From Dysgonamonadaceae bacterium (GTDB lineage Bacteria; Bacteroidota; Bacteroidia; Bacteroidales; Azobacteroidaceae), in contig JAISOJ010000064.1 in the NCBI GenBank assembly GCA_031275735.1, positions 1-40,175 of the forward strand: 40,175 bases of DNA, in the 5' to 3' direction. Within the stretch, counting starts at the first letter, position 1. Every line of letters starts with the position of its first letter. Below, in pieces: positions 1-40,175 of the stretch. The notes beneath the pieces were generated by a model, which saw only the letters and a list, made by a program, of their open reading frames with translations, had not been told where the DNA came from and made no database searches. The position numbers were made by a program, and so were the translations under genes.

Positions 1-188
1 TGGTATAAATATCGTTATCTTCCTGCATTTGTTGCGCTTTTTTTATTTAAACGATAATTGTGCCTTTTTAGTATTTAAAATTCGTTTTATTTGTTTTTTT
101 GAGGCTGAATAGTTACAAATTTTTAAAACATAAAAAAAAATAAACATTTAACGCTGCTGTATTTCACGCGGGACAATTCATTTGCATT
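1..188. other. AT-rich non-coding left edge
   Basis: This stretch lies downstream of the leftward M16 protease gene and runs to the window edge. It is very AT-rich with several T-runs and A-runs. I found no convincing reading frame, RNA gene or strong inverted repeat followed by a T-run, so neither a terminator nor a promoter can be assigned. Confidence 0.5.
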
Positions 189-1412
189 TTATTTATATAT
201 CAAATGAAAAAGTTGGCTTTCATCCCAAATTTCATTGGCAATATCCAATAGTTGTGAAGCGGTTAATGCATCTATTTTCCGATAAACCTCCGGTAAACCG
301 TCGTATTTGTTGAAATGCAAAAAACTTTTCCCCAAGCCCATTGCTATATTTTCCCTGTGATCGCTTGCAATGCCCAATTGCCCTTTCAATTGTTTCACTG
401 CGGCCTGCAATTGCAAAGAAGTCAACTTAATGTCGCGCAGTTTTTTTAATTCTTTGTATATAAGGACTAAACATTTATCGATTTCTTTGTGGTCACAGCC
501 AAAATAAATAGTAAAAACGCCTGTGTCGGTATAGCTTGTCAATCCGGACTCAACCGTATAAACCAAGCCGTTTCTTTCCCTCAAGTTTACGTTTAGGCGA
601 CTGTTCATTCCGGGTCCGCCTATTATATTATTTAGCAGATAAAGGCCGGTTTTTTTTGTATCAAAAATGCTATATCCTCTACCGCCAACGATTACATGCG
701 ACTGATGAAGTCCTTTATTTTGAATTTCTTTTACCGGAACAACGGCTTCCGGTGTTCGCCTTTTATTCCTTGAAAAAACATTTACTTTTTCCTTTTGGAA
801 ATATTTGCGAGCCAAGCGAATTATTTTGGGTAAAGGCATTTGCCCGAAATGAAAAAAAATCATGTTCTCCGGGTGATAAAACCGGGAAGTAAATTCGTTA
901 CAAGAAGCTTGCGTAAACGTATTCAAGCTGGTTTCTTCTCCCAATATATTATGACCCATTTCATTTCCCTTAAATAAAAGATTTTCAAATTCGTCAAATA
1001 TCATCTCGGATGGATTATCACGATAAGAATTAATTTCATCGAAAACCACTTCTTTTTCCTTATCTATCTCCATTTCCGGGAAACGGGAATTAAATATTAA
1101 ATCAGATAAAAGTTCAATCGCCCGTTCGATATTTTCCGAAAGACAAACTGCATATAAAAAAGTTTCTTCTTTTGTGGTATAAGCATTTAACTCACCTCCC
1201 ACATTTTCCATTCGATTAAGAATATGCCAAGCTTTTCGTTTATGAGTGCCTTTGAAAAGCATATGTTCAATAAAATGAGCCAAGCCCTGTTGATGCGCTT
1301 CTTCATCACGCGTTCCGGCATTGACGGCAAATCCGCAATAAGAAACGGGTGAATTGGAAAAAAAATGTATTACTCGAAGTTTATTCTCTAAAGAAAATGT
1401 TTCGTATTGCAT
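189..1412 (-). CDS. M16 family zinc metallopeptidase
   Basis: 407 aa, the usual length of single-unit bacterial M16 (pitrilysin/insulinase-like) peptidases. The inverted zinc motif HxxEH is present as HFIEH at residues 46-50, and the third ligand Glu lies at about residue 126 in DEI, the expected 76 residues further on. The N-terminal half is therefore the active M16 domain, and residues from about 170 match the C-terminal M16C half, with a glycine-rich GGPGMNSRL segment near 265-275. No signal peptide is visible, so a cytoplasmic location is likely. In the family these enzymes degrade peptides; the substrate here is unknown. The gene is divergent from the SIS-domain gene across a very short spacer with overlapping promoters. 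The ATG at 1412 fits the start of the domain. Confidence 0.93.
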   Translation of the reverse strand: MQYETFSLENKLRVIHFFSNSPVSYCGFAVNAGTRDEEAHQQGLAHFIEHMLFKGTHKRKAWHILNRMENVGGELNAYTTKEETFLYAVCLSENIERAIELLSDLIFNSRFPEMEIDKEKEVVFDEINSYRDNPSEMIFDEFENLLFKGNEMGHNILGEETSLNTFTQASCNEFTSRFYHPENMIFFHFGQMPLPKIIRLARKYFQKEKVNVFSRNKRRTPEAVVPVKEIQNKGLHQSHVIVGGRGYSIFDTKKTGLYLLNNIIGGPGMNSRLNVNLRERNGLVYTVESGLTSYTDTGVFTIYFGCDHKEIDKCLVLIYKELKKLRDIKLTSLQLQAAVKQLKGQLGIASDHRENIAMGLGKSFLHFNKYDGLPEVYRKIDALTASQLLDIANEIWDESQLFHLIYK

Positions 1413-1426
1413 AATTTAGTATTTTT

Positions 1427-1459
1427 TTTAGCGTACAAAAATATAAATAAATACCTTTG
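1427..1459 (+). promoter_or_regulatory. Candidate promoter of the SIS-domain gene
   Basis: TACCTTTG at 1452-1459 matches the -7 consensus TAnnTTTG exactly, with a T-rich TTTA at 1427-1430 where the -33 element would be (21 nt spacer). Transcription would start near 1465. The GTG at 1459 would then lie inside the promoter and could not be the start codon, which argues for ATG at 1480. Confidence 0.5.
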
Positions 1460-1465
1460 TGCAAA
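1436..1465 (-). promoter_or_regulatory. Candidate promoter of the M16 gene
   Basis: On the minus strand TTTG (1465-1462) is followed after 18 nt by TATTTTTG (1443-1436), close to the Bacteroidota -33/-7 pattern. The expected transcript would start near 1430, giving a leader of about 18 nt. Its -33 element lies inside the leader of the divergent gene. Confidence 0.5.
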
Positions 1466-1479
1466 AATACACAAAAGAA

Positions 1480-2130
1480 ATGATTGCAAAGTTAAAGGAA
1501 ATAATTGATAGAGAAGTTATAGCTATCGAGAACATACCCATCACAGAAGCTTATGACAAGGCGGTAAATTTGATTATTGAACAAATCCATTACAAAAAAG
1601 GAAAATTAGTCTGTAGTGGGATGGGAAAAGCCGGACAGATTGCCTCTAATATGGCTACCACATTTAGTTCAACAGGAACGACTGCCTGTTTCCTTCATCC
1701 AAGCGAAGCTCAACACGGCGATTTGGGAATATTGTGTGAAAACGATTTAATGTTATTGATTTCCAATTCGGGAAAAACCCGCGAAATTATCGAATTAATT
1801 GATCTGGCACGTAATTTAATCCCAAAAATGAAATTCATCGTTATCACAGGCGACGAGGAAAGCACTTTAGCAAAAAGCGCCGACGTTTGCTTGTTAACCG
1901 GAAATCCAAAAGAAGTTTGTCCTTTAGGTTTAACTCCAACCACATCCACTACGGTGATGACGGTAATGGGCGATTTATTAGTTGTTGAAACAATGAAAAG
2001 AATAGACTTTTCAGCATCTGATTACGCTAAAAGACATCACGGCGGATATTTGGGAGCTGTTTCGAGAATGCAATCGCAAAAAAAAAGTTGGAATATAAAA
2101 TCAAATAAAGAGCCTATTCATATACAATAA
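1480..2130 (+). CDS. SIS-domain sugar-phosphate isomerase, KpsF/GutQ type, no CBS domains
   Basis: About 216 aa from ATG 1480. The frame can also be opened at GTG 1459, but that codon overlaps a good -7 promoter element. The SIS fold is clear. It has SGMGKAGQIA, then HPSEAQHGDLG, then ISNSGKT, then a CPLGLTPTTSTT block, and DYAKRHHGGYLGA near the C-terminus. These are the blocks of arabinose-5-phosphate isomerases (Ru5P to A5P, first step of Kdo synthesis). Canonical KdsD/KpsF enzymes are about 320 aa with two C-terminal CBS domains, whereas this protein stops where the CBS pair would begin. It could be a minimal arabinose-5-phosphate isomerase or a relative acting on another sugar phosphate. 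Cytoplasmic. pepE follows in the same direction after 63 bp. Confidence 0.85.
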   Translation: MIAKLKEIIDREVIAIENIPITEAYDKAVNLIIEQIHYKKGKLVCSGMGKAGQIASNMATTFSSTGTTACFLHPSEAQHGDLGILCENDLMLLISNSGKTREIIELIDLARNLIPKMKFIVITGDEESTLAKSADVCLLTGNPKEVCPLGLTPTTSTTVMTVMGDLLVVETMKRIDFSASDYAKRHHGGYLGAVSRMQSQKKSWNIKSNKEPIHIQ

Positions 2131-2193
2131 AAATAACGCCATAAAAATAATGCATAATTTCATGCTCTTAATTTCTAATTATCAACTTGTTGT

Positions 2194-2904
2194 ATGAAAC
2201 TTTTATTAATCAGTAATTCCACTAATCCCGGCGAAGAATACCTGGGATGGCCTCAAGAAGCAATAAAAGCTTTTTTAGGAGAAACGCCCGTCACTGCCTT
2301 ATTTATTCCTTACGCGGCAGTTACATTTAGTTTCGACGAATACGTAGCTAAAGTAGAAAGCCGGTTTTCCGGGTTAGGACATCATGTAACCGGTATTCAT
2401 CATGCTTACGACCCCATACAGGCAGTTGCAGAAGCTCAAGCCATCGTAGTAGGCGGTGGTAATACATGGCAATTGGTGCAAATGATGAACGACCACGGAC
2501 TGATGGAAGCCATCCGCAAAAAAGTGGAAGCAGGGACTCCTTATATCGGATGGAGCGCAGGAAGTAATGTCGCTTGCCCGACATTACGGACAACCAACGA
2601 TATGCCTATTGTTGATCCGCACGGATTTAATACGTTAAATCTCATCCCTTTCCAAATTAATCCGCATTATTTGGACGTGCATCCTGAAGGTTTCGGCGGA
2701 GAAACCCGAGAAATGCGTATCAATGAATTTATTGAAGTCAATCCGAATATTCACGTGCTCGGACTACGGGAATCTACCCTATTAATAAGGGAAGGAAATA
2801 CATTGAAACTTATTGGAAACAAGACGGCCCGATTATTCAAAAAAGGCAAAATACCTATGGAACTAAGTCCTGAGAACGATTTGTCGTTTCTGTTGAATGC
2901 ATAA
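2194..2904 (+). CDS. pepE: Dipeptidase E (alpha-aspartyl dipeptidase), peptidase family S51
   Basis: 236 aa, close to the usual 229-235 of PepE. The nucleophile elbow is GWSAGSN with Ser121. Asp136 (in TNDMPIVDP) and His158 (in NPHYLD) complete the triad, one residue offset from the Salmonella enzyme (S120, D135, H157). The glycine-rich GGGN at 87-90 is also typical. In the family the enzyme hydrolyses dipeptides with an N-terminal aspartate in the cytoplasm. It lies 63 bp after the SIS gene in the same direction and converges with recG, only 29 bp away. Confidence 0.94.
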   Translation: MKLLLISNSTNPGEEYLGWPQEAIKAFLGETPVTALFIPYAAVTFSFDEYVAKVESRFSGLGHHVTGIHHAYDPIQAVAEAQAIVVGGGNTWQLVQMMNDHGLMEAIRKKVEAGTPYIGWSAGSNVACPTLRTTNDMPIVDPHGFNTLNLIPFQINPHYLDVHPEGFGGETREMRINEFIEVNPNIHVLGLRESTLLIREGNTLKLIGNKTARLFKKGKIPMELSPENDLSFLLNA

Positions 2905-2933
2905 GCCCGATTTTGCCGGTAAAGTACATACTA

Positions 2934-5033
2934 TCAACTAATCATGAACCATCCCATCTGCCGGGAACGATTTATTTTATTCAACTGTTGATTCAAAACT
3001 GTATTTTCCGGTTTTTGTAACAAAGGATCATCGTTAAGGATTTCTTGCGCCATATCGCGAGCAAGACTTAATATCTGTCCGTCGTGCGAAAGATCGGCAA
3101 TTTTGAGGTTAAACGCAATACCACTCTGTTGCGTTCCATCAATATCGCCGGGACCACGCAGTTTTAGATCTTCTTCCGCAATCAGAAAACCATCGTTTGT
3201 TTCCGTCATGATCTCGATACGTCGACGAGTATTTTCAGACAACTCATAATTAGTCAATAAGATACAAAACGACTGGTCGGCGCCGCGCCCTACCCTGCCC
3301 CGCAACTGATGCAACTGCGAAAGTCCGAAACGTTCGGCATTTTCAATAATCATTACCGAAGCTTTCGGAACATTTACTCCCACTTCAATTACTGTTGTAG
3401 CCACCATTATTTGTGTTTCTCCTGAAACAAATTTCTGCATTTCGGCTTCTTTTTCAGCCGGTTTCATTTTGCCATGAATCATACATACGCTGTATTCAGA
3501 AAATATTTCTTTGGTCGTTTCAAATCCTTCCGTCAAGTTTTTTAAATCCATTGTTTCACTCTCTTCTATTAAAGGATAAACAATATAAACTTGACAACCT
3601 TGTTGAAGCTGTTTTCGCACGAATTCGTAGAGATTAGCACGTTTGGCGCTGTATACATGAATGGTTTTCACCGGTTTACGTCCCGGAGGTAATTTGTCGA
3701 TAACCGAAACATCCAAATCGCCATAAAGCGTCATCGCCAAGGTTCGGGGAATCGGCGTAGCAGTCATCACTAAAATGTGTGGCGGAATCGTATTTTTTCC
3801 CCATAATTTAGCGCGTTGGGCAACACCGAAACGATGTTGCTCGTCAATCGTCACTAAACCCAAATTACAGAACGAAACCGTATTCTCGATCAAGGCGTGC
3901 GTCCCTATCAGAATTTGGATTTTTCCGTCTTTGACGGCAGGCAATAGTTTTTCTCGTACTTTTTTCCGGGTCGAACCGGTTAATAAGGCAATTTCAATAC
4001 CTAAACCGTCTAATAATTCTCTAATCGTTTCGTAATGCTGCATCGCCAATATTTCAGTCGGAGCCATCAATGCCGCTTGAAAACCATTATCCAATGCAAT
4101 CAACATCGTTAATAAAGCAACCATAGTTTTGCCGCTTCCCACGTCGCCTTGCAACAAACGGTTCATTTGCCTTCCGTTGTTCATATCCGCACGGATTTCC
4201 TTCACTACGCGCTTTTGGGCGTCCGTCAATTCGAAAGGAAGATTCCGGTGATAAAAACTATTGAAATAATTACCTACCTTACTGAACAATAATCCTCCCA
4301 GGCGTTTTTCCCTATATTTCGTTACCCGCAAAATATGGAGCTGCAAGTAAAATAATTCTTCAAATTTCAAGCGATATTGCGCTTTGCGGAGCAAATTAGG
4401 CGTTTGTGGAAAATGGATATTCCGGATCGCTTCATCCAAATTAATAACATTTGCTTTTCGGATAATTTCCCGACTTAATGTTTCTGTGAGCGGAGTTTTT
4501 ATATGCTCCAGAACTGAAATGATGATTCGTTGAATGGCGCGAGAATGTAAAAACGCATTCTTCATTTTTTCAGAAGTACGATATTGCCCTTGAACGCCGA
4601 CTTCTCCATGAAAAAATTTATCTTCGGTTTCAAGTTCCGGATGGGCAATATTTATTTTATGTCCAAAAATAGTCGGCTTTCCGAATAATATATATTCCGT
4701 ACCGATTTTATACATGTTTTGAATTTGCCTAATATTACGAAACCAAACCAATTCGATGCTCCCCGTATCATCATAAAAGCCGGCTATAAGCCTGCGGGCA
4801 TGTCCTTCGCCCAAAATTTCATAATTGCGAATTTTCCCTTTTAATTGAATATAAGGCATTGTTCCATTTACTTCGCGGATTTTGAAAATTTTACTCCGAT
4901 CAATGTATTTGTACGGAAAATAATATATAATATCTTCCCATGAAACAACATTCAGCTCTTTCTTAAGTATTTCTGCTTTTTTAGGTCCGACACCCGGCAG
5001 ATACGTGATATTTTGCTCGCTTAACTCCGGCAC
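2934..5033 (-). CDS. recG: ATP-dependent DNA helicase RecG
   Basis: 699 aa, normal RecG length. An N-terminal helix-hairpin-helix-like YLPGVGPKKA (11-20) and an OB-fold wedge domain (about 60-140) precede the helicase core. Walker A is GDVGSGKT (296-303) and motif II is DEQH (397-400). Motif III MTATPIPR follows at 423-430, and the C-terminal half has QLRGRVGRG. RecG remodels stalled replication forks and branched DNA. It is the last gene of xseB-ispD-recG, and its start overlaps the end of ispD by 13 bp, so translation is probably coupled. Confidence 0.97.
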   Translation of the reverse strand: MPELSEQNITYLPGVGPKKAEILKKELNVVSWEDIIYYFPYKYIDRSKIFKIREVNGTMPYIQLKGKIRNYEILGEGHARRLIAGFYDDTGSIELVWFRNIRQIQNMYKIGTEYILFGKPTIFGHKINIAHPELETEDKFFHGEVGVQGQYRTSEKMKNAFLHSRAIQRIIISVLEHIKTPLTETLSREIIRKANVINLDEAIRNIHFPQTPNLLRKAQYRLKFEELFYLQLHILRVTKYREKRLGGLLFSKVGNYFNSFYHRNLPFELTDAQKRVVKEIRADMNNGRQMNRLLQGDVGSGKTMVALLTMLIALDNGFQAALMAPTEILAMQHYETIRELLDGLGIEIALLTGSTRKKVREKLLPAVKDGKIQILIGTHALIENTVSFCNLGLVTIDEQHRFGVAQRAKLWGKNTIPPHILVMTATPIPRTLAMTLYGDLDVSVIDKLPPGRKPVKTIHVYSAKRANLYEFVRKQLQQGCQVYIVYPLIEESETMDLKNLTEGFETTKEIFSEYSVCMIHGKMKPAEKEAEMQKFVSGETQIMVATTVIEVGVNVPKASVMIIENAERFGLSQLHQLRGRVGRGADQSFCILLTNYELSENTRRRIEIMTETNDGFLIAEEDLKLRGPGDIDGTQQSGIAFNLKIADLSHDGQILSLARDMAQEILNDDPLLQKPENTVLNQQLNKINRSRQMGWFMIS

Positions 5034-5701
5034 CTTAAATCCAACAAGGCTTCAGCTATTACTAAATCAGCGGGAGTAGTTATTTTAATGTTTTCCGGAC
5101 TTCCATCTACCACTATCGTTTGACATCGCCGTGAAGATTCAACGACTGCGACGTCATCGGTAAATTCTTCTGAATAAGGTTGTAAATAAGCGCTTAACAA
5201 AAACTTAGAAGCAAAGACCTGCGGCGTTTGCACTTGATAATAATTGTTACGATCTACCCGCCGCGTACCTATTTTTGTCTTTATCCTTAAAGAATCGGAT
5301 ACAGGAATAACCGGACAAACGGCTCTTCCTTTCTTGACTGCGCTATAAACGCTATCGATAATATCCCGACTTACCAATGGGCGGACTCCGTCGTGAATAG
5401 CGACAATAGAATGTTTATCAATTAACTCCAAGGCATTTTTTACCGAATGAAAACGGGTAGAGCCACCCGGCACAAGCTGGTGTGGAATTTCAAAATGATA
5501 GGTTCTACATAATCCTTTCCAGTAAGATTGATATTCTTCGGATAACACAAGAATAATACTTATCTCCTGATCGTAATCATAAAAAGCTTCAATCGTATGC
5601 ATAAGAATCGGTTTTCCCTTCAGCAAAAGAAACTGTTTGGGAGTATGTGTTTCCATTCGCAAGCCTCTTCCTCCTGCAAGTATAATAACATATTTTTTCA
5701 T
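5021..5701 (-). CDS. ispD: 2-C-methyl-D-erythritol 4-phosphate cytidylyltransferase
   Basis: 226 aa. The nucleotide-binding start has LAGGRGLRM followed by TPKQF, and the body has GGSTRFHSVKNAL, AIHDGVRPLVS, QTPQVF and FTDDVAVVE, ending with IKITTPADL. These are the ordered motifs of IspD, which couples MEP to CTP in the non-mevalonate isoprenoid pathway. In the LAGG stretch Gly-Arg-Gly-Leu-Arg-Met replaces the commoner GxGxRM spacing, a small variation. Its start overlaps the xseB stop in an ATGA and its end overlaps recG, so the three genes form a tight operon. The alternative, TarI (ribitol-5-phosphate cytidylyltransferase), is less likely in this setting. Confidence 0.95.
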   Translation of the reverse strand: MKKYVIILAGGRGLRMETHTPKQFLLLKGKPILMHTIEAFYDYDQEISIILVLSEEYQSYWKGLCRTYHFEIPHQLVPGGSTRFHSVKNALELIDKHSIVAIHDGVRPLVSRDIIDSVYSAVKKGRAVCPVIPVSDSLRIKTKIGTRRVDRNNYYQVQTPQVFASKFLLSAYLQPYSEEFTDDVAVVESSRRCQTIVVDGSPENIKITTPADLVIAEALLDLRCRS

Positions 5702-5898
5702 TGTATATTTTCTATTATTTTTTTAGTTTCTTCATTGACTATAAACAATTTATCTTTACAGATTTTTAACAAAGAGGAAGCTTCTTTGAGAATATCGCTC
5801 AATTCATCCACGTCCAAGCGATTATTTTCAATCAAACCTTGTATTTCTTGTAAACGACCAAAAGCTTCTCGATAAGTACTTTTTTTATTTTCCATCAT
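5698..5898 (-). CDS. xseB: Exodeoxyribonuclease VII small subunit
   Basis: 66 aa, within the usual 60-80. The pattern YREAFGRLQEIQGLIENN, then DVDELSDILKEASSLLKICKDKL, is the two-helix XseB signature. XseB assembles on XseA to make the single-strand-specific exonuclease VII. In many bacteria xseA lies directly upstream, but here the upstream side is non-coding, so XseA must be encoded elsewhere. The stop overlaps the ispD start (ATGA). The start may be either of two consecutive ATG codons at 5898. Confidence 0.92.
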   Translation of the reverse strand: MMENKKSTYREAFGRLQEIQGLIENNRLDVDELSDILKEASSLLKICKDKLFIVNEETKKIIENIQ

Positions 5899-5920
5899 TT
5901 ATGCACTGTGGTTAGTATTA

Positions 5921-6024
5921 CAAATATATAAAAAAGAAAATCTCCTAATTATTTTCACCCCTTATATATTTTTAATAAAATGTTAATAAAGCGCAAATAT
6001 AATAAGTTTTTTGAAACAATACAA
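5921..6024 (-). promoter_or_regulatory. Candidate promoters of xseB-ispD-recG
   Basis: Two minus-strand matches to TAnnTTTG are visible. TATATTTG at 5928-5921 has no clear -33 partner and would give a short leader. TATATTTG at 6001-5994 is preceded after 20 nt by TTG (6024-6022), a better match, and would give a leader of about 90 nt. Both are pattern matches only. Confidence 0.4.
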
Positions 6025-6139
6025 TTTAATATGCAAGAAAATTCTTTAATTTTCATAGAAAAAATTACCTCTCTGTTATTTTACCTATATTTTTGAATCT
6101 TTTTTCAGGCAATTCACCTCTATTTTTCATTTTTTTATG

Positions 6140-6147
6140 TAAATTTG
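6140..6147 (+). promoter_or_regulatory. Candidate -7 element upstream of the GH3 remnant
   Basis: TAAATTTG matches TAnnTTTG on the plus strand about 133 bp before the GH3 start. No TTTG is present at the -33 position, so a regulator-dependent promoter or a chance match are both possible. Confidence 0.25.
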
Positions 6148-6280
6148 CCCTGAGTTATACTATGCTCGTATCGTATATATTATAAATCACAGACAAAAAA
6201 ATGGTTTATACTAATATTTTAAAACCCGATTTTTTCATAACCCGATTATAATTTAATGTACCATAAAAACACAATGTATC

Positions 6281-7429
6281 ATGAAAAAAAATATTTTTTG
6301 CACTATTGCAGTTATTTTATTTCTCCAAACACTAAACGCTCAAACTCAAAAAAAAGAGGTGTTTCGCGATGAAAATTTCTCCATCCACGAAAGAATATCG
6401 GATTTATTATCCAAAATGACAATGGAAGAAAAAGTCAGTTTGTTGCGAGCCACCTCTTCGGAAATTACCCGTTTGGAAATTGATAAATATTATCATGGAA
6501 ATGAAGCTCTACATGGAGTCGTTCGTCCGGGAAATTTTACGGTTTTTCCCCAAGCAATCGGACTCGCCGCTATGTGGAATCCTGATTTGCATTATCAGAT
6601 AGCTACAGCTATTTCGGATGAAGCCCGCGCTCGTTGGAACGAATTGGAACAAGGAAAAAAACAAATGGCGCAATTCAGCGATTTACTTACATTTTGGTCT
6701 CCAACCGTCAATATGGCTCGCGATCCCCGCTGGGGACGCACGCCGGAAACTTATGGCGAAGATCCTTTTTTGTCCGGGATTTTAGGAACGCAATTTGTAA
6801 AAGGTCTTCAAGGAAACGATTCTAAATATCTCAAAATCGTCTCTACACCTAAACATTTCGCTGTCAACAACGAAGAGCATAACCGTTTTGAATGTAATCC
6901 GCAAGTTACGGAAAGAATACTACGGGAATATTATTTTCCGGCATTCGAACAATGTGTAAGGGAAGGAAAGGCTGCTTCGATTATGACTGCGTATAATGAT
7001 GATTACGATATAACTAAAGGACGCACCTACCAATATTTTACAGGAAAACCCCTTTATGCTTTCGGTTATGGGTTGAGCTATTCTTCTTTTGAATATAAAA
7101 ATATGAGTGTTCAAGAAGCGGGTGAAGTAATCAAAATAAGCTTCAATGTAAAAAATGTAGGAAAAAAAGACGGAGACGAAGTAACGCAATTGTATGTCAA
7201 ACTTCCGAAAAAACAGGATATTTCTTTACCTATCAAACAACTAAAAGGATTTGAACGGATCTTCATTAAAAAAGGGCAAACCGAAAAAATAGAAATCTCA
7301 ATCTTTAAATAAAATTTGCGCTATTGGGACGAAACAAAAAGCAGTTTTGTTGTTCCTAAGGGAAATTATTTATTTATGATTGGAGCCTCTTCCGACGATA
7401 TCCGGTTAACGAAAGAAATTGAACTATAA
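6281..7429 (+). pseudogene. Broken GH3 beta-glycosidase (internal deletion plus nonsense codon)
   Basis: The first open segment is 343 aa, whereas secreted GH3 enzymes of this type are usually 700-870 aa. A signal peptide (1-20) is followed by the GH3 N-domain: WSPTVNMARDPRWGR (139-153), ETYGEDPFL (156-164) and KHFAVNNEEHNRF (191-203), up to SIMTAYND (233-240). The sequence then jumps directly to DYDITKGRTYQYF and FGYGLSYSSF, which in the family lie hundreds of residues later, after the catalytic core. The nucleophile-Asp block and the whole C-domain are therefore missing. After residue 343 a TAA (7310-7312) is followed in the same frame by NLRYWDE, then FVVPKGNYLFMIGASSDDIRL, to a second stop at 7427-7429, which is the normal end of the fibronectin-like domain. 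It was exported and probably a beta-glucosidase or xylosidase, but cannot be catalytic now. Confidence 0.9.
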
Positions 7430-7494
7430 TTGGGGTAATAACAATAATAAATTTAAAAATCCACCATAATAAATTCATAAAATAATTCTCTATC

Positions 7495-8772
7495 ATGAAA
7501 AAGTTATTTTTTAGTTTCACTTTATTCTTATATATTGCCGGTTTATCCGCACAACCTTCTCAAGCGCTTTACACTGTTATGATTGAACCTAACAACGCTA
7601 ATTGGAGATACAGAGTCGGTGAAGAAGCCGAATTTGAAATTTATGTGATTCACAACAAAATCCCTTTGAGTAATATCACCGTCGATTGCGAATATGGCCC
7701 GGAAATGACGTCTGCAATAAAAAAGATGACTTTGGATATTAAGAATACTAAAGTAAAATTGAAAATACCCGGCATGAAGGCGCCCGGATTTCAAACTATC
7801 CGCGTAAGTTTCAATACAGGCAAGAAAACATATTCCAGCTATATTAACGTTGGTTACGAACCCGAAAATATCAGACCGACTCAAACTATGCCTGATGATT
7901 TCCAAGCGTTTTGGGAAAAAGCCCAAAGCGATGCGGCAAAAATTCCATTGGAACCATTAATGACATTACAACCGGAACTTTGTACATCGACTTTAAACGT
8001 TTATCATATCCGGTTTCAAAACAATGCTTCCGGAAGTTACATTTACGGAATGCTTTGTATCCCTAAAAAGGCAGGTAAATATCCGGCTATACTACAAGTA
8101 CCCGGAGCGGGTCTACATTCTTTTACCGGGTACAAAACACTTGCAAACAAAGGGGTTATCACCTTGGAAATAGGCATACACGGCATTCCGGTAAATCTGC
8201 CCCAACAGGTATACTCCGATCTTGCTTCGGCTGCCCTCAACGACTATGCGCATTATAATTTACATGATAAAGACAAATATTACTTTAAAAGAGCATTTAT
8301 CGGATGCCGGCGGGCTATCGATTTTATATACACGCTCGATGCATTTGATAAACAGAATATTGCCGTAATGGGAGGAAGCCAGGGCGGCGCTTTGGCTGTT
8401 GTCACGGCCGCTCTTGATTCCCGTATAAAATGTTTTGCCTCGCGTCATCCGGGTATGTGCGATTTATCCGGATATATAAAGGGACGTTGCGGGGGATGGC
8501 CCATGTTGAAAGACAATCCGGATATCCGACTGCAACTCGAAACATCCCAATATTACGATGTTGTCAATTTTGCCCGGATATTAAAAGTTCCCGGATATTT
8601 TACATGGGGATTCAATGATAATGCCTGTCCTCCTACAACTATGTTTTCGGCATACAATGTAATTACTGCCGAAAAAACATTAAATATATACACAGAAACT
8701 GCTCATTGGCATTTTCCGGAACAACACATGGAATTTGAAAACTGGGTATTAGAAAGATTAGACGTTAAATGA
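7495..8772 (+). CDS. Secreted AXE1-type acetyl xylan esterase / deacetylase
   Basis: 425 aa with a signal peptide (MKKLFFSFTLFLYIAGLSAQ, residues 1-20). Residues about 25-120 form a beta-rich N-terminal domain, and about 125-425 the alpha/beta-hydrolase AXE1 domain. The nucleophile motif is GGSQGG with Ser295. The acid is probably Asp375 in GFNDNACPP and the base His404 (or His406) in AHWHFPEQH. DFQAFWEKA (135-143) is the usual entry to this domain. The family removes acetyl groups from xylan or acetylated oligosaccharides and related esters. It follows the GH3 remnant by 65 bp and was probably co-transcribed with it. Substrate unproven. Confidence 0.87.
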   Translation: MKKLFFSFTLFLYIAGLSAQPSQALYTVMIEPNNANWRYRVGEEAEFEIYVIHNKIPLSNITVDCEYGPEMTSAIKKMTLDIKNTKVKLKIPGMKAPGFQTIRVSFNTGKKTYSSYINVGYEPENIRPTQTMPDDFQAFWEKAQSDAAKIPLEPLMTLQPELCTSTLNVYHIRFQNNASGSYIYGMLCIPKKAGKYPAILQVPGAGLHSFTGYKTLANKGVITLEIGIHGIPVNLPQQVYSDLASAALNDYAHYNLHDKDKYYFKRAFIGCRRAIDFIYTLDAFDKQNIAVMGGSQGGALAVVTAALDSRIKCFASRHPGMCDLSGYIKGRCGGWPMLKDNPDIRLQLETSQYYDVVNFARILKVPGYFTWGFNDNACPPTTMFSAYNVITAEKTLNIYTETAHWHFPEQHMEFENWVLERLDVK

Positions 8773-8792
8773 ACTCTTTAGCAGCATAATCG

Positions 8793-9173
8793 TTAATATT
8801 CTTTCCTTTTCAATATTTCGGAATAGATAAATGCCTGTTTTATTTCGTCTTGATTATGAACATCTAAAACGGGCTTTATATATTCGGGTTCTTCTATAAA
8901 AGTTCCTAAAGCTATTTTCGTATTTGCTTTAAACGTTTCGGAAGCTTTTGTTTTAACCGGTTTAGCCGTAGGATTTGCCGGCGTTTTCTTTTCCGTAAAA
9001 CGGGCTTTAAGAGAAACCGGTTTAACCGAAGGAATTACTTCTTCCGGTATTTTACCCGGAAGAGTTGTTTTAGCGGTCTTTTCCATCGCTTTTTTACCTG
9101 TGCCTTTAATCACAGAAACAATAATAGAACCAATAATAATTATTAAAGGCAAATATTCTGATAAGTTATCCAT
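8793..9173 (-). CDS. Small membrane-anchored protein of unknown function
   Basis: 126 aa. One hydrophobic segment (about residues 8-24, PLIIIIGSIIVSVIKG) near the N-terminus should anchor it in the inner membrane. A long Lys/Pro/Thr-rich, probably disordered stretch follows (about 25-88). It ends in a compact acidic-to-helical tail with EPEYIKPVLDVHNQDEIKQA and IYSEILKRKEY. I recognise no named domain. The conserved-looking tail suggests a binding peptide presented on a flexible linker. The gene is convergent with the esterase gene (20 bp) and has a well-placed -7 element at 9203-9196. Confidence 0.7.
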   Translation of the reverse strand: MDNLSEYLPLIIIIGSIIVSVIKGTGKKAMEKTAKTTLPGKIPEEVIPSVKPVSLKARFTEKKTPANPTAKPVKTKASETFKANTKIALGTFIEEPEYIKPVLDVHNQDEIKQAFIYSEILKRKEY

Positions 9174-9195
9174 AAAATATAATTATTTTTGCAGC

Positions 9196-9203
9196 CAAAT
9201 ATA
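9196..9203 (-). promoter_or_regulatory. Candidate promoter of the small membrane protein
   Basis: Minus-strand TATATTTG (9203-9196) matches TAnnTTTG. A TTG lies 22 nt further upstream, slightly far. Transcription would start near 9190, about 17 nt before the ATG at 9173. The box lies downstream of the hairpin that ends the small RNA candidate, so the gene would not depend on readthrough. Confidence 0.4.
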
Positions 9204-9248
9204 AGAAAAAATCATGAATATTATACAATTTGGTAAAAAAAAAACATT

Positions 9249-9285
9249 AAAAAAACATTAGGGATGACTTCGCAGCCACCCCTAA
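9249..9285 (-). terminator. Intrinsic terminator with GNRA loop
   Basis: Read on the minus strand, 9285-9274 pairs with 9269-9258 over 12 bp (two G-U pairs) around a GCGA tetraloop. TGTTTTTTTAATGTTTT follows at once. On the plus strand the two wobbles become A-C mismatches, so the structure is directional. Confidence 0.7.
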
Positions 9286-9331
9286 CCCATTTAACCAAAA
9301 CCTTAACTATGAAAAAATTTTACGTTTTTCG
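9250..9331 (-). ncRNA. Candidate small RNA of about 80 nt
   Basis: The unit has its own promoter (TTTG, 19 nt, TAACTTTG at 9366-9336) and its own intrinsic terminator (stem 9285-9258 then T7). It lies between two divergent genes and encodes no protein-like ORF on the minus strand. The predicted RNA has an A/U-rich single-stranded 5' part, a middle segment containing AGUUAAGGUUUUGGUUAAAU, and the 12-bp terminator hairpin. The hairpin has two G-U pairs and a GCGA loop that exist only on this strand, which supports minus-strand transcription. It could alternatively be a long attenuated leader of the 8793-9173 gene. Confidence 0.5.
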
Positions 9332-9335
9332 AAAG

Positions 9336-9366
9336 CAAAGTTACATACTTTTTTGAAATCTCCAAA
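9336..9366 (-). promoter_or_regulatory. Promoter of the small RNA candidate
   Basis: Minus-strand TTTG (9366-9363), a 19-nt spacer, then TAACTTTG (9343-9336): an exact fit to the Bacteroidota housekeeping promoter pattern and the best promoter match I found in the window. Transcription is expected to start near 9331. Confidence 0.6.
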
Positions 9367-9445
9367 CATATTTCAAAAAAAATTGCACATATTCTGGGTT
9401 AAATTTTGTTAAAATAAGAATTTATTAAGCAAACATCAATTACAT

Positions 9446-10813
9446 ATGGTACGAAAAGAAGAAGAAAGCGAGTTTAAATCATTAATTAATAATAATTTGA
9501 AAAAAATTTTCATTGAAACCTATGGTTGCCAAATGAATATGGCAGATAGTGAAATTGTAGCCTCCATTATGGAGATGGATGAGTATGAATTAACCGAAAA
9601 CTGTATAGAAGCCGACTTAATTTTAATTAATACCTGTGCGGTACGAGAAAATGCCGAACAAAAAGCGCTTTCGCGGCTACAATATTTTCAATCTTTGAAA
9701 AAGAAAAAGAAAAATCTGATTATTGGCGTTTTAGGCTGTATGGCTGAAAGAGTAAAAGATGAGCTAATTCGAGGAAATCATATCGATTTAGTAGTGGGAC
9801 CGGACGCTTACCTCGATTTGCCTCATTTAATTGCTACGGTAGAAAAAGGAGAAAAGGCAATCAATGTGAAATTATCCACTACAGAAACCTACAAAGACGT
9901 GATTCCTTTAAAATTACCGGGGACAAAAATAGCAGGATTCATTTCGATTATGCGCGGGTGCAATAATTTTTGTACTTATTGCATTGTTCCTTATACGCGA
10001 GGACGCGAACGAAGCCGCGAAGCAAGCAGCATATTAAATGAATTAAGGGTATTGAAGGAGAAAGGATATAAAGAGGTAACCCTTTTGGGACAAAATGTTA
10101 ATTCATATCTTTATGCGGATCAAGATGAAAAAATTAATTTTCCCCGGCTTCTGGAATTAACTGCTTTGGAAGCGCCAGACATGCGAATCCGGTTTACTAC
10201 TTCGCATCCGAAAGACATGTCCGACGAAATACTGGAAGTTATCGCCCGTTACCCCAATATTTGCAAACATATCCACTTGCCGGCGCAATCAGGCAGCTCG
10301 CGCATATTAAAAGCCATGAACCGGAAATATACGCGCGAAGAATATTTGGACCGCATCGCTTCGGTACGAAGAATCCTTCCTGAAGCTTCGATTTCAACCG
10401 ATTTATTTTGCGGATTTTCCTCCGAAACAGAAGAAGATCACCAAGAAACGCTTTCTTTAATGCGGGAAGTCGGTTTCGATTCGGCGTTCATGTTCAAATA
10501 TTCCGAACGTCCGGGAACTTATGCGGCTAAAAATATGCCGGATAATGTGCCGGAAGAAACGAAAGTGAGAAGATTAGAAGAAATCATCGCCTTTCAATTG
10601 GAACTCTCTTTGATGCGAAATAAAGAGGATATAGGAAAAAAGGTGGAAGTATTAATAGAAGGTTTCTCCAAACGCTCAAGGGAAAAATTATTCGGACGGA
10701 CTCCTCAAAATAAAGTAGTGATATTCGACAAAGCCGGTTTTTCTATCGGTGATAAAATAATAATTGAAATAGAAGACGCTTCTGCGGCTACGTTATTTGG
10801 AAAACCGGCATAA
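9446..10813 (+). CDS. miaB: tRNA-2-methylthio-N6-dimethylallyladenosine synthase MiaB
   Basis: 455 aa, normal for MiaB. The N-terminal MTTase domain (about 20-150) holds the second-cluster cysteines Cys28 (YGCQMN), Cys64 (NTCAVRENA) and Cys98 (LGCMAERVK). The radical-SAM motif CxxxCxxC is at Cys172, Cys176 and Cys179, followed by YTRGRERSR. A TRAM domain ends the protein (about 385-450). NTCAVRENAEQKA favours MiaB over RimO or MtaB. The enzyme methylthiolates A37 of tRNAs reading UNN codons. The domain proper starts near residue 18, so a later start is possible, but no better in-frame ATG precedes it. Confidence 0.96.
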   Translation: MVRKEEESEFKSLINNNLKKIFIETYGCQMNMADSEIVASIMEMDEYELTENCIEADLILINTCAVRENAEQKALSRLQYFQSLKKKKKNLIIGVLGCMAERVKDELIRGNHIDLVVGPDAYLDLPHLIATVEKGEKAINVKLSTTETYKDVIPLKLPGTKIAGFISIMRGCNNFCTYCIVPYTRGRERSREASSILNELRVLKEKGYKEVTLLGQNVNSYLYADQDEKINFPRLLELTALEAPDMRIRFTTSHPKDMSDEILEVIARYPNICKHIHLPAQSGSSRILKAMNRKYTREEYLDRIASVRRILPEASISTDLFCGFSSETEEDHQETLSLMREVGFDSAFMFKYSERPGTYAAKNMPDNVPEETKVRRLEEIIAFQLELSLMRNKEDIGKKVEVLIEGFSKRSREKLFGRTPQNKVVIFDKAGFSIGDKIIIEIEDASAATLFGKPA

Positions 10814-10814
10814 T

Positions 10815-10857
10815 GAGTTAAGAGTTAGAAAAAGGGGGGAAATTCTTAACTCTTTTT
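10815..10857 (+). terminator. Terminator of miaB built from a dispersed heptamer repeat
   Basis: GAGTTAAGA (10815-10823) and TCTTAACTC (10844-10852) form perfect 9-bp arms, followed by TTTTT. The spacer contains a run of G. The hairpin would terminate miaB. The left edge of the HTCS gene runs into it, and its TAA stop (10848-10846) is part of the repeat. The same sequence recurs inside the RND gene near 29822-29863. Confidence 0.6.
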
Positions 10858-13800
10858 GCCATCACTACAATAGGCCCTAAAACTTTTGGGTGTTGTTCCA
10901 TATATTTCCTTAAAACACTTGATGAAATAATGTGATTGACTGAACCCTGTAAGATAAGCAATTTCCGCAACCGTCAAATCGGTATTTTTCAACATGCCGG
11001 CCGCTTTCCGGATGCGGACGTTACGAATAAAGATATTCGGCGTTTCCCCGATAATGACTTTAAATTTACGATGTAAAATAGTTTTGCTTACTGCCATTTC
11101 CGCGGCAAATTCATCCATTTTGAAATTTTCGTCCATTAAGTGGTCTTCGATGATTTTAACGGCTCTCCCGAAAAAATCATTTTTGGGTGTGTTTTCCGTT
11201 TTTCCCGGATCGGGAAAGGACAAAAATTCATACATGATTTGTTTCCTTCTTTGTTGCCGGGTTGTATAGATATTTAGCACTTGGTTAATCAAAATCTGGG
11301 AATCAAACGGTTTTTGAACATAAAAATCCGCACCGGCTTTGTAACCTTGCAATTTATCTTCGGTTGAGGATTTGGCAGACAAGAGTACTACAAAAATATC
11401 GGATAAAAGGGGAGTCGTTTTTATTTTACGACAAAGAGTTAAACCATCCATTTCGGGCATCATTACGTCGGAAATAACGATTTCGGGTAAGTTGTCCTTG
11501 ATAAATTCCAGTCCCTCCACTCCATTTTCCCTAACCATCACTTGAAAATGAGTAGATAATTCTTTTTTCAAGTATTCTCTGAGTTGGGTATTGTCTTCTA
11601 CCAGCAGGATAGCAGGAAATTCGTCTTCTCTGATATTTTCAGTCGGATTTTTAAGTTCGGGAATACGACGGAACGGGAACGTAATGCCAATATCGGTTCC
11701 TTTCCCCGGTTCCGATTGAATATCCAGTTCGCCACCGAGTTTATCGACAAAACTACGGACAATATACAAGCCCAAACCAAGCCCTTGCATTTTATTCCGG
11801 TACTTGGCTTCCTGGTAAAATTTATTAAACACTTTAGACAAGTTCTTAGAATCGATTCCGCCGCCGGTGTCGGTAATCCTGAGCGTAAATTTTTCTTTAC
11901 TTACCGAAAGTGATACATTTATACTCCCTCCTTCGGGTGTGAATTTTATCGAATTACTCAATAAGTTATACAAAATCCGTTCCAACTTAACCGTATCGAA
12001 AGAAATCATCAACTTCGGGATTTCCGATTGACAGGAAAGTGAAATTCGTTTTGATTTTGCCAGATAATCAAACGCATTGACGATAAGCCGGCAAAAAGAA
12101 ACCAGTTCGACTTGTTTTTCCTTGATTTCCATATCGATAAATTCTGCTCGTTTCAGATCCAGAATAGTCGTGAAAATATCGGATAAATAACCGGCGTTTT
12201 TGGCGATTATTTCTACTTTTTCGCGTTTTTCTCCCTGTAAGTTTTCCCGGAGCAAATCATTTGCGGGAGCGATAATCAACGAAAAAGGAGTAAGTAAATC
12301 ATGGGACAAGCCGGCAAAAAAACTCTCCTTTTCCTGAAGCAGTTCTTCTTTCTTTTTCTTTTCCATTTCGAGAGAGCGTTGCTGCCCGCGCCTTTTGTAA
12401 TAATTCTTTATCACAAAAAACATCGTAATCAATGAAAGTATAATCAAGATGGCCGACAAGACATAGAATCCTCCTGTTTGCCACCAGGGTGGAAGAATTT
12501 TCATCTGCAAATTCCAGACCGATTCGTTCTCGGAAAAAACATCGTACGGGCGAATGGATAATGTATATTCCCCGGGCGGCAGTTGCGAAAAAGTGAGCGG
12601 TTTCGTAATGTCCAGATATTGCCAAGAATTACTGAATCCGGAAATCCTGTATTGGTATTTGTTACAGTAATAATCCCATCCGACTTCCGTAAAAGACAAG
12701 CTAATCCACTTGCAGAAATAGGAAAGCGTAACAGAAGAAATGTATTCCGTTTCATCGTTCAAGATGACCTTTCCATATACTTTTTCACCCACATTTACTT
12801 TATTATGGTCGATTTGCAATTCCGTGAAAACGATTTTTGTCTGATCGGGCTGATGAAGAAAGATTTGAGGATTGATCAACGCCAGATTATCCGTTCCTCC
12901 GAATACAATTTGTTCCTTCCCGTCGATCCCTGCATTGGACGATGACAGGAAAATCTGGTCACCGAATATTTCGGCATTTATTTCTTTCAATTTATGCTCT
13001 TCATTTACAAAACAAAAAATCCGGTTAACAACCGAAAACCAAAGATTGTTCTCCGCATCAAGAGACAAATCGTAAATAGCGCCGGCCGGTAAAATTTCCG
13101 TTGGAAAAGCATCTTCCAGTTTATACGCGCCGGAAGCGTAGTCTAATTTACGGATGCCCGTAGAAGTTCCCAACCACAGGCATCTATTTTTTTTATCATC
13201 TACAAGGCAATAGATGATTTCCGGAATTTTACCGATATTCGGGATATCTTCTACCCTGCCGGCAATGGTATTGAACAAATATAGTCCGCTGTGCGAAGCA
13301 ATCCACAGATGTTCATTGTCACGCTTTACAAAACCGGTAATCTCACCATGTCCGAACGAGTCGCAGTAAACAAAATCAGTAAATGCCTTCGTTCGGACAT
13401 CATACTTCAACGACATTAACCCGTTTTGCTTCGTACCTAACCAAATCCGGGAATTATCATCCCTGAATATGGAAGTTACCTTTGTCAACCGGGCACCTGC
13501 GAAAAATTGTTTCAATTCAAAGTCTGCCGTTTTTCCCCCGGAAAACGGTGTATAAGCGATTCCGGCATCGTCGTGGCCTACAATTAGCAATTCTTCATCA
13601 CAGTAAAGAGATAAAATATAATTGGTAAAAGTGGTATTGTAAAAAGGAAAACGTTTAGGAATTAGTTGTTGTTGTTTTACATCATAAAGATACAAACCAT
13701 CGCCTTGGGTTCCAACCAACAAGCGGTTATCCGTATAACTGCAAACTTTATGCACCGCCGAAAGTCCGTTCCGGTTAATTGGAGACAGGTAATTAATTCC

Positions 13801-14778
13801 GCTTCCTTCCGTATTGAGGCGATAAAATCCATTGCCATAAGTTCCTACCCAAGTTTTGTTGTATTTATCGCGAAAAAAACTAAGAATTACCGGTGCATTC
13901 AATCGGGGGGCAGTTGCTTCAATCACTCCGTTCGGAGTGATTTCCACCGCTTTTATCCCTTCACCCCAAGTTCCCAAGTATATTTTATTGCCGCCCCAAT
14001 AGTGTGCGCTGTATAAATTCTTGTATTGTGTCAGATATCTTTGGGTTTGTATGGATAAAAAATCATTTTCTTTCCAGGCAATTTTCAATAATCCCTGTTG
14101 CCAGGTTGTACACCAGAGCGTATTTTTGCCGCCGGCATCCAAAAACTGTGTAATAACAATCGATTCGCCGTTTTCGTCGTATTCATTGATCCATTTTTCG
14201 GCGGCAATATCATACAGGAAATAGCCGTTATAGGTTCCTGCCCAAAGAATTCCTTCGGGTTTTTCGATAAAATCGGAAACGATGTAATTATCATAATGCC
14301 TGGTTATTGTGTAATCAAGCGGCTTACCCGGAGTTGGTTCGAGTTTATAAATACCTTCTTCCCAAGTGCCTAACCAAATGCTTTGCTTGGAATCTTCATA
14401 AATTGAAATTACCCGGTGCGGATACGTTTTTGTTAATTGGCTGATATGAATAAATTTATCTTTTTTCGGATCGTAAATATCGACTCCTCCGGCTTTTAAT
14501 CCGATCCAAAGCAATCCGTTAGAGTCAAACATGAGTGTTTCGATATTATTTTCACTCAGGCTGTTGGTAGAATTATTTGCTTTTTCATAGACTTTGAATT
14601 TTTTTCCGTCAAACCGGTTAAGTCCTTCATTGGTCGCAATCCAAAGAAAGTTTTCATTTTTGCAAATGGCTGTTACATCGCTACCTAAAAGCCCCTGAAT
14701 GGCTGTGTAATGGCGGGATTCTCGGGCGATAGAAGAGATACTTAACAAAAACAAAATAGCAACGAAAACAGATTTCAT
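10846..14778 (-). CDS. Hybrid two-component system regulator (HTCS) of the polysaccharide locus
   Basis: 1310 aa. A signal peptide (about 1-19) is followed by periplasmic Reg_prop beta-propeller repeats (about 25-660, recurring patterns such as LWIGLKAGGV and IWLGTWEEGIYKL). A Y_Y_Y domain (about 687-759) and one membrane helix (about 770-790) come next. The kinase has a HisKA box with His826 in GLSHDLLTPFS, then ATPase motifs NLLSNSIKFTPEGG (938-951), DTGGGI (970-975) and GLGLGL (999-1004). A receiver domain has Asp1104 in ISDVMMPEMDG and Lys1156 in QKPF. An AraC-type HTH ends it (about 1209-1304). All phosphorelay residues are intact. In the family the propeller binds a specific oligosaccharide and the AraC domain activates the adjacent locus. 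It lies 20 bp after the beta-helix genes. The last codons (KKS stop) fall in the heptamer repeat. Confidence 0.95.
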   Translation of the reverse strand: MKSVFVAILFLLSISSIARESRHYTAIQGLLGSDVTAICKNENFLWIATNEGLNRFDGKKFKVYEKANNSTNSLSENNIETLMFDSNGLLWIGLKAGGVDIYDPKKDKFIHISQLTKTYPHRVISIYEDSKQSIWLGTWEEGIYKLEPTPGKPLDYTITRHYDNYIVSDFIEKPEGILWAGTYNGYFLYDIAAEKWINEYDENGESIVITQFLDAGGKNTLWCTTWQQGLLKIAWKENDFLSIQTQRYLTQYKNLYSAHYWGGNKIYLGTWGEGIKAVEITPNGVIEATAPRLNAPVILSFFRDKYNKTWVGTYGNGFYRLNTEGSGINYLSPINRNGLSAVHKVCSYTDNRLLVGTQGDGLYLYDVKQQQLIPKRFPFYNTTFTNYILSLYCDEELLIVGHDDAGIAYTPFSGGKTADFELKQFFAGARLTKVTSIFRDDNSRIWLGTKQNGLMSLKYDVRTKAFTDFVYCDSFGHGEITGFVKRDNEHLWIASHSGLYLFNTIAGRVEDIPNIGKIPEIIYCLVDDKKNRCLWLGTSTGIRKLDYASGAYKLEDAFPTEILPAGAIYDLSLDAENNLWFSVVNRIFCFVNEEHKLKEINAEIFGDQIFLSSSNAGIDGKEQIVFGGTDNLALINPQIFLHQPDQTKIVFTELQIDHNKVNVGEKVYGKVILNDETEYISSVTLSYFCKWISLSFTEVGWDYYCNKYQYRISGFSNSWQYLDITKPLTFSQLPPGEYTLSIRPYDVFSENESVWNLQMKILPPWWQTGGFYVLSAILIILSLITMFFVIKNYYKRRGQQRSLEMEKKKKEELLQEKESFFAGLSHDLLTPFSLIIAPANDLLRENLQGEKREKVEIIAKNAGYLSDIFTTILDLKRAEFIDMEIKEKQVELVSFCRLIVNAFDYLAKSKRISLSCQSEIPKLMISFDTVKLERILYNLLSNSIKFTPEGGSINVSLSVSKEKFTLRITDTGGGIDSKNLSKVFNKFYQEAKYRNKMQGLGLGLYIVRSFVDKLGGELDIQSEPGKGTDIGITFPFRRIPELKNPTENIREDEFPAILLVEDNTQLREYLKKELSTHFQVMVRENGVEGLEFIKDNLPEIVISDVMMPEMDGLTLCRKIKTTPLLSDIFVVLLSAKSSTEDKLQGYKAGADFYVQKPFDSQILINQVLNIYTTRQQRRKQIMYEFLSFPDPGKTENTPKNDFFGRAVKIIEDHLMDENFKMDEFAAEMAVSKTILHRKFKVIIGETPNIFIRNVRIRKAAGMLKNTDLTVAEIAYLTGFSQSHYFIKCFKEIYGTTPKSFRAYCSDGKKS

Positions 14779-14798
14779 TTTTACATTTTTCTGCGAAT

Positions 14799-16115
14799 TT
14801 AGTTATTTTTTACAAATATCCGCTTTAGCTGATGAGGGTCCGTGATATTCGTTTTTCCGTTTTTTCCCTTCACGGAAGCATAGTTCGACGAAAAACTGTA
14901 CCAAATATTATCTTCAAAAACCCCGGCTGAATCTTCTCCTGTAATCAACTCATCTTTAGCTACAAAGATATTGTTGTAGAATTTGAATCCGCTGTTCAGA
15001 CTCTGTCTTTCATAACTGATAGCGGCTACTTTTTCATTGTATATAAGATTGTTATGAAAATAACAAGCTTTCAACTGTTGCGGATCGTCCGACGAATTCC
15101 AAATAAATACTCCAGCTTGGGCAGCCGATACGGTTCCGTCGTTTTCACTGATGCAAAAACGAACCGTATTGTTATACCAGGGGCTGGCTCCGGCATATTG
15201 AAACAAACCGTAACCGCTGCCTTCATTTTCATAGGAAAGACAATACTGTATGACGGCATTGCTAACTCCGCCGTCCAAATCAAAACCTCCGCCGTCGGCT
15301 GCCTCTTCCGAGGTCTTATTGCGATAGGCGATGCAATACTGAATCAAGATACTATCGGACTCATACGTCCAAATGCCGACAGGGCCGTTGCCTTTGCGCG
15401 GCATATCCCACCCGTTATTGGTTGCCGTACAATATTCTATGGTAACATTGGTACAGTGTCCGGCCAAAATGCCGTTACCGCTGTGGTTACTTAATTCTGT
15501 CGGATCGCCGGGATTGTTTTCGGCTTTGCTATCTCTGATCAGGATATTCCTGGAGGCATCTTTGCGCCCGTATTCACCGGAAACAAGGATTCCGCAATAA
15601 CCGTTATCGTGTGCCAATATGTTTTCGGCAACAATATCGGATGAGGCGTAAATATTCAAGCCTGCTTTTTGGTATCCTTCCGTTTCGACTCCGGAAAGGT
15701 AGATGCGGCTGCAATTATTCAGTTGCAGGCCATCTTGGGTATTTCCATCCTTTCGTCCGGCGCCGATTAAATGAATCCGTTCAATTTTCAAGTGTTTTGA
15801 ATGGTAAATATGAATACCGCCGCTGTTTCCCGACCGGATAACGGCAGGTTCGTCTCCACAAGAAGTGATAACCACCGGTTTTTCCGATGTTCCGCACAAT
15901 AAAGAATCAATCACGATGGATTCTTCGAAAGTTTCGCCGCCCATGAAGAAAATCGTATCTCCGGCTTGCAGCGTTTTGAGGTTTATCGACGAAAAGGATT
16001 CGCCTTGGCCGATATAATAAAGTTTATTTTGATATGTATGAACGTTTTTGCCCCATCCGCAAGAAAAGAACAAATAACTTGTCAACACGCATACAAAATA
16101 AAATGATCGTTTCAT
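14799..16115 (-). CDS. Right-handed beta-helix lipoprotein, possible polysaccharide-active enzyme
   Basis: 438 aa. The N-terminus MKRSFYFVCVLTSYLFFSC ends in a lipobox (Cys19). Repeated 20-25 residue coils rich in N and G with short strands (for example LKIERIHLIGAG, NVTIEYCTATNNG, ILIQYCIAYRNK and AVIQYCLSYENEGSG) mark a right-handed parallel beta-helix (Beta_helix/PbH1 type). Such folds occur in polysaccharide lyases, in GH28-like enzymes and in several unassigned loci. I cannot identify catalytic residues with certainty. It is the second of two related beta-helix genes in the locus, 12 bp from its neighbour, and its lipid anchor suits surface or periplasmic action on imported glycan. Confidence 0.8.
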   Translation of the reverse strand: MKRSFYFVCVLTSYLFFSCGWGKNVHTYQNKLYYIGQGESFSSINLKTLQAGDTIFFMGGETFEESIVIDSLLCGTSEKPVVITSCGDEPAVIRSGNSGGIHIYHSKHLKIERIHLIGAGRKDGNTQDGLQLNNCSRIYLSGVETEGYQKAGLNIYASSDIVAENILAHDNGYCGILVSGEYGRKDASRNILIRDSKAENNPGDPTELSNHSGNGILAGHCTNVTIEYCTATNNGWDMPRKGNGPVGIWTYESDSILIQYCIAYRNKTSEEAADGGGFDLDGGVSNAVIQYCLSYENEGSGYGLFQYAGASPWYNNTVRFCISENDGTVSAAQAGVFIWNSSDDPQQLKACYFHNNLIYNEKVAAISYERQSLNSGFKFYNNIFVAKDELITGEDSAGVFEDNIWYSFSSNYASVKGKNGKTNITDPHQLKRIFVKNN

Positions 16116-16127
16116 AACTTTTTGCTT

Positions 16128-17642
16128 TTAATTAAATCCGATAATATTTAAAATCGGGATTTCCGTTCCGTCGATCGGCACTGTTTTATCTTTCACAAAT
16201 TCAATTAATTTGTTCCAGTTTTCATCTTTCTCATCATACCACATGGATTTGTCGAATTTTCCATTGTATTTTACAAAACCGGTTGCCGGAACTTTCAACG
16301 GACCTACATACAGATTACTGGAATAAACATTGTTTGCGGATTTTTCTTCTTTGGCGTAAACGGCCGGTTCGGCTGTAAAAATAGCGTTGTTCCGGAAAAT
16401 ATCGCCTTCGCCATATTTGTCGTCGTGATTCGAAAAATGAAGAATGGTGTTGTCTATACACGAATCCGGTTTGGGATAAATATAAAACAGGTTTTTCTCG
16501 ATGGTTGTATTTTTTGTCAATCCGGTCAGGTGGATAATTGGCGAGAAAAACCGGTTTTCTGTTTTGTAATTTCTCAGGCCGTCGTTTATGCTGATGTTGT
16601 ATTTTATTTGCGTGTTTTCGTTCCCGTTTACACACATCGCATCCGGCCATCCATTGGTCGCAATAACAAGCATAAATCCTCCGATATTATTATAACTCAG
16701 GTTATATTGAAAGGTCGAATTCCGGCAATTCCAGTCGGAATCGTAAGCATAACCGTCAACAATCGAATGATGATCGCTCACCACATTGTATTGAACCAGC
16801 GTATGATCCGAACTCCACGGCCAGATTCCGTCGCAAGCTTCGGAAGGAGGTAGCGTTTCCGGAAAATTCCTGACGACATTGTACTCGACCAAAGCGCTAT
16901 CGCATCCGACAACGACAATTCCGTCGCCCGGCACACACTCTATCCGGTTATTACGGATAACAACGCCTTTGCTTGGGAACCATTTGTTGCGCAACCATTG
17001 TCCAGCCATCCGGATGGCATCTCGTTCACAATCTTTGATATAGCAATTTTGTACGAGCAAATTAACAAAACAGGAAGGAATTGTATCTTCATCCCTCGAA
17101 TTGAGAAACGACAAAGCGATTCCGCCTCCTTTTTCGATTTCCACTAGCCCACCTACATCGTGGATAAACAAGTTATCAACAATTATATTCCGGGCTTCAC
17201 CGTAATTATCCGCTTCAATACAAATTCCTCTTATTCCGGACACCGGTTTCTTGCCTTTGTTGGAAATTTCAAGGTCGCGGACTACTATATATTCCGAATT
17301 GTAAATATGAACAGCTTGCTTCAGGGAAGCATCTCCTTTTATATGCGGCCGTTCTTCTCCTCCGTATTTTCCCAATACAACGGGTAGTTCCGGAGATCCT
17401 TTGCAGGACAAATATAAATGGTCAGTAAAAACGGCGCCGGATTTTAACAGAAGGCTATCGCCGGGTTTCAAAAATAAATCTTTTATTTTATCCAGGTTTT
17501 TAAATGCTTCAGATGGCGATGTTCCGGCATTTTCGTTATTTCCGGTTTCCGGATCAAAATAATAATTGCTACGGACCGAAGGCTGACATGCCGATAAAAA
17601 GGCTAAAATCAATAAACCGACCCCATTCAATCTATTTTTCAT
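16128..17642 (-). CDS. Right-handed beta-helix lipoprotein, possible polysaccharide-active enzyme
   Basis: 504 aa from ATG 17642. The frame is open to ATG 17732, but the 30 extra residues are encoded by a repeat element; MKNRLNGVGLLILAFLSAC is a complete lipoprotein signal (Cys19). The mature start, YYFDPETGNNENAGTSPSEA then LKPGDSLLLKSGAVF, is the usual entry of Bacteroidota beta-helix proteins. PbH1-like coils follow (YIVVRDLEISNKG, NIIVDNLFIHDVGG, GVVIRNNRIECVPGDGI, SALVEYNVVRNF and others). It is a distant paralogue of the next gene downstream. A lyase or glycosidase role is inferred from the locus, not shown. Confidence 0.8.
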   Translation of the reverse strand: MKNRLNGVGLLILAFLSACQPSVRSNYYFDPETGNNENAGTSPSEAFKNLDKIKDLFLKPGDSLLLKSGAVFTDHLYLSCKGSPELPVVLGKYGGEERPHIKGDASLKQAVHIYNSEYIVVRDLEISNKGKKPVSGIRGICIEADNYGEARNIIVDNLFIHDVGGLVEIEKGGGIALSFLNSRDEDTIPSCFVNLLVQNCYIKDCERDAIRMAGQWLRNKWFPSKGVVIRNNRIECVPGDGIVVVGCDSALVEYNVVRNFPETLPPSEACDGIWPWSSDHTLVQYNVVSDHHSIVDGYAYDSDWNCRNSTFQYNLSYNNIGGFMLVIATNGWPDAMCVNGNENTQIKYNISINDGLRNYKTENRFFSPIIHLTGLTKNTTIEKNLFYIYPKPDSCIDNTILHFSNHDDKYGEGDIFRNNAIFTAEPAVYAKEEKSANNVYSSNLYVGPLKVPATGFVKYNGKFDKSMWYDEKDENWNKLIEFVKDKTVPIDGTEIPILNIIGFN

Positions 17643-17732
17643 ACATAAATGAGTTAACGAGTTGACAAGTAAACGAGTAAACAAATACTCATTTACATGT
17701 TTTTTTGTGTGTGGTAAACATGAATGTTTCAT
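17637..17732 (-). repeat. Start-codon repeat element, copy A (4 octamers)
   Basis: Read leftward, ATGAAA (17732-17727) starts the element and ATGAAA (17642-17637) ends it, the second being the start of the beta-helix gene. Inside are CATG-containing flanks and four 8-bp units (17684-17653: close to GTARACAA on the plus strand), bracketed by the inverted pair AAATGAGT (17647-17654) and ACTCATTT (17687-17694). The distance between the two ATGs is 90 nt, in frame. Copies B (24625-24720) and C (32780-32974) share this plan. Confidence 0.85.
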
Positions 17733-17748
17733 TGGTATTTAAATGTTT

Positions 17749-17979
17749 TTATTTTAAAATGCTTGCTTTCACCCTCTTTTGAAGTACAAGTAATTTTAAG
17801 CGGATTATCTCATTCAACAAATGCATGGCTAATTCTTCGGTTTGCGGAATCGTATCGGATAATTCATCGCAAGCCGCCCAGTTGTTGTACACGGTTATGG
17901 GTTGCTTTAACCCTTTAGTTATACCGGTTTTCAGACAAGACGAAAAAATCATCAGAGACAAAAGAACCCCTAACTCCAT
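17749..17979 (-). pseudogene. Truncated N-terminus of a secreted carbohydrate-active enzyme
   Basis: The likely start at 17979 gives 76 aa. MELGVLLSLMIFSSC is a lipoprotein signal (Cys15), and the next part contains PITVYNNWAACDELSDTIP followed by TEELAMHLLNEIIRLK. To me this resembles the beginning of TIM-barrel glycosidases of the alpha-galactosidase kind, where a barrel of several hundred residues should follow. Instead the frame changes character (LLVLQKRVKASILK) and stops, and the next gene begins beyond repeat copy A. I read it as a remnant left by a deletion. The family assignment is from memory and uncertain; a free small lipoprotein cannot be excluded. Confidence 0.55.
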
Positions 17980-18021
17980 CGAAATTTTATAGTCTATCCT
18001 CACACTTTTTTTATAAATTCC

Positions 18022-18050
18022 GGATTGCTTCGGGCAAGCCTTCGCAATGA
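18022..18050. repeat. Candidate REP-like palindromic repeat
   Basis: GGATTGCTTCG, a GGC-AA-GCC core, then TTCGCAATGA resembles a palindromic intergenic repeat (GGATTGCTTCG...CGCAATGA) found in many bacterial genomes. Here it has imperfect arms (ATTGC/GCAAT and GGC/GCC). It lies upstream of the truncated gene, between it and the GH2 gene. Only one copy is seen in the window. Confidence 0.35.
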
Positions 18051-18087
18051 GGTAGCGACAAATCACAACAAACATAATCCCATTAAG

Positions 18088-20499
18088 TTACTGTATTTTA
18101 ATTTCTACGGAAGTTTCCGGCAATTCTTCCGCAGTAGCTTTGAAAGTTATTCTTCCCTGTTTCCCGATTGGGCGGATAATTGCCAAGGCTTTTCCTCGGA
18201 ACGTTTTCGGAGTCAACGAACGAAAACTTTCCATATCAGTCGCAGAAGCATTACCGGAAGCCGCAATTTCCCCCTGTCCGGAAACGGATATCCGGACTTG
18301 ACAATCCGCATCCGGAACGGTTTGTCCTTCTTCATCAACCAATTCTATCCGAATATATGATAAATCATTCCTTGAATTATTAATCCGTAAACGATCGGGA
18401 GTTAATCTGATTTTTACCGGCGCTCCGGTTGTCCGGAGTATAACGTTTTCCATTTCTTTACCGGATTCCACGCCTACCGCTCTCAGTTCGCCGGGGAAAT
18501 AATTGACGGAAAATGTTGCCGAATATTTTGAAACCGGCTTCTCATCCGTTAAGAGTCCATTCAGGTACAAGCGGACAATGGGATAGCGGGTATAAACGTT
18601 CACTTGCAAGGGTTTATTTTCATTGCCTTTCCAATTCCATTCCGGATATTCTTCAGGCCATCCCCAATAGCTGATTTCCGCATGATAGCTTTCCGGCAAC
18701 GGCTTTTGCACAGCCATTGTTATTTTACTTCCGTTCCATAAGACGTCGCGTAACAGCGATTGAGGTTTCTTATTCCCACAAATATCAATATCTCCACACC
18801 AGGCATTAAACCAAGGCCAATCGAGAAACATCGGAGGTTCCGGATCGCCGTTTTTCACATCCAAAGCATGACCGATTCCCGATTCACCCAGATAATCTAT
18901 CGCAGTCCAAATAAAATCGCCAATGACGGAAGGATGCTTTTCCACCAAATCCCAATTGACGACACGTTCCATTGCCGTTGATTCGCTGCCATAGATAATA
19001 CGGTCGGGAAACAATTGGAGGTCATTTTCATATTCCCGCCACATGTAATTATATCCGCAAACATCCAGCGACGAGAATGCTCGCTCCGAATCTTTCCATT
19101 TCAATGGGGGATTATCCCAAAACTCATTAATCGCCGCAGTTACCGGACGAGTGGCATCGTATTGCCGGATAATCGCTTTCAGCTTTTTCGCAATTTCCAC
19201 ACCCGACGAATCGGCTCTTTCCTGGATTTCATTACCGATACTCCACATGATGACCGAGGGATGATTCCGGTCGCGACATACCATCGAAGTCAAGTCTTTT
19301 TCGTGTCGGTCATCGAAAAAACGGTGGTAATCTTCCGGATTTTTCATTTTCTGCCACTGGTCGAAAGCCTCGTCTATAACCAGCAGTCCAAGTTGGTCGC
19401 AAGCTTCGAGAAATTTTTCAGCCGGAGGATTATGAGCACATCTCACCGCATTGAATCCGTTAGCTTTCAGTAATTCCGCTTTTTTCCATTCGGCCCGGTC
19501 GATGGACGCAGCGCCTAACAATCCGTTGTCGTGGTGAACACATCCACCCTTCAATTTAAGGGATTTTCCATTCAGCAAAAAACCTTTTCCAGCGTCGAAT
19601 GAGATACTTCGAATACCAAAAGAAGTGACTATTTCATCCCGAATCTGATTTTCGGTTTTGATCGAAACTACCGCCGTATATAAGACCGGAGAATCAACCG
19701 ACCATAGGAGCGGTTTTGCCAGCTCGAAGTCCCTGATGACAGCGAATCTTTCACCGGCTTTCAGTTCAGTTAATTGTACAATTTGTTCATTTACAAGTAT
19801 ATTCGAACGGTCTTTTATTTGAATAAACAATTCGGCGCTTTCCGTCTTATTCGTTTCATTGATGACATCCGCCGCAACACAAATCGTAGCTTTCTCTTCC
19901 CTAACAGAAGGCGTTGTAATAAATACACCCCAAGTATCCAAATGCAGACGATCGGTGGTAACTAACCATACGTGGCGATAAATACCCGAACCGGAATACC
20001 ACCGGCTGTTCTTTCCCTCGTTGGAAACCTTGACTGCAATTATATTTTCCTTTCCCGCAGGATTGCAATAAGGCGTAATATCGCAGAAAAAAGAGGTGTA
20101 TCCGTAAGGATGTTCATCTACTTTTCGGCCGTTTAGCCAAACTTCCGTTTCCATATAAGCTCCTTCAAAGTATAGTTGAAGAATTTTCCCTTCCTGCACC
20201 GGTTGTAAAATAAACTTTTTCCGGTACCAGCCGGTTCCGCCGACGGTTTGTCCCGTAGCGATGCTACCCTTTTCTTTAGTAAATGGAAACTCAACACTCC
20301 AATCATGAGGTAAATCCAAGGGTTTCCAGCGGCTATCGTCCATCGCAATAGCAGACGCATCGGTTAAATCTCCGTAGTAAAATTTCCATTCGGTATCAAA
20401 ATTTTGATACCGGATGGAAATTGCTTCGTTTTGCTTAGCACATGAATAAACTGTAAATACAAACAGTAAAACATACAGTAATAACTTTATTTTCATCAT
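18088..20499 (-). CDS. GH2 beta-glycosidase (lipoprotein), paralogue 1
   Basis: 803 aa. A lipobox signal ends at Cys20 (VYSC). Domains in order: GH2 sugar-binding jelly roll (about 30-185, with GGTGWYRKKF and SGSGIYRHVWL), Ig-like domain (about 190-298), TIM barrel (about 300-590), then C-terminal Ig-like domains typical of large Bacteroidota GH2 enzymes. The acid/base is Glu424 in WSIGNEI and the nucleophile Glu506 in YGSES. RCAHNPP (353-359) is the usual barrel motif. GH2 covers beta-galactosidase, beta-glucuronidase and beta-mannosidase, and I cannot choose among them. Its start overlaps the stop of the upstream GH2 gene (ATGA), so the two are translationally coupled. Confidence 0.93.
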   Translation of the reverse strand: MMKIKLLLYVLLFVFTVYSCAKQNEAISIRYQNFDTEWKFYYGDLTDASAIAMDDSRWKPLDLPHDWSVEFPFTKEKGSIATGQTVGGTGWYRKKFILQPVQEGKILQLYFEGAYMETEVWLNGRKVDEHPYGYTSFFCDITPYCNPAGKENIIAVKVSNEGKNSRWYSGSGIYRHVWLVTTDRLHLDTWGVFITTPSVREEKATICVAADVINETNKTESAELFIQIKDRSNILVNEQIVQLTELKAGERFAVIRDFELAKPLLWSVDSPVLYTAVVSIKTENQIRDEIVTSFGIRSISFDAGKGFLLNGKSLKLKGGCVHHDNGLLGAASIDRAEWKKAELLKANGFNAVRCAHNPPAEKFLEACDQLGLLVIDEAFDQWQKMKNPEDYHRFFDDRHEKDLTSMVCRDRNHPSVIMWSIGNEIQERADSSGVEIAKKLKAIIRQYDATRPVTAAINEFWDNPPLKWKDSERAFSSLDVCGYNYMWREYENDLQLFPDRIIYGSESTAMERVVNWDLVEKHPSVIGDFIWTAIDYLGESGIGHALDVKNGDPEPPMFLDWPWFNAWCGDIDICGNKKPQSLLRDVLWNGSKITMAVQKPLPESYHAEISYWGWPEEYPEWNWKGNENKPLQVNVYTRYPIVRLYLNGLLTDEKPVSKYSATFSVNYFPGELRAVGVESGKEMENVILRTTGAPVKIRLTPDRLRINNSRNDLSYIRIELVDEEGQTVPDADCQVRISVSGQGEIAASGNASATDMESFRSLTPKTFRGKALAIIRPIGKQGRITFKATAEELPETSVEIKIQ

Positions 20500-22892
20500 T
20501 TTACTTGAATTACAATCGTTTCGTCGGGTAGATCATCTACTTTTGCTATAAGGGAAATTTCTCCTTTTTCTTTTCCGGAGCGTACGATCGCCATACATTC
20601 TCCTCTCCATGTATGACGTTTGGCTTGTTGGAAACTTTCCGTGCTACAAGGATTTGAATTTGCAACAGCGGCTAATTTCCCTGCTCCGCTCACGACAAAT
20701 TGCACTAAATGATCTGCAACCGGATTTTTAATTCCATTCTCATCTACCAATTCCACTTTGATATAGCTCAAATCATTTCCATTAGAAAGTAGCGGCTTTC
20801 GGTCGGCGGTAAGCCGTAATTTTACCGGTTTTCCGGCTGTCTTTAGAACAGCGGTTGCAACTTCTTTTCCTTTATTCAACGCTACGGCTTTGAGTTCGCC
20901 GGCCTGATAAGGAACTGTCCAGCGAATCCTGTGTTTATCTTCCGGATTATTTTTCTTTTTTTTCAATGAAACTCCGTTCAGGAACAATTCTACTTCTTCA
21001 CATTGGGAATAAGCTACTACCTCTAAAGGCGCTGATTCGTATCCTTCAAAGTTCCAGGAAGGCAACACGTCCGGCCAATCCCAGGTACTCCATTCTGCTT
21101 TTTTAGGATTAAGCGGAAAAGAAGGAACAGGAGGCGTTACAAAAATACCGACAACCGGCTGTTCCTCCCAAAGCGCTTGTCTGTAATAAGATTGTGGGCG
21201 GCGATTCCCGCAGATGTCCATATCCCCGCAATAGGCCAAGCTCCACGGGTAAAAATTTTGTTCCTGAGGATAACCTCTCCAACCGATACTCGCTTCGCCG
21301 ATGTAATCGAACGATGTCCATACAAAATCTCCGATCACCCAAGGGTATTCTTTCACTGTTTTCCAATAATCATAGGCATCAATTGCATACGATTCGGCAG
21401 CAAACATGATCCGGTCGGGATGCCTTTCATGATCCGGTTTGTATCTCCCTGGAGAATAATTATAACCGCATACATCCAAGTTGGAAAAATAAGTATCTTT
21501 TTGGTCAATAATCGCATTTACCGCAGCGGTTACGGGACGTGTAGGATCAATGGAACGGACATAATTACTTAAATCTTTGCAAACTCCGGCAATTTCTTCC
21601 GTTTCCGTATTCCGTATCTCATTTCCTATGCTCCACATAATTACAGAAGGATGATTCCGGTCCCGCAAAATCATGGAAGCCAAATCCAAAGGCCATAATT
21701 CGTCGAAACGTGAGGCGTAATCCTCTTCGAAATGGCCGGTACGCCACACATCAAACGCTTCATCAATAACCAACATACCTAAACGATCGCAAGCTTCCAG
21801 TATTTCTTGGGAAGGAGGATTATGGGCCATACGAATGGCATTAAATCCGGCCGTTTTATGCAGTTCGACTTTTCTTTCTTCCGCCCGGTCGAGCGCTATC
21901 GAGCCCAAAGGACCATTATCATGATGGATGCAGCCGCCTTTCAATTCCAACGTTTTACCGTTCAACCGGAATCCATGTTGGGCGTCGAATTGAATGGAAC
22001 GGATTCCGAACGATTCTTCTGTCCGGTCTATCACTTGTTTGCCGGCAAGGATTTCCGTTTCAAGAGTATAAAGATAAGGCGATTCCACCGACCACAGATC
22101 AGGATTGGCAACCGACAGGACTTGTTTCAAGGTTTCTTTTTTCCCGTTTCCAACTTCGACGGTTACTTCGCTTTGCGCTATGATCCTGTTTTCTTTATCC
22201 TTTATTCGATGGCGAACTTTTACGGATTTATTTTCAGGGTATTGATTAACAACGGTAGAAGCTATGGCTACGGTTGCCTTATCTTCCGAAATCTCCGGTG
22301 TTGTAATGGCAATACCCCAATTCTCGATATGCAAAGGCGAAGCGATCGTTAACCAGACGTGGCGAAAAATTCCTGCTCCACTATACCAACGGCTTGTAAT
22401 CGTTTCTTTATCAACTCGAACTGCAATCAGGTTTTCCTCTCCGAATTGAACGAAATCGGTAATATCATAGCAAAAACTTGTGTATCCGTAAAAATGATTT
22501 CCGACATGTTTTTCATTGATCCACACATCCGAATTCATATAAACTCCGTCAAACTGTATGAATATCTTCTTGCCGGTATCGGCTTTTGACACTTTGAAAA
22601 GTTTCCGGTACCAGCCTGTTCCGCCGACTGTAAATCCACTCGATACGCCATTCACCACCGTTGAATCAAAAGGCGAATCGGCGCCCGGGATATCTTCGAT
22701 ACTCCAGTCGTGCGGTACATTTATCTTCCGCCATCCGGTATCCGGCAAAGCAATTTTTTCTCCCCCACTAACCTCTCCCCTGTGGAAAAGCCAGTTTTCA
22801 TCGAACGACTGAACAATACGTTGATCGTTTGTGTGTTTCTCACAGCTAACGAAAAGGGAAACACATACTATAAAAAATACTATTTTTTTCAT
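20496..22892 (-). CDS. GH2 beta-glycosidase (lipoprotein), paralogue 2
   Basis: 798 aa. The signal MKKIVFFIVCVSLFVSC carries a lipobox at Cys17. The domain plan equals that of its downstream neighbour: sugar-binding domain (GGTGWYRKLF, SGAGIFRHVWL), Ig-like domain, TIM barrel with RMAHNPP (354-360), acid/base Glu425 in WSIGNEI and nucleophile Glu500 in FAAES, then C-terminal Ig-like domains with LRLTADRKPL and ending in a beta-sandwich. The two proteins are clearly paralogous from end to end but differ throughout, which suggests an old tandem duplication with different specificities. It starts 4 bp after the SusD gene. Confidence 0.93.
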   Translation of the reverse strand: MKKIVFFIVCVSLFVSCEKHTNDQRIVQSFDENWLFHRGEVSGGEKIALPDTGWRKINVPHDWSIEDIPGADSPFDSTVVNGVSSGFTVGGTGWYRKLFKVSKADTGKKIFIQFDGVYMNSDVWINEKHVGNHFYGYTSFCYDITDFVQFGEENLIAVRVDKETITSRWYSGAGIFRHVWLTIASPLHIENWGIAITTPEISEDKATVAIASTVVNQYPENKSVKVRHRIKDKENRIIAQSEVTVEVGNGKKETLKQVLSVANPDLWSVESPYLYTLETEILAGKQVIDRTEESFGIRSIQFDAQHGFRLNGKTLELKGGCIHHDNGPLGSIALDRAEERKVELHKTAGFNAIRMAHNPPSQEILEACDRLGMLVIDEAFDVWRTGHFEEDYASRFDELWPLDLASMILRDRNHPSVIMWSIGNEIRNTETEEIAGVCKDLSNYVRSIDPTRPVTAAVNAIIDQKDTYFSNLDVCGYNYSPGRYKPDHERHPDRIMFAAESYAIDAYDYWKTVKEYPWVIGDFVWTSFDYIGEASIGWRGYPQEQNFYPWSLAYCGDMDICGNRRPQSYYRQALWEEQPVVGIFVTPPVPSFPLNPKKAEWSTWDWPDVLPSWNFEGYESAPLEVVAYSQCEEVELFLNGVSLKKKKNNPEDKHRIRWTVPYQAGELKAVALNKGKEVATAVLKTAGKPVKLRLTADRKPLLSNGNDLSYIKVELVDENGIKNPVADHLVQFVVSGAGKLAAVANSNPCSTESFQQAKRHTWRGECMAIVRSGKEKGEISLIAKVDDLPDETIVIQVK

Positions 22893-22896
22893 TCTT

Positions 22897-24630
22897 CTAA
22901 TTATATCCCGGATTTTGAATTAATTTGGGATTCTTCTGCATTTCTGCACGGGAAATCGGAATCAAGTAATGGCTGTTATTCCATGCCCTATTTTCCCCTA
23001 AAATCGTTGTTTGCCTGTAAGTCGGGTTTTCGACGGAATCATCGGTCGGATAAGTGACTTTTACGCCCGTTGCCGGAACATAAGCCGAAGGAGCAATCAT
23101 CCAGCGGCGGACATCAAAGAAGCGGTGCTGTTCCCAAGCCAATTCTACGCGACGTTCATTTCTACAACGATCGAGCAAGGCCGTACCGGATTCCGTAACA
23201 TCAGGCATACCCGCCCTTTTCCGGATCAGGTTCATGACTCTGCGGGCTTCTCCGTCTTCTCCCAGAGCAATACAAGCTTCCGCATAATTCAGCAGAATTT
23301 CCGCATATCGAATCTGAATATAGGGTTGGGGCTGTCTTGGACCATAATAATAGGTCGGGAAATTGGGATCAATGAATTTGCGGATGTAATAACCGGTCGC
23401 ATTTTCCTGGTAATCGGCGCCGGATTTAACAACTGTACCTTGACTGTCCTCCCAAGCGCCAACTTGCACAATATGATCCGGCGTATAGCCTCCGTCTCTT
23501 ACCCAATCAGCTCCTTCATGCAGAATGGTCGCATAAAAGCGGGGATCCCGGTTTGCATACGGATTTGAGGATTGCGTGTTCCAATCGAAACAGGTTCCAT
23601 CGCTGTTTTCATAAGCATCAGCCAAATTTCCGGTAACTTGGTTCAATCCGTATCCACCCCAAGAGGGAGTTCCACAAATGCTTGATATCCAATCGGTAGC
23701 CCAATAGGGGAAATTTATTTTATCATAAATGGTAATAAATATCTGCTCATCAGACGACATACTTAAAAACAAATCCTCGAAGTTTTTTACAGGATCCGGA
23801 TTTTCTTCATATAGATCATAGATTCCCAAGTCTATCACTACCTTAGCCGCGTCGCGGGCTGTCCGCCAACGTTCTGCCCTGTCTCCGCCAACATAACTTA
23901 CCAATTCGGGATAGCTGTAGCCATTCGACCAGGATGCCTGCGAATTAAACAGGTCGCTGGCTGCATAAAGCAGAACTCTCGACTTGATAGCAAGCGCAGC
24001 GCCTTGGGTCGCTCTCGTTTTGTCCGATTGAACAGGCAATTGCGAAGCAGCCTGATTCAAATCCGTAACAATAAAATTAACGGTTTCTTCCAGCGTATTA
24101 CGTTCCTTACTGTAATCGTCACCGATTTGATATGTATGATCAATGAGGGGAACTCCGCCGTATTGAGCCAATAAGAGATAATAAAAGTAGCCTCTTAAAA
24201 AATGGACTTCTCCCTTTATTTGATTTTTTGTTTCGTCGTCGGGATAAGGTGTTTGCTCAATCCGTTCAAAAAACAAATTACATGCACGAATGGAACTGTA
24301 TACTTCATTCCACCACCATCCTTCCATACAGGTAGCCCAATTATTTTGGAATACGCCGCTATCGTCGGGCGACATGGTGCTGGTCAAAACTTTTGAAACC
24401 ACACCGTCTTGTTGCGCAGGAACAGCTTCGTCGACCAAAGAAGCATTCATATACCATTGATACGGATAAGGAAGAGCATTATAAATGTCAAATACAAATT
24501 CCTCAACCAGCGAAGGATTGTTCCAAACCGCGGCGTCATCAAATTTGTCGCCGGGAACTGTATCCAAATAGTCATTGCAAGACGAAAAGAGCAATGCGAT
24601 GCTTATTATTAAAAAATATATACGTTTCAT
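22897..24630 (-). CDS. SusD/RagB-type glycan-binding lipoprotein
   Basis: 577 aa from ATG 24630. The longer frame to 24726 adds residues encoded by repeat element B and would bury the signal peptide. MKRIYFLIISIALLFSSC is a lipoprotein signal (Cys18) followed by NDYLDTVPGDKFDD, the classic SusD start. The N-terminal TPR-like region is followed by the C-terminal SusD domain with YAEILLNYAEACIALGE and RNERRVELAWEQHRFFDVRRW. SusD proteins cap the SusC channel and bind glycan at the cell surface. SusC lies upstream, but the gap is about 100 bp, unusually long for a SusC-SusD pair, because of repeat copy B. Confidence 0.96.
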   Translation of the reverse strand: MKRIYFLIISIALLFSSCNDYLDTVPGDKFDDAAVWNNPSLVEEFVFDIYNALPYPYQWYMNASLVDEAVPAQQDGVVSKVLTSTMSPDDSGVFQNNWATCMEGWWWNEVYSSIRACNLFFERIEQTPYPDDETKNQIKGEVHFLRGYFYYLLLAQYGGVPLIDHTYQIGDDYSKERNTLEETVNFIVTDLNQAASQLPVQSDKTRATQGAALAIKSRVLLYAASDLFNSQASWSNGYSYPELVSYVGGDRAERWRTARDAAKVVIDLGIYDLYEENPDPVKNFEDLFLSMSSDEQIFITIYDKINFPYWATDWISSICGTPSWGGYGLNQVTGNLADAYENSDGTCFDWNTQSSNPYANRDPRFYATILHEGADWVRDGGYTPDHIVQVGAWEDSQGTVVKSGADYQENATGYYIRKFIDPNFPTYYYGPRQPQPYIQIRYAEILLNYAEACIALGEDGEARRVMNLIRKRAGMPDVTESGTALLDRCRNERRVELAWEQHRFFDVRRWMIAPSAYVPATGVKVTYPTDDSVENPTYRQTTILGENRAWNNSHYLIPISRAEMQKNPKLIQNPGYN

Positions 24631-24720
24631 ACGAAAATGAGTTAACAAGTAAACGAGTTGACGAGTAAACGAATACTCATTTTCATGCTCTTGGGTGTGT
24701 GAAATACATAGATGTTTCAT
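24625..24720 (-). repeat. Start-codon repeat element, copy B (4 octamers)
   Basis: ATGAAA (24720-24715) and ATGAAA (24630-24625) border the element; the second is the SusD start. Four 8-bp units occupy 24641-24672, bracketed by AAATGAGT (24635-24642) and ACTCATTT (24675-24682). The interval between ATGs is 90 nt, the same as in copy A, and the sequence matches copy A over most of its length. It separates SusC from SusD. Confidence 0.85.
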
Positions 24721-24732
24721 ATCCATATTAAA

Positions 24733-27700
24733 TTAAAAGTTAATAGAAAATCCTGCATTGACCATTTTCTGAATGGGATAACCCGAACCGGCCGTCGCCG
24801 AATCCTGTTGATCAACTTCAGGATCAAAATCAGTCATATCAGGTGCATAAGTGAATAAATTCATACCGCCGACATAAACTCTTACCGTATTTATACCGGT
24901 TTTATTCAATATTTTACGAGGTATGGTATAGCCTAATTCTATGTTTTTGAGCCGGATAAAATCGGTCTTTTTAAGCCAAAACGTATTCCAATTGTCCGAA
25001 CTCATCCAGTATTCGTCGTTCCGGTTATACGTCCTCGGATATTCGGCATTGGGATTTTGTTCCGTCCACCGTTTATCGTAAAAACTCTTCGGATAATTGC
25101 GTTCCTCTCCTCCATCAGGCGCTATATACCTGACCGCTCCTGCCTGGCCTTGGAAAAGAACATTCAAATCAAATCCTTTGTATTGAGCCAACAGATTCAA
25201 ACCGCCTGTCCAGGACGGGACAATGTTTTTATATATTCTGATTTTGTCTTCTCCATTGATTTGACCGTCCTCATTGGTATCCCGGAAGAAAATATCACCC
25301 GGACGGGCGCCGGTGATATATTCGGCGTCAGGATCGCCGGTTTTTTCTCTTGCATATTGGTTCCATTGATCTATTTCCGCTTGCGTATGAAATATACCGG
25401 GAGCATCGTAGAGCAAATAGGAATGCATAGGGTATCCGGTTTGCGATTGCCAAGGCCAAACGCCTTCGGCTTCGTCGAAGAATATTACTTTGTTTTTAGC
25501 GTAACCGCCATTCAAGCCAATGCGGTAGGTAAAATCGCCTGCTTTATGATTGTAGGATATATTGAAATCAAAACCGCTGTTTCTTACTTTCCCGATATTT
25601 ACATCGGGTAATATGCTGCCCAAACCTGTTGAACCGGGAACGGATGCGGATTGCGGAATTAAGATTTTACTTCTCAGGTTGTTGAAATAATCGGCGGTAA
25701 TAGTCAGTTTACCTTTCAACAAGTTCATATCTATCCCTATATTCGATTGATCGGCTTCCTCCCATTGTGCCTGTAAATTGTAGGCACGGCTTTCATAGAT
25801 GGTAGATTTATTATTTTGCTCTTCCGGATCCTGTGTAATTACGAAATTTCTCCAATATGCCGAGTATAAGGAAAAATATTGATAAGGATCTATCAGGTCA
25901 TTTCCGGTTTTACCCCAAGAGGCGCGAATTTTCAAATCATTAATTGTCTCTTTCAGATTTCCTTCCCAGAAATTTTCTTCAGAGATACGATATCCGGCAG
26001 AGATACCCGGAAAAAATCCCCAACGTGTTTGTGGTGCAAATTTACTTGTACCCTGATACCTCCAAACAAATTCCAACAAATATTTGCTTTGAAACGAATA
26101 ATTTAATCTTCCGAAATAATTCAACCAACGGTTAATAGCCGGATTCGAACCATTCGCATATTGGTTATTCGGATCGCCAAAGTCCAACTCCTGCGGGAAG
26201 CTCACTTTGTAATTGCGCCTTTCCGCACTGAACCAGTTGGACGAGTTTTCAATCATTTCCAAACCAATCAAAATATTCAAATCGTGACCTTTAGCAACTT
26301 CTTTCTGATAATTGAAAAGTCCATTAACCAAGTATTCTTTCCAAATTGTTTGGTGTTGAATCAGCGAAGGCGCTCTTCCATAGCGCTTCCCCTCCAACTC
26401 AGGAATCTCATTATTGCTCACTGTTTGGCCATCCCATGTGTACAAAGTATATTGGTCATAAAACTTTTTACCGTAATTCAGGCTGCGGTCGATCGCTCCC
26501 GTTGCCACAAAACTTAATCCTTCCACATATGGTATTTTAATGTTGATTTTTCCTGTAATATTGAATACATAGTTTTCATTTTTGTTATAGCCAACTTCGG
26601 AAGTACTTTGTACTACGGGGTTATACTGGTTTTGCATATTCAACGGGGGACCGGGTAAACCATTAGGCCAATAGGCTTGCAAGGTGGGCCTTGCCGTCAA
26701 GAGGTTGGAGAAAAGTGTTCCGGAGCCAATCGTAAGGAAATCCGCGTTTTCCATTCGTCCGCTCATGTCAACAGATACAGTGATATAGTTATTTATTTCG
26801 CCGTCTACATTCGTCCGCAAATCATACTGACTGTATTTACTGCCGCTGTTTTTGAAATACCCATCTTGTGAACGGACAGAAAGAGCTGTAAAAACTTTTA
26901 ATTTTTCCGTTCCTCCCGACAAATTAATATTTACATTGCTTTGCGGCGACCAAGGTTTCAATACAGCATCGAACCAATCGGTGTTGGGATATCTCCAAGG
27001 ATCATCTCCTGCTGTATATTTCTGAATATCCGTTTCTGAATAAAGCGGGAGATCTCCCCTGTAAGCCTTGATTTCATTTACCAGAGTTGCAAACTCGGCC
27101 GAATTTGTAAGTTCAGGAACAATTGTAGGCCTCGACCATCCTTGGCTAAGATTCAAGGTAACATTCAATTTCTCGGCTTTACCTCGTTTAGTCGTAATCA
27201 GGATTACTCCGTTGGCAGCCTGCGACCCGTAAATAGCAGCCGATGCGTCTTTCAGGACAGAGATATTCTCTATGGTCGAAGGATCTATACGTTCCAAGGA
27301 ACGGTTCGGGACACCATCTACTACAATCAAAGGATTATTGTCATTTAAACTACTTTGCCCGCGAATATAAAGCCTTGAAAAATCGGCTCCCGGTTCGCCG
27401 CTTTGTCCTACTACCACAAGTCCGGGCAAACTTCCGGCCAATGAATTTGACACATTCATGGATGGAATTTTAATCACATCGCTGCCTTTAATAGAAGTTA
27501 CCGCACCCGACAGGGTTTCCTTCTTTTGGGTTCCATAGCCGATAACCACAACTTCGTCCAATGCAGCCGGTTTTTCTTTCATCACAACATCAATCCGGTT
27601 TCTCGTTCCAACCGGTATTTCCTGCAATTCATAACCCAAATAGGAAAAACTGAGTACGGCCTGATTTCCGCTCGTTATTGCAATTGTATATTCTCCATCC

Positions 27701-27885
27701 AGATTCGTAACTACTCCCTGCGAAGTACCTTTTACAATTACGCTCACACCAATAATAGGATCTTCCTTTTCATCGGTAACTCGTCCCGATACGGTTTTCG
27801 ATTGCGCCCATGCGGAAGAAATTCCAAAGACGGTCAAAACAAGAAAAAAACCTGCCTTTAGCCTAAATTTTTGTTGATTTCTCAT
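24733..27885 (-). CDS. SusC/RagA-type TonB-dependent outer-membrane transporter
   Basis: 1050 aa, the usual size. A signal peptide ends near AWAQ (about 28), followed by a CarboxypepD_reg-like domain (VSGRVTDEKEDPIIGVSVIVKGT, about 33-105). Then come the TonB box region and plug start DEVVVIGYGTQKKETLSGAV (about 114-133) and a long beta-barrel ending in aromatic F-S-I-N-F. No STN domain is present, so it should not signal through an anti-sigma factor, consistent with control by the HTCS. With SusD it would import oligosaccharides at the expense of the proton-motive force via TonB. It is the first gene of the locus. Confidence 0.96.
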   Translation of the reverse strand: MRNQQKFRLKAGFFLVLTVFGISSAWAQSKTVSGRVTDEKEDPIIGVSVIVKGTSQGVVTNLDGEYTIAITSGNQAVLSFSYLGYELQEIPVGTRNRIDVVMKEKPAALDEVVVIGYGTQKKETLSGAVTSIKGSDVIKIPSMNVSNSLAGSLPGLVVVGQSGEPGADFSRLYIRGQSSLNDNNPLIVVDGVPNRSLERIDPSTIENISVLKDASAAIYGSQAANGVILITTKRGKAEKLNVTLNLSQGWSRPTIVPELTNSAEFATLVNEIKAYRGDLPLYSETDIQKYTAGDDPWRYPNTDWFDAVLKPWSPQSNVNINLSGGTEKLKVFTALSVRSQDGYFKNSGSKYSQYDLRTNVDGEINNYITVSVDMSGRMENADFLTIGSGTLFSNLLTARPTLQAYWPNGLPGPPLNMQNQYNPVVQSTSEVGYNKNENYVFNITGKINIKIPYVEGLSFVATGAIDRSLNYGKKFYDQYTLYTWDGQTVSNNEIPELEGKRYGRAPSLIQHQTIWKEYLVNGLFNYQKEVAKGHDLNILIGLEMIENSSNWFSAERRNYKVSFPQELDFGDPNNQYANGSNPAINRWLNYFGRLNYSFQSKYLLEFVWRYQGTSKFAPQTRWGFFPGISAGYRISEENFWEGNLKETINDLKIRASWGKTGNDLIDPYQYFSLYSAYWRNFVITQDPEEQNNKSTIYESRAYNLQAQWEEADQSNIGIDMNLLKGKLTITADYFNNLRSKILIPQSASVPGSTGLGSILPDVNIGKVRNSGFDFNISYNHKAGDFTYRIGLNGGYAKNKVIFFDEAEGVWPWQSQTGYPMHSYLLYDAPGIFHTQAEIDQWNQYAREKTGDPDAEYITGARPGDIFFRDTNEDGQINGEDKIRIYKNIVPSWTGGLNLLAQYKGFDLNVLFQGQAGAVRYIAPDGGEERNYPKSFYDKRWTEQNPNAEYPRTYNRNDEYWMSSDNWNTFWLKKTDFIRLKNIELGYTIPRKILNKTGINTVRVYVGGMNLFTYAPDMTDFDPEVDQQDSATAGSGYPIQKMVNAGFSINF

Positions 27886-27917
27886 AATATTAAACTATTA
27901 AATTCTGCTTTTGGGGC

Positions 27918-27960
27918 CAAAATTATAAAAATAGACCTATTAAGGATAACACAATTGTGT
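27918..27960 (-). promoter_or_regulatory. Candidate promoter and operator of the polysaccharide locus
   Basis: Upstream of SusC, minus-strand TAATTTTG (27925-27918) matches TAnnTTTG. No TTTG lies at -33. Instead a perfect 12-bp palindrome ACACAATTGTGT (27949-27960) is centred about 33 bp upstream of the -7 box, where an activator would sit. The leader to the SusC ATG is about 30 nt. The HTCS is the natural candidate activator, although AraC-type proteins more often bind direct repeats. Confidence 0.4.
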
Positions 27961-28142
27961 CGATTTATAACAAGCAGATACGACACCAAATATTCTTTCG
28001 GGCATCTTATTAACTTTTGAATTTCCTGATAGTGCACGCTACCGTTTTCGGGCATTGAACAAAAAAGGAAAAAGCCTTGTCGAATTGTTGAATCTGCGTA
28101 TTCGCCATTTCCGATGACAAGCAATTGGAAGAAGCCGATTTT

Positions 28143-31100
28143 TTATGCTTGTCTATTTTTTTCCGGTTTTGCTACACCCATGAAAAGAGGAAGAAACAAA
28201 AATGTTCCAACCAACGACATAATGATTCCGCCGATAGTTCCTGCGGCCAAAGGAAACCAAAAAGCTTCTTTATTTTCCCCTATCATGAATGGGATAAATC
28301 CGAGAACAGTAGAAATAACGGTTAAAAATATAGGTGTGATTTTAGCTCCCCAAGCCTGAATATACGCTTGTAAAAGAGGAATATTTTCCTGCCGTTTTCG
28401 AATGTTATTATATTCGTTGATAATGTAAATATTTGCATTAATGGAAACTCCGCATAAAAGAATAAAGGAAGCAAAACCTCCCTGGTCGAAATTTAATTTA
28501 AATAAATAAAAAGTGAGAAATGTTCCGATAAAAGCAATCGGTATAACAAAAATAATGGAAAGCGGTTGTTTTAGAGAATTAAATAAAATACTGCAAGTAA
28601 AGTAAATAATAATAAAAATTATGAATAACAAGAAATATTGTTTACCGTTATCTCTTCTCCAATCCCACCACAACTCTCCTTTTTCAATCGAATAACCCAT
28701 AGGCAATTTATCTCTAAATTCTTCCATCTTGTTTTCCAAGACCTTACGACCTTGTTCGTACGCACCGATATATTCGTATTGCAAGCATAACCGGTATTGC
28801 TGGTTTTCTTTCACAATATTCTGCGGCATTTGTGTTCTTTCCAATGTAGCCAACTCGTCTAATTTGTAAGTTTTTTCTTCCCCTATTTTACTTGGAAAAT
28901 GTTCCATGCTCCAAATATCATATTCTTGCGATTGCCTGGCATAAAGTACAATACGTTCCAAGCCATATTGTCCGGAAATCTGACCGGCGTAGGTTTTTTG
29001 TCCGAATATCGACCGTAAAGAGGTAAATAACTGCATGGGTTGTATATTTTCCTGTGCCAAACGTTCTTGGTTTAAGTCAAATGCAAACTCCTGGTAATCA
29101 TCTTTGTACCAACTAAATTCCGATCCGATCATTACTTCTTTGATCCGTCGGTGTTCCAACAACTCCTTTTTGAATTGTTCGGTTAAATCCGATAATTCGT
29201 CGTAATTGAATCCACGCAGAATAGCCCGATAAGAGCCGGCCGATTCTCTGACGTCATTACTGAAGCCATCTCCTAAGCCGAAAACGCTCCAACTGCCTCC
29301 GCCCAATTCTAACGACTTCGTGATAAGTTTGGATTTCAACAGATAAGGGAAGCCGCTCCGTTCGCCTTGCTTTGTAAAGCGAATACTAATCTCCGCCCGC
29401 CTTGCGCTTTGTATTCGAGTTTCGAACTGGCGCACTTCGCTAAATTGACTGATGTAGCTCTCCATGCGTTGTATCAGGTGATTCATTTGCGAGATAGTGG
29501 CGCCATTAGGCAGGGTAGCCGTCATATAAATACTTGTTTCTTGCCGGTCGGTAAAATAACTGCCTTCAAATACTTTTTGTACAAATAAGCGCAAAGTTCC
29601 ACCCAAATAGGTATCTACATGCGTTTTTATTTTTTCTTTATAAAATTCCGATCCAAGGGTTTTGTTATACCATTTATTCAGAATATTTTCTCCTTCTAAC
29701 TTGTCAGGTAACCAAAATACGGGTAATCCAAATAATAAAACAATTAAAATACAGGTCGGAACACGCCATCGCCAAAGAAAGCGGCACAAGGATGCATAAA
29801 AGGAATTAAAAGTTGAGAGATAAGAGTTAAGAATTTTTTTCCTTTTTCTAACTCTTAACTCATAGTTCTTAACTCTTAACTTATCAATGAGCGCCGGAAC
29901 TAGAAACAAAGCAATAAAAAGGGAAACGGAGAGATTGATAATGATTACTTTCGCAAAATCCTGTAAATTCAATCGTATTTTCTCTTCCATGAAAAAGATA
30001 ATGATCAAAGAAGCAATCGTCGTAAGGGTGGCGGACAAGATGGCTAAGAATGATTTTTTGTTTCCTTGCCGGATAATTTGATCCGACATCACAATGGTAT
30101 TGTCAATAACCAAGGTAAGCGAAATCGTAATTCCCGCCAAGGAATAGAGTTGCATCTCCAATCGACCCCAATAATAAAATATGGCGGCGGCGGCAATATT
30201 CATAAACAGGGATAAAAATATGAGTAATAAATACTTGAAACTACGATAGATGACTAATACAAAAACCAGAAGAATCAGTAAAGTTAATCCGGTACGAAAA
30301 TAGATTTTATCCAATTCTTTTTGTATGTAATCGGTTGCATCATAAGCAATATGTATTTCATAACCGGAAGGAAAAGACGATTGGATCTGCTCTATTTTAG
30401 CTTTTATCCGGCTGCTCAAATCCAACTGATTAGCATTCTCATACGAAGTAATGGCTATATAAATCGAATTTAATCCGTTGATACGGTAATAACTTTGCGC
30501 TTCTTGCTCTAAATAAGCGACTTTAGCTATTTGATTCAAAGTAATGAGTTTGCCTTCTTTATTCTTCACCGTTATTTTTTCCGGATCAAATTTATTTTCT
30601 CCAGTATTTCCCGCAACGAGTACGACTCTTATCCATTCGTCTGTCTTTCCTCGATTAACGACCGTACCCATAAACTCGCGGTTCAAATAATTGTTGATCG
30701 CCGATTGAATATCGGATACTGTTAATCCCAAAATTTCCAATTGCTTATAATCGTATTCCAATCGCCACTCCATCGGCATCGCGCCCGATATGTCAATTTT
30801 ATCAATTCCCTCTATTTGAGCCAATTGAGGTTTTATTTGATTTTCTGTAAATTGCTGAATAATAATCGGATTAACCACAGCATTCATCGTAAAAACCAAA
30901 AACGGACGATTGGCATTTTCGTCGGAACGGTTCAACGAAATTGTCGGGTAAGTCATTCCGTCGGGTAGATGAGGCCAAGTCTGGCGAATAATTGTAGAAA
31001 CTTCAAACCGCGCTACATCCACATCGACATGCTTATCAAAACGAATAACAATGTTTCCCCAACCGTTTCCGGAGGTCGAAGCAATATTTTCCACTCCTTT

Positions 31101-31304
31101 GATGCGGCTGAGCATCGCTTCTAATTTGGAGGTAACTTCCATTTCCACCACGCGAGAGGCATTCCCTTGCAGATTGAAAGAGACATTTATCTGCGGAAGC
31201 GCCTGCGATGGAGATAGTTTCACCGGCAAAAGAGGCACAAGCGCCAAACCGATCAACGTGAAACAAATAAACCCCAGAATAACGGAAAAAGAGGATATTT
31301 TCAT
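28143..31304 (-). CDS. RND efflux permease 2
   Basis: 1053 aa. TM1 is at about 7-28, a first periplasmic loop runs to about 335, and TM2-TM6 span about 337-472. TM4 carries the proton-relay Asp401 in LVIDNTIVM. The second half (TM7 from about 513) repeats the plan, with LCGVSINANIYIINEYNNI in TM10. The cytoplasmic link after TM6 (about residues 475-497) is encoded by an in-frame heptamer repeat, which gives an odd basic segment (KLRVKNYELRVRKRKK). The start overlaps the TolC-like stop (ATGA). It belongs to a leftward efflux operon with one membrane-fusion protein, one outer-membrane channel and a second RND pump. Substrate unknown. Confidence 0.92.
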   Translation of the reverse strand: MKISSFSVILGFICFTLIGLALVPLLPVKLSPSQALPQINVSFNLQGNASRVVEMEVTSKLEAMLSRIKGVENIASTSGNGWGNIVIRFDKHVDVDVARFEVSTIIRQTWPHLPDGMTYPTISLNRSDENANRPFLVFTMNAVVNPIIIQQFTENQIKPQLAQIEGIDKIDISGAMPMEWRLEYDYKQLEILGLTVSDIQSAINNYLNREFMGTVVNRGKTDEWIRVVLVAGNTGENKFDPEKITVKNKEGKLITLNQIAKVAYLEQEAQSYYRINGLNSIYIAITSYENANQLDLSSRIKAKIEQIQSSFPSGYEIHIAYDATDYIQKELDKIYFRTGLTLLILLVFVLVIYRSFKYLLLIFLSLFMNIAAAAIFYYWGRLEMQLYSLAGITISLTLVIDNTIVMSDQIIRQGNKKSFLAILSATLTTIASLIIIFFMEEKIRLNLQDFAKVIIINLSVSLFIALFLVPALIDKLRVKNYELRVRKRKKILNSYLSTFNSFYASLCRFLWRWRVPTCILIVLLFGLPVFWLPDKLEGENILNKWYNKTLGSEFYKEKIKTHVDTYLGGTLRLFVQKVFEGSYFTDRQETSIYMTATLPNGATISQMNHLIQRMESYISQFSEVRQFETRIQSARRAEISIRFTKQGERSGFPYLLKSKLITKSLELGGGSWSVFGLGDGFSNDVRESAGSYRAILRGFNYDELSDLTEQFKKELLEHRRIKEVMIGSEFSWYKDDYQEFAFDLNQERLAQENIQPMQLFTSLRSIFGQKTYAGQISGQYGLERIVLYARQSQEYDIWSMEHFPSKIGEEKTYKLDELATLERTQMPQNIVKENQQYRLCLQYEYIGAYEQGRKVLENKMEEFRDKLPMGYSIEKGELWWDWRRDNGKQYFLLFIIFIIIYFTCSILFNSLKQPLSIIFVIPIAFIGTFLTFYLFKLNFDQGGFASFILLCGVSINANIYIINEYNNIRKRQENIPLLQAYIQAWGAKITPIFLTVISTVLGFIPFMIGENKEAFWFPLAAGTIGGIIMSLVGTFLFLPLFMGVAKPEKNRQA
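29815..29883. repeat. Heptamer repeat inserted inside the RND 2 gene
   Basis: A left arm (GATAAGAGTTAAGAA) and a longer right arm (CTAACTCTTAACTCAT, then TTCTTAACTCTTAACTT) flank a pyrimidine tract. About 42 bp from 29822 match the minus strand of the miaB/HTCS junction repeat (10815-10855), with the same spacing and four C/T differences in the tract. The right part also matches 38762-38796. The insertion keeps the reading frame and falls in the cytoplasmic loop between TM6 and TM7. Confidence 0.8.
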
Positions 31305-32791
31305 TGAATATTCATTTCGGAATCAAATGCAAAAGATAAGGATTCTTCTTTTTCAAAATCATATAAAGTTAATTTACGTATCTTGTAATAGCTCAACCAA
31401 TAATTTTTCAAGGACAGTATAAAATTTTTCTGCGCCTCTTTTTGACGATTGAGCGATAAAGTTAAACTATTTATATCGGCTTTCCCAATGATAAAGCGTT
31501 CTTTGGTATTCGTATAAGCCATATTGGCTAATTCCAACGCTTCTTCGGCGCTTCGAATCAGATCCTGCTGCACATTGAAATCGCTCACCGTCATTACGAT
31601 TTCTTGTTCTAAACTCAATTCGTTTTGTTGAACGGAAATTCTGGCAACATTCAAATTATTACGCGCCATATTTACCTGTCCTTTCCGAACGCCCCAATCT
31701 ATCAATGGAATTGAAAAACCTACCGAAATCACATCTTGCCGGAGCGGATGACGGTATGCGTCCCCCAAATTATCGGCCACCTGATTGAATCCGATGCTTG
31801 CCGAAAAAGAAGCGTCAAAAACCGCGCTTTTCCCGGTTCGATCCACTTCGCGTTCTGCTTCCATTATTTCTTGCTTGTTACCTAATAAGTCCGGATTATT
31901 TTCCCTGACATATTGCAAGGCTTTATCTAAAGAAATAGCTATATCTTTTGTCCGGTCGGGAAGAACTAAGCGTATGTGGGTTTCTTTATCTTTGTTTAAG
32001 TACGAAACAAAATCGGACATCGCTCTTTTCAGGCTAATTTCAGCGTTTTTCAAACTGTTTTGAGCATTTACAGCATCCAAGCGCAAGGTAAGCAAATCGG
32101 CTTGCGATATGGAAGCGATTTTATGACGTTCTTGCCCGATTCGATACAAAGTATCGCTCGACAACACATTGCCTTTTGCCATATCGTATTCTGTTTGCGC
32201 CATCGCTAAATTGAAAAAATATTCGGTAGAGGTTTCTGAAATAGCTTCCCGATCGTACAGGTATTGTTTTTTCGCTTTTTCATACTTCAGCGGCTCAATT
32301 TTTCTTTCCCATTTGAAACTATTGAATCCGAATAATTTTTGGGAATAACCTACCCGGAAAGGAATACTGGTATATTGCGAATAGGTATTGTCGCCGAAAT
32401 TCCGGATATAACCCAATTCCGAATCAATATAAAAAGTACCTCCCGTCCAATCCAGATTTTGCTGAATTGATAAATTTCCGGAAGAATATAACGATTGCTG
32501 TGCGCGATAAACATCCAAGTTGCTTCCCGAATCATAACGCCGCGTTATATCCCGGTAATATTGTATCGGCGTCATAGTTAGTTTTAACGATGGAAGCCTG
32601 GCTGCCTTAAACGAATGAAATTCCCAAAAACTTGCCTGATATAGATTCTTAGCCCGGAAAGCCTGAAGCGAACTATCGGCTGCTATTTCAATCGTGCGGC
32701 TCAACGTCAATTCCTCCGTTTGCGCCCTTGTGACAACTATCGAACAAAAAACACCCAAAAATAAACAAATCCCCGTCTTTTTTATACGCAA
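31301..32791 (-). CDS. TolC-family outer-membrane efflux channel
   Basis: About 496 aa from TTG 32791. The frame is open to ATG 32974, but the residues before are encoded by 21 octamers. KKTGICLFLGVFCSIVVTRAQ is a clear signal peptide, and by analogy with repeat copies A and B its original start would be ATGAAA, now ATAAAA (32785-32780). The mature protein has two OEP repeats with long coiled-coil helices (for example LAMAQTEYDMAKGNVLSSDTL and ADLLTLRLDAVNAQNSLKNAEISL). The protein forms the outer-membrane duct for the RND pumps. Its stop overlaps RND 2 (ATGA). Which codon starts translation is open: ATG 32974 (63-residue hydrophobic extension), TTG 32791, or ATA. Confidence 0.88.
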   Translation of the reverse strand: MRIKKTGICLFLGVFCSIVVTRAQTEELTLSRTIEIAADSSLQAFRAKNLYQASFWEFHSFKAARLPSLKLTMTPIQYYRDITRRYDSGSNLDVYRAQQSLYSSGNLSIQQNLDWTGGTFYIDSELGYIRNFGDNTYSQYTSIPFRVGYSQKLFGFNSFKWERKIEPLKYEKAKKQYLYDREAISETSTEYFFNLAMAQTEYDMAKGNVLSSDTLYRIGQERHKIASISQADLLTLRLDAVNAQNSLKNAEISLKRAMSDFVSYLNKDKETHIRLVLPDRTKDIAISLDKALQYVRENNPDLLGNKQEIMEAEREVDRTGKSAVFDASFSASIGFNQVADNLGDAYRHPLRQDVISVGFSIPLIDWGVRKGQVNMARNNLNVARISVQQNELSLEQEIVMTVSDFNVQQDLIRSAEEALELANMAYTNTKERFIIGKADINSLTLSLNRQKEAQKNFILSLKNYWLSYYKIRKLTLYDFEKEESLSFAFDSEMNIQ

Positions 32792-32974
32792 ATGAGTAAA
32801 CAAGTAGACAAGTAGACAAGTAAACAAGTAGACAAGTAGACAAGTAAACAAGTAGACAAGTAAACAAGTAGACAAGTAAACAAGTAAACAAGTAAACAAG
32901 TAGACAAGTAGACAAGTAGACGAGTAAACAAGTAGATGAGTAGACAAGTAGACGGGTAAACAAGAATGTTTCAT
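32780..32974 (-). repeat. Start-codon repeat element, copy C (21 octamers)
   Basis: From ATGAAA (32974-32969) the element runs through 21 consecutive 8-bp units (32963-32796, 168 bp, mostly GTAAACAA and GTAGACAA on the plus strand) to ATAAAA (32785-32780). That last hexamer corresponds to the inner ATGAAA of copies A and B with ATG changed to ATA. ACTCATTT on the minus strand at the distal end is kept, but its AAATGAGT partner is absent. The array is a multiple of three, so ATG 32974 stays in frame with the TolC-like gene. Confidence 0.88.
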
Positions 32975-32975
32975 A

Positions 32976-33022
32976 TCTTAATTCTTAGTTTTTAATTCTT
33001 AACTCCTTTCTTAACTCTATAA
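32976..33022. repeat. Heptamer repeat at the RND 1 / TolC junction
   Basis: TTAATTCTTAGTTTTTAATT then CTTAACTCCTTTCTTAACTC is a loose run of the heptamer family. On the minus strand it encodes the last residues of RND 1 (RVKKGVKN stop, TAA at 32994-32992) and runs up to repeat copy C. Confidence 0.6.
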
Positions 33023-36000
33023 ATTCTCCAATACGCCAAAGGTACGACAAACAAACTTACCGGCGTTCCGATAATCATTCCGCCGATAGTCGCAATGGCC
33101 AAAGGTTTTTCTAATTCCGAACCCATATCATGACTGAACAGCAAAGGAGCCATACAAACGATCGAAGTCAAACTGGTCATCAAAATCGCTTTTAACCTGC
33201 GGCGCCCGGATTCATGAATCGCTTCCATTAACGGATAACCTTCCCTCCGCAATTGGTTCATAATATCCACTTTTAAAATACTGTCGTTAATGATAATTCC
33301 ACAGGTAACAACGATTCCTATTGCCGACATCAAATTCAAAGTATGACCCAAAACAAACAACAGTCCCAACGCAGCCGCTACATCTATCGGAATTTCCAAC
33401 AGAATAATCAAGGGTTGAACAAAACTCTCGAACTGTGCAGCTAAAATAAAGTACATCAACAAAATAGAAATAAACAAGATGATAAGCAATTCATTGATCA
33501 TTCGTTTATTGGAGAAAAAACTTCCGGAAAAGTCAATTTCCCATCGGTCATTTTTTTGATCATTTTCTTTAGCGATTTGAATCGTTTTTTCCGCTTGTTT
33601 CACATCGTAAAAATCCATTGGGATGTATTCGCCTTTTTTACCGGCCACAATTGTTTTTAAATCTTCTGCAGGAGTAAGGGAGACAAAAATGCTCAAAGGA
33701 ATTTGATTTTTTTGCCCGTTTTCATCCGGTAAAGTATAAATCAAGGTATTATCAATGACGTCCCGCACATTTTGTTTTTCATCTCCCAAAACGATAGGAA
33801 GATATTGCTGATACGAGCGGAGAAATGAAAATTCATTTTCGTTGAATCCGGTCTTCAAGGCTTGGTAAAGATCGTTGTACGATACTTTATAAAGCACTAA
33901 TTTTTCGTAATCGATGTGTATATTCAATTGCTTTTGAAAAGATGCCCCTACCAATGTTTCATCAGTAAGGTCTTGCAATTCTTTTTCCAAATTCCGTACC
34001 TCTTGCACGTCAGGAATTTCCGTCCGGTTGCGGGCGTAATATTCCACCGTCAGATCGGGTTCGCCAACCGTAAATATTTTCTCAAAAATTGTTCCGGCCG
34101 GAGAAAAAGAAAAAATAGCCTGCGGATAATGGCCGGAAAAATAAGTCTCAATCTCTTTTTTTATCCGATTCACATCTTTCTTATGAGGCACTTTTAAATA
34201 TACCTGACTTTCCGACAAGGTTTGTTTTCTATCTCGGTCTAACAAAAACTGCTGTTGGGCGATTAAAGCCGAATGTTCTACCGTCCGGTCCTCCAAAAAA
34301 GTCAATAAGGCTTGGACGCGGTCCCGATTTTCTGCTACATGAATGTTTTCATTCCATTCGATATCTACCAGCAATTCGTTTTGCGAAATATCCGGCATTT
34401 TTTCCTTCGGTATAATTGTGAATAGTCCAAAGCACAAAGGAAAAACGATCAACAATATAGTTGTTGTCAAAATCTTATGGGAAAAAATCCATTCGACGCC
34501 GACGTCGTATATCTTTTCAATCGAAAAAGAAGGAAACAAGAAAGGACGTTTAGTATGTTCCTTCGAACGTTTCATTCCCTGCGACTTGCGCATAACAATT
34601 TTATACAGTACCGGCAATAACATGATTCCGGTGATATACGAAACCAGCAAACCAATTGTAACCGAAAAAGCCTGATCGAAAAAGAGTGCGCCGGCTATGC
34701 CGCTCAAAAAGATTAAAGGCACAAAAACGGCAATCGTCGTAAATGCCGAACTCAACATAGGCATAATGACCTCGCTCGTTCCCTTGATACAAGCTTCGTC
34801 GATCGATAAGCCTCGTTGCCGGTATTGACCAATATTGTCCGTTACAATAATCGAATTATCAATCATCATTCCCAGCGCCAGTATCAATCCCGTTAAGGAA
34901 ACGATATTGAGGGAAATATGAAACAAATAAAAGAACATTAAGCTGATAATCAACGAAATAAACATACTAATGCCGATAATCAGCGGCGATTTGACGTCGC
35001 GCATGAACAAAATGGAAACTAAGCAAACAAAAATAAATGCTAAAATCAAATTCTGTTGTAAATTAGAAATAGTATAGTCTAACAGTTCCGTCTGGTTTTG
35101 CGAAATATTGAATTCAATTTCCGGATAACTCGCACGTAAATGATTAATCACTTGATTCAACGATTTTTGCATTTCCGACATGTTTTCATCTGTTTGCTTG
35201 ATAACCGCCATCGTAACCGCCCGCTTCCCGTTATACAAAGCCAATCCTCTTTCTTTTTCCGGAATAATTTCTACTTGAGCCAAATCTTTCAGTTGGAAAA
35301 TTTTCCCGTTTTTCCAAAAATAAATATTCCGCACATCTTCTACCGTGCGTAAAACAGAAGAGAACCGCACATTGTATTCGTAGTAACCGTCGCGGACAAT
35401 CATACTACCCGGCTCAATGTTGTGATCGTTCAAAGCGGATTCAATATCGGAAAGTGTGATTCCTGTAATATTCAATAACTTATTTTCAGGCGAAATAATT
35501 ACTTCTTTATTGACCAAACCCGTCATATCCACCATCGCTACTTGAGGAAGCTGTTCGATTTGCCTTTTAATCACATTTCCGGCAAATTCGCAAAGATCAA
35601 GAAATTGCGCCTCCGATGCAGCATCTTCTTTCAATGTCAAATTCAGGTTAAACACCGGTATGTCCGTTGCGCTGGCTTTAATCACTTGCGGCCGGTCGAT
35701 ATCCCGTGGGATATAATTCATTGCCGCATCGATCTTTTCATTTACTTCAATAAAAGCCAAATCCGTATTGGATCCGTATTCAAAACTTAAACGGATAATC
35801 ACATTACCGTCACGCGTTTCCGTACGGATATCCCGCATTGTCCCGATTTGTAATAATTGCTGACGAATCGGATTAGTCACCGTATTTTCCAATTCCCTCG
35901 CCGACCGATTCTTTCCGGATACCTGAACGGTAATTTCCGGAATAGCAATATCCGGCAACAATGAAACCGGCACATTCAAATAGGTAATGATACCGAGAAT

Positions 36001-36060
36001 GAAAAAAGCCGTAAATGCCATGCAAACGGCGATTGGGCGATGAATCAGAAACTTTACCAT
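32992..36060 (-). CDS. RND efflux permease 1
   Basis: 1022 aa, standard RND length. It begins MVKFLIHRPIAVCMAFTAFF (TM1) with the VSLLPDIAIPEITVQ loop start typical of the family. The TM4 proton-relay aspartate is Asp401 in LGMMIDNSIIV. TM2-TM6 span about 337-490, and the second half shows YFILAAQFESFVQPL and CGIIINDSILKVDIMNQL in TM10. It pairs with the membrane-fusion protein upstream and the TolC-like protein downstream, with a second, different RND pump in the same operon, as in two-pump systems of the MdtBC kind. The C-terminal RVKKGVKN is encoded by the heptamer repeat. Its start is 5 bp after the S23-type ORF. Confidence 0.95.
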   Translation of the reverse strand: MVKFLIHRPIAVCMAFTAFFILGIITYLNVPVSLLPDIAIPEITVQVSGKNRSARELENTVTNPIRQQLLQIGTMRDIRTETRDGNVIIRLSFEYGSNTDLAFIEVNEKIDAAMNYIPRDIDRPQVIKASATDIPVFNLNLTLKEDAASEAQFLDLCEFAGNVIKRQIEQLPQVAMVDMTGLVNKEVIISPENKLLNITGITLSDIESALNDHNIEPGSMIVRDGYYEYNVRFSSVLRTVEDVRNIYFWKNGKIFQLKDLAQVEIIPEKERGLALYNGKRAVTMAVIKQTDENMSEMQKSLNQVINHLRASYPEIEFNISQNQTELLDYTISNLQQNLILAFIFVCLVSILFMRDVKSPLIIGISMFISLIISLMFFYLFHISLNIVSLTGLILALGMMIDNSIIVTDNIGQYRQRGLSIDEACIKGTSEVIMPMLSSAFTTIAVFVPLIFLSGIAGALFFDQAFSVTIGLLVSYITGIMLLPVLYKIVMRKSQGMKRSKEHTKRPFLFPSFSIEKIYDVGVEWIFSHKILTTTILLIVFPLCFGLFTIIPKEKMPDISQNELLVDIEWNENIHVAENRDRVQALLTFLEDRTVEHSALIAQQQFLLDRDRKQTLSESQVYLKVPHKKDVNRIKKEIETYFSGHYPQAIFSFSPAGTIFEKIFTVGEPDLTVEYYARNRTEIPDVQEVRNLEKELQDLTDETLVGASFQKQLNIHIDYEKLVLYKVSYNDLYQALKTGFNENEFSFLRSYQQYLPIVLGDEKQNVRDVIDNTLIYTLPDENGQKNQIPLSIFVSLTPAEDLKTIVAGKKGEYIPMDFYDVKQAEKTIQIAKENDQKNDRWEIDFSGSFFSNKRMINELLIILFISILLMYFILAAQFESFVQPLIILLEIPIDVAAALGLLFVLGHTLNLMSAIGIVVTCGIIINDSILKVDIMNQLRREGYPLMEAIHESGRRRLKAILMTSLTSIVCMAPLLFSHDMGSELEKPLAIATIGGMIIGTPVSLFVVPLAYWRIYRVKKGVKN

Positions 36061-36086
36061 AAGAGTTAAGCACTAAGAGTTAAGCG
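36059..36086. repeat. Heptamer repeat, left of the S23-type ORF
   Basis: ATAAGAGTTAAGCACTAAGA continues with GTTAAGCG. On the minus strand it encodes the last residues (RLTLSA) and TAA stop (36068-36066) of the S23-type protein and leads into the ATG of RND 1 (36060). It is in inverted orientation to the repeat at 36441-36470. Confidence 0.65.
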
Positions 36087-36443
36087 TTTTTTGCTTTTCA
36101 TGGTTTTTATGGTAGAAACGAGCATACTAATGCGTTCGTCGTAATCATGAAAAAGACTCTCGTATAATTTCACATCAATATAATCGGTATCTTTAAGCAA
36201 GGATAACCAGTAATCTGTTTTGTTTGCTTCTTTTGAAGAGACGCTAACTTTATTAATAAAATCGGCGTCACTTTGAGCATATTCCGTTTCCCGGACCCAA
36301 GCGCCGATAGCCGTTCCGTTTCTTAAAATTTGTTTACGCAAAACAAATTCCTTTTTCTCTTGTTGTAAAAACCGAGAGAGGCGTACCATCCTAATTGCAA
36401 ACTTATAGCTTTTCTCCCTCAATATCGAATCTCTCTTTTTCAT
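36066..36443 (-). CDS. Four-helix-bundle protein of the S23 / 23S rRNA intervening-sequence type
   Basis: 125 aa. KSYKFAIRMVRLSRFLQQE at about 11-29, then LRKQILRNGTAIGAWVREAE-like residues 35-54, ADFINKVSVSSKEANKTDYWLSLL (60-83) and a last helix DERISMLVSTIKTM fit the four-helix-bundle family (TIGR02436/PF05635 type). The family is named for ORFs in 23S rRNA intervening sequences and is related in fold to the Avd protein of diversity-generating retroelements. Its function is unknown; nucleic-acid binding is suspected. Here it sits inside an efflux operon, 12 bp after the membrane-fusion gene and 5 bp before RND 1, where it has no obvious role, and heptamer repeats in opposite orientation border it. 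Confidence 0.88.
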   Translation of the reverse strand: MKKRDSILREKSYKFAIRMVRLSRFLQQEKKEFVLRKQILRNGTAIGAWVRETEYAQSDADFINKVSVSSKEANKTDYWLSLLKDTDYIDVKLYESLFHDYDERISMLVSTIKTMKSKKRLTLSA

Positions 36444-36470
36444 AACTCATAACTTTTAGTTTTTAACTCT
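36441..36470. repeat. Heptamer repeat, right of the S23-type ORF
   Basis: CATAACTCATAACTTTTAGT then TTTTAACTCT. On the minus strand it encodes the last residues (RVKN) and stop of the membrane-fusion protein and the GAGTT that precedes the S23 ATG (36443). Confidence 0.65.
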
Positions 36471-37520
36471 CACCGGGCTTTCGTGGGCTAAATTGATATT
36501 TCCCTCATAAATTACGCTATCGCCTTCGGCTAAGCCTTCGGTGACAACATAACCGGTCGAGTTTTCAAATCCGGTTTGAACATAGACCCATTGCGCTTTA
36601 TGTTCTTTCAAGGTAAACACCACTTTTTTATTGGTACGCAAAACGAGGGCCTCTTTAGGAATGACCAGCTGTTTTCCTATCGAACGTTGCAAGCGTATTT
36701 TCACGTTCATGCCATCGTACAATCGATTCTGCGGATTATTGATTTGGGCTTTTACCCTGACCATGCCGTTTTTATCGACCATCGGGTTGATCTCCGTTAC
36801 ACGACCTTCGCAAACCGTTTGCTGAAAAGAAAAAGGAACAACTTCTACTTTATCGCCTATATGTACCAGCGGCAATTCGCTTTCCAGTACTTTGAAATCC
36901 GTTTCCGGATAACGGTTATCAATAACGGTACAAAAAGCTTGTCCCGATTCCGGCAAATTATACGCTTGGGTAAATAAATTGGCTACTACGCCGTCGAAAG
37001 GAGCATACAATACGGAATTTTTGTAATTATAATCCGCCAATTCGTATTGGATGCGGTTCTGGTCGTAATTGCTTTTCACTTTAGCCAATTGCATAAGGTC
37101 TTGAGGTATCGCGGCGGTATCGTTCAAAGAATACCCTTGACCGATTAATACGTCTTGCAATTCCAAGCGGGAACGTTCCAATTGATCCTGGGCTTGCGCC
37201 AAACTGTTTTGCAATTTAAACGGATCGAGTTGAGCTATTTTTTGTCCCTTAACCACTTTATCTCCATTTTTCACATAAATAGCGGAAATATTTTCTTGAG
37301 TCGAAAACTGCAAATCCGCTTTCTTTTGCGCGGCAACCGTACCGTTAGCTATCAATTCGTGGTTAAAATCGGTGTATTCCAATCTCATAACCCTCACTTC
37401 ACTCTCTTCGTCCGGCAGAATGGTAGAAACGCTCCCGTCTTCGGCTGGCTCTTTTTTATCGCTTGAACAAGCAAGCATTACACAACAAAGAAAACACAAT
37501 AAATACACTCTATAACTCAT
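36456..37520 (-). CDS. RND periplasmic adaptor (membrane-fusion protein)
   Basis: 354 aa. MSYRVYLLCFLCCVMLAC is a lipoprotein signal (Cys18). A lipoyl-like first half (NGTVAAQKKADLQFS, then VKNGDKVVKGQKIAQLDPF) is followed by an alpha-helical hairpin (about 108-160), the returning lipoyl half (VLYAPFDGVVANLF), a beta-barrel domain (about 205-280) and a membrane-proximal domain with VIPKEALVLRTNKKVVF. This is the HlyD/AcrA order. It links the RND pumps to the TolC-like channel. Both ends of the gene lie in heptamer repeats: the first codons (ATGAGTTATAGAGTG) are repeat units, and the stop lies in the repeat next to S23. Confidence 0.93.
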   Translation of the reverse strand: MSYRVYLLCFLCCVMLACSSDKKEPAEDGSVSTILPDEESEVRVMRLEYTDFNHELIANGTVAAQKKADLQFSTQENISAIYVKNGDKVVKGQKIAQLDPFKLQNSLAQAQDQLERSRLELQDVLIGQGYSLNDTAAIPQDLMQLAKVKSNYDQNRIQYELADYNYKNSVLYAPFDGVVANLFTQAYNLPESGQAFCTVIDNRYPETDFKVLESELPLVHIGDKVEVVPFSFQQTVCEGRVTEINPMVDKNGMVRVKAQINNPQNRLYDGMNVKIRLQRSIGKQLVIPKEALVLRTNKKVVFTLKEHKAQWVYVQTGFENSTGYVVTEGLAEGDSVIYEGNINLAHESPVRVKN

Positions 37521-37572
37521 AACTCATAACTTATAACCTATAACTCATAACTCTTAGTTCTTAACTTTTTAA
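37505..37572. repeat. Heptamer array between the adaptor and O-antigen-ligase-like genes
   Basis: About nine tandem 7-bp units (AACTCAT, AACTTAT, AACCTAT, AACTCTT and variants), the longest heptamer run in the window. On the minus strand it supplies the last residues of the upstream protein (LRTKSYEL then TAG) and, 17 bp on, the ATG and first five codons (MSYRV) of the adaptor. Confidence 0.8.
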
Positions 37573-39400
37573 CTTCCTCCCTCATTTCCCTTACCGCCGT
37601 CGATTGCACTTTCGGCTCTTTTGTCAGCACGATTTCCGCCGTTTCCGCTGCTTTGTCGAGCAATCCCATTTCGGCTTGCAATTTACACAAAAGATACCAG
37701 GGATACAAGCGATTCGGCACTATTTGTGTAGCATGGATAAAACAATCTTCCGCTTGCCGATATGCTTTCAATGCCTGGTAATTTTTTCCCATGATATTAT
37801 AAATCATGGGATCGCAGCTGATTCGCGACGCCTGACGCAAGATTTCATTGCTCTTTCCGTAATTTTCGGTATGAGACAGTACTTGTCCGTATTCAAACAG
37901 AAAATAAATCCGGTCGTTCAAATACGGATAAAGCGCATCATAATCTTTTTTTGCCGATTCGTAAGCTTTCGCCTGATACAATATCTGCAACGGTTTCCAT
38001 TTTTTATATGCTTCGTAAGTCGGATAACGATTGTATAAGCAAAATACAACAACGAACAACAGCATTGAACATAGACAGCACAGATAACGCGGGTTGAGAC
38101 GCATTTTTAAAATAAATAGTCGAAAACCGGCGTTTTTCATTTCATCCGTATTTACAGCTATCGCCGCTATCAAGAAAACCAAAACGATTGCAAAAGGCAA
38201 TACACCGAACGGATACGACATTCCGGCAAAAACCAACAGGGAAATCAGGGAAGCGAGCCATGCCCATAATTTCCGCTTGCAGGCAATATAAATACTTCCC
38301 GCTATGATCGCCAAAAACAACAGGAAAGGTACAACACCCCATTCGATACAGATTTGCAGGTATTCGTTGAATCCGTATTCCGGACTTCCAGCCACTAATT
38401 CTTCCTGTTCCGAGGCTTGTCCCGAAGCAAAATAAATCGCTTGTTCGTCGCTATATGCGCCCGAAAAATTTCCCAGACCTACTCCCCAAGGATGTTTGGG
38501 AATTGCACGCAACGATATTTTCCACATCAAAGCCCGCCCGTCTGCCGAATCTTTTTTCAGGAGATAAATGCCTACGAGTGCAGTAATCAAAACCAAAAGA
38601 AGGGAAACGACTATTATTATGCGTTGGACGCGGGATACTTTTTCAAAAATCTTTTGTCCGTAGCAAGTAAAAAGAATTATCGCACTTCCAGCGGCGGCGG
38701 CCAACCACGACGCTCTGCTCATCGCGGCCGGAAGAATCAAAAAAATCGCCACGCAAGTTATTGAGTTAAGAGTTAAGAACGAAGAGTTAAGAGTTTTTGT
38801 CTTGCTGCGTGTACCGTGCAGCCAAAAATACAAAGCCAGCGGAAACACTACAGCCAAGTATCCTGCGTAGGGGCCCGGGTTAAAGAACGAGCCGGTGGTT
38901 TTAAACAAAGCGTGTTGTGAAAAAGAGAATCCGTACAATTGTTTTAAGCCCCAGATAGCTTCTATTAAGCCGGTGATAACCAAGAAAAAAGCTAAAACCG
39001 GAAGATTCCGTTTGTTTTGCGAGCAGAAAATCCGGACACAACAATAAAATACCCACAAAAGCAGCAATAAGATGCATTTAGTCGTCCAAGTTTCCTGATA
39101 CACGTATGAAACAACTAAACCCGACAAACAAAACAGCGTAACTAACCCGTCCAAAATCGAAAAAGATACTTTTTGCCTATTCCAAACCACAGAAAATAAA
39201 GCCGCGATAACCGTTATACCCATTGCGCCGTAAAACCAAAAATATTTGCCGGAAACAACGCCATGCGCTAAACCTTGATCCACAATAAATACCGTAGCCA
39301 ATACCAAACCGAATGGAATCAGCAAAATCCCATTCACTATTTCCTTGCCAATCCGTTTCACCTGCATTTTCATCATTTTTAGTTTCCCATCATAACTCAT
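37538..39400 (-). CDS. O-antigen-ligase-like (Wzy/WaaL) membrane protein with TPR-like tail
   Basis: 620 aa. About 11-12 hydrophobic segments between residues 21 and 455 are followed by a soluble helical tail (about 465-610) with TPR-like repeats (YESAKKDYDALYPYL, YGKSNEILRQASRIS, YRQAEDCFIHATQIVP). MSRASWLAAAAGS (227-239) and HPWGVGLGNFSGAY (about 305-318) in the large loop region match the Wzy_C/O-antigen ligase pattern. It would polymerise or transfer glycan, or act in protein O-glycosylation. The first ATG (39400) lies in a repeat, and starts at residues 9, 10 or 12 are also possible. Residues about 203-215 (TLNSSFLTLNSIT) are encoded by an in-frame heptamer repeat. The signal peptidase gene is 7 bp upstream. 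Confidence 0.85.
   Translation of the reverse strand: MSYDGKLKMMKMQVKRIGKEIVNGILLIPFGLVLATVFIVDQGLAHGVVSGKYFWFYGAMGITVIAALFSVVWNRQKVSFSILDGLVTLFCLSGLVVSYVYQETWTTKCILLLLLWVFYCCVRIFCSQNKRNLPVLAFFLVITGLIEAIWGLKQLYGFSFSQHALFKTTGSFFNPGPYAGYLAVVFPLALYFWLHGTRSKTKTLNSSFLTLNSITCVAIFLILPAAMSRASWLAAAAGSAIILFTCYGQKIFEKVSRVQRIIIVVSLLLVLITALVGIYLLKKDSADGRALMWKISLRAIPKHPWGVGLGNFSGAYSDEQAIYFASGQASEQEELVAGSPEYGFNEYLQICIEWGVVPFLLFLAIIAGSIYIACKRKLWAWLASLISLLVFAGMSYPFGVLPFAIVLVFLIAAIAVNTDEMKNAGFRLFILKMRLNPRYLCCLCSMLLFVVVFCLYNRYPTYEAYKKWKPLQILYQAKAYESAKKDYDALYPYLNDRIYFLFEYGQVLSHTENYGKSNEILRQASRISCDPMIYNIMGKNYQALKAYRQAEDCFIHATQIVPNRLYPWYLLCKLQAEMGLLDKAAETAEIVLTKEPKVQSTAVREMREEVKKLRTKSYEL
38762..38796. repeat. Heptamer repeat inserted inside the O-antigen-ligase-like gene
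   Basis: Four direct units of GAGTTAA(G/C)-type sequence. Apart from three positions, about 33 bp match the reverse complement of the right arm in the RND 2 gene (29848-29883). The insertion is in frame and falls in a hydrophilic loop between two membrane segments. Confidence 0.75.
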
Positions 39401-39406
39401 AACTCC
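39389..39406. repeat. Short heptamer repeat at the signal peptidase / ligase junction
   Basis: ATCATAACTCATAACTCC: two to three heptamer units that include the ATG at 39400 and the 7-bp spacer after the signal peptidase stop. Confidence 0.5.
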
Positions 39407-39407
39407 C

Positions 39408-40175
39408 TCATCTTACTTTCTTAAAAAAACGATTCCACCGGTATTTGCCGGTATACATATCTCTTGATTTCCAAATAAACGCCGCTTTCCCGACGATGTG
39501 GTCTTCGGGCAATAGACCCCAATAACGCGAATCGCGCGAATCGAAAACATAATCGCCCGCCATAAAATAATAATTTTGTTGAAAAACGTAAGTTTGCAAA
39601 TCCTTTGGAATTTCCTCGCCGGTTTCGTACCGGATCAAATTACCGTACAACAGAATATTTGCGGAATCGATCCGCAGGGCGTCGCCTTTTTTCGGGACAT
39701 ACAACGGTCCGAACGATTTTACAGTCCAATTATACAGGGAATCAAACGGGAAACAATTGAAAATTTCCGGCTGAATATTCCCCGCAGTTAGTTGGAAAAA
39801 ACGATATTGATTGTCGTAATTGCCCAATACGTCCGGACAGCTTTTTACTTTATAAATCCCGTTTTCGATATAAAACGTATCGCCCGGAACGGCTACGCAA
39901 CGCTTCAGGTAATTCACATTCAAATTCAACTCTATTTTGTTTCCGTCCGACTCGTAGGGGAAATTGAAAACCAGCACATCGTTCCGCTTGATTTTTCGTA
40001 CGCCTTTGAAGCGTTTAATCTCCCATCGGTCATTCTTTTGCGATGAAAAGAAATTCTTGATGATCCGAGGACCCGGAATTTGTTTATTGACAATAATATA
40101 ATCGCCGGGAAAAATCGCAGGTTCCATTGACGGCGAAGGAATCTTGAATGAAGCGAAAAGAAAAACACGTAACAG
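39408..40175 (-). CDS. lepB: Signal peptidase I, 5' end outside the window
   Basis: The frame stays open to the right edge, so the gene is partial at its start. The catalytic serine is in the SPSMEPAIFPGD motif, just before the internal ATG at 40127, so that ATG cannot be the real start. The lysine is in NYLKRCVAVPGD, about 80 residues later, and GDYVFDSRDSRYWG (near residue 192 counted from the ATG) is the conserved Box E region. The visible 255 codons include an inserted beta-rich segment (about 110-175) between the lysine box and Box E, common in Bacteroidota signal peptidases. The upstream part (membrane anchor) is missing. The enzyme cleaves Sec/Tat signal peptides on the periplasmic side. 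Confidence 0.93.
   Translation of the reverse strand: MLRVFLFASFKIPSPSMEPAIFPGDYIIVNKQIPGPRIIKNFFSSQKNDRWEIKRFKGVRKIKRNDVLVFNFPYESDGNKIELNLNVNYLKRCVAVPGDTFYIENGIYKVKSCPDVLGNYDNQYRFFQLTAGNIQPEIFNCFPFDSLYNWTVKSFGPLYVPKKGDALRIDSANILLYGNLIRYETGEEIPKDLQTYVFQQNYYFMAGDYVFDSRDSRYWGLLPEDHIVGKAAFIWKSRDMYTGKYRWNRFFKKVR

Follow-up and report, generated by a model that had tools for sequence, protein, structure and literature searches.

Hairpin repeats on ATGAAA start codons in Bacteroidota and their degenerate cassettes in a Dysgonamonadaceae genome

What kind of repeat ends exactly on the start codon of a gene, and from which ATG is the gene behind it then read? The question is raised by a stretch of 40,175 nucleotides from a Dysgonamonadaceae bacterium (contig JAISOJ010000064.1 of assembly GCA_031275735.1), herein termed the window. 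It contains three short cassettes, A, B and C, and all genes bearing them lie on the minus strand.

17637..17732 (-), cassette A: outer ATGAAA 17732-17727, inner ATGAAA 17642-17637, 90 nt interval
16131..17732 (-), beta-helix lipoprotein-like ORF from the outer ATG of cassette A, 534 aa
24625..24720 (-), cassette B: outer ATGAAA 24720-24715, inner ATGAAA 24630-24625, 90 nt interval
22900..24720 (-), SusD-family ORF from the outer ATG of cassette B, 607 aa
32780..32974 (-), cassette C: outer ATGAAA 32974-32969, ATAAAA 32785-32780, 189 nt interval
31304..32974 (-), outer-membrane efflux (OEP, TolC-like) ORF from the outer ATG of cassette C, 557 aa
32795..32964 (-), 8-bp tandem array of cassette C, 21.2 units, 86% matches

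Cassettes and their outer reading frame

The preliminary description had placed three copies at start codons with intervals of 90, 90 and 189 nt, which is borne out base for base, as are the beta-helix, SusD and TolC-like products downstream. The outer ATG is also in frame in all three, the frames being open over 534, 607 and 557 aa; cassette B contains an additional in-frame ATG two codons upstream of the outer one. The argument that such placement would arise by chance in 1 of 27 cases is weak, since most copies have the common 90-nt form and are in frame already. The 8-bp repeat, taken as the body of the element, fits cassette C, in which the 5′ module is reduced to its first bases, followed directly by the array, and the inner start codon is lost. 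It does not fit cassettes A and B, which have few 8-bp units and a longer conserved 5′ module. Among genus relatives, module and arrays occur apart: in some, the 5′ module precedes a middle part of quite another kind, and others have arrays without the module. By this comparison, the array is a secondary filling of the element. Arrays acting as phase-variation switches, with gain or loss of a unit of 8, not a multiple of 3, toggling the outer frame, are the least probable of the readings considered here. Long arrays do occur at exported genes lacking an inner ATG (cassette C and copies in L043 and L049), but in most copies the array is short and imperfect and the inner ATG is retained, and module-bearing relatives are often without an array (one assembly per species).

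A pattern for the module end (26 bases, up to 3 mismatches) occurs at 51 places in the source genome and its reversed control at none; hence, the repeats are not due to chance. In the 54 further stretches of this genome, picked for module or array matches, and the window, 61 cassettes were counted. The proposed family on Met-Lys start codons is supported by this count, with 55 of the 61 preceding an ORF of at least 100 aa. A 62nd copy (L056:2444-2581), missed by the pattern and found with the covariance model R1 described below, does not precede such an ORF. By the rules applied here, 6 of 62 copies stand elsewhere, one of them before a 69-aa ORF. Identity among the 90-nt copies (n=27) is 0.81 inside the copies versus 0.32 and 0.31 in the flanks; corresponding flank values for G080, G292 and G415, inflated by free end gaps, were left out.

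From the outer ATG, 49 of the 61 cassettes run in frame into the long ORF, and the product is always an exported or membrane protein (judged by eye in this genome and genus, otherwise exported and cytosolic products were separated by a hydropathy rule). The inner ATG is gone in 14 gene-start copies, all 14 of which are in frame. A length of exactly 90 nt is shared by 29 copies. Together they contain 294 substitutions and no in-frame stop, as opposed to 10.2 or 7.1 expected, and none has a stop in its real context. Counted by distinct variants, the test is milder: 2 of 111 observed versus 17 of 261 possible variants make a stop (consensus alone). From the absence of stops despite so many substitutions, the outer ATG is judged to be translated, and the substitution pattern demonstrates selection against stops in this frame. 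Selection on the prefix as a peptide was considered and rejected, the differences being spread evenly over the codon positions (101/85/108).

Exported genes probably dominate in the source genome because they often start with ATGAAA and because in-frame prefixes are confined to them. Signal-peptide starts as the actual target, as proposed initially, are not supported by other genera, where the genes behind 13 of 33 gene-start copies lack an exported-like N terminus.

A hairpin family across Bacteroidota

The wider family was searched with R1, a covariance model built from 12 copies of genera other than that of the window. Its E-values are rough, and it includes the right ATGAAA, which favors copies having ATGAAA there; a model of both hairpins (R2) gave poorer E-values and was excluded from the counts. 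R1 returns cassettes A (E 9e-4 in the window, 0.0074 in 334 kb) and B (0.0064 and 0.054) with the boundaries first described, and in the window search it has no match to cassette C. Across 55 sources of the same genome, 38 of 39 matches at E ≤ 1 are cassettes on inspection, and the remaining one (L033:3785-3876) looks like chance. Most cassettes of this genome are, by this model, demonstrably members of a Bacteroidota hairpin-repeat family. Their matches are weak, with a best E of 1.9e-4 in 334 kb and many values above 0.01, and they are probably degenerate members of an older family. Two further weak window matches, 6281-6374 (E 0.29) and 16013-16115 (E 1), lie at ORF starts and are read as ordinary signal-peptide starts; a third is found at 34538-34608 (E 1).

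R1 matches are present in 116 of 393 Bacteroidales genomes, about 30%, and in 14 of 395 genomes drawn across the phylum Bacteroidota, with at most 9 candidates per genome scored. An unbiased sample of 1.2 Mb contains 19 copies. ATGAAA forms the right end of 15 of them, and at 14 of the 15 an ORF of at least 100 aa begins; 5 of the 19 do not stand at such an ORF. Of the 1892 ATGAAA hexamers in this sample, 200 are gene starts and 270 are intergenic. Among 30 copies fetched from outside Bacteroidales, 20 stand at the beginning of an ORF of at least 100 aa, 18 of them with ATGAAA, and 10 do not. Genome G292 contains 8 copies in 400 kb, a density that is not representative since this genome, as well as G389 and G101, was picked for matches and long contigs. 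The window and 15 loci were compared with the Rfam covariance models, none of whose matches at E ≤ 1 coincides with an element. The open-access literature yielded no description of such a family, though one may exist elsewhere, and the element sequences, searched there as text, matched only papers on bladder cancer and turbot, judged by title. The family is apparently widespread in Bacteroidota and undescribed.

The typical element of about 85-120 nt reads ATGAAAC-nnn-CATG ... CATG-nnn-GTTCCAT-nnG-ACC-TTTAAAAATAAATTATTTA-Cnn and is followed by the ATGAAA of the gene. Two hairpins can form: in H1, the left ATGAAAC pairs with the central GTTCCAT, and in H2, the same central CAT pairs with the gene's own ATG. 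Since both use this CAT, the two outer parts are alternatives. Covariation is 0.171 for H1 (shuffles 0.080, 0/500; slid at most 0.044) and 0.435 for H2 (shuffles 0.116, 0/500; slid at most 0.174), whereby the shuffles ignore the relatedness of copies. Pairs with double changes do not exceed the shuffles for either hairpin (51 of 500 for H1 and 423 of 500 for H2). H1 contains one fixed A.C position that is unpaired in 43 of 45 copies. It prompted the idea that the opposite strand is the one that folds; this is unsupported, with 24 wobble cells elsewhere on the sense strand and 13 on the opposite one. In the element, the left arm folds onto an internal strand and the right end has its own hairpin, an arrangement that differs from the terminal inverted repeats of DDE-type miniature inverted-repeat transposable elements (MITEs). 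Head-to-tail stacks of the element share the ATG.

Insertion, mobility and regulation

Insertion at start codons is supported by comparison of orthologous genes. The element is absent in all 24 DPP4 orthologues with a visible start, 17 of which start with ATGAAA, corresponding to the empty sites that had been predicted; these relatives are at most about 83% identical, and no insertion was caught between near-identical strains. The two ATGAAA hexamers had been read as a target-site duplication. A miniature transposon making a 6-bp duplication at ATGAAA would account for the hexamer at both ends of A, B and most copies of this genome, and for an intergenic copy between atpB and atpE with ATGAAA on both sides. 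Of 45 distinct copies from other genera, however, only three have a left hexamer other than ATGAAA. This hexamer takes part in the pairing of H1; the right one differs between copies (ATGCAA, ATGACA, ATGAAG, ATGATG), and the left does not change in step. Plain target-site duplication is unsupported because the outer ATGAAA belongs to the element, and such a transposon is considered very unlikely.

In IS200/IS605- or REP-like transposition by HUH (Y1) enzymes, a guide strand directs a single-stranded element to its site. Such a system, with the central strand guiding ATGAAA at both ends, is suggested by the hairpins and by the strand complementary to both boundary hexamers, and we consider it unlikely. 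At E ≤ 0.001, Y1_Tnp has no match in 5 of 34 genomes rich in elements (G068, G101, G199, G292, G389), nor in 2 of 9 other genomes. Only 3 of 30 Y1 loci have an R1 match within about 1.5 kb (E ≤ 1, two below 0.01), which is roughly background; no association of Y1 transposase loci with elements was found in this set. As to carriers, viral_contigs gave 0 matches to the module pattern, and a 141-base element locus likewise had 0 matches in plasmids and phages.

The element might instead be mainly a cis-regulatory RNA, H2 hiding the start codon and H1 being the alternative fold that frees it, with a protein, ligand or temperature choosing between them; copies would then be retained at starts because they regulate, and copying would merely seed them. 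The position at starts, the sense orientation and the strong H2 covariation with the gene's ATG fit this, as do the seldom used free intergenic ATGAAA sites. Predicted openness of the ATG is 0.27 in 14 element-bearing genes versus 0.42 in 187 other ATGAAA genes (p 0.047), and 0.23 versus 0.43 in a shorter context (p 0.008). Against it, the genes behind the element are functionally mixed, relatives lack it at the same gene and the cassettes of the window's genome persist though their 3′ half is lost. Regulation as the main role is rated as somewhat unlikely.

On balance, the cassettes probably represent a local and degenerate form of a family of short interspersed palindromes that occurs across Bacteroidota on ATGAAA starts, in gene orientation. 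Its position on starts, covariation and empty sites are demonstrated, and locally the outer ATG is probably the working start. The element would land on an ATGAAA start; since its right end again restores ATGAAA, the protein would remain unchanged and starts would be tolerant landing sites. From there, it may spread by copying, and H2 may have some effect on translation. In the window's lineage, 8-bp arrays or other repeats of the genome would have taken the place of the 3′ half, and a 90-nt frame free of stops would commonly have remained. The outer ATG would there have become the working start, with a prefix of about 30 residues or more ahead of the signal peptide. The native start would then have decayed in some genes, and the prefix would presumably be removed together with the signal peptide.

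A bolder generalization, which we hold only tentatively, is an undescribed class of start-codon-homing elements in Bacteroidota. Their central strand would match ATGAAA at both ends, and they would land on starts, leave the gene unharmed by restoring the right ATGAAA and hold the start codon in a switchable hairpin. Domesticated as new translated starts, they could equip many unrelated exported proteins simultaneously with prefixes and even with signal peptides. Independently of this generalization, the concentration of the family at starts, its frequency in Bacteroidales and the covariation with the start codon make it testable how a repeat finds start codons and which role structure at the start plays in Bacteroidota. 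In the window's genome, unrelated genes probably gain new translated N termini in parallel, which bears on the annotation of starts and signal peptides.

Comparison with known systems

The opa genes of Neisseria form one gene family, in which the stretch encoding the signal peptide carries a repeat whose unit length is not a multiple of three; the 8-bp arrays resemble them in this respect, whereas here many unrelated genes share the cassette. Interspersed palindromes are mostly reported between genes, and the present family concentrates where translation begins. REPs are described mostly near the 3′ ends of genes or in intergenic regions, and REP/REPIN with RAYT systems share with the element short high-copy palindromes, within-genome subfamilies and stacked copies (PMC3116915, PMC2817692, PMC3733652). 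The element differs by its exact position on start codons, its second hairpin with the gene's ATG and the lack of a Y1 link in the genomes searched. A GTAG or CGTC tag, described at one end of REP/REPIN (PMC3733652), is absent, by eye, from the element ends both in the 12-copy consensus and in the alignment of 48 copies. Rickettsia palindromic elements are likewise palindromic repeats fused in frame to unrelated genes, but they are described as encoding a conserved peptide within ORFs, whereas the present element stands only at the start and its codon positions vary alike (PMC10969869). The BrickBuilt MITE of Porphyromonas gingivalis is another Bacteroidales element with a leader, tandem direct repeats and a tail; its 23-nt units, length of 84-991 nt and reported intergenic position off start codons set it apart (PMC4596501). 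TAACTGA direct repeats of Beggiatoaceae and some Bacteroidetes resemble the element in being short tandem repeats directly upstream of starts in sense orientation; they are heptamers that lack hairpins, contain a stop codon in every frame and finish short of the ATG (PMC4679880).

Cassettes of the window and of its genome

The window carries three repeat copies, or cassettes, that each run from an outer ATG at the left end of the element to the native gene start further in, which is an inner ATG in A and B.

17637-17732, minus strand: cassette A, spacing 90 nt, before a beta-helix protein
24625-24720, minus strand: cassette B, spacing 90 nt, before SusD
32780-32974, minus strand: cassette C, spacing 189 nt, before an outer-membrane efflux protein (OEP)

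The preliminary description, in which each copy reaches from one ATGAAA to a second (ATAAAA in C), is exact, and in all three the outer frame continues without a stop into the exported protein. The 8-bp tandem array that it took for their body applies to C, which alone is mostly array, and not to A and B. The covariance model R1, built from an alignment of twelve copies of five genomes outside the window's genus, reproduced the boundaries of A (E 9e-4) and B (E 0.0064) in the window and did not recover C. Cassette C begins the OEP gene of an efflux group (31304-37520) that also contains an AcrB-type pump and an HlyD-type adaptor. Short 7-bp tandem repeats are found at 29849-29881, 32976-33002, 37507-37553, and 38763-38795, several near gene starts or ends.

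The conserved 5' part of the cassette, the module, matches exactly in two named records, one of them a MAG of a 'Dysgonamonadaceae bacterium' and the other a MAG of Candidatus Symbiothrix. Bacteria of this kind inhabit termite guts. In the window's own genome (2.43 Mb, 76% complete, 114 contigs, the window being contig 10), its pattern occurs at 51 places, as opposed to 0 for the reversed control. The window and 54 stretches picked for module or array matches yielded 60 copies by regular expression, which with cassette C makes 61; in a 62nd (L056:2444-2581), the outer frame stops at once and the right end is without a gene. R1 gave 39 matches at E<=1 in 55 own sources, comprising 37 known cassettes, one previously missed, and one chance-like match.

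The proposed placement at gene starts is borne out: 55 of the 61 cassettes precede an ORF of >=100 aa, two of them (L036 at 2541 and L053) via a second cassette or module. One precedes a 69-aa ORF (L033), and no gene lies at the right end in L038, L045, L055, L063, and L073. By eye, 53 of the 55 stand before exported or membrane proteins, 49 of these in frame; neither of the two cytosolic products, NAD kinase (L053) and thymidylate synthase (L075), is entered in frame. An ORF of >=250 aa is entered in frame by 49/61. Another repeat (CATAATTCATAATTC...TTTACGT), whose right end resembles that of the cassettes, ends directly before some outer ATGs (L040 upstream of 2493, L048, L072, and L074).

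Reading from the outer start codon

Judged from the reading frames, the outer ATG is translated in the window's genome. The inner ATG is missing in 14 gene-start copies (L034, L036 at 2451, three in L043, L047, L048, L049, L065, L068, L074, L077, L083, and window C), all of which are in frame, other internal starts being possible; a fifteenth such copy (L063) has no gene. Copies that keep the inner ATG and have a length other than 90 nt are in frame in 9/16 cases. Among the 29 copies that measure exactly 90 nt (two of them, L038 and L073, lie at no gene), there are 294 differences from the consensus, which are not independent events since the copies share ancestry, and no in-frame stop. Random placement of the substitutions would put a stop into 10.2 copies (sd 2.5), or into 7.1 with the sites kept, and zero was reached in 0/2000 simulations under either scheme. 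The differences are spread evenly over codon positions (101/85/108); hence, the openness of the outer frame is kept, not the residues. Arithmetically, whichever of the three frames is used, an 8-bp unit encodes an identical cyclic octapeptide. The hydrophobic run coded by the array at 2411 of L043 passes directly into a lipobox-like LAGC (by eye), so the array seems to act as a signal peptide.

Genus relatives and empty sites

The module is present in 10/38 genomes of the genus, own included. The middles, lying between module and inner start, differ, being arrays, a GGATTGCGGGTCAAGCCCGCAATG palindrome, a GGGGAGGGGTCGGGGG repeat, or none (L184). Among 25 module copies in relatives, the outer frame is open for >70 aa in 12, all before exported-like N termini (by eye), stops earlier in 12, four of them before cytosolic-looking products (L098, L106, L177, and L189), and runs off the contig in L196. 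On 25 module loci of genus relatives and 22 DPP4 loci, R1 gave 20 matches, every one in module loci. The 8-bp arrays also occur without the module in other genus members, where they often lie between genes as inverted pairs around a short loop, in many cases next to a gene (L003, L005, L009, L012, L013, L019, L021, and others; L167). Two pairs of apparent orthologues, a GldK-like lipoprotein (L095/L096; genomes G053 and G013) and a TolC-like protein (L049/L183; genomes G000 and G020), both have the element at the start with different middles (by eye); thus, some copies seem inherited.

Empty sites with a single ATGAAA, as predicted, are found in relatives. The DPP4 gene of L066 carries an 87-nt cassette; of 27 relatives matched in the compared region, the start is visible in 24 (L120, L144, and L137 excepted), and the element is absent from all 24, with an ATGAAA start in 17. 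The own copy in the atpB-atpE gap is flanked by ATGAAA on both sides and is found in none of 29 relatives within 190 bases upstream of atpE, although several of these relatives have a different gene upstream. G022 carries an inverted 8-bp array between atpB and atpE.

The wider family, its structure, and its distribution

A looser pattern matched 10/393 Bacteroidales genomes, own included (reversed control, 1), with longer, palindromic copies. R1 extended this to at least 116/393 genomes and 78/206 genera at E<=0.01, with <=9 candidates per genome scored, and, at E<=0.001, to at least 14/395 genomes drawn over the phylum, all 14 outside Bacteroidales.

Two hairpins were evaluated in 45 distinct copies (of 48 matches, aligned to R1, whose structure includes some of H1 and none of H2).

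Hairpins in the 45 copies
Hairpin; pairing; cells paired; doubly changed cells; covariation; shuffles (as high); slid; shuffles reaching the number of pairs with double changes
H1; left ATGAAAC with central GTTCCAT; 80.7%; 40; 0.171; 0.080 (0/500); <=0.044; 51/500
H2; central CAT with the gene's own ATG; 90.8%; 41; 0.435; 0.116 (0/500); <=0.174; 423/500

For neither hairpin do pairs with double changes outnumber those of the shuffles. Two H1 pairs are replaced by opposed G and A in 17-18/45 copies. Either ATG, left or right, is a potential partner of the central CAT, and the gene's ATG falls within the 3' strand of H2. Start codons behind the element are predicted to be less open, which leaves scope for a part in regulation.

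These 45 copies are best matches, not a random sample; herein, the right ATG starts an ORF of >=100 aa in 33, leads into another copy in six, and does neither in six. The right hexamer of the 33 is ATGAAA in 26, the rest being ATGATG (5), ATGACA, and ATGAAG, and 8/20 exported-like genes versus 0/13 others are in frame (one-sided p ~0.009). Head-to-tail stacks share the ATG (three copies in L236; two each in L246, L229, L211, and L223). Of 30 copies fetched from outside Bacteroidales, 20 stand at the start of an ORF, which is ATGAAA in 18.

An unbiased sample (sixty 20-kb stretches drawn from G292, G389, and G101) gave 23 R1 matches at E<=0.1, or 19 without four opposite-strand duplicates. Fifteen end in ATGAAA, 14 of which start an ORF of >=100 aa. 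ATGAAA occurs 1892 times in this sample, 270 times intergenically and 200 times as a gene start (of 881 genes); if start and intergenic hexamers were equally open to insertion, >=14/15 at starts would have p ~6e-5. The 19 include a single in-frame copy, in L330, whose inner start is ATA; being in frame is thus typical of the window's lineage rather than of the family.

Identity among 27 own 90-nt copies is 0.81 inside versus 0.32 and 0.31 in the flanks, and copying most simply explains why similar elements lie between dissimilar flanks. The element would be copied to an ATGAAA start and its right end would restore ATGAAA, which is why starts would tolerate it. Intergenic ATGAAA should tolerate it too, yet is little used; hence, either the target may be read in a wider context than the hexamer, or copies away from starts may be lost. 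A Y1 enzyme as mobiliser was not supported when Y1 loci were checked against the elements.

In the window and in 15 loci, none of the elements is overlapped by an Rfam match. The portions of open-access literature searched do not describe the family and offer as nearest neighbours only REP/RAYT, RPE, BrickBuilt, and TAACTGA repeats; the phrase 'start codon' is missing from the main text of a prokaryotic MITE review. The repeats may be placed as an apparently undescribed variant among interspersed palindromic elements, and there is a fair chance that they are more than a variant.
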